NCBI GenBank assembly: GCA_964036195.1
Contig: OZ038453.1
Location: forward strand, 18,265,206-18,329,205
Direction of reading: 5' to 3'
DNA length: 64,000 nt
From: Sphaerolaimus hirsutus
Taxonomy: Eukaryota > Nematoda > Chromadorea > Monhysterida > Sphaerolaimidae
Made by a program: the position numbers and the translations under genes
Notes under the pieces: generated by a model
What the model was told of the DNA's origin: nothing
What the model saw: only the letters and a program-made list of their open reading frames with translations
Databases searched by the model: none
Shown: piece by piece, positions 1 through 64,000 of the stretch
Numbering within the stretch: position 1 is the stretch's first letter
Layout of the letters: every line of letters starts with the position of its first letter

Positions 1-440
1 TTTTGGTATCGGGATCGGGATTGGTTTTTGAGATTTCGGGATCGGGATTGACCTTTCGGGATCGGGATTGGCATTTTTTGGGATCGGTAATGGCATTTTT
101 GAAAACATTCTAATATACACATTTTTTGCCAATGTTTTCACAAAACAGGCTCAAAAACACGTCTGGATGCCAGAAAAGAGGCATAAAGTGGACATTGGTT
201 AAAATTTATTAATGCAAAAAGGGCATTTAATGAGGTTGACCAAATTTTCTGGGATCGGGATCGGGATTGTATAAATTTTTTCGGGATCGGGATTGTGATT
301 TTGAAAGTTTCTGGATCGGGATCGGGATTGGCTTTTGAGATTTCGGGATCGGGATCAGGATTGAGGTTTCAGGATCGGGATCAGGACCACCAAATCCCGA
401 AATGTTTTGGGATCGGGATCGGGATTCCGTTTCGACCCTA
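1..440. mobile_element. GGGATC-word hAT-like element, left end outside window
   Basis: Continuous GGGATC/GGGATT words on this strand end in CGACCCTA at 440, a slightly changed version of the TTTGAACCCTA end seen in complete copies at 1569-1821, 2520-3048 and 17433-18004. The left terminus is outside the window, so no target duplication can be tested. No protein is credible; the arginine/aspartate-rich translations come from the repeat word. Confidence 0.8.
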
Positions 441-581
441 GTGCCAACCCTATCCAATATACATAATCACTATTGTCTATTGACCGAAGTTGATGCTGTA
501 CAGAGAATGTAACTAATTATAACTTGTCATAAAGTTGACATCAAAAATTGTCATCAATTATATCTTGTCACACACACTAGT

Positions 582-1060
582 CAGGGGTAGGAAAGGGGGG
601 GTTCCCCCCCCAAATCGCCCAGCTATCTATCTATTCCAGAGGCCGCTCAGCTATCTATCTATCCCGGAGGCAAAATTTTGGGCTACTATCCCCTAAACCC
701 CTCCCCCCAATCGGCCAGCTATCTACCTATCTGGAGCGATTTTTGGGAAACTATACCCTAATTTTCGCCCAAAATCGCTATTGTCATACCTATATATAGA
801 TTTTCACCTCCAAAATCACTAGTTCGTGCATCTAACTGCCTATTTTGAGCTATTTTTAGTACTATATGTCCTTATATACCCATTTTTAGCCATTTTTCAC
901 CTACTTTCAGCAATTTTTCTCCTTTTCCTCCCTTCTATGCCTATATATTGAGCCCCCGCGAACCCCCCCCCCCAGAAAAATTTTCAGCTATCTATCCCTC
1001 CGGAGGAGTGATTTGCTATCTATCCAACACCCAGGAGGGCCGAAAACTAGAATACCCCTG
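582..1060. mobile_element. CAGGGGTA-ended hAT-like element, 8-bp TSD
   Basis: It starts CAGGGGTA and ends TACCCCTG. The flanks 574-581 and 1061-1068 both read ACACTAGT, a perfect 8-bp duplication as hAT transposases make. The interior repeats CAGCTATCTATCTAT words and C/G runs. A relative lies near 30552-31061. No transposase is encoded. Confidence 0.88.
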
Positions 1061-1124
1061 ACACTAGTTGACATCAAAAATTGTGTCAACTAAATTTTGG
1101 ATAATTATTGGTTTTACTTGGCAG

Positions 1125-1388
1125 CAGGGTTGGCAAAATCTCAGAAGAAAAAAAATCAAATACAATTTTTATACAATTTTACTACAATTTTAGTAAAAAG
1201 AATTTCACAAAAACTAATCCTGGTCACAAAGAATAAAAAACAAAAATAAAATAATAATAAAATGGAAAATTGAAGAATAAAAAAATAAAAATAAAATGGA
1301 AAATTGAAGAAAAAATAAAAATAAAATATAATTTATTTACAATTTTACTGCAGTTTCAGTAAAAATAATTTTACTAAAACCAACCCTG
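1125..1388. mobile_element. CAGGGTTGGC-ended hAT-like element, AAAATAAAAT word
   Basis: Ends are CAGGGTTGGCAAAATC and AAACCAACCCTG. Both flanks (1117-1124, 1389-1396) are CTTGGCAG, a perfect 8-bp TSD. The inside is almost only AAAATAAAAT/ACAATTTTA words. Related copies are 10534-11984 and 31270-32358. Confidence 0.9.
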
Positions 1389-1568
1389 CTTGGCAGACGC
1401 TACAGTGTATGCACAACTTCATGTGTGCAGTGGCAAAAAGGATGAAAATTGGGGTTAAGGGTGACTTCTAGTGAAAATTATGGTCATCGTTTTCAAAAAT
1501 ACTTACTTTTACATTTTCCCATGGAAATAAAAGTAAAAAATTCTACTATACGTTTTCTGCACTCAGGA

Positions 1569-1821
1569 TAGGGTTCAAACGGGATCCCGATCCCGATCCC
1601 GGATCCCGTGAAATTCCGGGATTTAGCAGTCCCGATCCCGATCCGGATCCCGAAACCCCAATCCCGATCCCGATCCCGATCCCGAAATCTCAAAATACCA
1701 ATCCCGATCCCGATCCCGATCCCGAAACCCCAATCCCGATCCCGATCCCGATCCCGAAATCTCAAAAAGTGAATCCCGATCCCAATCCCGATCCCGAAAA
1801 GTCAATCCCGTTTGAACCCTA
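1569..1821. mobile_element. GGGATC-word hAT-like element, complete
   Basis: TAGGGTTCAAACGGGA at the left and its reverse complement at the right form terminal inverted repeats. ACTCAGGA is duplicated perfectly at 1561-1568 and 1822-1829. At 253 bp this is the shortest complete copy; its interior is GATCCC words, with one GGATCC block per end. Confidence 0.92.
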
Positions 1822-1904
1822 ACTCAGGAGTGACTAAAAATGAATATTTTACATTAACTTTGAAAACATTGATTACTTTCAACAATCTGGTTTGCAGGCA
1901 TGCT

Positions 1905-2475
1905 TAGGGTGACAAATTTCCGTTTTGGTTTTCTGCAGGCAAATTTTTTCCATTTTCCATTCCGTTTTCCGGTAATTGAATTAATTTTTCCGTTTTCCGT
2001 TCCGTTTTCTGACTACAAAATTTTTTTCCATTTCCGTTCCTGTTTTTCTGGCTAATTATCCCTTTTCTGGCTAAATTTTCAGTTTTTCTGCCTTTTTCCG
2101 GCTGAATTTTCAGTTTTTCCGGCTGAATTTTCAGTTTTTCCGCCTTTTTTCCGTTTTCAGGCTCAATTTTCAGTTTTTCAGCCTCATATTCCCCTTTTCT
2201 GGCTCAATTGTCTGTTTTCTGTTTCAGCCAAACTGGTAAACATGCATGCAGGTTTTCAATTATGTGACTTTTTCCATTTTCCATCAAAATTTCAGCAATT
2301 TTTAGCATTTCCAGGAAATTTCCACAATTTTTTTGTTTTCTGGCAAAATTTCATTTTTCCATTTCCAGTTTTCCGGCCTTGTTTTCCTTGTTGCTGAAAT
2401 TTTATTTCCGTTTTCTGGCAAGTGCAAAAAAATTTCCGTTTCCATTTTCCATAACAAAATTTTTTTGACACCCTA
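1905..2475. mobile_element. CGGAAA-word hAT-like element
   Basis: It begins TAGGGTGACAAATTTCCG and ends TTTGACACCCTA, with interior TTTTCCGTTTTCC words. The flanks GGCATGCT and GGCACGCG match at six of eight bases, a decayed TSD. Intact-TSD copies of the family are at 8712-9353 and 20407-20724. Confidence 0.82.
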
Positions 2476-2519
2476 GGCACGCGCTGTTCCAACGTTTATC
2501 ATTACTATTCGCTCATGTA

Positions 2520-3048
2520 TAGGGTTCAAACGGGATCCCGATCCCGGATCCCGTGAAATTCCGGGATTTACCAGTCCCGATCCCGATCCTGAAACCCCAA
2601 TCCTGATCCCGATCCCGAAATCTCAAAAATACCAATCCCGATCCCGAAAGTTTTCAAATCCCGATCCCGATCCCGAGAAACTCCCAAGTCCGGGATCCCG
2701 ATCCCGGAAAAATTAGTGGAAATTATAAAAAGTGAAATAATGACGTTTTTGCATGCAAAAAAGTGGATGCAAACCCCCAGCATCAATTTTATGCCACTTT
2801 TCTGGCATCCAACAGTGTTTTGAGACCTTTATGAACAACTGTGAATGCCAGAAAAATGGCCAAAATTTCTATCCCTAGAACCCAATCCTGATCCCAGAAA
2901 AATGCCTATCCCAATCCCGATCCCGTGACCCCAATCCCGGCCAATCCCGATCCCGAAATCTCAAATTACCAATCCCGATCCCGAAATCTCAAAAAGTGAA
3001 TCCCGATCCCGATCCTGATCCCGAAAAGTCAATCCCGTTTGAACCCTA
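2520..3048. mobile_element. GGGATC-word hAT-like element, complete
   Basis: Terminal repeats are TAGGGTTCAAACGGG and its complement. CTCATGTA is duplicated perfectly at 2512-2519 and 3049-3056. A non-word core near 2700-2870 (ATGCAAAAAAGTGGATGC and following) recurs at 7330-7480 and 17640-17790, so this long subfamily has a conserved unique centre. Confidence 0.92.
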
Positions 3049-3907
3049 CTCATGTACACACATTGCCCAAATTCCCAAAATGGTTCGTACGTTTTTTCTG
3101 TTTACACACTGTTGAACTGTGCTGAACTACAATATCTCAAGAATGAGCAGTTTTAAAAAAAAATTTATGGTCTTCATTTTTGAAGATCATGTTCATACAT
3201 GTTCATAAAAAATGTTTCATGAAGATGTATGAAAAACTAGATGAGATCTGGATCATTTCACAGCAGTAGATGTTCTGCCAATTGCTGAACTGGTTTGCTG
3301 AAATGAAAGTGTCCGGATACAATTTTTTCACAAGATGCTGAAATGTTAAATTCAGCATATGACCAAAAATGCTGGAAAATCATCTAAATCCGTCCGAATT
3401 TGTCCGAATTCGTACGGTTGCTGAATGTCTGGACCCAAAAATGCTGGTCTAAAACCGTCCGAACAGCATTTTTTTAGTTCGGATTCGGCAGATGAAAACG
3501 TGCGTATGCCGAATATTTCGGCTTCAGTGTGCGTAGCGCCAATGACCTGTACATTTCATTTTTATGTTCTGATTATCTGTATGCACGGTTCTTCATGCGG
3601 TTATTTTATGAGAAGTTTATGAGAAGTTCAAAGTGCTATAACTTTTGATTGGACGGAGATATTGAACTCATTTTTGTTTTAGATGAACTCTCGTTGCCTA
3701 AAGTATATGATAGCATGTTAAAAAAATTATTTTCTCATGTTCAAAAACTGGGTCAAATCGGCATACGGAATTTAGACATCACTAATTCGACTGCAAAAAT
3801 AGAATCTTCATGTTGTCCCGATAACTTTATCCCTGGCCCTGGCGTGTTTTGAGGGCCTTAACTTCCAATTGGAAACCACTGTGAAGATAGTCAAAAAAAC
3901 TACCCAC
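3049..3907. other. Transporter intron or flank with a short dispersed repeat
   Basis: This lies 3' of the last visible transporter exon. No further exon continuing the required phase was found on the minus strand. Positions about 3550-3612 (GTACAGGTCATT and TAATCAGAACATAAAAATG words) recur inverted at about 6738-6812. GTCCGAA words cluster at 3390-3480. Nothing else is recognised. Confidence 0.5.
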
Positions 3908-4102
3908 CTGGGTCCAGCCCCCTTGGCCAAATCGCTAGCATAGGCAAAGTTTGTTCCAAAAACAGCAGTGTAGCCGCCGCAAAAACCGAAAATCAAATCA
4001 GTTAACAGCAGCCAATAGGGACTAGAGTAAGGCATACTGGCCTGAGAGCAATTCCACATTTTGGCAATTCGCCAAGATAGAGTATTATAGGTCACGGGGC
4101 AG
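3908..4102 (-). CDS. Transporter exon 5
   Basis: The exon follows a TTTTTTCAG acceptor and ends CCCAG before GTGGGT. It codes CPVTYNTLSW, then a loop, then YWLLLTDLIFGFCGGYTA and GTNFAYASDLAKGAGPR. The GG in the helix and the AY..D motif before a basic residue are typical of SLC46 transmembrane 4. One leading base completes Asn with exon 4, and two bases are left over for the next exon, which was not found. Third-base choice and reading frame look coding. Confidence 0.85.
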
Positions 4103-7100
4103 CTGAAAAAAATGTGCCATAAATATTTCTTCTGCTTTACGAGCGCTTTTCTATATTTGACCGCATTTTACTGCTTTTTTATTGGATGGTGCTGGTAAAT
4201 TTTCTTTAATTTTTTGGAACTTTACCAGCGAATCACAAAAAAAACGCGTAAATATTTCTTCTGGTACATAGGCGCTTTTCTATTTTGTTCCAGCATTATA
4301 GCTGCTCTTCTATCGGAGGGTGTCGTTCTATTTGCTTTCAATTTTTCAAAATTTCCACTTCCAAAATGACATTCCAACTTTCAGACGACACCGGACGAGT
4401 AATTTCCGCGACCCTCAAAACTCGACTCGACACTTGTCAATATGTGAAATTGGCCCCTGCACGATGTCGTTCAGCGTAGACAAAGTTACCCCAGCCAATG
4501 GAATCAATATGGGGGTGCGTCGATTGTGCGAATCGGACACTGCGGGGGGGGGGTGTTTGATGTTAATTAAAGGGACCAATTTTAATTGGGAGGGCACTGA
4601 TAAAAGGCACTCGAAATTTTGTTTGTCAATGAAAATTCGGAAGGGTTGGTTGAGTGTAATTTGGGACCGCACCTGATTTTTCTATACTCAATAAACTTTT
4701 CTATAAAATCAAAAGCCAAATATTTTAGTAGTAATTCACTAGAATTTTTGGTCTGATAATAATAGAATCTGATAATAATAGAATTTTTTGGCAGAAGTCA
4801 CTACTTATATGATATCCCATACATACATATATTATGTACCACTTCGTACGGATTTGTTCTTGCTTTACAAATACCACATATTTCGGACATAAAAATTTTA
4901 TTCGAATATTTAATTATTTAATTTGAATTCATTCTAAAAACCAAGCAGTATAAAAATAAATTTTTCATCACTTACCTCTACCCATCATTTGACAAAAAAA
5001 AACATAAAAAACCGCAGAAAACCCCCAAAATACTCAAAATCCACTCACAAATTCCCAACAGGATCGAGACAAACAGAGAGGGTACCATAAGGCACAAACT
5101 GGAATACAAATTGATAGTATACGCCTCACGTTTGAGTTGAGCATCGTGCCGCACCAAAGACATGTTCGAACACAGCAAAGGGTCGTGATTAGCGTATCTG
5201 ATAATAAGGGGGTGGGTTGGGGGTAGGGATCGAAAACAACGTTTTTTTCAACGACCCCCCCCCCCCTAAAAACCAGAGCTTTTTAAAACAAAACCGGTTT
5301 TAAACGTTTTTCTAAAGCTGGAGCCACAGGGTAGCATTATAAGTGGTGATTTCTGTCAGAATATAGTTACCGTATTTCCTCGAAATACCCCGCCCCCTTC
5401 GTTGAACCCCCCCCCCCCCTCAAAATTTCCATTCTAAAACAATCACCCGGGCTGAATTTTGAGGGAATACTGTCATTTAGTTTATGCAATTTTTGGATAC
5501 TTTTCCTTGAGTGGGTGCAAAATTACCTTACATGTTCAATATCTATTTTTTACCTTTTATTCGTCCAGTAAAGACGTTCAACACAAACAACTGGGGAGTT
5601 TCATTCCAAAAACGCATATATCCACAATTTTCAATTTTTCAAAATCGCATTTTAAAGTTCGACGATGGCCCGACAACGCTATGTTTGGGCGACAAAGCTT
5701 GCCTTGCACTTTTCAGATAGATCTGACATTTCTTTACAATTTTTGTAACCACAAATTTTGTTGGCCAACAAATATTTAGGGAGTTATGTGAGATTTTGTA
5801 AGTCACCCAAAATTGGGAACAAATTTGAACATTTGAAATTGAATGTTAAACAACTTCTCAACAGTGCATCGTAGGCAAAAACGCTTTACACGACTGCAAA
5901 GCCCGTGTCTAAAAGTACCTCTACCTAAATTTTCAGGTCAATATATACACGCATATTTAGGGTTGGAAAAAAAACGTTTTTTCGATGTTCGATGTTTTTT
6001 CGAAAAACTCGACGTTTTTTTATATAAAAAACGTTTTTTTTAAAGCTCCCAGATATGACCTTGTGTCAACATATATAGGTATATCAGACAGTGGCAATAC
6101 TCTGTGATGTTATATATAGGGTTCAAACGGGATTGACTTTTTGGGATCGGGATCGGGATTCACTTTTTGAGATTTCGGGATCGGGATTCACTTTTTGAGA
6201 TTTCGGGATCGGGATTGGGGTTTCGGGATCGGGATCGGGATTGGTATTTTGAGATTTCGGGATCGGATTTTGAGCACTTTGAACTTTCACCAAGGCCGTA
6301 TCCAGGGGGGGGGGCGGGGGGGGCTGCAGCCCCCCCCCCTCCCGGGGCGAGACCAGAAAGTGACCGGAAAATGCGACTTTTTCAATGTCAGCGTAAAAAA
6401 TTTTGCGCGCAAGCGCGCATTCTTCACCATACATAAAGGTATTATCATCTCATTTGCTCCATGTGGCCGCAAATCGTTGTAAATAGACTCAATGTTGTGC
6501 TTTTTGCTGTTTTGTGTGTATATTTACATACATATACAGCGTTCCATGGCGCTGACGCCAACGCCAATAGCGCCATGGCGTGGCGCCTACTAATGGCGCC
6601 AGCGCCATAGCGCCATTCCGCCACTATTTAGCTAAAATTTTAGGGGGGGGGGCTGAGCCCCCCCCCCCTCGCCGGCCTCCGTAAACAAGCAGCCCCCCCC
6701 GCTCAAAAATCCTGGATACGTCCCTGACTTTCACCTACCGCTCATAAAATAACCACATGAAGAACAGTGCATACAGATAATCAGAACATAAAAATGAAAT
6801 GTACAGGTCATTATGATCATTTTAAGCATTCATAGGTGAAAATCGGCAGAGAAATGGCCATGATATAGAGTTTTGAATTTGCATGCTTTGTTCTTCATGC
6901 GGTAATTTATATTTATGGTTTGGGGGTGGAGTGCTGTATAGGGTTGGAAAAAAAACGTTTTTTTTAACTCGATGTTTTTTTTAAAAAAAACAACGTTTTA
7001 AAAAAAAACGTTTTTTTTTAATTAAAAACGTTTTTTTTAAAAGCTCCCAGATATGACCTTGTGTCAACATATATAGGTATATCAGACAGTGGCAATACTC

Positions 7101-10100
7101 TGTGATGTTATATGTAGGGTTCAAACGGGATTGACTTTTTGGGATCGGGATCGGGATTCACTTTTTGAGATTTCGGGATCGGGATCGGGATTGGGGTTTC
7201 GGGATCGGGATCGGGATCGGGATTGGTATTTTGAGATTTTGGGATCGGGATCGGGATTGGCCGGGATTGGGGTCACGGGATCGGGATCGGGATTGGCATT
7301 TTTTCGGGATCGGGATTGGGGTGTAGGGATAGAGATTTTCGTCACTGTTCTGGCATTCACAGTTGTTCATAAAGGTCTCAAAACACTGTTGGATGCCAGA
7401 AACGTGACATAAAATGGACGCTGGGGGTTTGCGTTCACATTTTTGCACGCAAAAATGTCATTTTTTAACTTTTTATAATTTTCACTATTTTTTCCGGGAT
7501 CGGGATCCCGGACTTGGGAGATTCTCGGGATCGGGATCGGGATTTGAAAGTTTTCGGGATTGGTATTTTTGGATTTCTGGATCGGGATCGGGATTGGGGT
7601 TTCGGGATCGGGATCGGGACTGCTAAATCCCGGAATTTCATGGTATCCGGGATAGGGTTGGAAAAAAAACGTTTTTTTTTAACTCGATGTTTTTTTAAAA
7701 AAAACGTTTTTTTTTAAAAAAAAACGTTTTTTTTTAAAAAACAACGTTTTTTTTAAAAAGCTCCCAGATATGACCTAGTGTCAACATATATAGGTATATC
7801 AGACACTGGCAATACTCTGTGATGTTAAATATGACCATATAATGGCTGTGGAGCCATGGGATAGCATTATAAGTGGTGATTTGTGTCAAAAATATCCATT
7901 TTTTGTCGACATATCATTCATATATCGCCTTATAGTCGAATGTTCGTGACTTCAGGTAAAGTTTGGCACGGAATGGTGATCAAACAAGGTTATAAAAGGA
8001 GGTTGTTACTTTGGGAGTGAAGTTACACACTGTGGAGGTACATGGATACACATTACCTCAATATTATATATTACAGCAACATATGTCGGCTTATTCACCC
8101 ATGGTAGCACATAGAAATGGATGTTTTGATACTAAAAATGCAACAAAACCAATGAAAACAACCACCAATGTCAATTTGTGTGTGAAATTGCGCGCTTGCG
8201 CGCAAAAATTTTGCAAAATACCTAGTGCTTAGTACTAAAAATTTCGGCCGATGTTTTTAAAAAAAAAAAAACATTTCGGACATCATGTTTTTGTTTTTTA
8301 AACGTTAAAAAAAAAAAAAACGTTTAAAAAAAACATCGGCCAACCCTAATCCGGGATTGGGATCGGGATCCCGTTTGAACCCTAGTTATATATGACCATA
8401 TAATGGCTGTGGAGCCATGGGATAGCATTATAAGTGGTGATTTGTGTCAAAAATATCGATTTTTGTCGACATATTGTTTGTATATCGCCTTATAGTCGAA
8501 TGTTCGTGACTTCAGGTAAAGTTTGGCATGGAATAGTGATCAAACAAGGTTATAAAATGAGGTTGTTACTTTGGGAGTGAAGTTACACACTGTGGAGGTA
8601 CATGGAAGCACATTACCTCAATATTATATAGTACAGCAACATATATGACGGCTTATTAACCCATGGTAGCACATAGAAATGGATCCTTTGATACTAAAAA
8701 TGCCACAAAACTAGGGTGTCAAAAAACTTTTTTTTACAAAAACGGAAACGGAAAAAAATTTTCAGCGGCCGGAAAACGGAATGGAAAACGGAAAAAAATT
8801 TGCACTTGGCGGAAAACGGAAACAGAAAAAAAATGTCAGCGGCCGGAAAACGGAAAAAGAGGCCGGAAAAATGGAAACGGAGAAATCAAATTTGCACGGA
8901 AATGGAAAAACTTTCTGAAATTTTGCAGGAAAACGGGTAAAATTTGCTGAAATTTTGCTGGAAGTGGAAAAAATTTGCAGTAATTTTGCTGGAAACAGAA
9001 AAAATTTCACATCATTGACAATCTGCATGAATTTTTACTAGTTTGGCTGATCAGAAAACAGAAAGTTGAGCCAGAAAAAGGTAAAATGAGGCGGAAAAAT
9101 GGAAAATTGAGGCGGAAAATGGAAAAAAGGTGGAAAAACTGGAAATTGAGGCGGAAAACGGAAAAAATGCGGAAAAACTGAAAATTTAGCCGGAAAACGG
9201 AAAATGAGCCGGAAAAACGGAAACGGAAAAAAAAGTTGCCGGAAAACGGAACGGAAAAAGGAAAAAAAAATTCAGCAGCCGGAAAATGGAACGGAAAACG
9301 GAAAAAATTTGCCTGCGGAAAACGGAAACGGAAAACGGAAATTTGACACCCTACACAAAACCAATGAAAACAACCACCAATGTCAATTTGTGTGTGGAAT
9401 TGCGCGCTTGCGCGCAAAAATTTTGCAAAATACCTAGTGCTTAGTACTAAAAATTTCGGACGTCATTTAAAAAAAAAACATTGGCCAACCCTACCATATT
9501 TCTCCGATCAAAGCCCCCCCCGTTCAAAGCTCCCGGGGTGCTGTGCTGGGTATTATGTTCCGTATAAAGCATCCGGGTGCTTTACATTTCACAAAAAAAA
9601 ATTTGGTGATCATCTGTTGCCTCACCTAAATGATATTGCAGAGAGGAAAGTTTGGAAGACCATCTGTTGCATATGAGTTTTTTTGCGTGGTGCGCGGCGT
9701 TCTCTGTGCACACCTATGCCTATTTAATTGCATTGCGTGGCGTGTGGCGTTCTTTTGTGTGCTGCAGCGAAATCAAACAGTTAAAGTGGTGCTTGAGTTC
9801 AAAGATTTGTGGGTCGTGGGATTGTTGCAAAAGCATTGCAACCTTACTAATCACATATTTGCAACACATAGTTAGGTAGATACAACTTTAAAAAGGAAAA
9901 TAGAGAGTCATGGTGAAGGCAAATGATCACACTTACCTAATTATTTATCGGTGTCAAACAAAACATAGTATAGCACCGTGATTTGCATTGCACCAGGGTG
10001 CTATACATGGCACTTCAAAAGTAGTTTGAAAATAGCTCCAATTTTGTAAAGCACCAGGGGTGCTTTCATCAGAGAAATACGGTACGCATATTTGATTTAT

Positions 10101-12767
10101 AGTGCAAAATAGATTTGGAAATTCATGTATGCATTTTTTGGAAATGAAACTTTATTTTGTATGGGAATTCCGGCCAGCTCTTCGCGGCCGCTCCGAAGCA
10201 CGCGTGCATTTTTGGAAATGAAACTATTTTTTGGATATGTGCATTTTCGATATGAAACTAAGGCGGTCTGAGATGGATTTATGCATTTTCGATGTGAAAG
10301 TCCTGTTTTTCATAGGGAAATGGTCATGGATATGTGAACTTTCGATGTGAAAATTGTGATGTTTTTGAAAATCGGTACCACTGTATCTCGGGAACGAAAT
10401 GGACTATAACGCTGATTTTTTTTCTAAAATGTGAAAAACTATACATGGAGGTCAAATCCACGCTGAACTCGATTTTTCTGGATTTGGCGCATGTGAACTT
10501 TTGGAATGGAACCACCCAACTGTTTCCCACAACCAGGGTTGGCAAAATCTCAGAAAAGAATAAAAAATAAAATTAAAATAAAATGGAAAATTGAAGAATA
10601 AAATAAAATGAAATAAAATGGAAAATTTCAACAAAAAATAAAAACTATAAAAATTAGAATTTTTGTAATTTTTTTGTAAAATTGTATACAAATTCATATT
10701 TTTGTAAAAATTGTATAAAAATTCATATTTTTTGTAAAAAAATTTTCTGTTGTTTATAGTTCAACCTGTTCATTCGCGGAGCTGGGGCAGTCCCAAGCCA
10801 TGTAAAGTGTCAAAATGTCATATGAAATGGAATGGAAAGTGTCAATTTTCATGAAAATGTTAAGTAAAGTGTCAATCGTCATGACACATATATTAAAGTG
10901 GAAACTGTAAAGCAAATTGTATCCAAATCTTATCTTTTGTATCCAAATCTTGTTGTTTCTGTAACCAAATCTTATGTGAACATTTGGATCAGGGACGTAT
11001 CCAGGATTTTTGAGCGGGGGGGGCTGCTTGTTTACGGAGCCCGGCGAGGGGGGGGGGCTCAGCCCCCCCCCCCAAAAAATTTTAGCTACATAGTGTCGGA
11101 ATGGCGCCATGGCGCTGGCGCCATTAGTAGGCGCCAAGCCATGGCGTCATTGGCGTTGGCGCCAGCGCCATGGAACGCTGTATTTGTATGTAAATATACA
11201 TACAAAACAGCAAAAAGCACAACATAGAGTGTATTTATAACGATTTGCGGCCACATGGAGCAAACTTGATGATTATACCTAATGTCAGGTGAAGAATGCG
11301 CGCTCGCGTGCAAAATTTTTTACGCTGACGTTGAAAAATTCGCATATTCCGGTCAATTTCTGGTCTCGGCCCGGGAAGGGGGGGGGGCTGCAGCCCCCCC
11401 CGCCCCCCCCTGGATACGGCCCTGATTTGGATACAAAAACATAAGATTTAGATACCAAAATATAAGGTTTGGATACCAAAAGATTCAGATACACAATTTA
11501 CACTCTGCACAACATTTGTAATGACAATTATACTTTGCTTGACATTTGAGATGCCAATTGACTCTTTACTACATTTGTCATGACAATTGACACTTTGCAT
11601 GATGTTTTACAAATGTGCCCAGCACACTCCAGTAATCCTTCTACTGAAAATGCGAACCATTCTTATCGATAATTGTAACTTAACACTTGCAACCAGCTAA
11701 CAATACCTACTGCATGCAACTTTTGCAAAGTAACGGAAAAATTTGTCACACGTTTTTCATGTTTAGGTCTAATTATCACATTTTTCTGACCTTGCATGCA
11801 AGATTCTGATTTTTTGTAAAATTTCTGTAAAATTTTTGTAAATTTTTTGTAAAATGGTCCATTTTATTATTTTATTATTATTTGGAATAAAAAAAATGAA
11901 ACAAGAACAAAATTAAAATAAAATACATTTTTATACAACTTTTATACAATTTGTATACAAATGATTTTTATAAAACCAACCCTGCCCACGACTATCGAAA
12001 AACACCGAACAATCCAATAAAAATGAAGTTGTAGCTATTCAAAATCTTCAACCCCCCCCCCCCCCCAATAAAAAAAACCCTCACTTCTGCAAGCACAGTT
12101 TATACAGCGTGAGCGACTGGAACAGGGGGAACCGAATAAAACTGGTAGCGTGTAGAACAAAACCACTGGCTCCACGCCAATTACGCCGCACAGACGGCCG
12201 CATCTGCAATTTGAATTTGAGTTGCCCGATTTTTCGGGTAACCCGATTGAGGGTAATAGGGTTTTTTATGATATTTTTCCGATTCGGGTTGCCAAATTGG
12301 AGTGGAATATGTTGGAATACATTGGAGTAAAGTAACAGTCCATATAAATACATTAGAATATGGGAAATTATATGTTAACCGTGAAATGTGAACACGCGCA
12401 CACTGCGAAAAATAATCCATCCGTCCAAAGATACTAGTCACCCAGTTTTTGCAACCGAAAAATAAAGCCGACCGACAACACCCAGACAGAATCTAGTGGA
12501 ATTGGCAAAGTTCCAAAAAAACGTTGAAAAATGAATAAATCAGGGCAAATGCCATAATATTTTTGAATCATCAGCACCGATAAATACATTTCCAACGTGC
12601 TCCAGTCGGAAAAATGTCGGGCATCTAAAACCACTTTAACAAAAGATCGGGAAACCCGAAAAATCCGTCGGACAAATAAAAAAGTCGGGCAACCTTTTCA
12701 AGCAGCTAGGGGCAGCCTCATTACCTCCCTGCAGCCCGGTTGTATTTTGGGTGTCGCCGCCATTCAT
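3908..12767 (-). CDS. SLC46-like major facilitator transporter, first five exons (3' partial)
   Basis: This is a multi-pass membrane carrier resembling the SLC46 group (the proton-coupled folate transporter family); substrate cannot be told from this part. Exons on the minus strand are 12694-12767, 12085-12203, 5049-5197, 4434-4539 and 3908-4102. All internal junctions chain in phase and give about 214 residues of a family usually near 450. Landmarks in order are GVEPVVLFYTLPVLF (transmembrane 1), YKLCLQK and DPLLCSN (cysteines of the first outer loop), MVPSLFVSILLGI (transmembrane 2), LSDSHNRR (MFS loop 2-3 motif), TPILIPLAGVTL (transmembrane 3) and YWLLLTDLIFGFCGGYTA then FAYASDLAKG (transmembrane 4). 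The C-terminal half must lie left of the window. Intron 2 (6.9 kb) is mostly transposons. Exon 2 needs one extra base in a C run to stay open. The family call rests on motif recall, not a search. Confidence 0.82.
4434..4539 (-). CDS. Transporter exon 4
   Basis: The acceptor is a C-run ending GCAG. The exon reads (L)SDSHNRRTPILIPLAGVT and on to SHID. The donor CAA|GTGTCG is weak but is the only GT that gives the two leftover bases exon 5 needs. The LSDSHNRR stretch matches the conserved loop between transmembrane segments 2 and 3. Confidence 0.78.
4540..5048 (-). other. Transporter intron 3
   Basis: AT-rich spacer between two well-supported exons. No transposon ends were recognised. The neighbouring intron 4 (4103-4433) carries a local near-duplicate word, TAAATATTTCTTCTG, at about 4115 and 4247, each followed within 25 bases by GCGCTTTTCTAT. 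Confidence 0.6.
5049..5197 (-). CDS. Transporter exon 3
   Basis: The acceptor is ATTATCAG and the donor ATTT|GTGAGT is near-consensus. It codes YANHDPLLCSNMSLVRHDAQ and then the second helix ending SILLGI. The last base T joins TG of exon 4 to give Leu before Ser-Asp, so the helix-to-motif junction is exactly where the family has it. Confidence 0.84.
5198..5957 (-). other. Left part of transporter intron 2
   Basis: No exon was seen. A truncated TA-type element (CCGTATTTCCTCGAAATACC, from 5371) with C runs lies near 5260-5460. The remainder is AT-rich and unassigned. Confidence 0.5.
6291..6726. mobile_element. GGCCGTATCC-ended hAT-like element
   Basis: Ends are CAAGGCCGTATCCAGG and CCTGGATACGTCCCTG. 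ACTTTCAC is duplicated perfectly at 6283-6290 and 6727-6734. The interior has GGGGGGCTGCAGCCCCCC palindromes and a GGCGCC-rich segment at 6543-6616. A sibling is at 10990-11424. Confidence 0.9.
7653..8348. mobile_element. TAGGGTTGG hAT-like element, complete copy
   Basis: Ends are TAGGGTTGG and CCAACCCTA. ATCCGGGA is perfectly duplicated at 7645-7652 and 8349-8356, within the terminal word of the host GGGATC element. At 696 bp it is the least interrupted member of this family here and serves as its reference. Confidence 0.9.
8712..9353. mobile_element. CGGAAA-word hAT-like element, complete
   Basis: TAGGGTGTCAAA and TTTGACACCCTA ends, with CACAAAAC perfectly duplicated at 8704-8711 and 9354-9361. 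The uninterrupted host sequence (GCAACAAAACCAATGAAAAC) is visible at about 8138 in the sister element, giving a pre-insertion site. Confidence 0.92.
9494..10082. mobile_element. TA-type element with GATCAAAGCACCC word
   Basis: CCATATTTCTCCGATCAAAG at the left and GAGAAATACGG at the right lie between TA dinucleotides. The centre contains GCGTGGCGTGTGGCG words and the phrase GTGGGTCGTGGGATTGTTGC. An inverted copy of about the same length is at 25332-25922. Short translations through it are shared by both copies but are not family proteins. Confidence 0.85.
10093..10525. repeat. Degenerate GCATTTTCGATGTGAAA word array with a GC-rich insert
   Basis: The words GCATTTTTGGAAATGAAACT and GCATTTTCGATGTGAAA recur at least five times between about 10130 and 10350. 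A GC-rich stretch of about 45 bases at 10161-10205 interrupts them and contains GAATTC, GCTCTTC, GCGGCCGC and ACGCGT sites. No gene was seen. Confidence 0.5.
10534..11984. mobile_element. CAGGGTTGGC hAT-like element, long form, interrupted
   Basis: Ends are CAGGGTTGGCAAAATCTCAG and AAACCAACCCTG. Flanks CCCACAAC and CCCACGAC match at seven of eight bases. AAAATAAAAT arms enclose a unique core (TGTCAAATG words and GTTTGGATACAAAA words) shared with 31270-32358. The element at 10990-11424 is inserted in the core. Confidence 0.88.
10990..11424. mobile_element. GGACGTATCC hAT-like element nested in 10534-11984
   Basis: CAGGGACGTATCCAGG and GGATACGGCCCTG ends, with ATTTGGAT perfectly duplicated at 10982-10989 and 11425-11432. 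The sister host at 31270-32358 has a single CGTTTGGATACAAAA at about 31778 and no insertion, so both occupied and empty sites are visible. Confidence 0.93.
12085..12203 (-). CDS. Transporter exon 2, with an apparent one-base frameshift
   Basis: The acceptor is AAATTGCAG and the donor CAGAA|GTGAGG. The first part reads CGRLCGVIGVEPVVLFYTLP and the last part LFQSLTLYKLCLQK. Both segments match the SLC46 N-terminus (VEPVV..YT, then YKLC), but they are in frames offset by one. The shift falls at the five-G run 12125-12129 (plus strand); one extra base there would restore a single frame that fits the phases of exons 1 and 3. It may be an assembly error or a real lesion. Confidence 0.75.
12204..12693 (-). 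other. Transporter intron 1
   Basis: A 490-base intron. It carries scattered ATCGGG/CCCGAA words near 12230-12290 and 12640-12690 but no clear element ends. No other gene was seen. Confidence 0.55.
12694..12767 (-). CDS. Transporter exon 1 with start codon
   Basis: ATG at 12767 in the context GGAAAGATGA starts MNGGDTQNTTGLQGG, followed by EAAPSCLK. The hydrophilic, uncleaved N-terminus suits a cytosolic tail. The donor AAAAG|GTTGCC leaves two bases that give Arg with exon 2, so the tail runs into CGRLCGVIGVEP. The donor is imperfect, and an alternative at GGAG|GTAATG breaks the phase. Confidence 0.68.
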
Positions 12768-13536
12768 CTTTCCAACCAGATCTAGCCGACACACAAATTT
12801 CCAGGTGTTTCCAAACTTGCAAAGCGAAAAACTTGGCACTCGTCCTATCACATTGTTGCGGTGAGAATGGGGAGATTCGGCATTGATTTTCAGGGAATGT
12901 ACAAAAAAATATATATAAATGTTGGTCTTTGTTGATCGGTCGCGTATGTATTCTTGGTGCAAGTCCAAGTTTATATTGGATACAGTTGGATACAATTGTA
13001 TATCGTACGAACGAGAGTCAAAGACGCGTGATTTATGTTCGCGTCACGGTTAATGGACGCGGAATGCGATTAAGCGACGGGAAATGGTCGATAATAGCGG
13101 CCGACACACTAATTGACACATGTATCTGATGTATGTGTTCAAATGCGTATCCAAACGGCTGTTTTGGCAAGCAGCCAAGATTATAAGATGTGTTTCTTCC
13201 TTTTTCGGAGACGTAAATATTTATTGCATGCGGAAGTTTATAGCGATAGGTAAAATATGTGCGACGGCGTTTGTCGAATTTCTGTTGGAGATTATTATTC
13301 ACCGTTCACAAAAAGGCCGATTATGAATTTCAAAGTTTTCGCTCGCGATTTTACTAGAACGTCAAAAACGATCACGCATCACATCGCAAAAAATTTATCA
13401 CACTGTCAAAAGAGAAATTTTACTCTAAAATCTCCACTCATTAACACCCGTGTAAGATTCGGCACTTACAACCCGCACATCACACTTATCCATCCAAACC
13501 CATCACCCGACAAATGGTACAGTTACCGTCTCCAAC
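12768..13536. other. Spacer between the transporter and the cysteine-rich gene
   Basis: This should contain the transporter promoter and 5' leader and the 3' end of the upstream gene. No TATA box or poly(A) signal can be assigned. From about 13250 the sequence is duplicated at 33373 onward (GTCAAAAACGATCACGCATC in both), so the duplication extends past the stop codon. Confidence 0.55.
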
Positions 13537-13642
13537 TTAACACTTGCCCTCGGGGAGACACTCTCCAATCGGAATGAGGGGCGCACGGTAGTTCACGCAG
13601 CACGTTTCACCAGCCTTTGTGCAATGGGAGTCTTCGGTGCAG
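13537..13642 (-). CDS. Exon 3 of the six-cysteine gene
   Basis: The acceptor CCACTCAG opens directly onto the first cysteine. The exon codes 34 residues with the pairs ..CTEDSHC.. and ..GETCC.. and ends ..CLPEGKC then TAA. The sister exon at 36081-36155 plus 33624-33654 keeps all six cysteines, evidence of past selection on this frame. Confidence 0.75.
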
Positions 13643-15527
13643 CTGAGTGGGGTGTCAGTGTTTTCATTTCACACAGGTACCACAGCGGAAACTGTGAAAT
13701 GTCAAATGTCAAGCATAGTGTTAAATGTCATGTAAAATGCCACGGATAAGTGGCAAACGGGAGTTTGCCATTTTCCGTGACATTTTACATGACTTTTGAC
13801 ACTTTACACGACATTTGACATTTTACAGGTCATTTTCCGGGCCCGTAGTGCCCCTTGAATTGAAAAAAATATTTACTGTCTTCCTCAAATCTAGTTGTTA
13901 TCTGCACAGTTGTTAAAAGTACTGAACTTTTTCAAACAAAACGTTTTTTTCACTCACCGCTGATTACAGAAAACGTCAAGTAGAATTTTGGTGAGTGAAG
14001 TAAATTACTTTTTGATCCAGGGAAAACATAAATTGAGTGCTTTTTGGAAGAAAACGTAAAATCTGGTGTTTTATTCAAATGAAATGGTAAAACAGTATTT
14101 TTAATAGAAAACTTATTTTTTTAAGTAAAACTGAATAGGTATATTTTTTTACTCTTTAAGATATCGAAAATGCATTGTTTTCTTTGTGCTCTTTATGCAT
14201 TCCTTAGCAATATGATATGCTAAATATTTCTAAAGTTTATTTATTTTCGAGTTAAGAGCAATGCCTGCAAGCAAATGCCACTTGAAATACTCGCGTACTT
14301 AAAAATGAGTACTTGTATTTTTGTCTGGAAGAAGCGTAAAGATATTTACTCAGCACTTGAGCATACCTACGCATTTTTCTAGTAAACGTTAATACGTTTT
14401 AACAACTATAGAAGTAAACTATCAATTTTTCCATGCATTTTTTATCTGTAAACGTCTGTAACTCACGGTTCTCCATTATTTTTCTTCAGGTCACTCAGAA
14501 ATTCCAGCACGCTAAATGCCAACATAATTGGCTCGAAACCGGTGAGCCGCCTGTAATGTTGTCGTTTTGGTTAAGCCAGAGTTACAGCACAACGACAAAT
14601 TGAAGATGAAGCGACAAAAGCTGCCGTTCAATTGGAGGTATGCCGCTCTATTAGAAGAAATACCGTATTTACTCGTTCTTACTTTTCTTCTCAGTTTCCC
14701 GTTTACGAAATATGCCCTATGCTGCGATCTAATTTATTCCAGGTGGGTTTACTTGCTGTATTATCCATCGAACTCTGAGTCTCTGTTAACGATGACAAAC
14801 TGTGAAGGTGTTTTTAATCACTTCGAATTTAGAATTTTTCCAATTTTTCGAATTTTTGATTACATTTTTATGTTTTGTGACCTTCCATAGTGCCATTTTC
14901 ACAACTTTTGTTCTGCTTTCATGAACAGACCCATGTAAAATTGACGTTTTGAATTTTGTTGCTTTTTCAGCATAAAGCACAAAAAAATTTGAAAATTTGA
15001 AAAACATTAAACCCAAGTGAAATTGACGTTTTGAGTTGTGTTTTGTATCCATTTTCGGCATGATTACAAAAAAAATGTTAAATTTGAAAAACATTCTCTA
15101 GAACTCGAATGGTCAAATTCGAAAGTGTTTTTCTAGGGGCGAAATAAAAATTCGAAAATGTTTTTTAATTTTTGTATGCCATCGTCAGTCGCTGTGCAAT
15201 TAGCCAGCGTTTTTGATCTCACATGGCTGGTGCCAATCCCAGGCCCTGTAAAGTGAAGTAAAGTGTCAAATGTTGTGTAAAATTTCAAGTAAAGTGTAAA
15301 TTGTCATTGTAAAGTCCAGTAATAAAATCGTTTCCTTTTAGTTTTGATTGACATTTTGACATTTGACACTTTACTTTACACGGCCTGGGACTGCCCTCTG
15401 GGTGCTTGTGTTTCTGTTCTAACTTTGCGGGCTGTTCGATCTTTGGTTGCACATGTCGGGCGCGCACTGGCTGAACAGCTGCCAACGCCAGACACACTGC
15501 AGCCACCAGCACCAGCTTGGTGTCCAT
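13537..15527 (-). CDS. Small secreted six-cysteine protein, three exons
   Basis: Exons on the minus strand are 15382-15527, 14467-14550 and 13537-13642. The first begins MDTKLVLVAAVCLALAAVQP, a clear signal peptide, followed by a basic, glutamine-rich linker. The second codes RLTGFEPIMLAFSVLEFLSD, an amphipathic segment. The third codes six cysteines spaced C-x5-C-x6-CC-x12-C-x5-C and then stops. Both junctions have two leftover bases plus one, so the phases agree. The spacing recalls the first half of prokineticin, astakine, colipase and Dickkopf domains, but no homologue is claimed. About 111 residues in total; likely a secreted ligand, defence or inhibitor peptide. The exon 1 donor lies inside a transposon. 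Confidence 0.7.
13676..13858. mobile_element. TGTCAAATG-word element in intron 2 of the six-cysteine gene
   Basis: GTGAAATGTCAAATGTCAAG on the left faces GACATTTGACATTTTACAGG on the right around a TGGCAAACGGGAGTTTGCCA centre, forming a long imperfect palindrome. The same element occupies the equivalent site at about 36195-36370, so it predates the duplication. No clear target duplication was found. Confidence 0.65.
13904..14410. mobile_element. CAGTTGTTAAAA hAT-like element in intron 2 of the six-cysteine gene
   Basis: CAGTTGTTAAAAGTACTGAA starts near 13907 and TTTTAACAAC ends near 14406. The interior is filled with AAACGT, GGTAAA and TACTTTT words typical of this family (23845-24339, 56561-57337). 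The end coordinates are approximate, and a target duplication was not confirmed. Confidence 0.65.
14467..14550 (-). CDS. Exon 2 of the six-cysteine gene
   Basis: The acceptor AACATTACAG and a perfect GTGAGT donor bound 84 bases with one leading and two trailing bases. The 27 codons end ..LSDLKKNNGE, and the last two bases CC join the C of exon 3 to give Pro before the first cysteine. The opposite strand also reads open over part of this stretch, but it has no partner exon. Confidence 0.7.
14551..15381 (-). other. Intron 1 of the six-cysteine gene
   Basis: It contains a fragment of a TA-type element (CTATTAGAAGAAATACCGTA near 14650) and a diverged local duplication. AAATTGACGTTTTGA occurs at about 14938 and again, as GAAATTGACGTTTTGA, at about 15019, each followed by AATTTGAAAAACATT. 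The right end is the TGTCAAATG element at 15229-15400. Confidence 0.6.
15229..15400. mobile_element. TGTCAAATG-word element abutting exon 1 of the six-cysteine gene
   Basis: The ends CTGGTGCCAATCCCAGGCCC and GGCCTGGGACTGCCCTCTG face each other around TGTCAAATG words. Read on the gene's strand, its first bases continue the open reading frame and then offer GTGTAAAG as a 5' splice site in the correct phase. A GTGAGATC just beyond its far end could be the displaced ancestral donor. Confidence 0.7.
15382..15527 (-). CDS. Exon 1 (signal peptide) of the six-cysteine gene
   Basis: ATG at 15527 begins a classic signal peptide: a charged start, a LVLVAAVCLALAA core and cleavage likely after VRA. It is followed by HVQPKIEQPAKLEQKHKHPE. 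The last residues before the proposed donor (..GSPRP) come from the inserted element. A 21-base minisatellite lies just upstream of the ATG at 15548-15618. Confidence 0.65.
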
Positions 15528-15547
15528 TCTCTGTGCCGGGCTGAGTG

Positions 15548-15618
15548 TCGGGCTGGGTTGTCGGGTTGTCGGGCTGGGCTGTCGGGTTGTCGGGCTGGGC
15601 TGTCGGGGTGCTGGGCTG
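15548..15618. repeat. 21-base minisatellite upstream of the six-cysteine gene
   Basis: The unit TCGGGTTGTCGGGCTGGGCT plus G repeats about 2.5-3 times from 15561, preceded by a partial unit. It sits 20-90 bases upstream of the start codon on the gene's strand and is far richer in G+C than its surroundings. Confidence 0.8.
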
Positions 15619-15699
15619 CTGGGCTCGATTCGATGGCTGCGGCTGCACTGGTTGTCTGCTGGCCCATTGTGCCCACGTGTGTTCTATTTACACGACAAA

Positions 15700-16030
15700 A
15701 TGGGAAATAGCGGGACGCGCGCCGTTTCATGGTAATTGCGAAAAATATATTTTTTAAATTATGTCCCCAGTGCCAATTGAAGAGTTTCATCCACAAATTT
15801 CCATTTTTAAATTTTAACGTCTTGTGCAGTCCCGATGTTTTTCCTGGCGTGAAAAAATCTGACGGTGTGACTAACAATTCTCTTATTAGTGTACTGTCGA
15901 TGTTCGGTACGATAAATAAACTGCCGGTCAATATAAACTGGCTTTCGCTCAAAATTTTTTCAAAAGTTTGTAGTTCGATCCAGGAAGGGAGTTCAGCCAA
16001 GGTGTTTGTATTTTTGGATAGCCCTAACAT
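15700..16030 (-). CDS. Unrecognised open reading frame partly inside the foldback element
   Basis: An open frame from ATG at 16030 reads MLGLSKNTNTLAELPSWIEL at the start and FKNGNLWMKLFNWHWGHNLK further on, with ordinary amino-acid composition. The first 38 residues lie in the left arm of a palindrome; the mirror arm encodes a close copy of the same start that stops soon after. It could be a captured exon or a remnant of the element's own protein. No family was recognised. Confidence 0.3.
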
Positions 16031-17158
16031 TTGTCTACTCGCACCCCCGGGGGGACCCCTGTGGCTGCATCCCCGCAGCTGCAGGGGCGCCTCCCGTAAA
16101 AAAATTTCATATTTGAGTTGGTCAATATAATCAGGCTTTTTGCGGCATTTTTTTTGCTCGCTTTACACGGAATGTGAATACTATCCATGTGAATGTGAAT
16201 TACACAAGAAAAGCTATCCGATTTGTATACTTCAGGTGTAGAAATTCACGCTCTTTCTTTTGAGCGTGGATTCAAGCCCTGTATAAAAAAAAAATCGCGA
16301 CTTTTTAAAGTTATCGCTGATTTAAAAAAAATCTGGCTATCGTTACTGAATCTACAGGGTGGGGGTAAAAATTTAACTGTGGGGGGGTGAAAACTTAAAG
16401 ATGGGGGTTGAAAATTTGACATAGTATACAGAAAACTATGGCACACATTTTGAATACATCACCCCCACACATCTGTACACACAGAAAAAACTTTCGTAAA
16501 ATAAAATTTGAAATTTAAGCTAACGTTTTCTTGTCCTCCTCCGCCCCTGGACGAGAAGAAGTTTATTTAAATTTCAAATTTTATTTTACGAAAGTTTTTT
16601 CTGTGTGTACAGATGTGTGGGGGTGATGTATTCAAAATGTGCGCCATAGTTTTCTGTATACTATGTCAAATTTTCAACCCCCATCATTAAGTTTTCACCC
16701 CCCCACAGTTAAATTTTTACCCCCACCCCGTTGATTCAGTAACGATAGACTGATATTTTTTTAAATCAGCGATAACTTTAAAAAGCGATTTTTTTTGGAT
16801 ATAGGGCTTGAATCCACGCTCAAAAGAAAGAGCGTGAATTTCTACACCTGAAGTATCCTAATCGGATAGCTTAGATATCTTTACACATTCTGTGTAAAGC
16901 GAGCAAAAGAAATTCCACAAAAAGCTTGATTATATTGACCAACTCAAATATGAAAATTTTTTATGGGAGGCGCCCCTGTGGCTGCGGGGGTGCAGCCACA
17001 GGGGTCCCCCCGGGGGTGCGAGTAGACAAATGTTAGGGCTATCCAAAAATATGAACACCTTGGCCGAACTCCCTTCCTGGATCGAACTACAAACTTTTGA
17101 AAATTTTTTGAGCAAAAGCCAGTTTATATTGACCGGCAGTTTATATCGACTAAAATTG
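15910..17158. mobile_element. Foldback element with arms of about 600 bases
   Basis: AAACTGCCGGTCAATATAAA at about 15919 faces its complement at about 17125. The similarity continues inward through a GGGGGGACCCCTGTGGCTGC segment to a hinge near 16515-16550. The arms differ by small changes. The outermost bases are less clear (CGATA near both ends), and no target duplication was established. Confidence 0.8.
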
Positions 17159-17432
17159 GACATCTTTTAATAGTCACCATTCACCGGTGTTTTTTTAACT
17201 GTCCTTTAAAAAAAAATGTTGTTTAATAAAAACAACAGGAATCGAAACCGTTTTTTTTTTAACATCAGCCAAAAAATTTGTACTATGTACAGGTATTTTG
17301 CAATCTCTTGCATGCGAGCGTGCAATTTCACATTTACTTTACCATTGGTGGTTGTTTTCATTGGTTGTGAGGAGTGTGGTCATAGTGACATATTGTCTAC
17401 CCTCACATAATGTGAAACTGACATACCGTGGT

Positions 17433-18004
17433 TAGGGTTCAAACGGGATTGACTTTTCGGGATCGGGATCGGGATTCACTTTTTGAAATTTCGGGATCGG
17501 GATTGGGGTTTCGGGATCGGGATCGGGATTGGTTTTTTGAGATTTCGGGATCGGGATCGGGATTGGCCGGGATTGGGGTCACGGGATCGGGATCGGGATT
17601 GGGATAGGCATTTTTCCGGGATCGGGATTGGGTTCTAGGGATAGAGATTTTGGCCATTTTTCTGGCATTCACAGTTGTTCATAAAGGTCTCAAAACACTG
17701 TTGGATGCCAGAAAAGTGCATAAAATTGACGCTGGGGGTTTGCATCCACTTTTTTGCATGCAAAAACCTCATTATTTCACTTTTTATAATTTCCACTAAT
17801 TTTTCCGGGATCGGGATCCCGGACTTGGGAGTTTCTCGGGATCGGGATCGGGATTTGAAAATTTTCGGGATCGGGATCGGGATTGGTCTTTTTGAGATTT
17901 CGGGATCGGGATCGGGATTGGGGTTTCGGGATCGGGATCGGGACTGGTAAATCCCGGAATTTCACGGGATCCGGGATCGGGATCGGGATCCCGTTTGAAC
18001 CCTA
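17433..18004. mobile_element. GGGATC-word hAT-like element, complete
   Basis: TAGGGTTCAAACGGGATT and ATCCCGTTTGAACCCTA ends, with ACCGTGGT perfectly duplicated at 17425-17432 and 18005-18012. It has the same unique centre as 2520-3048 in inverted orientation, and is the cleanest long copy. Confidence 0.94.
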
Positions 18005-18189
18005 ACCGTGGTGGGAATCTGACATAATGTGGAATCTGACATGCCCAAAGGTGAAAGTGATATGCGCTGTGTGAAACTGACATAAATACCTACATTCAAA
18101 GGCCTAAGCGTGTGGCCAAGTAAATACAAAAATTTTGCAAAATTATTTACAGACTTAATTATTATTTGATTAATAATAAATTCTACCTA

Positions 18190-18628
18190 CCGTATTACCT
18201 CCAATATAAGGCATCCCTCTAATATAAGGTATAACTTTTGGCTATTTTGAACGCGACGAAATAAATATAAGGTACCCTCTAATATAAGGCATACCGCTAA
18301 TATGAGGCACAGCTGGCTGCGTGCCAAAACGCGCAAAATCATAAAAACTGTTGCAAAACATGGCGGAAAATGGTGCCGAAGGGCACTGCGATAACTCGTC
18401 GTCAACTTCTGCCATTTTGTAGTGATACTGTACCACCTATTTCGTACATTCTAATTTGAAAAAATGAATTGTATCGTTGTTCACTGTTGGTAAAATTTCT
18501 TTAAAATCTGGTGAAAATAATTGAAGGTACCCTCTAATATAAGGTACCTCTAATATAAGGCATAACTTTTGGCTCGAAAAATCTGACAAAAACAATATAA
18601 GGTATACCTTATATTAGAGGTAATACGG
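18190..18628. mobile_element. TA-type element with CCAATATAAGGCA word
   Basis: CCGTATTACCTCCAATATAA at the left and AGAGGTAATACGG at the right are flanked by TA. Internal CTCTAATATAAGGTA words repeat in both orientations around a GGCGGAAAATGGTGCC centre. Decayed relatives are near 39530-39755 and 58550-59215. Confidence 0.88.
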
Positions 18629-19246
18629 TATTTGTTATGAAAAATATTTTAAATTTAGAAAAAATTATATTTTTGTTGTGATGTTAATATTTGAACAGAT
18701 CACTTTTTTGTTAAAGATATCTTGTTATTTGCATGTTTACATTTGCTTGAATTTACATTGAATTTTCCATTAAATATTCATTGTTGCTGTACTCATTTAC
18801 TAACATTTATGTGTGTGGCCCATGCTTCACTGGGCATGTCACTTTCACCTTTGAGCATGTCAGATTCCACATTATGTCAGAGTCCCACTGCGGTATGTCA
18901 GTTTCCACAATATGTCACAGTGGATTCACCCATTGTGAGGCATTTTTAGTGTGAAAGCTTCCATTTGTTCATGCTATTGTGTAATAATAAGCCATGATAT
19001 GTTACTGTAGTATATAATATCCAGCCAATGTGCTCCCACATACTTCTACAGTGTGATCCACCACTGTCAATGGATTAGCCTTCTATTATAACCTTATACA
19101 AGTGCTATTCCATGCAAAACTTGACTTGAAGTCACGAACATTTGACAAAAGGTGATATAAGTAACAAGTTGACAAAAATGGATATTGTTGACAGAAATCA
19201 CCACTTGTATTGCTACCCCATGGCTCCGCAGCCATTCTATGGCTAT

Positions 19247-20156
19247 TAACGATGGCAAAAAAAGATTTGAAAATTCGAAAATATTTTCGAATTTTCGAAT
19301 TTTTTTCGGAATTTTCGAATTTTTATTTCACTACTGAAAAAAACACTTAAAAATCAATTTTTTTTCAAAAAAATTCGAAAATTCAATAAATTCGAGAATA
19401 TTTTTCGAATTTTTCAGGGAATTCAGTGAAATATAATACATTCTTAAGTTCAATCAGCTAAATCGATAGACAATTGATATGCGGTGAGTCTGAAAGAGTT
19501 ATCGAAACAAAAAATAACGTCAAAAAACGTTGAAATGGCATCCACCGCAGACCCATAGCTGGAGTCATGGATGGCATTTTAGGGGTGGGTCCACTAGACT
19601 TATTCGAGGGGGACTTATTGGAGGATTTACAGTAAATATATATATATACATATATATAAATCACATAAATACAGGGCCAAATCGACCCATAACAGCTACC
19701 CCACCCCAATTGAGCACCCATAACTATTTGAACATAAATACCGTAAATCCTCAAATAAGTACCCCTCGAAAAACTCACCCACCTGTAATAACTCCCCCTC
19801 TTTCAAGCGTGAGGAAAAATACCCCCCCCCCAACATAACTCCCCCCTCGATTAACTCCCCCCTCAAAAATTTCTGAAGAAAAAATAACTCCCCTGGGGAC
19901 TTATCCGAGGATTTACGGTACCTACTTAACAGCTAAAAGCACGTAATTCAATATTTTCCCCAAAAAATTCGAAAATTACCCAAAAAAATTCGAAAACTGC
20001 CTAAAAAGATTCGAAAATTCGAAATACGAAATTTGAAAATTCGAAAATTTGAAATTCAAAAATTAATTTGAGGAATAATTCGAAAATTCAAAAATTTATT
20101 TAGGAAAAAACACTAAAAAATTTAAATACTTTTTTTCGGAGGGTTTACCATCGTTA
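19247..20156. mobile_element. TTCGAA-word hAT-like element
   Basis: TAACGATGGCAAA and TTTACCATCGTTA ends, with ATGGCTAT perfectly duplicated at 19239-19246 and 20157-20164. The interior is AAAATTCGAAAATT words. A TA-type element (CCGTAAATCCTC to GAGGATTTACGG, about 19742-19917, with a related arm from about 19585) lies inside. A sister copy is at 27455-28141. Confidence 0.9.
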
Positions 20157-20406
20157 ATGGCTATATTTCACATCACAAAATACTGGCAATAGTCTAATAT
20201 ACCTGTATATGTTGAATCATAACCATATTTGGGAGCTTTAAAAAAAGTTTTAAATTTTTAAAAAACGTTTTCAATTTAAAAAATGTTTGTTTTTCAAAAC
20301 AGGATCAACACAAAAAAACAACAACATTTTTTGGTCATCCCTAGTCACCATTGCGTTAATCGACTTCTGTTTCGTTGTTGTTGCAGCTTACCTTGTCTGT
20401 TAAGAC

Positions 20407-20724
20407 TAGGGTGTCAACAAATTTTTTTTACGGAAAACGGAAACGGGAATTTTTTTGCACTTGCCGGAAAACGGAAACGGAAACGGAAAAATATTTGCAC
20501 TTGCCGGAAAACGGAAAAAAATTTGCCTGTGGGAAGCGGAAAACGGAAAGAATTTTGTCTGCGGTAAAGCGGAAACGGAAAAAAAATTTGCACTTGCCGG
20601 AAAACGGAAACGGAAATTTTTCTGCACTTGCCGGAAAACGGAATGGAAAACGGAAAAAAGGAATGGAAAACGGAAAAAATTGCCTGCGGAAACAGAAAAC
20701 GGAAAACGGAAATTTGACACCCTA
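20407..20724. mobile_element. CGGAAA-word hAT-like element, complete
   Basis: TAGGGTGTCAAC and TTTGACACCCTA ends; GTTAAGAC duplicated perfectly at 20399-20406 and 20725-20732. The interior is GGAAAACGGAAACGG words with GCACTTGCCGG spacers. Confidence 0.94.
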
Positions 20725-20919
20725 GTTAAGACTTAGCTTTGCATAAGAACCAAACCTCCCATGTCACAAAAACATTTTTTTGCATTTTTTATCGTGGATT
20801 TGGAATCTACATGCATAGAAACTCAAAATTTTCTTCCACACATCTTCCATACGCGGCGGACAGGTGGGTCAGGTTTGTGTATTTTGAGTATTTTCATGGA
20901 ACTTTGAGTATTTTGGGTA

Positions 20920-21353
20920 CCGTAAATCCCCGAATAAGTCCCCCCACCCTCGAAAAACTCCCCCTCGAATAACTCCCCCCTCTAAGCAGGCTGAGGCAAA
21001 AATAACCCCCCCCCCCCCTCGAATAACTCCCCGCTATTTCGTGGGTGGGAAAGAAGTCCACGTATAAAAAAACGTATTTATGTATACGTTCATTAAAAGT
21101 ATGTATTATTTTGCATTTGATGCACATTAACATTGATTTCATTCCATGAATTATGGGATTTCTATACTGGCTTAGACCTTTATGCAACTAACTTAACCCC
21201 ATTTGGATGATATATTGATCATGGTTATTACTCAAAATTCCGACGAAAAAATAACTCCCCCCCCCTCGAATAACTCCCCCCTCGAATAAGTCCCCCCTCA
21301 AAAAATTCTGAGGTAAAAATAACTCCCCCGGGGACTTATTTGAGGATTTACGG
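20920..21353. mobile_element. TA-type element with AATAACTCCCCC word
   Basis: CCGTAAATCCCCGAATAAGT and ACTTATTTGAGGATTTACGG ends between TA dinucleotides. Blocks of CTCGAATAACTCCCCC are on both sides of an AT-rich centre. Confidence 0.9.
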
Positions 21354-21355
21354 TA

Positions 21356-22672
21356 TTTTTTTAGTATTTAGCACCTTGGGACCTCCATACTGATGAGTCC
21401 TGGGTCAGAGGTGTGCAACGGTCTTTGGGTAGGGAGGAAACCGTTGCTTTCATATAGGTTAAAATATATCCGGAAATGTCATCTTCGTCATCGTTTTTCA
21501 TCGTTTCTCTCATCGTTTCATCGTCAGGAACAGAAAGTCATTGTTTTTCAGGCTGTTTTTTTAAATTCATAAATTTTGCTTTGACATTATCTATCAATAT
21601 AATATTTTGGATTTTTATTAAGATAGTTTTTGAGATTAATTGGCCCATACAAACAAACTTTTTCAGACTTTTGTTTCTCACTGAAAATCACGGCTGAGAT
21701 TTTGAAAATGGCACCAAAGTGAGAGCTTAGCAAATTATACAAAAACTGTGCTCAATTGCATAAATTATTTCAAAAAAAATAAAATTGAAAAACGATGCGT
21801 GCACTTTTTTACACAAAAGTTTGAAGCAGCCTGACACCCATCTCGCCATCACAGATGATCCCACTGTGAAGACTCAGATGAAGTTTTATGAAAAAAGTTT
21901 CCATCATAAACGTAGGTTATTTTTTCATGGTATTTCATTTGTATATCTCGATGTTTTGTTAAACACAATTTTGAAGGGTGCTGTCATACAAAAATGCACT
22001 TTTTATGTTTCAATATTCAATGTTCTTTTTATGTTTCAATTCTGACGCCTTTTTTATCATGGATTTGGAATCTACAGACATAGAAACTCCAAACTCCTCT
22101 ACAGACATAGAATTTTCTTCCATACATATATCCGGAAATGTCATCTTCCTACTCAAAAATCATCATTTTTTGGGCAGTTTTTTTTTTGAAAATTCATAAC
22201 TTGCTTGACATCTATCAATATACTATTTTGGATTTTTATTATATAATATTTTGGATTTCTGTATCTTCTGTGTTTCCATGTTTCTGTGGTCTCCAAAAAA
22301 ACTCATTTGATTTTTTCAAAATTTTGTAGTTATCATGTTAATGTTATCTGTGTTAAACAAAATGTGTGTGTGTGTGTGTGTGTGTGTGTCTGTGTTTTAT
22401 ATGTGTGTTTTTGCCATCGTTGGTGATGGTATACTAGATTAGGTATATTTCAGTCTATAGGTAATAGTCCGTCGAGTATAACATATTCAATCATTTATAT
22501 AATACTACAATTTCTGTTAGGTATATTCTTTTGTCGAAAAATCACTTTGCAATCTAAACTACAATTCGCGAATCACTTGTAGAGACAATTGTTTATTTAA
22601 ATACCTACCTAAATATTTTTACCAGAACCCGATTAAGTATAAATAAGTCATAGAATTTCAGACAAAAACCGA
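21356..22672. other. Unassigned AT-rich DNA with an internal duplication and a GT microsatellite
   Basis: CCGGAAATGTCATCTTC begins similar stretches at about 21470 and 22130, each followed by TATCAATATA and TTTTGGATTTTTATT words. ATCATGGATTTGGAATCTAC near 22060 also matches about 20790. A (GT)n tract lies at about 22363-22389. No gene was recognised. Confidence 0.5.
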
Positions 22673-23124
22673 TCACTTCAGTTTCTTAAGCTGCACCAAA
22701 CGCTTGATCAAACCCCCGCAAAGGCCCTTGGCTACGCAACACTCAGCCTGTAGCATGTTGCGGCATGTCGAATCCATACCAGGGGGCAGTCCCGGACTCT
22801 GTAAAATGCCCTGTCAAATGTCAAATGCCACGCAAAGTGTCAAAAGTCGTGTAAAATGCCCTGGCATGACATGACCCCGGGAAATTTGACATGACTTTTG
22901 ACACTGCATGAAATGTGCCATAGCCATTTTGCGGGGCATTTTACATGACTTTAGACACTGCATGATATTTGACATTTTACAGGGCATTTTACAGGGTCTG
23001 GGACTGGCACCAGGCCTCCATGTATCCCCCTTTGGAGGTTCATCTTTTCCTGGCGCCGGGCCAATACTCACCCACTCGCGTGCGTAGGTGGATAGAAAAA
23101 GGGTTGCCAGAATGAGTGTCAGGG
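22673..23124 (-). CDS. Possible small secreted peptide, last two exons
   Basis: Exon 23072-23124 (acceptor CTCTGCAG, donor TGG|GTGAGT) codes LTLILATLFLSTYAREW, a signal-peptide core. Exon 22673-22747 (acceptor ATGCTACAG) codes AECCVAKGLCGG, then a basic amphipathic tail LIKRLVQLKKLK and stop. Both junction phases are zero. The first coding exon was not found. Frames also stay open across the splice sites on both sides, so the exon limits are uncertain. A TGTCAAATG element fills the intron. Confidence 0.35.
22776..23010. mobile_element. TGTCAAATG-word element
   Basis: CAGGGGGCAGTCCCGGACTC and GGGTCTGGGACTGGCACC ends face each other around TGTCAAATG/CATGACTTTTGACA words and a CATTTTGC centre. 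The flanking sequences (CATGGAG/TATGGAT on the gene strand) resemble each other, but no clean duplication is seen. Confidence 0.75.
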
Positions 23125-23574
23125 CTGCAGAGTTTGGGGTTTCGTTGGTTAAAGGTGGATTTGCAGCATGACGACAAATAAACAGTGAAACGACAAATAA
23201 AACGTCCCTGCAAAATTCATTATTTCCGTGTGTCAAGTTTTTTATTCAAAATTCATGTTGGTGGGGTCTTTTTCCCAGCATTTTACCTGTGGGTATTATG
23301 AGGGGAGTTCAATTCGAGGGGAATGATTCGCGATAATGGCGCTGTGTCATAACGTAACTCAGTCATTGTTTTCAAAGTTTGTTATGCATTTCACAGATTA
23401 CAAACTGGAGTTTTTGGCAGTTAGGTATTATAACTAAATTCTCGACTCATTTTGTGTGGGGGTATTTTGAGGGGGTTATTTTTTCACAGTGCTGATATAG
23501 AGGGAGGTATTTCGAGGATACAGTATTTAATTAATTTCCTTACCACTTAATATTTTATCATTATTGTTATATTT

Positions 23575-23768
23575 AATCGTCGGACACACTTAGTATGGAA
23601 ACCTACCATGACCAGTCTGAATAATGAACCAAAAATTATACAGTTTTTCATCATAATATTCCGTTTATACCACTGGAATAATTAATTACGAAATTTATCA
23701 CAAGATTTTATTCAATTAATTATGGTAGGATTCTGCACATGCTTTGCGGTCGCCGAGTACACTTTACC
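23575..23768. mobile_element. CGGACAYCACACTTAG family element
   Basis: CGGACACACTTAGTATGGAA at the left and GGTAGGATTCTGCACATGCT at the right bound a segment of about 190 bases, with copies at about 26886-27076 and 57345-57530 and a copy split by the 30045-32729 insertion. The end word CTTTGCGGTC..CGAGTA is shared with the elements at 33113-33374 and 46087-46318. Confidence 0.8.
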
Positions 23769-23844
23769 ACTCTCCGAATCAATGGGTAAAAAATGCTCAG
23801 CATGGTCGATTTATAGCAGGATCGAAAAGGTGCACTACACTCAC

Positions 23845-24339
23845 CCAGAGTTGTTATAAGTACTGAACTTTTCAAAAGTACCCGTACTGGTAAATACTTT
23901 CACTTTTACCCATCCTCAAAAATACCCAGGTAAAATACTGTGTTTTTACCCAGTACTTGGGAAAATTGCGTAAAAGTATTTTTCACGTATTTTTTTAGTA
24001 TATTGAGTATTTTTGTCATGGGAGCATAAAATTGATTATTTTTTAGGGAACATGGGTGTGTAATTACAGTGACACTAGGTTTAGACAATAGATGCCTGCA
24101 TTCTAAGAACAAATTACACGTAAAAGTATTGATTAATATAGTATTGATTAATACAGTTACATACATTTTGCTTTTTGTGTGCGTATTTGAATTTTCTGAA
24201 ATACTCAGAACTACCCAGCACTGAAAAAGTACGCGTACAGATGGGTACTGGCACAGAAAAGTATGGTACCAATGAGTATTTACCCAGTAAGCAGTTTTAT
24301 GCGTATTTCAGAGTAAAATACATACCCACTAACAACTCT
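23845..24339. mobile_element. CAGAGTTGTTA hAT-like element
   Basis: CCAGAGTTGTTATAAGTACT and CTAACAACTCT ends; ACACTCAC duplicated perfectly at 23837-23844 and 24340-24347. The interior is TACCCAGTACTTGGG and GTAAAAGTATTT words. Confidence 0.88.
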
Positions 24340-24347
24340 ACACTCAC

Positions 24348-24828
24348 CGAGGAATTTCATCTTTCCGTCGTTTGATGTTTGGTTTACTTTGGATTAAACA
24401 GTTTTGTCAAGTCTTTTCTTTCAAAGAAAATATCGTCTAGTGTGGTCAAACAGATTTCTGCGTCCTTTTATAAATACCGCTGGTTTCCGGCGGCCAGACA
24501 TCACCTGATAGGTAAATTTAGCACAGAAATAAAATGTTGTATTCAAATATTTGATCAGGTGCTGTTTGCCACTGAGTCTGATATTGCATCGCACTTGGGT
24601 ACTGTATAACAATGACTTATCACCCCTTGAATTGACCCCCCTCGAAATACCCCCAGGTTTGAGCGACCTGAGGAAAAATGAGCCCCCCCCCCGAAATACC
24701 ACCCCCGTCTCGAAGCATGCGCATCATGTATACAATGTACATGTAAATTGCTGCCAAATTGCATCGCAGCTACTCATACTAGTTTGCGTAGATAAATATA
24801 TCCTTAAATATATACCTACCGTATATCC
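24348..24828. other. Unassigned DNA with a TA-type fragment
   Basis: CTTGAATTGACCCCCCTCGA and CCCCCGAAATACC words near 24620-24705 are a fragment of the TA-type C-run family. AACTGCATTCAAATATTTGATCAGGTGCT is approximately shared with 29627-29656 (no more than 20 bases exact). No gene was recognised. Confidence 0.5.
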
Positions 24829-25331
24829 TCGAATAAGACCCCCCCTCGAATAACTCCTCCCCCTTGAATAACTCCCCCCTCAAAAACACTGACGAAAAAA
24901 TAACTCCCCCCCTCGAATAACTCCCCCCTCTTGAATAAGTCCCCCCTCTGGGTGAAAAATATGCTATATAATTTACAAAAATAATCGATGAAAATACAAA
25001 AAAATGTTAACGTATGGCAGCGACAGCAGATAAACTCGGCAGACATGAAAGGAATCAGTGATTCGGCCCTTACGTACCAATTTTAAATTTCGTTAAAATT
25101 GTTAAGTTAATTTTGAATTTGAATGAATGCATTCCAATCGATTCATGGTAAATCTTATTCAATCCGACGTTTTATGCGAGAACAGGATAAACTGAACACG
25201 CATATTGTCATATGAAAGCAGATAACAAGGTATTTTATTGTAACAGCCCGGACAAATTCCAACAAAAAAGTACGTATGTGTGCGTGCGATAGAACAAGGG
25301 AAGAACGACCCTGTACACTGTACACCACTAC

Positions 25332-25922
25332 CGTATTTCTCCGATCAAAGCACCCCTGGTGCTTTACAAAATTGGAGCTATTTTCAAACTACTTTTGAAG
25401 TGCCATGTATAGCACCCTGGTGCAATGCAAATCACAGGGTGCTATACTAGGTTTTGTTTGACACCGATAAATACTTAGGTAAGCGCGATCATTTGCCTTC
25501 ACCATGACTCTCTATTTTCCTTTTTAAAGTTGTATCTACCTAATTATGTGTTGCAAATCTGTGATTAGTAAGGTTGCAATGCTTTTGCAACAATCCCACG
25601 ACCCACAAATCTTTGAACTCGAGTACCACGTCAAGTGTTTGATTTCGCCGCAGCACGCAAAAGAACGCCGCGCGCCACGCGATGCAATTAAATAGGCATA
25701 GGTGTGCAAAGAGAACGCCGCGCGCCACGCGGAAAAAACTCTTATGCAACAGATTGTCTTCCAAACTTTCCTCTCCGCAATATCATTTAGGTGAGGCAAC
25801 AGATAATCACCAAATTTTTTTTGTGAAGTGTAAAGCACCTGGGTGCTTTATACAGAACATAATACACAGCACAGCACCCCGGGAGCTTTGAACGGGGGGG
25901 TGCTTTGATCGGAGAAATACGG
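25332..25922. mobile_element. TA-type element with GATCAAAGCACCC word, inverted copy
   Basis: CCGTATTTCTCCGATCAAAG and CTTTGATCGGAGAAATACGG ends between TA dinucleotides. It matches 9494-10082 in reverse orientation over most of its length, including the CGCGCCACGC words. Being the better kept copy, it shows the native ends. Confidence 0.9.
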
Positions 25923-25923
25923 T

Positions 25924-26329
25924 AGCTAAATCTGGATCGTTTTGAAAATCTAAAAATTGCTCTGAATAACATAAAATGCTCACTATGTTCGTAATAATAA
26001 GAAATTATCGTATATTTATCAAGTGTAGATCTTAAATTCAAATTTCGACGGTGACGTTCACTTATCTAATTGAAAAATTTGTTGATGGTCATCCCTACGC
26101 ATGAAATACGAGTGTCAATAACAATGAAATTGGGTTAGAATGGTACTTGTAAAAAAATTCGTTAGACCATTGACTCGCATAATGTCTGCCGAGTATACAT
26201 GATATGTACGCAGTGTATAAACACTTTTTTGTTGCTGTTGATCTGTTAAATACATGGCTTACATGAGTTGACAGAATGCATTCATACGATGAATTCAGTC
26301 CAAGTTTCTGAGGAAAAATAACTCCCTCC
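25924..26329. other. Unassigned AT-rich DNA inside the composite
   Basis: Nothing coding or repetitive was recognised. It ends in an AATAACTCCCTCC word that leads into the GCGC-rich tract. Confidence 0.4.
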
Positions 26330-26600
26330 CTTGAACAGGCTGGCCGCGGCGGAAACCCTTTAAGCCATAAACGCGTTACGCGTTGCCTAAAAGGGTTTCC
26401 CACACACAAGCGCGCTGGGCTCATGCATGTGAACAAATGCAAGCGCGCATAAACACGTCGCTTAAAGCGACTCCCTAATTATCGACGCGCAGGCGCACGC
26501 GTGTTAAAGTGTTTGCCACTCTGGAAACTCTCTGTTAAAGGGTTTCCATGATTGCAAGCGCTTTAAGAAAATATAAACACGCTGGAAGCGCGTTGTGTGA
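26330..26600. repeat. GC-rich AAACGCGTT/GCGC word tract
   Basis: Words such as CAAGCGCGC, AAACGCGTTACGCGTT and AAAGGGTTTCC occur on both strands over about 270 bases, in otherwise AT-rich DNA. A second tract at 28975-29255 uses the same words next to the same AATAACTCC context. Confidence 0.65.
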
Positions 26601-26885
26601 AATGAAGTTGCCGCTGTTCCATCGTTTTATGATGGCATAAATATGCCAATACCTGCCATTCTGTTGTAGGCATTCCATAGTAATGTAAAGCATGCGGTCT
26701 GATCAGTATTATTATTGTAAATAGTTATTTTGTAAAATATTCAAAATCGAGTTCCCATGGCATTTTAAATTGACATTTCATGTTGCCACTGATAGGCGCT
26801 GATTTTTCTGACTCTGTTTAATTGATTTTCCTCTAAGTAAATAAAAACAGCCCTCGATTTTTTTTATGTGAAAAACCAATTACAC

Positions 26886-27076
26886 TCCGCGGACAGCACA
26901 CTTACTATAGGAAACTACCATAACACATCTGAATAATGAACTTAAACTTGTACAGTTTTTTCATCATAATATTTCCTTTTTATCATGGAATGACATATTA
27001 CATTAAATTATCACAATATTTTATTCAGTAAATTATGGTAGGATTCTGCACATACTTTGCGGTCCTCTGAGTGTAC
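26886..27076. mobile_element. CGGACAYCACACTTAG family element
   Basis: Starts GCGGACAGCACACTTACTAT and ends CATACTTTGCGGTCCTCTGAG. Colinear with 23575-23768 and 57345-57530, including the CATCATAATATTTC middle. Confidence 0.78.
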
Positions 27077-27454
27077 CTAAACATTATTTTTTTGACAGTG
27101 ATTACCCATTTCCTTGCCCCATGCACATTCAGCAAAGGGAATACAGGGTGGCTCAAATCAATTCGACACTTGTCTGTCAAATGAAAACAAATACAAATAA
27201 CTGAGATTGCATGATATTGTATATGTTTTATAATACTTCACATTTTGGTAGTACCATAAAACACTATTTATTCAGTTACAAGCACTCAATAATCATTCAG
27301 TGCTAGATCAATTTTTGGAAAAAATTCTCATTATTTTTACATAAATAACACAAACATGATGAATCATTTGCTGAGCCACCCTGTACTTTTGACTGAATGG
27401 ATAAAACAACATGTGCAGTCCCCACTTTTGTGAATTTCGCCCTTTAGCTGCAGC
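27077..27454. repeat. Short inverted repeat around unassigned DNA
   Basis: ACAGGGTGGCTCAAATCA near 27145 faces TTTGCTGAGCCACCCTGTAC near 27368, so this is probably a further small element of about 250 bases with GGGTGGCTCA ends. No gene was recognised. Confidence 0.6.
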
Positions 27455-28141
27455 TAACGATGGCAAATTTTTTCGAAAATTCAAACTAAAACTTAACTGA
27501 AAATATTATATTCACATGGATTTTTTTGTTGGAAAGAAGCAAAATAAGTATGCAGTGACAGCGGTAAGACTTTAAAACATAAAGATGTATTCAAAAGCAG
27601 GGTTGGCAAAATCTCAAAGAAAAAGAATAAAATGGGAAATTTAAGAATAAAAATAATAAAATAAAGAAAATTGCTAAGCAAAAATAAAATTGTATAAAAA
27701 TTTGAAATTTTGTAAAATTGTATAAAACTGTTTATAGAACGATTACAAAATTTTACAAAAATTTAGATTACAGGGTCCTTTACAGGGTCTGGGAGTGGCA
27801 CATATTATGTAAAATTCATGTAAAATTTTATGCAAAGTGCAAATTGTAATGACACATGCAAAGTAAAGTGTCAATTGTCAGCAAATTGAAATTAAGTTTT
27901 ATGTTTTGTATTCTAATCTTATGTTTTCTATCCAAATCTGTGACAAAATCTCTATATCTTTATCCAAAAAAGTGACAAAAAATTTGAAAATTTGTAAAGT
28001 AAAAAAATATTCAAAAAATCAAAAATTAAATTTGAAAATTCTAAAACTAATTTTGGGTAAAATTCAAATTTGAAACGTCATTTTGTAAAAAAACACTGAG
28101 AAATTCAAATACTTTTTTTCCAAGGCGGTTTGCCATCGTTA
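27455..28141. mobile_element. TTCGAA-word hAT-like element, complete ends
   Basis: TAACGATGGCAAATTTTTTC and GGTTTGCCATCGTTA ends; GCTGCAGC perfectly duplicated at 27447-27454 and 28142-28149. It hosts the left part of a CAGGGTTGGC element from 27599 and some TGTCAAATG words near 27775-27890. Confidence 0.9.
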
Positions 28142-28220
28142 GCTGCAGCCCAGCTCTGTCAATTTGTTGCGGCTTGGACGCTTTGATACCAGCACGCACA
28201 CTGCGCATCACTGCTCACAC

Positions 28221-28439
28221 TAGGGTTGGGAACCCGAACTGACCCAAACCGACCCGAATCGAACCAAGGTTCCATGCATATTTTTACCAAGCTTTTTTGA
28301 CCCGATACCCGATAATTTTGTTACACTGAACTAAAATTTTGGAACTGAAAGAACTGAATCAGAACCGATACCAGAACCGAAAATTTTGAGAAACCTAGAG
28401 TTGATACCCAAACCGACCACGTTGAAATTCCCAACCCTA
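28221..28439. mobile_element. TAGGGTTGGGAA hAT-like element with GAACCGA word
   Basis: TAGGGTTGGGAACCCGAACT and AATTCCCAACCCTA ends; flanks GCTCACAC and GTGCACAC match at six of eight. The interior is GAACTGA, GAACCGATACC and CCGACCC words. Only copy seen in this window. Confidence 0.78.
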
Positions 28440-28751
28440 GTGCACACTGGGAACATTCTAAGTTTAGGACAAATCCAATACTGAACAGTCACGTAGATTC
28501 TGCGCCACAAATAATCAATACACGCAATTATCAAAGTGTCAAATCTCAAGTGTGACACAGTAATAAAAAAATCGATGTACTTATTAAATCAAATCAACTG
28601 ATCAAAGGCTTTGCATGGAATGCTACTATAATTCAAAGAATAAATTCATGCAATTACATTTGTGTAAAATAATTGTGTACGCAGGCAACGTCCAATTATT
28701 ATGTTAATTATTGATATATAATGTATCGCGTGAGACTCTAAAATATCGGCG

Positions 28752-28964
28752 CTGCGTACACTAGTTTACTGCCAGTAAACTCTGGTTTTGGTAAACTCAT
28801 AGATCGGCTTCGAATGCATTTGAGTTCACTAGAATGAGGTGTCTGACGACTACAGTTAATGGACATTTAAAATAAGTCATTGCGGTAAACTCAAATACCT
28901 TCAAAGCTGATTTAGGCATACCTTATTTGAGTCTGTTTCTGTTAGTAAACTAGTGTGTGCAGCA
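28752..28964. mobile_element. ACTAGTTTAC-ended element
   Basis: GTACACTAGTTTACTGCCAG and AGTAAACTAGTGTGTGCAG ends with GGTAAACTCA words inside. Copies are at 54488-54700 and, decayed, 39395-39500; 47560-47720 is a possible older one. Confidence 0.78.
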
Positions 28965-28974
28965 ACATCATTAC

Positions 28975-29255
28975 AAACTTCTTAACGCATTTCCGGGGGT
29001 GCAAGCGCGCCGCTATTTTCTGCCAGCGCGATTCTAATATGCATAAACGCGTGCGCCTAAAGCGTCTCCCCCCGGCAAGCGCGCAGTGGCACATGCGCTA
29101 CGCGACTGCAGCGGCGGGAACCACGCTCCTTAAAGCGGTTCCCCGCTGCAAACACTTTAGTGATATTTGCTTAACGCGTCTCCAATTTGGCAGTCGCTTT
29201 AAGGATCAACGCGCTGGAAACACTACGCGTTTCCGGCGCGGACAGCCTGCCCTTG
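28975..29255. repeat. GC-rich AAACGCGTT/GCGC word tract, second copy
   Basis: GCGCG, AACGCGT and AAAGCGGTTCCC words in both orientations, ending TTTCCGGCGCGGACAGCCTG. See 26330-26600. Confidence 0.65.
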
Positions 29256-29342
29256 AATAACTCCTCCCCCTTGAATAAGTCCCCCCTCAAAAACTCTTGA
29301 CGAAAAAATAACTCCCCTGGGGTCTTATTCGAGGATATACGG

Positions 29343-30036
29343 TATGTCCAAATATATACCCGTTTAGTCTTATCCAGTATTGGGTACGTTTTGGCTTATT
29401 CTTTACTATGATCATTCATGTAATTCTCTGACGAAATAATACCCCCCTTGAATAAGCCCTCTCGAATAAACCCTTCTCCATTTGCTGACGAAATAAAAAA
29501 ACTCCTGGAGATATTTCGCGGGAATACGGTATATATTGCATGCAAGCATTAATATTTGATGTAGGTAGATATTTAAATATTGAAGTACACAACAATACAA
29601 ATGAAACATTTTTCTTCAGAAACCAAAACTGCATTCAAATATTTGATCAGGTGCTTTCTTTTCTACACATTGAAATTTCTCAGCTTAAACGGCGGGGTCG
29701 CTTATACACGCAACGATATAACTGAAATACCGTATATCCTCCAATTACACCGTGGAGTTATTATTTCGTCAGAATGTCTTCATTCTAAGACAACAACAAA
29801 AACAAGGTAAAATATCCATGCTAAACTTCGTGTTCATCAGCATCCAAATCACTCAAATACACATTGTAAATACACATATCCAATAACCAGAGTGGGGGGG
29901 GGGCTATTCAAGGGAGTGTTCTGGGGGATCTTATTCAAGGAAATACTGTGATTTTGAATAACAATTTCCAAAGTTACTCAAAAGGTATGTGTACTCGAAT
30001 ACTGAGTAAATACGTTTGTAAGTATACTCTGTGGAC
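29343..30036. other. TA-type fragments in unassigned DNA
   Basis: GGGAATACGGTA near 29520, CCGTATATCCTCCAATTACA near 29731 and GGGGGGCTATTCAAGG near 29895 are pieces of TA-type families. No complete element and no gene were recognised. Confidence 0.5.
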
Positions 30037-30551
30037 ATCACACTTAGCATTGAAAAAATCTCTGGGAGATTTATATTTAAAAAATCTCAGAAAATCTCAT
30101 AAAATATAAGATTTTCTGAGATTTGTATTTTTTCCATGATTTTCCAGAGAGATTTAATTATATTTTCTCCTGATTGAAAAAAATCTCTCAGAAAATCTCT
30201 CAATATTTGCCCATTTTCACCTTCAAATTCACTAGTACATGTGCTTGCTTACCAATTTTCATCTATTTGTAACTGTATATTTGCTTATATAACCATTTTT
30301 GGCTATTTTCCCCCTATTTGTAGTTTTTCCTCCCACTTTTCTGTTCTATGGCATGAAAGAGCCAATAAGAAAGTTATCTGAAATACACAACTGAACTACT
30401 TTGTACTCAACTACTTTCAAGAAGTATACATAAAAGAGAGTACTGGTACTTTTTCAGAGGAAATTTAGATGTATTTACTTAGTACTCAGGTATATGTTTT
30501 TTTGAGTAAATGTAAATATGTTTTAACCCCTGAACCATACTGAACCCCTGC

Positions 30552-31061
30552 AGCAGTGATCTCGAATGGGGGGGGGGGTTACCCCCCCAAACCGCCCAGC
30601 TATTTATCTATCCCGAGGGCTGCTCAGCTATCTATCTATCCCGGAGGCAAAATTTTGGGCTACTACCCCCTAAACCCCCCCCCCCAAATCGCCCAGCTAT
30701 CTACCTATCTGGAGCGATTTTTGAGAAACTATACCCTAAATTTTTGCTCAAAATTGCTATTTTTCATACCTTTTGATAGATTTTCACTTCCAAAATCATA
30801 GTTCTGGTTCCTATTTGTCTATTTTCAGTTTTTTTCAGTACTACATATATGCTCTTGTATACCCATTTTGAGCTATTTTACACCTACTTTAGCGATTTTT
30901 CTCCCTTTTCTTCCTTCTATGCCCCAAAAAAGCCTATAAACGAACAACCACAACCCCCCCCCAGAAAAATTTTCAGCTATCTATCCCTCTGGAGCAGCGA
31001 TTTGCTATCTATCCAACCACTCAGAGGGTCGAAATTCAAGATACCCCTGCCGCCCTGCAGT
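30552..31061. mobile_element. CAGTGAT/ATACCCCTG hAT-like element
   Basis: CAGTGATCTCGAATGGGG at the left and TTCAAGATACCCCTG at the right; CCCTGCAG occurs on both flanks, near 30544-30551 and 31062-31070. Interior CAGCTATCTATCTATCC words match 582-1060. End positions are good to a few bases. Confidence 0.8.
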
Positions 31062-31269
31062 CCCATGAAGACCCAGTGCTCAAGTATGGGGCTGTACCAA
31101 AGCACCAGGTCTACATTGGCACTGCAATGGCTACTTGTTCAATGGGTAAACTTATGCACTGGGTTCTAGCTGTTTTAACAAGTAAAGAGTTGACAGCGTG
31201 CATTGGAAATATAGTTACCAAATTTTGGTGAGAAAGTCATCCGATAAATTCTGTGGGGATCATCACACA

Positions 31270-32358
31270 CAGGGTTGGCAAAACCTCAGAAAAAAAATAA
31301 AAATAAAATAAAAATAAAATGGAAAATTTAAGAATAAAATAAAATAAAATGGAAAATTTAAGAATAAAAATAACAATTGTATAAAAATTCGAATTTTTGT
31401 AAAAATTTTGTAAAATTGTATAAAAATTCGAATTTTTGTAAAATTTTTGTAAAATTGTATAAAAATTCATATTTTTGTCAAATTGTATAAAAAATCACAT
31501 TTTATGTAAAATTTTATCTCATTGCTTGAGATTCAACCTGTTTATTCATTGATCTGGGGGCAGTCCCAAGCTTTGTAAAGTGTCAAATGTCATGTAAAAT
31601 GTCATGCAAAGTGTCAAGTGTCATGACAAATGAAAAGTAATGCATAAATTGTCTTGGCATATAAACATTAAAGTATCAATTGTCAAGCAAATTGTATCCA
31701 AATCTTATGTTTTATTTGTTAATCTTGATGTTTTGTATACAAATCATGTGGTTGTTGAATCCAAATCTTATGTGAACGTTTGGATACAAAAACAAAAGAT
31801 TTGGATACAAACCATACTATGGATACAAAAACACAATATTTGGATACACAATTTAAACTTTGCATGGCATTTGTCACTTGAAATTTGACATGAAACTTCA
31901 CATTTTGCATGACAATTAACACTGTACTTTACATTTGTCATGACAATTGACACTTCGCATGACATTTCATGAATGAGCCCAGCACACTCCAGTGGTCCTT
32001 CTATTAAGAATGCAAACCATTTTTATCAATGATTGTAACTTGACACTTGCAGCCAGCTAACAATACCTACTGCATGCAATTTTTGAAAAGTAAGGGGAAA
32101 ATTTGTCACAGGTTTTTCATGTATAGGTCTAATTATAACATCTTTCTGGCCTTGCATGCATGATTCTGATTTTTTGTAAAAATTGTGTACAATTTTTGTA
32201 AAAAATTTGTAAAATGGTGTCATTTTATTTTATTAATGACTTTTGAGATTAAAATAAAATAAAATAAAATGAAACAAGAATAAAATTAAAATTAAATAAA
32301 ATTTTTATACAATTTTTATACAATTTTACTAAAATGAATTTTTATAAAACCAACCCTG
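31270..32358. mobile_element. CAGGGTTGGC hAT-like element, long form, uninterrupted
   Basis: CAGGGTTGGCAAAACCTCAG and AAACCAACCCTG ends; ATCACACA perfectly duplicated at 31262-31269 and 32359-32366. This is the uninterrupted counterpart of 10534-11984, and preserves the empty site of the element at 10990-11424. Confidence 0.93.
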
Positions 32359-32737
32359 ATCACACATGAAAGTAATGTATTCTACTATAAAAAAAGTGCC
32401 TAAACCATATTTTTGTTCATTATTCAGATACTAAATATAAAAATGTATAAAGCCATTATCATATGAAATTGTGAATGAAAAGGTTAAACAACACATAATG
32501 TGCTTAATATCTACTCTCAATGGTTCAAACACCTTGAAATATTGATTAAATCATACTTCAAGTTGAGAGATTTTATGAGCTTTTTTTTGAACTGCAAGAG
32601 ATTTTCTCAGAGATTAAATTATATTTTTGAAAATGATCCAAGAGATTTAATTATATTTCTTTCTTGCGAGATTTTCTGAGATAATATTTAACTATATTTT
32701 CTCAAAATCAGTCGTTTTGTTCAATGCTAATCACACT

Positions 32738-33112
32738 TAGTATGTAAACCTACTATAATCCGTCTGAATATCGAACCAAAAATTATTATGTTTATTGTCG
32801 AAAAATGTTTTTTTAATTATGTATCATATTTCGTTTTTTTACCATGAAATAATTAGAAATTTATCACAAGATTTTATTCATAAAATTATGGTATAATTCT
32901 GTGCCAAGCATGAGCTGCACTTGGTGTAGTAAAAATTACTTTCTTAAAAAATAGGTTTTCGCAAAAAAAAGGTTTCGATGGCTGTTTTAAAAACCCATTG
33001 AAAAAACACTGGTGACCCCTAGTGCAGAATAGTGCGAAATCGAACCGAAGGTCCTGAGATTATCCCGCTCCGCTAGTATTGCGATGGCGTTTGTCGGATT
33101 TTTGTTTGTGAT
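32738..33112. other. Right part of a split CGGACATCACACTTAG element and flank
   Basis: TATGTAAACCTACTATAATC continues the family sequence broken by the 30045-32729 insertion, and ends near 32930. From about 33050 the sequence GCGATGGCGTTTGTCGGATT begins the duplication of about 13262. Confidence 0.65.
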
Positions 33113-33374
33113 TATACTCAGCGGACCGCAAAGTATGCGCCCAAACTTATTTATGTCATCGTCTGTAACGCGCGAGCTGGATACTTATGTATGCACTTTC
33201 ACAAAAAGAAAAATAATTTAATAAAGAAAAAGGCGGAGTCGCGTACAAACGAGGAATGTTTGTTCCTCAAATGCTTTTTCTTTTTTGCTGGAATTATTTT
33301 TGTTTTATTAATGATGACGTCATGATGGAGTGTTTCCTTCAGAAAAATGTATAGCCTGCGGTCCGCTGAGTATA
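33113..33374. mobile_element. TACTCAGCGGACCGCA-ended element
   Basis: TATACTCAGCGGACCGCAAA and GCGGTCCGCTGAGTATA ends. The duplicated locus at about 13290 has GAGATTATTATTCACCGTTC with no insertion, so this is an occupied/empty pair consistent with a TA target. A TGACGTCA palindrome lies at about 33314-33322. The sister copy is 46087-46318. Confidence 0.82.
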
Positions 33375-33662
33375 CTATTTACGGTTCACAAAAATGGCAA
33401 TTATTAAATCCAATGTTTTCGCTCCCTGTTCTACATGAACTGCCGACGTCAAAAACGATCACGCATCACATCACAAAAAAAATTTATCACACTTCCAAAG
33501 AACACTTACTCTAAAACTTCCACTCATTAACACCCGTAGAAGATTTGGCACTTACAACTCATCACTTATCACTTATTCACACGACCCATCACTTGACAAA
33601 TTGTAGAGTTACCGTCCCCAACTTTAACACTCGGCCTTGGGGAGACACTCCCCGATCTGAGT

Positions 33663-36080
33663 TAGCGTTCGTAAAATCTCTGGTAGATTTATATTTAAAA
33701 AATCTCAAAAAATATAATTAAATGGCATTTTATTTTTATTTTTTCTGAGATTTTTCAGAGAGATTTAATCATATTTTTTATTTCTGTGGGAGAAAATACT
33801 AAAAAATCTCTCAGAAGTCACCTTTTTGAGAAATTTTGCCACAATTGTCATACTTTTTGCCCATTTTCACCTTCAAATCCACAACAATCCATGAATTTTT
33901 CCATTATTTGTGGCTATACATGTGCTTCTTTATATACCGTATTTCTCCTAATAGAAGGGAGGGTCTCCAATAGAAGGTACACTTTTTTGACTTTATTTGG
34001 GCCACAAAATCAATAGAATGGCGGTCTCCAATGAATGTTGTTGAATGAACTCTACGAACCGTCATTCTTTAAAATGTCCGTGCCGAAACACCTTGAAAAA
34101 CCTTGGGATAAAGTGAAAAAATATGCTGAAAAAATGATGAAACAGATAGAAGGGTGGTCTCCAATAGAGGGGTGTCTCCAATGGAAGGGCGGGTAAAAAA
34201 GTTGACGAAAAAAATAGAAGGGTGCCCTTCTATCATAAGAAATACAGTACCATGTTTGGCTATATTATTCCCTTTATGTCTTGAAAAAGCTTACATAAAG
34301 CCTATGTGATATACAAGTTCTGTACTCAATTTCTGTTTTCTGTTCTGTTTCAAAAAGTATATGTAAAAGTGAGTATAGTCGGCAGACATGATACTATACA
34401 ATGAGTTGCATGATGTCATATCATGCACGCTGTATCCAACCCGTAGAACTCTGTTTTGGTGACTCGTGCTTACGCATATACAGAATGAAACTATTCAATT
34501 GTGCCCGCACAATTCAAACCCCCGTCAAAGTGTAGTTGAGTTTTTTGGCATGATGCCATCCAAGCGTCGTCTGGATCTGAATAAATACAAAGCGGGAACG
34601 TTTTCTGAATTCAAAATTTTGAACGTAACAAGTTTTCGTCAAAATGAATCGATAGCGTGTAACTTTTCTAAATAAGAATTAGATTAAACGTAGGTAAACG
34701 TATAATCAAAAATTTGCAGCACCTATCGGCACAAAAATTGGAGTAAACGAGTGCGTAAAGAACAGCACATTTTTATTTTCCTTCTTACTATCTTTATAAT
34801 TTCTTTTTTACTAAATTCCTTTCTTGTTCGCTCTACAAGAGCAAAATATAACTTTCCAATTTTGTAGAATGATATGTCTGTCGACTATACATACCGTAAA
34901 TGCTCCAATAAGGCGACTGTCAGTTTATTGTTTTCAGCACATTTTTGGGGGTCGCATGATTGGAGGGGTCGCTTTATTGGAGAGGGTCGCATTGTATCTT
35001 TCGACACCTCAACAACTCAACTGTTCATGTAACTCGTATGAGCAAGGCATCGTAAAACAATATTGTTAATAAAAATCACCACAATCCCACAAAATTTGCT
35101 TAATTTGCCTAATTAGCAACGTCCGAAGATTGCAACATCATTTTCTTATGTCCGTTTTCTATTTTTTTTTTGGGGGGGTCGCATTATTGGAGGGGGTCGC
35201 ATTATTGGAGGGGGTCGCATTATTGGAGAGGGTCGCTTTATACTTAGACAACGTGCCAAAGGGGGTCGTACTATTGGAGAGGTCGCTTTATTGGAGGAGG
35301 GTCGTCCCAATAGAGCATTTACGGTATTGACATATTCACGACCCACTGTGCACCGTTTTTCTACCGTATTTACGATGTATCGCACTTCACTGTTCAGTAA
35401 GATGTTGAATTTCATTGACGCTCAGCGAAGGGAAACATAAGTGGACCAAACCTGTATAATATCATGTCTGCCGACTATACAGTTACTTTCTTCAGAGATA
35501 TTTGACATATTTACTCATTAAACTCAGTAAACTTGAGTATGCATATTTTTTGAGAGACATATGAGGAAATATGTTTTAGCACCTTTGGAAAAAAAGAGAA
35601 AAGTTGAATGGTAAAATGGGTGAAAACAAAAAATTCAGTGAATTCTTAGGTTTCAGTGGGTGATGTCATTGTTTGGGAAGTTCCATGGCCAGAACAATCA
35701 AGCAATGCACCATTACCATCATCACCCGCTGGTTTATGAAAGTTGGCTGAAACGAATGCCCAACATTTTGCACTGAATACTCTGTATACCTATATAAATG
35801 CTGCTAGTGCTGAGTAGCTTTTCAGTCAGACTTCAGTGTGACAAATAGCTGTTAGTTTGTTTGTGTTGTCCAAACACCTTGAAATATCAAATACCTAACA
35901 CTAAAATTCCAGCAGGGAGATTTTTTTTAGATGTTTTCAAGCATGGGAGATTTTCTCAGAGATTTAATTATATTTTCCAAATGAAAGATTCAGTTATATT
36001 TTATTTTTAGAGAGATTTTCTGAGATTATATAAGTTATATTTTCTCAAAATCAATCGCCCATTTATTGGAACGTACGTTA
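33663..36080. mobile_element. AAAATCTC-word hAT-like element splitting the duplicated exon
   Basis: The left end TAGCGTTCGTAAAATCTC and right end GTACGTTA are near-complementary only for about ten bases. Flanks ATCTGAGT (33655-33662) and ATCGGAGC (36081-36088) match at six of eight, and the intact gene has AATCGGAA at this point. The interior is GAGATTT words (as in 30045-32729), plus a nested TA-type CTCCAATAGAAGG arm (33937-34250) and another TA-type element (34893-35325). Confidence 0.75.
34893..35325. mobile_element. TA-type element with GGGTCGCATTATTGGAG word
   Basis: CCGTAAATGCTCCAATAAGG and CCAATAGAGCATTTACGG ends between TA dinucleotides. GGAGGGGGTCGCATTATTGG words repeat at 34960-34990 and 35178-35310. 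Confidence 0.88.
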
Positions 36081-36155
36081 ATCGGAGCGGTGACCATACG
36101 GTACTTCGCGCAGCACTTTTCACCAGCCTTTGCGCAATGGAAATCTTCGATGCAG

Positions 36156-36830
36156 CTGAGTGGGGTGTCACAGTGTTTTCACACAGCTACCACTACCGGA
36201 AACTGAAATGTCAAATGTCAAGCATAGTGTTAAATGTGATGTAAAATGCCCGGCTAAGTGGCAAACGGGAGTTTGCCTTTTTCCGTGACATTTGACATGA
36301 TTTTTGACACTTGCCTACACGACATTTGACATTTTACAGGTCATTTCCCGGGCCCAGAGTGCCCCTAGAATTAAAAAAATATTTACTGTCTTCTTCAAAA
36401 CTGTAATAAGAGGTGTCGAATTGTTATCGGCACAGTTGTTAAAGGTACTGAACTTTTTCAAACAAAACGTTTACTCACCGCTGAGTACAGAAAACGTCAA
36501 GTAAAATTTTGGTGAGTGAAGTAAATTACTTTTCTTCCAGGGAAAACATAAAATTTAGTGCTTTTCTCAAAGAAATCGGGTATTTTACTCAAACAAAATG
36601 GTAAAAGAGTATTTTTAACAGAAAAAGTAAAACTGAATTTTTTTTCAATTTTTACTCTTGAAGAGATCGAAAATGTGTTTTTGTTCTCTTTATATGCATT
36701 CCTTAGCAATATGATATGCTATTTCTAAGGTTCTAAAAGCAATGCCTGCAAATGCTCCTTGAAATACGTTTTATATACTCGCATACTTTAAAGATGAGTA
36801 CTGGTATTTTTGTATGGAAGAAGCGTAAAC
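36156..36830. other. Duplicated intron of the disrupted copy
   Basis: Colinear with 13643-14335. It carries the same TGTCAAATG element (about 36195-36370) and the same CAGTTGTTAAAG element (from about 36431), and then runs into the gap. Conservation of both insertions shows they predate the duplication. Confidence 0.8.
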
Positions 36831-37030
36831 NNNNNNNNNNNNNNNNNNNNNNNNNNNNNNNNNNNNNNNNNNNNNNNNNNNNNNNNNNNNNNNNNNNNNN
36901 NNNNNNNNNNNNNNNNNNNNNNNNNNNNNNNNNNNNNNNNNNNNNNNNNNNNNNNNNNNNNNNNNNNNNNNNNNNNNNNNNNNNNNNNNNNNNNNNNNNN
37001 NNNNNNNNNNNNNNNNNNNNNNNNNNNNNN
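36831..37030. other. Assembly gap, 200 N
   Basis: Exactly 200 unknown bases, a common placeholder length, so the real distance is unknown. Translations through it have no meaning. Confidence 0.99.
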
Positions 37031-37946
37031 TCAGACGACAATTTTGTACTTGGTTTTCAAAAATTTTCTTGTGAAATAATAACCCCCCCCCCTCGAAATA
37101 CCCCCCTCATTTAACCCCCCCCCCCTCTCGGGACCACTATGAAACAATCACCCCCCGGGGGTATTTCGAGGAAATACAGTATCACAAAACCTATACCACA
37201 CAGAATGCACACTGCACACCATAATACCAAATAGCAAACTGTCCACATTTTACTACCGAGTTTCATGCCCAACCATTTTACAGAGAAGTTTACAAAAATC
37301 CATTCCAAAACATTGCATCTTTGGTATTGGTCTTGTTATTGTTGGTACATTACATACCGCATTTCAAAACACATGCCTAGCATGTGGGCAAACTTAACTA
37401 AAGTATCATATTTCCTCCAATGGTATTAATTGTAGAGAACCACAAAACCCGACCGAAGGTCGGAGAGAATCCTGCTAGTATTCACATATTCACGACCCAC
37501 TGTGCACCGTTTTTCTACCGTATTTCAGATGTATCGCACTTCGCTGTTCGATCAGTAAGGCGTTGAGTTTCATTGACGCTCAGCGAAGCGAAACATAAGT
37601 AATCCAAACTTGTAGAGCATCATGTACGCCGAGTTTACGTATTTCCTCGAAATACCCCCAGGGGGTTTATTTTTTCAGAGGGAGAAGTTTGAGGGGGGGT
37701 TAAACGAGGGGGGTATTCATGAGTAAATGTAAATTATTGAGTAAATTATTCAGGTAATGAGTACCGGTATTTTTTTCAGGGGGAAACATAAATGTATTCA
37801 CGCAGTACTCGAGTACCATATTTATCGAGTAAACGTAAATATGTCTTAACAACCAAGCTCTCAGTACTAAGACGTAAAAAATGCAACAATGAGCACCATG
37901 TATAAGAGTCTATTGACATATATAAATATGTAATTGGTATAGACTA
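37031..37946. other. TA-type fragments and a duplicated 140-base segment
   Basis: 37031-37183 is the right half of a CCCCCCTCGAAATACC TA-type element, the same as 43431-43593. The segment at about 37484-37640 (CACGACCCACTGTGCACCGT and following) is a diverged copy of 35336-35480. CCTCGAAATACCCC near 37645 and GGGGGGTATTCATGAG near 37708 are further fragments. No gene was recognised. Confidence 0.6.
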
Positions 37947-38690
37947 GCGATGGAATGACGACATGGCGCTGGCACCTATTGAGGGCGCCAATGTGCACCG
38001 CGCCATGGCGCCGTTGGCGCTTGGCGCCCTTTTTTCTGTGGCGCCAATGGCGCCTGGCGCCCTTTTTCTGGATGACGCCATGGCGCCATTGGCACATGGC
38101 GCCCTTTTTCCGTGGCGCCCTTGGCGCCTGGCGCGCACCCCTGAAATGGTGCCAGAAAGGGCGCCAACAGGTTTTCAGGGTGAGGCTTGAAAAACGATTT
38201 AAAAAGTGAGAATGATTGCGTTGCGAATCAATTTTAAATGGAAAATAGCTCAACTAGACAAAAAAATTTTGTAGCAATTCATCAGATGTACATATCTGAT
38301 GGATATTTGTACGGATTTCATTGGTGCGTTGAGACTGTCAACTACTAAATAGCTGCAAAACTGGTGCCCCTCCCTGATTATTTAAAATGTAAAGTGTCAA
38401 AAGTCATGTAATTTGTGACAAAAATGTCAAACATGCAGTAATAAAATATATGAAAATTTGACATTTTACACAACTTATTATATGAATTTTGACACTTTCG
38501 ATTTTACAGAGCCCCTGAAGAATCTTCGGATGGTGATCTTTACAGGGCTTGGGACTGCCCCCTGGCACCCTTGGCACCTGGTGCCCTCTTTCCTTGGCAC
38601 CCTTGGCCCATGGCGCCCAGTTTCCGAAATGTCCCATGGCGCCATTGGCGCTTGTCGCCTTTTTTTCTGGCGCTTTTCCATCACTAGCGC
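37947..38690. mobile_element. GGCGCC-word hAT-like arms with unassigned centre
   Basis: TAGCGATGGAATGACG starts at about 37948 and TTTTCCATCACTA ends near 38690. GGCGCC words with CCCTTTTT spacers are at 37962-38160 and 38565-38675. The flanks GTATAGAC and GCGCCCAG do not match, so the two arms may belong to different insertions. TGTCAAA words and a GGGCTTGGGACTGCCCCCTG end lie between 38390 and 38565. Confidence 0.65.
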
Positions 38691-39394
38691 CCAGAGTAGC
38701 TTTTTTCGGCTGGGTGCAACCAGATCGATTGGTTTGATTGAAATTTTTGCAGCGTGTTTTTCACCCATCACATAGGGGAGTTCTTCAAGAGAGGTAAATT
38801 TCACCCGGGTCAACTGGCCAACAGGGGGAGTTATTCGGGGGGGGGTGTTATTGAATGGAGGTCTTATTGAAGTATTTAGGGTATTTCAAAGTGAAATTTT
38901 CTAGACTTCCATACAACCCTCCTTTTCTGGGCCGTACTCATTGGCCAATACTTCAAGTTGCATTCAATTTCAGACAAAATGCCCGGAAAAAGTGTCGGGC
39001 TAATTGAATTCCGCCCCCGGTAAATATCCCAAAGCTCTCATTTTGCCGATTAAGTCAACGGTCAATGAAAAAATAGTCGCAAACCCTGTTTATCCGCGGC
39101 TTAACCGCACTTTTTTCAGTTCGCAATTCATCTCCCGAATCCGGGAACAATGAAAGCCCCGCTAACAATGAAACGCGTCCATGTGTCACAAAAGCTCCAT
39201 CCATAATTTTCGGCGGCCGCCAGCACAAAAGCAACTGAAACTGGGACCGACAGAAAGCGGGGCTGATATGGGGATGATGGCAAGAAGAAATGGACAAAAG
39301 TTAATTTTATTTTAATGTTCTGATTTTTTTATAGTTTTTGTAACTTTGTGGAAAGGCAGCTTGAAATTGTAACTCTCGTTACCCATTGGTGCTG
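38691..39394. other. Unassigned stretch, partly richer in G+C
   Basis: A TA-type fragment (GGGGGAGTTATTCGGGG) lies at 38824-38880. From 39050 to 39300 an open minus-strand frame reads IMDGAFVTHGRVSLLAGLSL and on to SGDELRTEKSAVKPRINR. Composition is protein-like, but no splice partner or family was recognised; it could be an isolated exon. Confidence 0.25.
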
Positions 39395-39756
39395 CGCACA
39401 GTAGTTTACTGCCAGATTTTGGTCAACTCATAAATGGTCATTGAACACATTTGAGTTTACCAGAATAAGGTGTCTGTCAGAACAATGAAAATGTTGCCGA
39501 CAGGCACCAAGGCAACTCTGTGTCAACTTGTATTAGACCATTTTTCTGCCATTTTGTTACACTCCAGTTTGATAAAATGATATGCATTGATGTTCACTGT
39601 TGGTTAAATGTTTGCAAAATTTGGCAAAAACTATGGTGGATACCCTCTTATTTAAGGGACCCTCTAAAATACGATACATTCTAATATGAGTTTCAGCAAA
39701 AAGCTGACAAAATCGATATCAGGTATACCTTATATTTGAGGTAGCATGGTATTACA
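39395..39756. repeat. Decayed ACTAGTTTAC and TATAAGG-word element pieces
   Basis: GCACAGTAGTTTACTGCCAG at 39397 resembles 28752. ATTTTGTTACACTCCAGTTT and CTTATATTTGAGGTAGCATG near 39550-39750 belong to the 18190-18628 family. Confidence 0.6.
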
Positions 39757-40522
39757 AGTTGGTGCCCCGATATGGCAAAAAGTAAAAGTAATTCGAGTTA
39801 TTCAAAAATACAATTAACTATTATAACAGCAACTTCAGTTAAAAAATTGCAAAGCGGCTCATCGTTAAACTGATGTGTGTTATTTTTTAACCAATTAAAA
39901 ATAAATTTTGAAGAACAAAAAACAAAAAAACAGCACACGTCTTGCCATCGCCACCAGGCGCAGACACCTTGCGCAACATGAAAAGCATGTAAATGTGCTT
40001 CCGCTTCACGACACCGAAACAGCGCCATTCAAGCTAACGAAAAGCATTGTGTAAACACACAATGAGACCTGGGGGCAGTCCCAGACCCTGTAAAAAGTCC
40101 TGTGAAATGTCAAATGTCATGCAAAGTGGCAAAAGTCATGGAAAATTCCCGGTAAAATGGCAAACGTAAGTACGTAAAAAGCCCTGTAAAATGTCAAATG
40201 TCATGCAAAGTGTGAACAGTCATGGAAAACCGAGTTGCCATTTTGCAGGGCATTTTCCATGACTTTTGACACTTTGCATGACATTTTACATTTTACAGGG
40301 TCTGGGATTGGCACCTGTGCGTTTATGCGAGACTCGAGAATTGGACCGACACGCACGGTTTTTGCGATCGCAAAAAAAATTGGCGCCGGGCTTCAAGGAC
40401 GCCGCAAAAAAGCCTGCCAGGCTCCGAGGACAATTTAGATGAATGGCGCCATTAAAGACCTGTGATGGCGCCTTGAAAAAAGGCGCCGCTCTTGAAAAAT
40501 GGCGCTGTTCCGTCACTAAGCA
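39757..40522. other. TGTCAAATG element flanked by possibly coding sequence
   Basis: The element at 40070-40318 has CTGGGGGCAGTCCCAGACCC and GGGTCTGGGATTGGCACCTG ends. On its left the plus strand is open through RHLAQHEKHVNVLPLHDTE (about 39955-40056) to a stop. On its right it is open through TVFAIAKKIGAGLQGRRKKA (about 40357-40437) to a stop. Neither has a recognised family, and the splice sites are weak. A small GGCGCC element remnant follows at 40443-40518. Confidence 0.3.
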
Positions 40523-40725
40523 ACTCGAAAAGTATTTTCTGAGAAAATTGACAATTAGATTTTTCAGCTTCGATTTTCATTAAGCACATGAAGCTGATAA
40601 ATATGATTCGCAAGAATTGAGAGTGCGTTTAAGCAAAAAAAACAACAACTAAATATATGAAACACCGTACAGTTGTGGATTTACAAATCCGGCATATCTG
40701 TGCAAATGAGCATTGAGTTCACATT

Positions 40726-41190
40726 ATGCAACCGACCCAAATCAAGTTTTGGCCCGACTTGAGTTTTGTCGGGTCTAATTTCGAACGCTATACATACACC
40801 ATGCAAATAAGCGCACGGGGCGCAAAATTTTTTTGTATTTTCGTGGCGCAATTTTCAAAAGGCGGGGCTGCCCAGAGCAACCCGAAAAATTTCAAAAGCT
40901 ATCCATTCAAAAAGTGCTCGCTCATTGGCGGCTCTATGAAAGAACTCGGGAATACGACTTGTGTTAGTGATGGGATGGCGCCATTTTTGTGGCGTCTGAT
41001 AAATGGCGTTTGGATGTTTGCGTTTCATTTTTTGGCTGATTTTATTTGTTTGCCGTTTTTAAAAACACTAAGACATCTAAGGCGATTTCTCATTTACAAT
41101 GGCCCTACACACTGGTTGACAAACAAAATGTCCGCAGCTAATAAACATGTTTCAAAAGCATTTGAGTTAACGGCAATGACAAGTCCGTAA
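40726..41190 (+). other. Longest uninterrupted start-to-stop frame, not supported as a gene
   Basis: A 154-codon frame runs through a GTGTTAGTGATGGGATGGCG element edge (about 40960) and through CCCGAC/GTCGGG words near 40735-40775. Its composition is unremarkable, and no domain, signal or splice context was recognised. Its length is not surprising by chance in 64 kb. Confidence 0.12.
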
Positions 41191-41266
41191 AATATTTTTG
41201 TCCGGGATCAGATATGGCTAATTATTAGCAACTCAAATGTGTTCAAAACAGATTTATCAGTTTAGG

Positions 41267-41803
41267 AAATTTCGGTTGTCAAATGCACAGTTAATAATGC
41301 GCATTTACTTTTACTCAAAAAGTATGCATACTCCAGTACCGAGTAAATACGGATACCCATACTTTGAAAAATGTATCTGTACTCGCCTGTACGCATACTC
41401 TTTGAGAGTACTTGAGTGCAGTAGAGTAATTTTCCGAAGTACAGAAAGAGTATTTTACTTTATATTTTGCCTATTTTTGGAACACTAACCACGAATTCAC
41501 TGCATTTTCATAAAGAATACTTCTTAATAGAAATAAAAAAACCCTTTTTACTGTTCAGAAATATTCAGAATGCTCCCTTTTACATTTTCCAAACAGAAAA
41601 TGTAATTTTACTCGCTTTTATGCATTCCTGGGACAAAAAGTACTCACATTTACGCTCTCTGGAGGAAAAAGTACTTAAATCACATTTACTTGCGATTAAA
41701 AGTAAAGAAATTTGCTTTACGCTTTCTGTACTAGGTCTGCGTAAACAGAAAATACGTTACGCTTACGCATACCTTGAAAAAGTTTGGTACTTTTAACAAC
41801 TCT
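41267..41803. mobile_element. CAG-TTGTTAAAA family element
   Basis: GTACTTTTAACAACTCTG ends near 41803. The left end is decayed (CACAGTTAATAATGCG at about 41286). Interior words are ACTCAAAAAGTATGC, GAGTAAATACGG and CTTTACGC. Confidence 0.65.
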
Positions 41804-42300
41804 GTTCAAGTGAACAAGTGCGTAAACACATATAAATGAAAACATCATTATCCACATTCTCGAGTCTCAACAACTGAAGTTGCTCCAAAACTACTGCTAC
41901 TTATGAATGGCCATTTCTGGGATAGTTGAGCGATAATTTCCGACTGATAATTTATCGTGTTGTTTGATGTTTTATGATATATTCTTTTTCAACACTCTTT
42001 ACACTCGCAAGTTCCCGCTTGAAATTCACAATTCCCACCGAAACCCGTCCCATTTTGACAACTCTAGCCGAGAACATGAAAGGGGCCAAAGTTGTTTTGT
42101 GGTCACAACTAAGGCATAATGGGTCCCGGTTTATATTCATTCCGCGGGCCCGTCCGGGGCTTTATTCAAAATCCCAGCCCCATTCAATATAACATACAAT
42201 AGTTATCAGTGTATTCGCAAATAGCCCATACATCCAGCCCCATTTGGGAACTATTCAAATGAAAATATCAATACTGTCGTTCAATTGAATTCATTTTCAG
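41804..42300. other. Unassigned stretch before a candidate exon
   Basis: The 41990-42190 part is less AT-rich (CCGCGGGCCCGTCCGG near 42142) and open in both directions for short distances. No gene was recognised. Confidence 0.35.
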
Positions 42301-42506
42301 TGTCCCTCATTCGAAAGCATTGCTCCCTTATGATTATTAGTAGGTATTTGTTAGCCGCGTGGTTGCTTAAGCTTTCGTGTCTGCGTATGCAAAAGGATCT
42401 ACGCAAAATCGTAACTGTTTGCGTTGTGATACTCGCTTGGCTGCGGAAGAAAATGATTAGCGTTGTGATACTCGCTTGGCTCCGGAAGAAAATGATTAGC
42501 GCTTGA
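42301..42506 (+). CDS. Possible terminal exon with in-frame 13-residue duplication
   Basis: After an AATTCATTTTCAG acceptor the frame reads SLIRKHCSLMIISRYLLAAW and then LLKLSCLRMQKDLRKIVTV. It ends in two copies of VVILAWLRKKMIS and a stop. The 39-base unit is repeated at 42421-42459 and 42460-42498 with one base changed. The peptide is strongly cationic and hydrophobic, as in membrane-active peptides or a transmembrane tail. No upstream exon was found, so this is a hypothesis. Confidence 0.3.
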
Positions 42507-43139
42507 TTTCCGCTACAAAAAAAATTTCTAGGTCTTCAAACGCTTCACTGTGCAGTGATGATTTTGCAAATTCATATTTGCGCATAAAAATGCACATACC
42601 TACTTCTGTACATGTGCTCCTTCAGAGACCATTTGTTTATGTGTATAATAAATATATGTCCCCTGGTCAATGATGGGTGAGTTCTCAAAATAAAAACACT
42701 TTCTGTATTTTGAGTTTTTCAAAAATGAATATCTGTGTTTTGAGTTTTTTTCAGGAAAAAAACTTGAGTTTCTGTGTTTTATTTCTGTGTTTTTTGAAAA
42801 AACTTGAGTTTTTTGGTTGTTTTTCAAAAATTTGCATTTTACAGCATTTTACTGTTGAAACAGTGATTTTCTTATCAAATATTGGTTTTGCATATGTTTT
42901 GTCATGTATTGGAAAAATTTCATTAGTTCATTGGAGGTAGTTCCAAATGGGTGACCAATACCTTTGACAGCTTGGGAGGTGAGGAGCTCTCAGCTTAATT
43001 GTGTGAGCTAGCAGACCCTGGTGGACACTCCTCAACACTTAAATCACAGTCCATAATATTGTCGAAACCACCAGGAGCTGTGGACACCATTGTTTTTTTG
43101 GATACTTATTTCATCGTTAAACTTGGATACTACCGTATT
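42507..43139. other. GAGTTTTT/TGTGTTTT word tract and unassigned DNA
   Basis: Between 42680 and 42830, TTGAGTTTTTT and TCTGTGTTTT words recur. They are related to tracts at 22265-22400 and 43690-43860, where they precede TTTTTGCCATCGTTG. This is probably one more word family. The rest is unassigned. Confidence 0.45.
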
Positions 43140-43593
43140 TCCTCGAAATACCCCCCCTTGAAATACCCCCCCCCCTCGTTTGACCCCCCCCCCCTCTCGA
43201 GACCACTATGAAACAATCACCCCCCCCCTCGAAATACCCCCCCCCAAATTGAGTGTAAAGGGAACGTACATTACAATAACTGTAGTTTGTGTTCAGTGTA
43301 CTGCAGAACACACGTTAAAACAATGTCAGTGTCACGTTAGAACAGTGTACATACCATCTACATACTAATATTAGTCTACAGAACCTTATAAATGGCGGTT
43401 TTTGTTGCATTTTTCGACGTCTGCGTACGTTTCAGACGACAATTTCGTACTTGGTTTTCAAAAATTTTCTTGTGAAACAATAACCCCCCCCCCTCGAAAT
43501 ACCCCCCCCCCCCCTCGTTTAACCCCCCCCCCCCCCTCTCGTGACCACTATGAAACAATCACCCCCCGGGGGGTATTTCGAGGAAATACGGTA
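43138..43593. mobile_element. TA-type element with CTCGAAATACCCCCC word
   Basis: CCGTATTTCCTCGAAATACC at the left and GGTATTTCGAGGAAATACGG at the right lie between TA dinucleotides. C-run blocks flank an AT-rich centre that includes CAGACGACAATTTCGTACTT. Confidence 0.85.
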
Positions 43594-44689
43594 TGCACAT
43601 ATTTACACACTATACATACATGCATACCTTATGTATGCACATACACACATTGTTCAGTTCAAATCTTGTGCCTTCAATTGCTTGAATAAAAAACTCAAAA
43701 AACATTTCCGTATTTTCTGTGTTTCCGTGTTTCCGTGTTCTCCAAAAAAGAACTCATTTGAGTTTCCGTGTTTTTCAAAATTGTTGAGTTTCCGTGTTTC
43801 TGTGTTAAACAAAAACACGGAAACTCAATGAGTTTCCATGTTTAATATGTGTGTTTTTGCCATCGTTGCCCCTGGTATGAGCTATATTTATGGCTGAGAA
43901 TTTCCATTCAATAGGCAGCAATTTTGATGGATAATTGTCACAGATTCATAATGACAATGGGTGTTGTTCTGATTCAATTTCATAATTTCAAGCATGGATT
44001 TTCACATGAAAATCTGGGACCCCAGTTAAGTGAAGGGTGGATATCTTAAGTATACTATCCTGTTAAACCTCCAAAAAGCCTGTCAAGTTACAAGTAAATT
44101 GTCAGGTACCCTGTAAAGGTTCTGTCAGGAATTTGAAACGAAATTTATCTGAAATCGCGCTTAGGTAAAAAAGGACACTTGTCGATCTAGAGCAAAAAGG
44201 TAAGTAAAATACGCAGCTTATAAGCTTGAGTAATGGAAACTATTCATATTTCCAGGCTCATTTCGCAATACCTTCCCATGACCATTCAGTCAATCAAAAT
44301 GGGCAAAAATTCACAATTTTCCCCATTAGTCAGCCCAATAGGCGGTGAAAATTCCTTTGAAAATAAAATTGAATTTTGTGAATTTTCATCCATTGTATTA
44401 TTTATTCAAGCGACAGTTTTCTTCGGGGAAGAAAGGAAGCGCATGAAAGCACTCATTCATATGACTTGCCGCTTTTCATATTTCCCATTTTGTGCCATTT
44501 CAAAGGCGTATAGGATTTTTCAATGGGCAGGCTGAAATGAATTGCAATTGGATTTTATCCGCATTGTGATCAGATCTGGCTTCAGATTTATACACTATAT
44601 AACTGATAACAGCCCCGCTTGAATAAGATCGCAGGCGAAATTTGTCAATTGAGACATTTTACATGTGCACTGTACATATTTCGACAGAC
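43594..44689. other. Unassigned DNA
   Basis: 43690-43860 holds GAGTTTCCGTGTTT words ending GTTTTTGCCATCGTTG. From 43870 to 44690 there is no recognised repeat; an open plus-strand frame around 44233-44535 shows no domain and was not called. Confidence 0.4.
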
Positions 44690-44943
44690 TTTTTTAAGGG
44701 GGGGGGAACTAAGCAATTTTTTGTCACAAGTTTCAAGCATGATTCTATCCTCTCATTCCATGAGATGTGCTTTATTAATACAATAACATGTCATTTTTGT
44801 TCAAATTCGACGCAACACATTGATCATATGCATCAAGGGGGAATTATTCAAGGGGGATTCTTTTTTCCTCATCCGTCTTACAGGGAAGGTATTATTCAAG
44901 AGGGGGTATTATTCAAGGGGATATTCATTCAAGCAAATACGGT
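44690..44943. mobile_element. TA-type element fragment, TTATTCAAGGGGG word
   Basis: The right end TTCAAGCAAATACGG before TA is at 44930-44943, with GGGGGAATTATTCAAGG words before it. The left end is missing. A fuller copy of this subfamily is 59423-59978. Confidence 0.7.
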
Positions 44944-45137
44944 ATGGTAATACCCATGTAGGTGTTTATGTCGACATTTATCTGATTCTGTAATTTGTAG
45001 TTTCAGTCCCAGTGCAAAAAAATTAGGACCGCCCAAAGCAATGAATACATTGCAATTAGTTTCAATGAAACTTTTTATGTACACAACAGTATACATGCCG
45101 CCCTACCAGCAGTGTTTTAGATGGCAAATATATTTGA

Positions 45138-45776
45138 GGCGTCTAATTCTAAAAGTCGACAAGTCCACAAAATGTGATTTTGAGTAAATCGCATTTTAAG
45201 TTTCAAACCCAATTCCAGGCCCGTGGTGCGTGTCCAATTTGGCTCTCTCATGCTTTTCATCAAGTTCCATATGTTGACAATAAAGTGTCAAATTTTCAGC
45301 CCCAAATCTCAACGTATATGTGAAAAATGGGGTATCCATAAAATTCCATTCGGTCAGAGCAAAACTGTTTTTGGGAGGGAATTGGACTTGTCGCCTTCTT
45401 GCACGCGAGGACATTTTTGTTCCCGCCCGCGTTGCGCCTCCCTTATGGGAATTTTATGCGCTTCTCGACTTTTAGAAATCGGTGCCCATAGTGGACTTAT
45501 CACATTTCTTGCGTTTTTTCCCATAAAAAAAGGATGCGCAGGATGGACTTGTCGACTTTTAGCCCAAAACTAAGTGGACTTGTCGACTTCTTGCCCAAAT
45601 TTTTTGCATTTTTCCCCAAAAATGTCGAATTTGGCACTATGCCATATGGGCATGTGAGGTCAAAAAATTTATGGAAAATGATGAAAAATGTGCGGAAGTA
45701 GCCCCAGATGACGTTTCCGGGCCTAACTCGAAATTTTCATATTTGGACTTGTCGACTTTTAGAATTGGACGCCTCA
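45138..45776. mobile_element. TIR element with GTCGAC word
   Basis: GAGGCGTCTAATTCTAAAAG continuing into GTCGACAAGTCC (left) faces GGACTTGTCGACTTTTAGAA continuing to GACGCCTC (right), about 31 bases with few mismatches. GGACTTGTCGACTT words recur inside at about 45550-45600. Target duplication not established; only copy seen here. Confidence 0.82.
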
Positions 45777-46086
45777 TTTATCCTTTTAAAATATCTAAAT
45801 ATTATATTTATGACAACGAAAGGTATTTAGGCTGAATATTCTGCCCCGCCAATTATCGCATTCAAATATGTCACCCAAATCACACCTGTTTTACTTTTTT
45901 TTGTAAAAATCGATGAAACAAATATTCGTATCGGCTACAAATTTGCACAGATTAGAATGATTGGATAAATTTGCATGCATTGGAATAAAATCTGTGAGTG
46001 TCGGAGCGTGTGATCAAACATAAATACAGGCATCGATATAAATCGGTTCAATTTGTCGTAGCGCATGCAGCAAATGCACATAGGGG

Positions 46087-46318
46087 TATACTCAGCGGAC
46101 CGCGGTCTAAGCATTTTCCTGAAGGAAACACTCCATCATGACGTCATCATTAACAAAATAAAAATAATTCCAACAACAACAAAAAGAAAAAACATGACGG
46201 GAAAAAACATTCCTGGTTTGTACGCGACTCAAAGTGCATACATAAGTATCCAGCACGCGCGTTATCGACCAAGACATAAATAATTTTTGGGCGCATACGT
46301 TGCGGTCCGCTGAGTACA
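46087..46318. mobile_element. TACTCAGCGGACCGC-ended element
   Basis: GTATACTCAGCGGACCGCGG and TTGCGGTCCGCTGAGTAC ends. It contains CTCCATCATGACGTCATCAT, the reverse complement of a segment in 33113-33374. About 232 bases. Confidence 0.85.
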
Positions 46319-48904
46319 CCACACTTTTCAAATAATTTTACATGCAAATGCAGATTACATTTAAAATATACAGTGTCATGATTTGTTTTCACACTGATGT
46401 GAACACACCATGATGTTGTCATTGTCCATGGCACTAGTGCTGATACAAAAATTGACACTGTTCATCTTCTGATTCTGTTTTTGCACCAATTAACATTGAA
46501 ACATGTGAAAAATGTGAATGAAGAATGACATTCACCAAAAACTTAGGTTACTTGACTGCATTGTGGCAGTGTGGGTTTCAATTTGATTGGCAGATTGAAA
46601 CTACAAACACCAGCATTTCAGTCACCACAGTTACAGGAAACTCATCTTTGTGTGATGAAATAATTTGCTCAAGTTTTTGAGATGCTATGCTCTCTGTGTA
46701 GTGCATTTGTTAGTACTATTAGATGCTAATTTTATGCAGACATGACAAATCAATGATGTTATTGAATTCCATTTCATGTTGCACAGTGTCATTGGATTGT
46801 GTCACTGTAAATGCATTGTAATGGAATGATAAAAATAAACATTTTTTATAAATTTTAATGTGAAATATGTTACAATGCATTGCCCAATGTCCACTGAGTG
46901 GATTTAGATTTTGTTTTGTATTCTGTCCACTTCTAAGTACATGCAGGCACTGCACCAATCCATTGCACAATTCAAAATGTATTTTTGAGATTTTATTTAT
47001 TTATTGATATGCATTCATGCAATAAATATGGGCACCCATTATGGTGCAACATGAATACGCATGTGTGGAAACTCAAACAAAATCCCACCATAAAATTATA
47101 GAATGGATGAAAAGCACAAAGGGGCATATTTTTCAATGAATTTTTTGTTCTATTTTAAGTTGCCCTGTATCTCACGCCCATGCTCAATTGCCCAGTCTTG
47201 TCAATTCTCAGTTTCTAGTAATTTTAGTTTTTTTTAAAGTATTTTGATCCATGTTCAATATATTTTTTTGTATAAACAACTCATTAATTATCACTGAAAT
47301 TACAATCCTTGAGTTTTCAGTGCCCGTGTGTGAGTATACTGAAACCGATGGCACAACATGCTTAAGGAAAACTTAAGCTTAAATCGCAGATAAATTATCA
47401 ACCAAATACCCGGATAATGAAAACAATTAAATGCCATTCTAATAAGAAAAAATGTCTCTTGTTTTTTTGGGATACTGTTGATGGGATACTGTTGATTTCA
47501 CTGTAAAGTGGAAGCACATTACCTTGCGGCCGAGAGATCCGAAATGGATAGATCTGTTCCAAACACACTTAAGTTTACCAAAATGAATCATTTTGATCTC
47601 TGTCAAAAGTGGTTGACGGATTTATCATTCTGGTGAATTCAAATTTGCCGAATGCTAATTTATCAACTTTGGAGTTTATGTACTTTAACTATGTAAGTTG
47701 TGTGTGTTTAGTGGATTACAAACAATGATTACTCTGAGTAAATCGAAATTTCCTTAAACTCCTTAGTGACTCCTCAAAAATTACTGACCATTCCAGACTA
47801 GGTACCTATTCTGTTTGTAGGGGTAAAATAAATACATGACCTTGGGAGGGCCTATCCTAAAAAGTAAATCAGGGATCTCCATACAAGTACCTAATCATAT
47901 TGAAAACTACATTGGACAAAATCTTTCCGAAATGTGAACTACAATCATCTTCAGTCAACTGAACTGAGCACACCAAGTGCAAATTCCACAAGTGCAAAAG
48001 TAACACGAAAAGTAGAAAGTGGTAAGTGATGTTATAATAAGTGAAACGACTAAACAAAGTGTAAACCAGGATTTGTATTGCCACTTAAATATTTTTACTT
48101 GTCATCTGTCACTTATCTAAAATACCACTTACATATGTACAGTACAACTTTACTTTCCACTATTCTTTTCACTTGTCCACTTGCGGAATCAGTCCCAGTA
48201 TTTGTATTGTTGTAGAATAAAGGAAGATATGTCATGTCACAGCCAAATGCACTTTGGCCCGGGCACAGAAACAACCATTGTAAAGGTAAAATGCTATTGT
48301 ATTGTAAAATAGATGAATTGTATAGGGCTTCTATTGTAATTTCACTCAACGTATTATATATGGTCAAATTGAAATAGCATTCTTCCATTGTACAACCACC
48401 CCCAAATGTATGACAAAATGTGCGGTCAAATACATTACGGGGTGTTTTGTTTAGTTATTTCAAATTGAATTACTGCCAAATTTAATTCACTGAGAAACGT
48501 TAAAGTGTGCAAAATATTTTGTATTTTGAAATAGTTTTTTATGTTGATGATTAGGTAAATGGATTTGTTATGAAAAAAGTGCTCAGTTCCTGGTAGTGTA
48601 AGGTCAGAAATAGTTTCGGTACCGGGTACCCGTTCCAAATAATTCCCAGTTCACACGGCTAGAGTTCAACACTATCTAGATTGCATGAAAAATTACAATC
48701 TACCTACATCCATCCGAAAAAAGTGCTCGATGTTCAATTTTCGATTACAAAAATCGTCAGAACCATGGCGGAAATGATGTAAAAATACACATCCTTTATG
48801 AAAACCAAAGTGATAAAAATAGCGTATCAATGCCTACGAAAACAGGAAACAGGAAACCATCATCAAAATCTATCCCAAATTAAAATGCATCCACATAGAA
48901 AAAT
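46319..48904. other. Long AT-rich stretch without a recognised gene
   Basis: Short frames only. 47560-47720 (ACACTTAAGTTTACCAAAAT and GAGTTTATG words) is a possible old ACTAGTTTAC element. 48090-48200 has TTACTTGTCATCTGTCACTT words ending TGCGGAATCAGTCCCAG, a relative of the CTGGTGCCAGTTCCGCA family. Nothing else was recognised. Confidence 0.45.
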
Positions 48905-49105
48905 TAACCTTGGCCCCCAATTCTGAACCACCGTGTAAAAATTGCATTGAAACTCACGGGGGGTGGCACAATACACAATATCCGCCCGGACAATACAAAA
49001 CAGAAAAACGCCCGGCTGAATGGTTCCATGTAAAATGCGCGGGAACCTTTTATGCTGCCCCTGAAGCTTTTGTGCCCATTTTTCTATTATATTCGATTTG
49101 ATTAA
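48905..49105. other. Possible isolated exon, strand undecided
   Basis: On the plus strand the frame contains CKNCIETHGG and WFHVKCAGTF, two CxxC/HxxxC-like groups. On the minus strand MEPFSRAFFCFVLSGRILCI ends at a CCCCC|GTGAGT donor. Both readings are plausible and exclude each other. Base composition is richer in G+C than the neighbourhood. No family was recognised. Confidence 0.2.
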
Positions 49106-50604
49106 AAATCCATTTCTCCAAAACCATAGATTCTATTTTCATTTCTATGTCCAATTTTCGGTTACCGGGCACAATGTGTTGTGTTTTTCAGGTGGTTTTC
49201 TTCAGTGTCAAGTAGAAGAGTGAATATATTTCGTCAAGTAAATATATTTCGCAATACTTTGGTTCTACCTATTCTAAATACTTCGTCTGGTACTTGTAAC
49301 ATATTTAACAAGTAACAAGTTTATTGCATTAATTGGTTCAATTTTATGTGCCAGTAAGTTTTGAAAGTTACCGCATTTCATCGAATTATGCTCACTTTGT
49401 AGATTGAAAGTTTTATTACCTTCTACACCCTTGAATTGACCCCCTGAAAATTTGCCAACGAAATAATAAATCCCCTAGGGGTATTTCGAGGAAATACGTC
49501 CTCGAAATACCCCCATGGGGTTTATTAATTCGTCAGCAAATTTTGAGGGGGGTCAATTCAAGGGTGCAGTAGTTGATTAAACTTTCAGTATGTCAGTCCA
49601 CAGACACGCGCTAGTAGACAATCGATACTTTGATAGGTTTTGAGCAAAAATTCACAAAAATATATCAATCATCGCAGGTATCGACGTATTTTATTCAACA
49701 AATTACAGGCATTATAATTACAGAAAGTTATATACCCTACCTAAATATGTCGAATACCTTCAAGGATAACTACTCAGTTGGGCAAACTTTTCTAGCAGCC
49801 AATAAAATGCGGTTCAAATTAATCGGAAATCTTCCAATGGATAATCGATCGCGGTGCAGTTATGCAGCTTCAATCGAATTTTCGCCGTCAAATTTTCACC
49901 AAAAAACAACAAAAACCAATTTACGCTGGTGGCAGATGGGTGGAGTCACGTGAATGAACAAAAATGGTCGGTTTTTCTTGTTGTTTTTTTTCCTACAAGT
50001 TTTCGATTTTTGTGTACTGCGGATTTTTTTTGTGACACAATGCGTAAATGGATTTAAGGTATTACAAATTGTCAGGAAACCTGTGTAAGTTGTGTAAGTA
50101 AGTTGCTATGAACACATTTGCAAAATTTTATCTAAAAGTATATAAAAATAACGTGCGTGCAAAAAAATCAATTCCAAATCAATTGACGCACTGATAAGGC
50201 TTGGAGTCTGACTGAGTACCTGAGCAGCTTAATGTGTAAACTGAACTTATTCTGGAAACTGAAACTCTGAGATATTTCAAAGATTCCGTCTTTGTGTGCA
50301 CCTGCCCTTAAAATACCAGGATTTCTGACAATACCGAGAAAAGATTTAAAAAAATTTAAAAGCCATTTACCCAATTTTCAGTTTCAAGAATGAGTTTTGA
50401 TTTCCAGTATCTCTGCACCATGTAAAAACGTTCCGATAAACTTTATTATCGTTTGATAAAATAGTTGAACACCCCCTTCATTATTATACAAAACCCCCAC
50501 TTTTGTTTACACAAAAATAATGTAAATAGAATAAAGAGACAAACCACATAACTCGTAAATATATTTCATACATGAATGCACCCATGGGATTTACCTGTAC
50601 ACAC
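49106..50604. other. Unassigned DNA with one TA-type palindrome
   Basis: 49438-49566 is a nearly perfect palindrome of TTTCGAGGAAATACGTCCTC and CCCC words, two TA-type ends abutting. 49749-49953 has a 68-codon frame from ATG (MSNTFKDNYSVGQTFLAANK) with no known domain; it was not called as a gene. Confidence 0.45.
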
Positions 50605-50743
50605 TAGCGATGCATAAATCGCCATGACTTTGGCGCCAAGCGCCAGAAACTCAATGGTGTTTTTCAGACCATGGCGCTGAGCGCCAATGACCCATAGAAA
50701 AGAGAACCACACGCCATAAAACCATGGCGCCTTTTCATCACTA
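50605..50743. mobile_element. GGCGCC-word hAT-like element, minimal copy
   Basis: TAGCGATGCAT and TTTTCATCACTA ends, 139 bases. Flanks GTACACAC and GTACAGAC match at seven of eight. Contains CCATGGCGCTGAGCGCC and its near complement. Confidence 0.82.
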
Positions 50744-50751
50744 GTACAGAC

Positions 50752-52158
50752 AGTTTGTTCAATTGTAAACAGATTAATAGGTGAAAAGACTAATCTATCA
50801 TAACAACTCACTGTGTGATGGAATGATGCATGGTGTGCAAACTGCAATTTTGTGCAAATATTTAATGTCTGTGCATTTGCATAGACGGGAAAGTGCTTTC
50901 AAGGGCACTGGGAGTGGGACCCAAAAGTTGTTGTAATGTCGTTATGAATATGAAAGTTGAAATGCACGATGGATCTACATCAAAAGAACATACGAAACGT
51001 GTTAAAAACAATAACAACAATAATGCCAAAATATAATAATCAGATGAATCGAACCTTGCCCTCAGGAGCGAATTTGAGCCCGTGCCATTATGCATCTAAA
51101 CCAATTATGCATCTAGGTCCATCATGCACCTAATTCTACCCATTATACCTCTAGACCGATTACTCACGAGTACTCACTTACTCGCATACTTTTTGAAAGT
51201 ATGTGAGCACAGAAAATGTATTTTAAGGGGACTTTCATTTCACTTTAAGGGGACTAAAATGTCATTTTGCCAGACCAAAGGTGACAAACATAGGACATTT
51301 TCCTTGAACCGTTGTTTACACAGTTTCGTGTGCTGACAAAAAAAACAAGTGAAAAAGTTCCATAATTCCGGAATGAAGTTCCATATCTGCAAGGAAAGGC
51401 ACTGAAGTATACTCACTAGTTGAGTGTACACACATGCCAATTTGCAGATAATTTTGCGCCTGTCATTCAAGACTTGAAAGCAAATTACACTTGTCGGTTC
51501 GGTTTCAAAACAAAACCAAACTGACAACTGTAATTTGTTTTTAACTCATGAATAACATGCCTGAATTATCTGCAAATTGGCATGTGTATGTGTGTACACT
51601 CAACTAATGAGTATACTTCACTGCTTTGTCTTGCAGATATGGAACTTTATTGTGGAATTATGAAACTTTTTGTCTTCTTTTTTTGTCGGCACAAAATGCA
51701 GTGTAAACGCCACTATAAGAAATACTTATCAGGAGAGAAAAAACACATCTTTGATTCATTTCAGGGTAAAAATTTGCAAAAATCCCGATTTTTATGTTGT
51801 TTTTGTGAGATAAATACCTACTTTTACATTTTCTGTGAGACAAATACCCATTTTTATGTTTTCCCTGGGAAAAATACTCGATTTTACATTTTCTCTGGAA
51901 AAGAGTGTTCTACTCACCTTTTACACAGTGTAAGACTAAAAATAAAATACTTTATTCAGGGGCGAGTAAAACAAAAATACTTTACATTTACGTTTACTTT
52001 AAAAAAGTTCATTACTTTTAACAACTCTGGTTAGATGCATAATTTGTCTAGATGCATAATGGGTAGAATTATGTGCATGATGGGCCTAGATGCATAATGG
52101 GTAGAATTAGGCGCATGATGGGCCTAGATGCATAATCGGTTTAAATGCATAATGAGTC
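50752..52158. repeat. Palindromic ATGCATAATGGG arms around a TTGTTAAAA element with an inner hairpin
   Basis: ATGCATCTA/ACCTAATTCTACCCATTA words at 51088-51150 face GGGTAGAATTAGGCGCATGA words at 52030-52155. Between them, TACTCGCATACTTTTTGAAA (51178) to TTTTAACAACTCTGG (52031) is a TTGTTAAAA-type element. Within that, arms of about 115 bases at 51345-51460 and 51562-51675 (GTACACTCAACTA..ATGAGTATACTTCA) form a hairpin. Confidence 0.65.
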
Positions 52159-52166
52159 CTACTCAG

Positions 52167-53059
52167 TAGTGATGGAAAAGCGCCAGAAAAAAGGGCGCCA
52201 GGCGCCAATGGCGCCATGGCGCCATTCAGAAAGTGGGCGCCAAGCGCCAAGGGCGCCATGGCGCCATTCGGAAAGCGGGCGCCAGGCGCCAAAGGCGCCA
52301 CGGACAGAGGGCGCCAAGCGCCAAGGGCGCCATGGCGCCATTTGAAAAATAGGGCGCCAGGCGCCTAGGGGGCCAGGCGCCAAGGGCGCCAGGATAAATA
52401 AGTGCATACAACACCCTGCGTGTGCTAAAAGTGTTTCTACAGCACCCTAGTACATGCATTCACTACTTAATTTGCGTTCTCCAGTGTGTAATGAACAAAG
52501 ACAACACTAGAAAACAAAAAAATTCGAGTAAAATTCACATGACAATTCAAACACAATGGATATTGTCATTTGACAACAATCCATTCACTTCAAATAGACT
52601 TTTCCAATCAATGTTTCCTCGAAATGGACAAAAAACGGAATTGCAACGATTTGAATCCGTTGATTCATGATTTTGCAAGTTCAACGTTCCATCATTCTCG
52701 TCTTCTGATCTGTCAGACACATCTGATGAACCGTTGCACAAAAGATTTATACCCACTCACACCACTTCGTCCATATTTCTGGCGAATTCAGATCATCCAT
52801 GGATGCGTTTTTCATCTTTTTTTTATTTATACAACACTCACATTGAAACCCTGCTGGCGCCTTTTTGGCGCCCTTTAAAAGCAGGGCGCCAGGCGCCAAG
52901 GGCGCCACGGAAAAAGGGCGCCAAGCGCCAAGGGCGCCATGGCGCCTTTCAGAATGTGGGCGCCAGGCGCCAAGGGCGCCACAGAAAAAGGGCGCCAAGC
53001 GCCAATGGCGCCATGGCGCCCTCAAATGGCGCCAGCGCCATGGCGCCATTCCATCACTA
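52167..53059. mobile_element. GGCGCC-word hAT-like element, complete
   Basis: TAGTGATGGAAAAGCGCC and GGCGCCATTCCATCACTA ends; CTACTCAG perfectly duplicated at 52159-52166 and 53060-53067. Both arms are GGCGCCAAGGGCGCCATGGC words; the centre (52395-52850) is ordinary AT-rich DNA, perhaps captured. Confidence 0.92.
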
Positions 53060-53274
53060 CTACTCAGCCAATTTTGCAACCCGTAAAATGTTAAATTTCG
53101 CGCAAAACTTGTAGGATGGCATAAACATTCACGAAAAAATGCGTTTTTACCGAGCCTTTGACATTTAACAAATTTTTATGTTGTGCATTCTGAAATTTCA
53201 CGTTATATTTACGTTTTCTTTTCTAAGATGCGGAACTGGCCCCTGAACTTAAGGGAACACATGCAACATACTTA

Positions 53275-53727
53275 CCGTATTTCTTCTAATAGCAGAGCGC
53301 CGTTCTATTTTTTTCGTCAACTTTTTTACCTGCCGTTCTATTAGACGTGCCGTTCTATTAGAGGTGCCGTTCTATTGGAGGCTGCCGTTCTATTTTTCAC
53401 CAATTTTTTCACAGATTTCTCATTTCAAAATAGCCTTATTTTTAATGAAGCTTGAGCAATATTTTTATATCTGAGCATCAATTTGAGACTTTTAAGTGTT
53501 AAAACACCTATTTGAATGCTTTGCATGTTCTCACCATATATTTTGATTCATTTTTGTGTTTTGGAACACTCCCAACGTGACTCCTACCTGCCATTCTATT
53601 TTAGGTGCCGTTCAATTGGAGGCTGCCATTCTACTGTTTTCGTGAGCGCAAAAATGTGCCAAAACCTGCCGTTCTATTGGAGGTGCCGTTCTATTGGAGG
53701 TATGCCGTTGTATTAGAAGAAATACGG
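53275..53727. mobile_element. TA-type element with CCGTTCTATTGGAGG word
   Basis: CCGTATTTCTTCTAATAG and TATTAGAAGAAATACGG ends between TA dinucleotides. GCCGTTCTATTAGAGGTGCC words are on both sides of an AT-rich centre. Related fragments are at 4280-4330, 14640-14665 and 33937-34250. Confidence 0.9.
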
Positions 53728-53893
53728 TACCTAAACTTTTGCCAAGCGCTGCATTTTGTCATGAAACTTTCATATGCTTGAATCCTGAATAGTCCTAATA
53801 TTTACTGTAAACAGTCCATCCATGTGAATTTGTGGCATGTTGATTTTGCCAAGTAATTTCTTACTCTTCTTGATTTTGCATTTTGATGGACAA

Positions 53894-54134
53894 TCTGCCA
53901 CAGCTGGTTCCAATCCCACGACCTGTGAAATGCCCTGTTAGATGTCAAATGTCATGCAAAGTGTCAACAGTCATGTAAAATGTCCTGGAAAATGTCAAAT
54001 GTAATGCAAATTGTCAAAAGTCACGTATAATGCGCTGCAAAATGGCTATTTTTTCATGGCATTTTACATTACTTTTGACACTTTGCCTGACATTTGACAT
54101 TTTACATTTTACATCTGGGACTGCGCCCTGCATG
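53894..54134. mobile_element. TGTCAAATG-word element
   Basis: GCTGGTTCCAATCCCACGAC and TCTGGGACTGCGCCCTG ends, with TGTCAAATGTCATGCAAAG words in both orientations around AAAATGGCTATTTTTT. No target duplication was seen. Confidence 0.75.
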
Positions 54135-54487
54135 TAAAGTGTGATAGAAACATACGGAGCACAGCGGGTGTTTCCACTCGAAATTCTTAATTATTTAGCG
54201 TGAGATTTTTACCAAATATTCTGTTGATTTTAAACTCGAGTGACTTATTGTTACGTAATGTTTGACCGGTTAGATATGAATACCCACCTACTTAAATATG
54301 TCTGAAATTCGAGTTTCCTTGAATGGGTTCCATTTGTTACACGATTTCAATTGAAATAAACTACGTTACGTTTCATTCGATCAGCGCCAACTTTCGGTTT
54401 CATATTTCAATTTGATATGGCACGTTTCGGTTGTTGGACAGTTTCCTTCTAACTTATTGTAATTATAACAATACGCCCGTCGAGTTT

Positions 54488-54700
54488 TAATGGCGCACTA
54501 GTTTACTGCCGGAAAACTCACAATTTCGTCAACTGATATATCAGTTTTGAACGACACTTGAGTATACCGAAATGGGCTGTTCGTCAACTACAGTTGAAGG
54601 AGATTAAAAACAACATATACCGGTAAACTCAGATGCGCTCAGAAGCTGATATATGAGTTTACAAAGTTGTTAGTTTACCTGTAGTAAACTAGTGTGTGCC
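54488..54700. mobile_element. ACTAGTTTAC-ended element
   Basis: GCGCACTAGTTTACTGCCGG and TAGTAAACTAGTGTGTGCC ends; GATATATCAGTTTTGA and its complement inside. Same layout and length as 28752-28964. Confidence 0.82.
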
Positions 54701-54703
54701 GTC

Positions 54704-55927
54704 TAGTGATGGAATGGCGCCATTGGCACTGGGCGCATTTTTTCTGTGGCGCCATTGGCGCCTGGCGCCCACTTTCTGAAAGGCGCCATGGCGCTCTTGG
54801 CGCTTGCGCCGTCTTTCTGTGGCGCCCTTGGCGCCTGGCGCCCTACCCAAAATGGGCGCCAAAATAGCGCCCGCAAGGTTTCAAGGTGAATCGCAGCAAA
54901 AAATGGTGTGTGGATGCGCGGTGAAGCGTCGGGAAGTGTCTTCACACCAACACTTCCCGAACGCTTCACCAAGCATGCCAGCGCTCACACACATCACAAA
55001 GAAATGCGTGAAGCCACTTCACGCTTATTAATATGGCGCTCCCACGCAAATTTATACGCGGGGGAAGCGTGTGGCAGTGCCAGCGGCGTGAAGTGTCTTC
55101 CACATGTTTGGATGCGCGTGTAGCGCACGGTGAAGCTAGGTGAAGCGTGTGGAAGACACTTCACCCAGAATCTCGTGGTGTTGGTGGAAGAGTGTGGAAG
55201 TGCGCCGCTTCACGCGCATCCAGCCCGCTTCCACACGCTTCACGGATCTATTTTTTGCTGTGATGTGGAGTGAATGATAAAATATAATAAAAAATGAAGA
55301 AGCGCGTGCGCGGATAATAGAAATTCGCCGCAAAAATGGACGGAGTGGTGCGATTGGACTAAAATCTTGCGCCCAACAGATCCATCAGCCACATCTGATG
55401 GATCAGAAGCTGGGAATCATGGGCTCTTGATCTCTTAAACTCGTAAATCAACTTATGCAAATCATCGCAATAAAGTTTTTGTCCATTTCAAGAAAACATC
55501 AATGGGAAAAGGGAAGTATATGTTGTTTACCATTTTACAGAGTATTATACCTATATGACTATTCACACCTTGCATGACATTTGACACTTTACAGGGCATT
55601 TTAAGTGAAAGAACACGTGAAATGTGTGCAGTACGGTGCTGAAGTAATATTTAAAGACAAAGGCAGGGTATTTTATATCTATGTATTCTATTCTGGCGCC
55701 CTTGGCGCCTGGCGCCCTATTTTCCAAATGGCGCCCTGGCGCCCTTGGCGCTTGGCGCCCTCTTTCTGTGGCGCCATTGGCGCCTGGCGCCCACTTTCTA
55801 AAAGGCGCCATGGCACCCTTGGCGCCCTTTTCCCGTGGCGCCCTTGGCGCCTGGCGCCCAGTTTCCGAATGGCGCCATGGCGCCATTAGCGCTTGGCGCC
55901 CTTTTTTCTGGCGCTTTTCCATCACTA
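54704..55927. mobile_element. GGCGCC-word hAT-like element, with a GTGAAGCGTG tract inside
   Basis: TAGTGATGGAATGGCGCC and TTTTCCATCACTA ends; GTGCCGTC perfectly duplicated at 54696-54703 and 55928-55935. Arms of GGCGCC words lie at 54716-54875 and 55694-55915. Between them, 54905-55250 is a separate tract of GTGAAGCGTGTGGAAG and CTTCCACACGCTTCAC words. Confidence 0.92.
54905..55250. repeat. GTGAAGCGTGTGGAAG word tract
   Basis: At least ten variants of GAAGCGT/ACGCTTC or GAAGTGTCTTC occur on both strands. G+C content is high. No ends with a target duplication were recognised; it may be a nested element whose ends are degenerate. Confidence 0.7.
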
Positions 55928-55935
55928 GTGCCGTC

Positions 55936-56560
55936 CCATTAGGCTTTAAATACTTACAGTAAAGTGGCTTAAATTTAAATTCTGTCCGACAAAAACGTGG
56001 AGCTGATTAAATTGCTTTTTGCTTTGCGACCGCAAAGGATAAATAGGTTACCTATTTATTGCCCCCTTTAATCCATTTCAGATCGAAAACCTAAATTAGG
56101 TCAAACGTGGGTAAGACAAATTTGAAACTATAATCTATCAAATTACATATTTCGGGTGAAAAAGAAATTGTGTCGAAGTGCAAATGCGATTGTTTGGAAA
56201 AACGGTCAGGGCGTCTCGGATGTCCATTCAAATTTGGTTTTCTACAAACAAAATACCTGTATACCTACCTACCTACCTAATATCAATGATGGCAATCTGT
56301 CTGAAAGCGAATTTAAAATTTTAAGCATTTTTATTTCATGACTGTTAAAAAAGTCGAATTTTCGAATATTTCTTCCAAAAAAGTTTTCTAATTTCTGAAT
56401 TGGATTAAATACCTAGTTTACGAATTATAGATCTTGAACACTGTATGCTGAAGTTTTTGTTTTCGATCTGTTCTAAACATTCCAATTTTTGCAATAGTAA
56501 ATATTTTACAAAAAAATCGGCTTTCAATTCCTTTAGTGGAAAAATTTGTATACTCGGCGG
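55936..56560. other. Unassigned AT-rich DNA
   Basis: An ACCTACCTACCTAA microsatellite lies at about 56263-56280. A short open frame near 56156 (KKLCRSANAIVWKNGQG) has no support. Nothing else was recognised. Confidence 0.4.
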
Positions 56561-57337
56561 CAGAGTTGCGAAAGTGTATTTACACTTACCCGAAATGGGT
56601 AAAAATTTACACTTACCCAGGTAAATGGGTATTTATATTTACACTTACACTTACACTTTCATAAAATACCCATACACTTTTTTTACACTCTCCTGGGCAA
56701 AATACCCGGGTACAGAAAGTGTATTTTTTCCTTTCATATGGCCCTGTTTTATGCTTTTGAGAAAGCATAAAATACGGTCATGTACAAAAAATGCATTGAA
56801 TGTAGAAAATATGGCAAATGTACAAACTAGCCTTTGAGATACAACCTTTGATCAGTACTCATGGTATTCTACAGTTTCATCATACTTTTGTAAAAAGAAC
56901 AAGATAAATTGAAATTCACCAGCTGGACACAAAGTCAACTTTTGCATTGACATTTGCTGCATGTCCATTCTTGCATTTAAACAGTGTGTATCGCATTGCT
57001 TAATCAGTAAAATATCAACACTGAAAAAGTGCCATTATTAGGGAACTTCATACCACTACAGTATTTGTTACAGTCTGAAATGTTTCATAAAAGGCTGTAA
57101 AATGTGAAATAATGCATGAAAATGATAAATAAATTGATCTAAAGGTGAGAACAGCGGTGTTTTCTAAAGCTCAACAGTGAGAGCTCTTTCTAAAAATTTT
57201 TTACACTTACACTTTTTTACACTTTCCTAGGTATTTTTAAAATACCTTACACTTTTGGTATCCATACTCAAAATTTGGAAAGTGTATTTACACTTACACT
57301 TACACTTTCCAAAAATACCGGTATTTTAACAACTCTG
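56561..57337. mobile_element. CAGAGTTG hAT-like element
   Basis: CAGAGTTGCGAAAGTGT and TATTTTAACAACTCTG ends; CTCGGCGG perfectly duplicated at 56553-56560 and 57338-57345. TTTACACTTACACTT words form both arms. It is inserted in the first bases of a CGGACATCACACT family element that continues at 57346. Confidence 0.92.
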
Positions 57338-57345
57338 CTCGGCGG

Positions 57346-57530
57346 ACATCACACTGAGTATAGAAACCTACCATAACCCATATGAATAATGAACCAAACA
57401 TTATACAGGTTTTACATCATAATTTTTCGTTTTTGCGATGGAATAATTAAATACGAAATTCTTCACAAAATTTTATTCATCAAATCATGGTAGGATTTTG
57501 TACATACTTTGCGGTCGGCAGAGTATAACT
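57346..57530. mobile_element. CGGACATCACACT family element, rest
   Basis: ACATCACACTGAGTATAGAA to CTTTGCGGTCGGCAGAGTAT. Colinear with 23575-23768. Confidence 0.8.
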
Positions 57531-57902
57531 CAAAATATCGAAAATTGGGATTTTGTATTGTCAAATTATTGAATTTCTTTTGCCATCGTAATTAAACATG
57601 TACATGACCTCCCAGTTGAAATGACCAATAACCGAGTCTTTTCTGGGATTGAAACGTTACCTCCATTTGATTCCCTCAAAATTGATTCGTGATTGATTGA
57701 TCCGTTGTGACATTCCATTCTTATGGGATGATTTTTTCATGTTGTTTCCGTTTTATTTCACTATAATGCACCGGTATTTCCGAGAATAAGACTCCATAGA
57801 ATAAATACCCCCCTGAATAACTCCCTAACAGCGTTCAAGTGCGTAGAATATTGATTCCTCCTTGAATAAGTCCCCCAATGTAGAAACATTGATAGGTATA
57901 TA
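57531..57902. other. Unassigned DNA with TA-type fragment
   Basis: GGTATTTCCGAGAATAAGAC and GAATAAGTCCCCC words near 57770-57870 are a decayed TA-type arm. No gene was recognised. Confidence 0.45.
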
Positions 57903-58271
57903 CCGTATTACCTCGAAATACCCTCATTGGGGTTTATTATTTCACCAGAAAATTTTGAGGGGGGTTGATCCGAGCGGCTTATTCAAAAGGGGGGGGGGAG
58001 TATTTTTTCGTCGGATAATTTCGTGAAGGATCGTAGTTATGAAAAGCCCAAAATTGGTAATAAATGAAAACCAAACGGGATTTATTTGGACATACGTAGG
58101 GAAATATCTTCACAAACTAGTGTATGTGTAGCAGCATTTGGGAGCAATGCATCATGTACATTGCATACATGATGTACTATATTCCAGACGGGGGGTATTT
58201 CGAGGGGGGTATGTCGAGGGGGGTATTTCAAGGGGGTCAATACAAGGGGGGGGTAATTCGAGGTAATACGG
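57903..58271. mobile_element. TA-type element with GGGGGGTATTTCGAG word
   Basis: CCGTATTACCTCGAAATACC and AATTCGAGGTAATACGG ends between TA dinucleotides, with G-run words on both sides of a GCATCATGTACATTGC centre. Confidence 0.87.
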
Positions 58272-59222
58272 TACGTTTACTCTGAATAAGTACAGTAGTT
58301 TTAACAACTCTGTAAACAAAACATCTTAGTCAGGCGAAATGCTTAACGTAACCCATTGTTTAAAAGTGAGCATTGTGTGCACAGTAGAAGTTAAACTTGA
58401 CTTGAACAAGCCACTTAACTTTTATCGGATTTACGTGATGTTTTGAACGCACTTTGTTTTGGACCACTGGGCTGACAACGACACCATGTAAAGTGACAGA
58501 TTTCAGATATGGCTTCAAAGACGGCATCTGAAACGTAATTTGCCATTTACTGTATTACCTCCTATTGTAGGCATACCTCCAATATAAGGCACCCTCAAAT
58601 TGAAGGCACAGTTTTTGGTCTTTTTAGAATTAAAGGCATAATACCTCCAATAGAATGTACCTATATCTCCAAAAAAGGCACAGCTGGCTGCATTCCAAAA
58701 TGAGTCAAATCATAAAAACGGCGAACACCGTTGAAAATTGTGCCGTATGACGCCAAGACAACTCTGTGCAACGTGTATTAGGCCTGGTGCCAGTTCTGCA
58801 AAATGAGAAGTGAGAAGTGAAATGGCAAAGGCGAAGTAAAAGCGCAAAGGCGAAGTGAAATGGCAAGTGAATTGACAAAGCGAAGTAAAAAGATAAAGAA
58901 AAAGTCATTTCTCTTCGCTTTTGCCATTTCACTTGCCAATTTTCTTCCCATTTCACTTCGCCTTTGCGCTTTTACTTCGCCTTTGCCATTTCACTTCTCA
59001 CATCTCATTTTGCGGAACTGGCACCTGGTACACCATTTTGTTACATTCCAGTTCGATGAAATGAATTGCGTTGTTGTTCACTGTTGATTGAATGTTTGCA
59101 AACTCTGGTGAAAACAATTGAAGGTACTCTCTAATGAAAGGTGCCCTCTAATTGAATGTGAATAAGTGATGAAATCAATTAAGGGTATACCTACAATTGG
59201 AGGTAAATAATACAGTAATCTT
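58272..59222. mobile_element. Decayed TATAAGG-word TA-type element hosting a CTGGTGCCAGTTCCGC element
   Basis: TATTACCTCCTATTGTAGGC (about 58552) to GGAGGTAAATAATACAGTA (about 59214) is a worn 18190-type copy. Inside, 58786-59030 has CTGGTGCCAGTTCTGCAAAA and TTTTGCGGAACTGGCACCTG ends and GAAGTGAAATGGCAAAGGCG words in both orientations. Confidence 0.75.
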
Positions 59223-59422
59223 CATTCAAGTGACAGCTTTTCTGAGATTTTCACTTGACACTTTGCAAGGTTCGAGATTTGCACCAAGTTTTGTACTTCT
59301 GTGTACCTCCTTTTTATAATTAGCTGACACAGCTGTAAAAAATACGATAGTAGGTGTATTTAAAGCTGCTTAAAGTGCACTGCAATTCACCGCAAAAGTA
59401 CTGAAAATTAAAATGTTATACA

Positions 59423-59978
59423 ATGTACCGCATTTGCTCGAACAGTTCCCTTCATGAATTATTATTACGTCAGACTTTTTTGAGGGGGAACTATTCAAGG
59501 AGGGATATTATTCAAGGGAAAAATAATTATTTCATCAAAATTGTCAAGCGTGTTTCTATGAACTCATTTTATGAAACATGCTTTATTAATAACATTACAG
59601 GCCATTTTTATTCAAATTATACACAACTGGGGCCAGTTCCGCAAAATGAAAAGTTAGAAGTGAAATGGCAAAGGCGAAGTAAAAGCGCAAAGGCGAAGTG
59701 AAACGGCAAGTGAATTGGCAAAAGCGAAGTAAAAAAAAAGAAAAAAAGAAATTTCTCTTCGCTTTCGCCATTTCACTTGCCATGTCACTTCGCCTTTGCG
59801 CTTTTACGTCGCCTTTGCCATTTCACTTCTCACTCCCCATTTTGCGAAACTGGCACCAAGTTTACCATATGCCTAAAGGGGGAAAAATTCGAGGGGCGGA
59901 ATTATTCTTCCTCACGCGCCAGGGGGAATTATTCAAGACGGAGAATTTTTAAAGGGGGGGTTAATCAAGCAAATACGC
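59423..59978. mobile_element. TA-type element with TTATTCAAGGG word, hosting an AGTTCCGC element
   Basis: CCGCATTTGCTCGAACAGTT and TTAATCAAGCAAATACGC ends. It hosts 59631-59855, a GAAGTGAAATGGCAAAGGCG-word palindrome with GGGGCCAGTTCCGCAAAATG and CATTTTGCGAAACTGGCACC ends. Confidence 0.8.
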
Positions 59979-60023
59979 TACGATTTATAAATTGCTGCCA
60001 GTATGCAGAGCAGCTACACGTAC

Positions 60024-60637
60024 TGTATTACCTCGAAATACCCCCAGGGGGTTTACAATTTCGCTAGAAAACCTCGAGGGGGGGCTAGTTCAAGAGACTT
60101 ATTCGGAGGGGGGTTGTATTATTTCGACGAATATTTACAAAATTCAATTGTTCGACGGAGGAACCCCCCCCCCCCCCCTCGAAATACTTCCAGGTCTGCG
60201 CGAGCTAAGGAAAAAATACCCCGCTCGAAATTTTATTTTTACCAGAAATTTAGTAGTGAAATTTAGTGGCCTTCTCTAATGTTTTTATGTTCAAATGCAC
60301 TGTTTAAAACCTACATAAAAAACCTTGAGTATGTAAATATGTACTCGAATTTCAACTCTGCGTTCGATCATTGTCTTGTAAATTGAATCGATGTTTTTTA
60401 CTTTATTTTCTGTGAAACTCTGGAATTGAATGAACAGCGATGTGCATTTTGCTGTGCTTAATCGATTCTTTTTCATCGATTACCCATTGAGAATATAAAA
60501 CAATTCAAACGGTAACATTTGACACACAAAATAAAAAAATCACGTGTAAATAGGTATCCCACATACATATCTGGAGCGAAACTAATTCAGCCCGACAGAC
60601 GTATCGGGCTGCCCGATTTAATTTACCCACCATAGTT
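60024..60637. other. TA-type fragment and unassigned DNA
   Basis: GTATTACCTCGAAATACCCC at 60026 with C/G-run words to about 60225 lacks a right end. The rest shows no gene. Confidence 0.5.
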
Positions 60638-61008
60638 GTTAAAACGTATTTACTTTTACTCGATAGATACGTATACTAGAGTACAGAGTAAATACGCTTA
60701 CGTTCCCTTCGAAAAAACGTTCCTGTACTCGCGTTTATGTATACTTTTTGACAGTACTCCAGTACAGAAAACGTATTTCTGATAGGCAATTATGTACGTT
60801 TTTGAAGGCATGGACGGGATTAAAGGGTGAAAAAAGGCTAAAAAAGAGACAAATCGCCAAAAATGGGTAGGTAATATCAAATATAGTCAAAAAGGGGGTG
60901 AGTAAAAGACTGCACTCAGGGTAGTTTTCTGTACTCAGGGGATGAGTAAAAATAAATACTTTATGTCTATGTATACTTTGAAAGAAGTTTGGTACTTTTA
61001 ACAACTCT
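60638..61008. mobile_element. AGTTGTTAAAA hAT-like element
   Basis: ATAGTTGTTAAAACGTATTT and GTACTTTTAACAACTCTG ends. GTACTCGCGTTTATGTATAC and GTACTCCAGTACAG words are inside. Flanks were not matched. Confidence 0.75.
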
Positions 61009-62250
61009 GATAATGAAATTCTCAATCATTTTGGAAAACAGTTTTGTCAAATCAGTTTACCAAAATGGTCTAGCAGATCATAATGGTAACATAGTGTGTG
61101 TGTACTCGGTGTGTTTGTAACTGGAATTTTTCAACACTCTAAAATGATCTCATAATTTACTACAAGTATTTTATTTAGAAGTTTCCTTGTAACTTACCAC
61201 CTCACACTTTTACACTTTCAGAATCAAGTGTCATGTCAAGTGACAAATGTCAGACACACTTTTCAAATTACGGGTACTTAAACCACTTGTCAATTGTCTA
61301 ACGCATACTGGTGCCAATTCTGCAACTGGTCAAGTGTGAAGTGACCATAAGAGTATAAATTGAATTTAGCATTGGTAGGACTTGACAAGTATATTCCAAA
61401 TTATAATACTTGTCACTTACATAATTAATCAATACGAAATCTATTAGATATTCTTCAAAATATCCCCAGGGGTTGTATTTTTTCAGAGTGCAAACTATGA
61501 GGGGGGGTTATACGAGGGCGAGTGTTTTTCGAGGGGGTATTTTGAGGAAATACTTTACTTAGAACTATACTAGTCACTTGCCACAATGGGGGCACCTATT
61601 TGGGAAGTCAAACGTGCTAATTTCAATCTATTTCCAAAAAAGTCGGGCTGCCCGACAGAAAACTAATTCGGGCAAATTAAATCCCACCACCGCACTATTA
61701 ATCCGACCGCAATTTTCCAATGGCACAATGGGATTTGGGGAAATTTCTCTCGGAAAATCTTCACAACCTTGACTTGACCGTCCTTGAAGTTGGGCAGGCA
61801 GGGAAAATGAAATGTTTCTGTAAATTGATGTTATGTATCATTGTTGGAAATTGGAAAGTCTGCGGGTCCGTATTTATTTGTTTTGAAGTGCGATTTTTGT
61901 CGCGCGATAATCCATCTCATTTTCGCATTTTTTTGCGAAACTGCGTGTTTTTCGTTTCCGCGTTTTTGATATCATCGCGTGGATAAAATATATTATGGTA
62001 ATGTTTGTTATTCGTCTGATTTCTGCCGTGATGACTGTCAAAAGTTCGCCGTAAGTGTGATAAATTTGCCTTTCTCTTCAAAAAAATTATTCATCTATTT
62101 GATATCTCGTAAATAATGAGTCAGCTTAATGTGATAATCAGTGGTGTAAAAGCGCCATGGAACTGAAAATGGCGCCAAGGGAATAGCAGTATGGCTCCAT
62201 ACTTTTTTAAACAAATAAACAAAACATTGGTCCCGGGCCGAAGATTCGAG
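61009..62250. other. Unassigned DNA with small element pieces
   Basis: 61195-61425 has AAGTGTCATGTCAAGTGACA words with TGGTGCCAATTCTGCAAC, a relative of the CTGGTGCC family. 61445-61555 is a TA-type fragment. 61720-61986 is open on the plus strand (VGNWKVCGSVFICFEVRF) with no family. 62140-62182 is a minimal GGCGCC remnant. Confidence 0.4.
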
Positions 62251-62430
62251 ACCCTGTGTTTTTACCCTGTCGCGCATTTACTTTTTGAAGGTATTTACCC
62301 TGATCCCATTTAACAAAACAAATATTTACCTTACATGTTGTAAATTTACCTTGGTAGGGTATGCATTTACCCTGGAGGTAAGTTTCAAGTGGCAAAAATT
62401 TACCTTCACATGAGTGGATTTACCCCCATA
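62251..62430. repeat. ATTTACC word array, one orientation
   Basis: At least eight TTTACC occurrences (TTTTTACCCTG, GTATTTACCCTG, AAATTTACCTTGG, GCATTTACCCTGG and others) lie in about 180 bases, nearly all on this strand, unlike the palindromic arrays elsewhere. Confidence 0.6.
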
Positions 62431-62748
62431 ATCAAGTATAGGGAGGTGAACTCAAAGGCATGATTCATAAGTACCTGTGTCTGTTTGGTGCATTTTCATG
62501 TGTGCAGATGAGTGCAAATATTCACTATGTAGACAGAGACATTTAGTGCACAACAAGTAAATATAAGTACATAAATAGGACATTCTCATTAGAAAAAATA
62601 TTTGTGCAATGTTAAAATGCAGATATATAAGCAAGCATAAGCATTTGGCATAAGAAAACTAGTCTAATTCAACACCAAGCGACAACGACAAAGCTTCCCC
62701 AATGCTGCTGCCAGCCTGCACAGATTTGCACAAATTAATGCACTGTAT

Positions 62749-62904
62749 GTGCAAATCGAAATTTCGATTTGAAAAAATTACTGTATTTACATGTGCAAAT
62801 TGAAATTTCGATTTGCACAAATTACTGTATTAACATGTGCAAATCGAAATTTCGATTTGCAAAAATTACTGTATTTACATGTGCAAATTGAAATTTCGAT
62901 TTGC
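62749..62904. repeat. 44-base tandem repeat carrying a palindrome
   Basis: Units start at 62749, 62793, 62837 and 62881 (3.5 copies). Each contains CAAATYGAAATTTCGATTTG, a palindrome or near-palindrome of 20 bases, then an AATTACTGTATTTACAT spacer. Confidence 0.92.
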
Positions 62905-63693
62905 ATCTCTCTTTTTTTCTATCGAAATTTTGAAACATATTAAAATCATTTCTGCACCTATGTGAATATTTAATTGATACCTAATTGTTCAAAAAAGTGA
63001 GAAAGCTGGTGCTTTCTGCACTCTCTGCATTAAATTTCAAAACACCATTTGAAACACTTTTGGCGTCAGGCGCCAGCCAATCTTATGGCGCCTTTATCAC
63101 CACTTGTGATGAATCTTTTATTTTGAGTTTCATTTCTATTTGATCCCAAAACATTTGTGGCAGATTTGATCTATTCAGACACATTTAAGGCTAATTTTTC
63201 TTCCTACTGTTAAACCACAAATAATATCAACATTGAATGTAAAAACTTCCCCATTTTCATCCATAAATAGAAGTATTTATACAAATTTACTGTGAATATT
63301 TTGAATCTTTTGAAAAGGTTTCAGAACCAAAGGTAACAACAGGGTTCAATCCTAAATTAAGTCAAGTGATGTTTTTTTTGACAAATTTTCAAATGTATTT
63401 TAATTACCTAAAGGGTATGAGTATAAATATGAAACTTAAATTTTCACTTGAGAGTACATTTGAAACTTTAATTTTCACTTGACAGCACATATTTTATGAA
63501 ACTTTACTTTCAAATTTACAATCTGGAATTATACTTGACATTGTGTAAGATTGGCACCTTATGATTGGGCAAAATGAGCATAAAAGCATTCATCACAATA
63601 TGTATGCATTTCATGTAGTTGTCAGATTTTGATTCACACCAGCTTATCAGTGCATTCAAGTTGGGAGTTTTGGAAACTTGAATTTAAGGTATC
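62905..63693. other. Unassigned AT-rich DNA
   Basis: A GGCGCC remnant (GGCGTCAGGCGCC..TATGGCGCC) is at 63061-63092 with ATCACCACTTG after it. Near 63425-63510 the words GAAACTTWAATTTTCACTTG recur twice. No gene was recognised. Confidence 0.45.
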
Positions 63694-63946
63694 TGGACCT
63701 GGTGCCATTTCCGCAAATTGAGACGTGAGAAGTAAAATGGCAAATGCGAAGTGAATTGAAAGAAAATTGGCAACAGCGAAGTGAAATGGCAAGTAAATTG
63801 GCAAAAGAAAAATAATAAAAAAATAGAAAAAGTAATTTCCCTTCGCTTTTGCCAAATTCCTTCTCAATTCACCTCTCACTTCTCATTTCACTAAGAATTT
63901 ACCATTTTACTTCTCACTTCTCAACTTGCGGAACTGGCTCCTGGTT
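63694..63946. mobile_element. CTGGTGCCATTTCCGC element
   Basis: CCTGGTGCCATTTCCGCAAA and TTGCGGAACTGGCTCCTGG ends, with GAAGTGAAATGGCAA words in both orientations and a TAATAAAAAAATAG centre. Third full member of the family, with 58786-59030 and 59631-59855. Confidence 0.85.
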
Positions 63947-64000
63947 TTGATTTCTGTTTGCAAAGTTCTTTACAAAAATTTTGAAATACTAAACGGCTTT

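Follow-up and report, generated by a model that had tools for sequence, protein, structure and literature searches.

Arrays of short repeated words are a real feature of the transposable elements in the window, i.e., the whole 64,000-nucleotide stretch of Sphaerolaimus hirsutus DNA that was analysed, with a very strong excess in about seven families and a modest one in the remainder. The strongest arrays are those of F1 (CGGGAT), F2 (CGGAAA) and F3 (GGCGCC), and weaker ones are found in F9b, F5, F4 and F8. The hAT-type families probably (about 0.7) consist of elements without genes in which the subterminal repeats have grown to dense, mostly one-directional arrays; these are best read, with the same confidence, as enlarged subterminal repeats that would bind a transposase and would have grown by tandem duplication. 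Pfam scans covering parts of the window retrieved no transposase above the cut-off. The elements, a non-random sample collected by eye plus a scan, are listed in Table 1.

Table 1. Catalogued elements of the window (TSD, target duplication; words, copies on the two strands).
Element	Position	Strand	Flanks	Words and remarks
F1 (CGGGAT/GGGATC word), hAT-type, short copy	1569..1821	-	TSD ACTCAGGA 8/8	22:2
F1	2520..3048	-	TSD CTCATGTA 8/8	24:3
F1, interrupted by F5 (7653-8348)	7115..8384	+	TSD 7/8 (8/8 with start at 6117)	30:3
F1, two ~200-bp end arrays	17433..18004	+	TSD ACCGTGGT 8/8	35:3
Diverged F1 relative, cut by window edge	1..440	+		read and aligned
F2 (CGGAAA/AAACGG word), hAT-type	8712..9353	+	TSD CACAAAAC 8/8	29:0
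F2, short copy	20407..20724	+	TSD GTTAAGAC 8/8	21:0
F2, old copy	1905..2475	-	TSD only 6/8	12:0
F3 (GGCGCC word), TAGTGATGGAA ends	52167..53059	+	TSD CTACTCAG 8/8	arrays near both ends
F3	54704..55927	-	TSD GTGCCGTC 8/8	arrays near both ends
F3, short diverged copy	50605..50743		TSD GTACACAC/GTACAGAC 7/8	
F4 (AAAATAAAAT word; CAGGGTTGGCAAAATCTC end), short copy	1125..1388	+	TSD CTTGGCAG 8/8	
F4, with F6 insertion (10990-11424)	10534..11984	+	TSD 7/8	
F4, nested in F8	31270..32358	+	TSD ATCACACA 8/8	
F5, AAACGTTT-rich, TAGGGTTGG ends	7653..8348		TSD ATCCGGGA 8/8	
F7 (TTCGAA word), TAACGATGG ends, P2 nested inside	19247..20156		TSD ATGGCTAT 8/8	
F7	27455..28141		TSD GCTGCAGC 8/8	word excess not above shuffles
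F7b (AACTCA word), CAAYGATGG ends, P1 nested inside	42668..43868		TSD CCCCTGGT 8/8	
F8 (AAAATCTC word), TAGCATTGAA ends, nested insertions	30045..32729		TSD ATCACACT 8/8	
F9, CAGAGTTGTTA end resembling goldfish Tgf2	23846..24340		TSD CACTCACC 8/8	see text
F9b (TTTACACTT word), CAGAGTTG ends	56561..57337		TSD CTCGGCGG 8/8	
F10, TAGGGTTGGGAA ends	28221..28439		TSD 6/8	CCGA 8:0; terminus-interior test negative
F12 (CTATCTA word), CAGGGGTA ends	582..1060		TSD ACACTAGT 8/8	
F6, CAGGGMCGTATCCAGG ends	6291..6726		TSD ACTTTCAC 8/8	negative case without own word array; own-terminus rank 18 of 26
F6, carries F3-like fragment	10990..11424		TSD ATTTGGAT 8/8	
F13, long inverted ends	51414..51609		TSD AGTATACT 8/8	negative case; own-terminus rank 8 of 26
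P1, CCGTATTTCCTCGAAATACCCC	43133..43591		TA/TA	ends 20/20
P2 (AATAACTCCCC word)	19741..19918		TA/TA	
P2	20920..21353		TA/TA	9:1
P3 (CTAATATAAGG word)	18190..18628		TA/TA	6:1
P4 (GCCGTTCTATT word)	53275..53727		TA/TA	10:0
P5 (AAAGCACC)	9494..10082		TA/TA	5:5
P5	25331..25922		TA/TA	4:5
P6 (AATAGAAGG word)	33937..34247		TA/TA	7:1
P7 (GGTCGC word)	34894..35324		TA/TA	8:0
P8	57903..58271		TA/TA	1:4; own-terminus rank 3
P9, with nested foldback	58550..59215		TA/TA	own-terminus rank 4
P10, with nested foldback	59428..59978		TA/TA	own-terminus rank 3
G foldback (TGTCAAATG word)	15232..15395		CTGG adjoins left end	
G foldback (TGTCAAATG word)	22785..23008		CCAGG both sides	
G foldback	40074..40312		CCTGG/CCTGT	
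G foldback	53909..54125		CTGG adjoins left end	
G2 foldback (GAAGTGAAATGGC word), near-perfect hairpin	58789..59022		CCTGG both sides	5:5 mirror; fold z -25
G2 foldback	59632..59854			4:4 mirror
G2 foldback	63704..63938		CCTGG both sides	4:4 mirror

The first-pass annotation had listed ten words and proposed ten or more families sharing one design, which it likened to hAT elements. All ten words are present, some of them counted in a shortened form, and each reaches a higher density inside one family, among elements with recognisable ends, than elsewhere; the families, however, are of several kinds rather than of one design. Seven words belong to hAT-type families, to which the hAT framing applies, while it does not fit the other three, one being hosted by TA-flanked families with CCGTA ends and two by foldbacks at CCWGG sites. 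Of the 160 copies of CGGGAT, 151 lie in full or partial F1 elements (59.6 per kb inside vs. 0.15 outside); GGCGCC has 87 of 91 within F3 elements and fragments (assigned by eye), CGGAAA 62 of 111 within F2 and AAAATCTC 8 of 28 inside F8; the copies inside own-family elements are 13/27 for TTCGAA, 15/25 for AAAATAAAAT, 6/10 for TTTACACTT, 7/14 for AATAACTCCC, 9/22 for TGTCAAATG and 7/7 for GAAGTGAAAT. Copies lying outside the catalogued elements mostly have no family assignment.

In 42 of the 44 catalogued elements (two of the 42 marginally) the top-repeated interior 7-mer was more frequent than in any of 60 dinucleotide shuffles; with Markov-resampled controls an excess was detected in 36/44 elements, compared with 19 of 85 stretches of 400 bp taken from outside the catalogue, part of which contain fragments of catalogued elements. 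In 19 of 26 families the 8-mers of a family's terminus were densest in its own interior, the observed sum being reached by none of 20,000 permutations. The idea that the terminal inverted repeat contains the word has little or no support in F6, F10 and F13, where the own-terminus rank test on the 26 families disclosed no terminus-interior link, and the F2 word is located near one end only.

The target duplication of the 25 catalogued hAT-type elements is 8/8 in 20 cases, 7/8 in three and 6/8 in two. A strict scan (exact 8-bp duplication, end match of at least 10/12) yielded 44 pairs, several of them redundant within low-complexity arrays, vs. 0, 1, 0, 1, 0 and 0 in six composition-matched control windows. 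The short inverted ends of hAT elements start with the consensus YARNG, which is fitted by TAGGG, CAGGG, CAAGG, TAGTG, TAGCG, TAACG, CAATG/CAACG, CAGAG and TAGAG; among the F-family ends examined, TAGCA (F8) and CACTA (F13) deviate from it.

Among the families whose word positions were binned, subterminal repeats at both ends are clear in F1, F3 and the F2 copy at 8712, where the arrays occupy the outermost 200 bp or so on either side and the middles are free of words. A bias of at least 4:1 towards one strand characterizes 6/9 hAT-type and 7/8 TA-type families counted, the word of each family having been picked by the analyst; GGCGCC and TTCGAA are palindromes. The occurrence of words on both strands, as originally described, applies to the foldbacks, F8 (5:7) and P5 (9:10) and partly to F4 (46:14) and F7b (3:8), but to no other family counted. 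Gains and losses of 6-bp units between F1 copies and imperfect tandem repeats with periods of about 14-40 bp show tandem growth, though not that this growth is selected; the proposed runaway amplification would be a reading of these marks.

The hAT-type arrays are best explained by the proposal that the words are transposase-binding sites, considering their position near both ends, the motif class, a Hermes-like polarity and the slower divergence of words. A hAT transposase binds short subterminal sites through its N-terminal BED finger; the word arrays, which would be such sites multiplied, fill about 200 bp at either end of F1, of F3 and of a single F2 copy. Roughly 200 bp on either side is required in Ac, whose transposase site, AAACGG, is repeated near both Ac/Ds ends (PMC3260210); Hermes needs about 220 bp and Tol2 200/150 bp (PMC10368747). 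Left-end repeats 2-7 of Hermes are antisense and right-end repeats 1-5 are sense; read as one strand of the element, they would resemble the strand bias of the window. According to PMC8097297, the usual preference of CGG-binding proteins derived from hAT is for CGG or CGC, in several cases for GCGC and in some for AT-rich motifs, and the motifs of the four measured hAT proteins match the subterminal regions of their own elements. In the F2 copies AAACGG occurs 17, 15 and 7 times vs. 2.5, 2.3 and 0.7 expected, and in the F3 copies GCGC occurs 39, 44 and 5 times vs. 9.7, 13.3 and 1.1; since this enrichment follows from the words themselves, it is a resemblance and not an independent test, and with ten words to compare, one or another would be expected to overlap a known short motif anyway. 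AAACGG is absent from F1.

F2 is like maize Ac/Ds in its 8-bp duplications, short ends, non-autonomous copies and a word containing AAACGG; however, the requirement demonstrated for Ac/Ds extends to only about three hexamers, whereas each F2 copy harbors 12-29 CGGAAA words and each family has another word. F9 and F9b share CAGAG ends and repeated subterminal sites with Tol2/Tgf2 and with Hermes, whose repeats have opposite orientations viewed from the two ends. Of 88 ends compared with the left end of Tgf2, the left end of F9 scored best (without correction for that choice), and 6/2000 Tgf2 shuffles scored as high; the source of the Tgf2 sequence counts 17 and 18 repeated subterminal sites per Tgf2 end (PMC4890040). 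Unlike these systems, F9b has a longer word, its AAGT enrichment is mild (20 vs. 12.6 expected; F9, not clearly enriched, 10 vs. 7.6), and the scanned parts revealed no transposase gene.

The arrays might instead have a passive origin, slippage and unequal exchange having multiplied the sequence of one end in gene-less elements with no role in binding, and ordinary transposition having spread the copies. The 6-bp indels, the tandem periods and the strand bias, which also follows from tandem duplication alone, agree with this, and MITE-borne tandem repeats are known from a Xenopus study cited in PMC2872659. However, this origin appears rather unlikely, in that the F1-F3 arrays lie near both ends and not anywhere, hAT sites already described look similar to the words, several families repeat the design with words of their own, and words diverge less than other repeated 6-mers from the diverged F1 copy at 1-440 (three pairs summed: words 58/445, other repeated 6-mers 79/362, rest 70/223). 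Of 24 comparisons, which share copies, 23 showed lower divergence in words than in spacers, 8 of them with p<0.05. The two most similar F1 copies (2520 and 17433) show a slightly higher difference in words (0.040) than in the other columns (0.029); the strongest p-value of all (5e-8, in F3, words vs. other columns) includes non-array columns, the arrays alone giving 0.073 (left) and 0.025 (right). Lower word divergence can also stem from repeat homogenisation or from the aligner pairing words with words.

Growth of microsatellites at a late stage, once the elements had inserted and without any link to transposition, would suit a short unit with unit-length indels, and it could apply to families seen once; for F1 and F3 it is contradicted, and overall it is scarcely credible. 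Four copies of F1, each flanked by a different target duplication, have arrays in common at homologous positions, their word columns being 92-100% identical (mask from one copy per pair), and two F3 copies show the same spacer order; arrays common to copies at different sites are thus not late microsatellites. A role of the arrays in hairpin or small-RNA production, or in binding host proteins that silence or protect the elements, seems very improbable: one G2 foldback is a near-perfect hairpin, the F3 copy at 52167 folds at z -10 (20 shuffles) and CGG-binding host proteins of hAT origin are described in PMC8097297, but the F1 and F2 arrays are direct repeats and the F1 copy at 17433 folds at only z -4.9. 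For the foldbacks the arms might indeed feed small-RNA production, for F1 less so.

TA is present on both sides of all 12 P elements, although these were selected by their TACCGTA-like ends. These families may be similar to pogo/Tigger, with a TA target and a C-tip followed by a CCTCGA..TTA-like stretch; they differ in that the inner half is variable among families and repeated inside the elements. A text search of the accessible literature for pogo/Tigger-like end strings gave only seemingly unrelated matches. They show the same logic as the hAT-type families, with a near-constant CCGTA tip and a family-specific inner terminus repeated internally, and a pogo/Tigger-like transposase would probably serve them.

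The foldbacks carry words in mirror image (13:13 in G2, 9:8 in G), i.e., inverted ends with internal repeats. Identical 5-bp CCWGG flanks are found on both sides of three of the seven catalogued ones and CCTGG/CCTGT in one, the remaining three being less clear. Foldback/Galileo elements have a P-type duplication of 7-8 bp and a THAP transposase; such a duplication was not found for G and G2, whose flanks, where clear, are 5-bp CCWGG. According to PMC3688188, Galileo has inverted ends that are repeated internally, with more than one transposase site by footprint and EMSA. G and G2 resemble Galileo/Foldback (P superfamily) in this respect; in contrast to the 0.5-1.2 kb Galileo TIRs, they are about 0.2 kb long and lie at CCWGG.

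The principle of repeated docking sites near transposon ends, such as the subterminal repeats of hAT elements, is already known; their density and the number of co-occurring families are unusual. Returning to transposase binding, the words may be bound by the transposase of their own family, arrays may have spread by winning or holding scarce transposase, and each word may track the specificity of its own transposase, in line with the match between terminus and interior. More tentatively, and with considerable doubt, at least three unrelated cut-and-paste systems in one genome might have independently turned their ends into arrays of sites for their own transposase, in a race for scarce enzyme with array size as the weapon, the words being a fossil catalogue of specificities readable from DNA. 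With many families per genome, each with a different word array, transposase specificities would become predictable from DNA, and in such a genome one could test whether multiplied sites are the means by which elements without genes compete for transposase; were the rule to hold for TA-flanked elements and CCWGG foldbacks too, it would be general, beyond hAT.

Inspection of the whole window by eye (38% GC, 200 N in 64,000 bases), together with a scan for duplications, disclosed 44 elements bearing 26 family labels, many of which carry a short family-specific word repeated in their interior (e.g., CGGGAT in F1, CGGAAA in F2, GGCGCC in F3, and TTCGAA in F7). The DNA is eukaryotic in appearance. 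A strict scan of the whole window, in which the 8-bp duplication had to be exact and the ends had to agree at 10 or more of 12 bases, also returned 44 start-end pairs, many of them redundant, since they fall within AAACGTTT or GGCGCC arrays or within large inverted repeats; six composition-matched controls gave 0, 1, 0, 1, 0, and 0 pairs. The gene-less, hAT-type F class comprises 25 elements with 14 labels, whose 8-bp duplication is matched at 8/8 positions in 20, 7/8 in three, and 6/8 in two. The TA-flanked P class (12 elements, 10 labels), which may be pogo/Tigger-like, has the tip CCGTA, with the variants CTGTA, CCATA, CCGCA, and GCGTA, and a family-specific inner half. The remaining seven elements are short foldbacks (G and G2); CTGG or CAGG precedes all 10 left foldback ends recognised and six of nine right ends, and the target duplication is apparently a 5-bp CCWGG, clear (identical on both flanks) in three of the seven. 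Other arrangements seen in the window are included in the table; among them, the doubling of a TAGGGTTGG-type end and an F1 start suggests either a segment duplication or a hybrid element.

Element ends, word counts on the two strands, and positions of foldbacks and other features
Feature	Positions	Ends or arrangement	Word counts
F1		TAGGGTTCAAACGGGAT	111:11
F2		TAGGGTGTCAAA	62:0
F3		TAGTGATGGAA	
F4		CAGGGTTGGCAAAATCTC	46:14
F7		TAACGATGGCAAA	
F7b			3:8
F8		TAGCATTGAA	5:7
F9		CAGAGTTG	5:1
F9b		CAGAGTTG	3:13
F10			8:0
F12			7:0
P1			4:1
P2			13:1
P3			6:1
P4			10:0
P5			9:10
P6			7:1
P7			8:0
P8			1:4
G			9:8
G2			13:13
Foldback	15232-15395	GCCAGTYCC-like ends at C(T/A)GG	
Foldback	22785-23008	as above	
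Foldback	40074-40312	as above	
Foldback	53909-54125	as above	
Foldback	58789-59022	as above	
Foldback	59632-59854	as above	
Foldback	63704-63938	as above	
Large palindrome (15916-17144), outer arms	15916-16176/16884-17144	94%	
Large palindrome, inner arms	16321-16536/16549-16764	94%, 12 nt between	
Possible diverged GGCGCC element	62140-63105	CAGTGGTGTAAAAGCGCC ... GGCGCCTTTATCACCACTTG; clean duplication not seen	
Perhaps a further CGG-word element	12226-12690 (boundaries approximate)	rich in CCCGA/TCGGG, matching GTTGCCCGAYTTTT ends	
Doubled end	5959-7300 (about 5959-6275, 6940-7300)	TAGGGTTGG-type end then F1 start, twice	

Pfam searches covered ten ORFs, two frames of 7801-18301, six of 3049-5951, four of 11985-13691, six of 20725-22784, six of 44945-50002, and three of 60280-63703, and detected no transposase scoring over the cut-off there. 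A weak BED zinc finger match at 9368-9673 (+) (E 0.015), leading into a TAGGGTTGG-type end, was left out of the argument, its 15.7 bits lying below the cut-off of 20.6; candidates for the hAT C-terminal motif from a regex search looked chance-like by eye and were dismissed. Nothing matched in Rfam at the gathering cut-off. In one scan of viral contigs the F1 end was matched 13 times, the surroundings being unrelated and devoid of word arrays, and two further scans found nothing; none of 39 bacterial and archaeal loci carried any of four tested element ends, short CGGGAT runs occurring in several. A literature search with element-end strings returned no title about transposons.

The ten words listed by the first-pass annotation, which had read them as possible transposase-binding sites under runaway amplification, could each be assigned to a family (F1, F3, F2, F7, F4, F9b, F8, G, G2, and P2). 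In 42/44 catalogued elements, the most frequent 7-mer of the interior exceeded all 60 shuffles; against a Markov null, an excess was found in 36/44 elements vs. 19/85 outside windows. The margin was large (at least five over the highest control) in twelve elements, belonging to F1, F2, F3, F9b, F5, F4, and F8, and small in the others. When the terminal 8-mers of each family were ranked by their density in the different interiors, the family's own interior came first in 19/26 cases (elsewhere: F9 2, F10 8, F6 18, F13 8, P8 3, P9 4, P10 3), a sum of ranks reached in 0/20,000 permutations, the ranks not being independent because some P families share sequence. A common 17-bp unit of the P families, which may be related, was dropped, the best lag being 16-18 in 6/12 P elements.

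The words lie mainly towards the ends in some copies: per 50-bp bin, the F1 copy starting at 17433 has 4, 5, 5, 4, 0, 0, 0, 3, 6, 4, 5, and 2, and the F3 copy at 52167 has 3, 4, 4, 4, and 2, then eight empty bins, then 1, 4, 5, 4, and 2. The F2 copy at 8712 is similar, and that at 20407 is word-filled along its whole length. Strands were counted in 17/24 F and P families (F3, F5, F6, F7, F13, P9, and P10 left out), plus G and G2. GGCGCC is palindromic, yet in aligned F3 copies the spacers point in the same direction in the left and right arrays.

The four F1 copies, flanked by four different duplications, can be aligned through their arrays, and their differences include 6-bp gains and losses, so the arrays are older than the insertions and are still altering by tandem steps; late microsatellite growth was rejected for F1, as it was for F3. 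The best explanation, to which we assign a probability of roughly 70%, is that the hAT-type arrays are enlarged subterminal transposase-binding repeats. Slippage or unequal exchange might instead have multiplied the sequence of one end without any binding role, which we consider unlikely. In 23 of 24 comparisons between copies, the word columns had changed less than the remainder (p < 0.05 in eight), the compared pairs having copies in common and six of the 30 pairs offering too few columns; restricted to the arrays, the F3 test gave p = 0.073 and 0.025. Between F1 and the diverged relative at 1-440, differences (three pairs summed) amount to 58/445 in words, 79/362 in other repeated 6-mers, and 70/223 in the rest. 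The three close F1 copies show little or no such contrast (7/176 vs. 6/156 vs. 3/150; 15/186 vs. 20/171 vs. 13/125; 10/209 vs. 16/180 vs. 10/124), and it is possible that homogenisation or aligner bias accounts for the slower divergence of words.

Some words resemble known sites. The Ac transposase site AAACGG (excerpt of PMC3260210) is contained in the F2 word. CGG-binding proteins derived from hAT usually prefer CGG or CGC, several GCGC, which F3 carries, and some AT-rich motifs (excerpt of PMC8097297). Subterminal repeats are named a defining feature of the hAT superfamily in the accessible part of PMC4890040, which gives Tgf2 17 and 18 repeats per end; against the Tgf2 end as given there, the F9 left end scored top among 88 ends, 6/2000 shuffles equalling it, uncorrected for the choice of the best of 88. 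In Hermes, according to portions of PMC10368747, the BED site is AAG(T/C), most of the outer repeats are antisense on one side of the element but sense on the opposite side, and the asymmetry of the ends is important for activity. AAGT shows no clear enrichment in F9.

Each word is most likely a docking site for the BED finger of its family's transposase, multiplied through tandem duplication and presumably selected, more sites being expected to raise local transposase occupancy; arrays on one strand make the two element ends unlike. The near-constant tip and varying repeated inner word of the P families suggest that the same logic may apply there with another transposase. Repeated transposase sites near the ends are already known in hAT, Galileo, and other elements, and in Galileo several binding sites within the repeated long ends have been directly demonstrated (excerpt of PMC3688188). 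Since searches of the open-licence PMC literature turned up no paper on numerous families of a single genome, each with a dense array of its own word, the arrays appear as a variation on this known principle.
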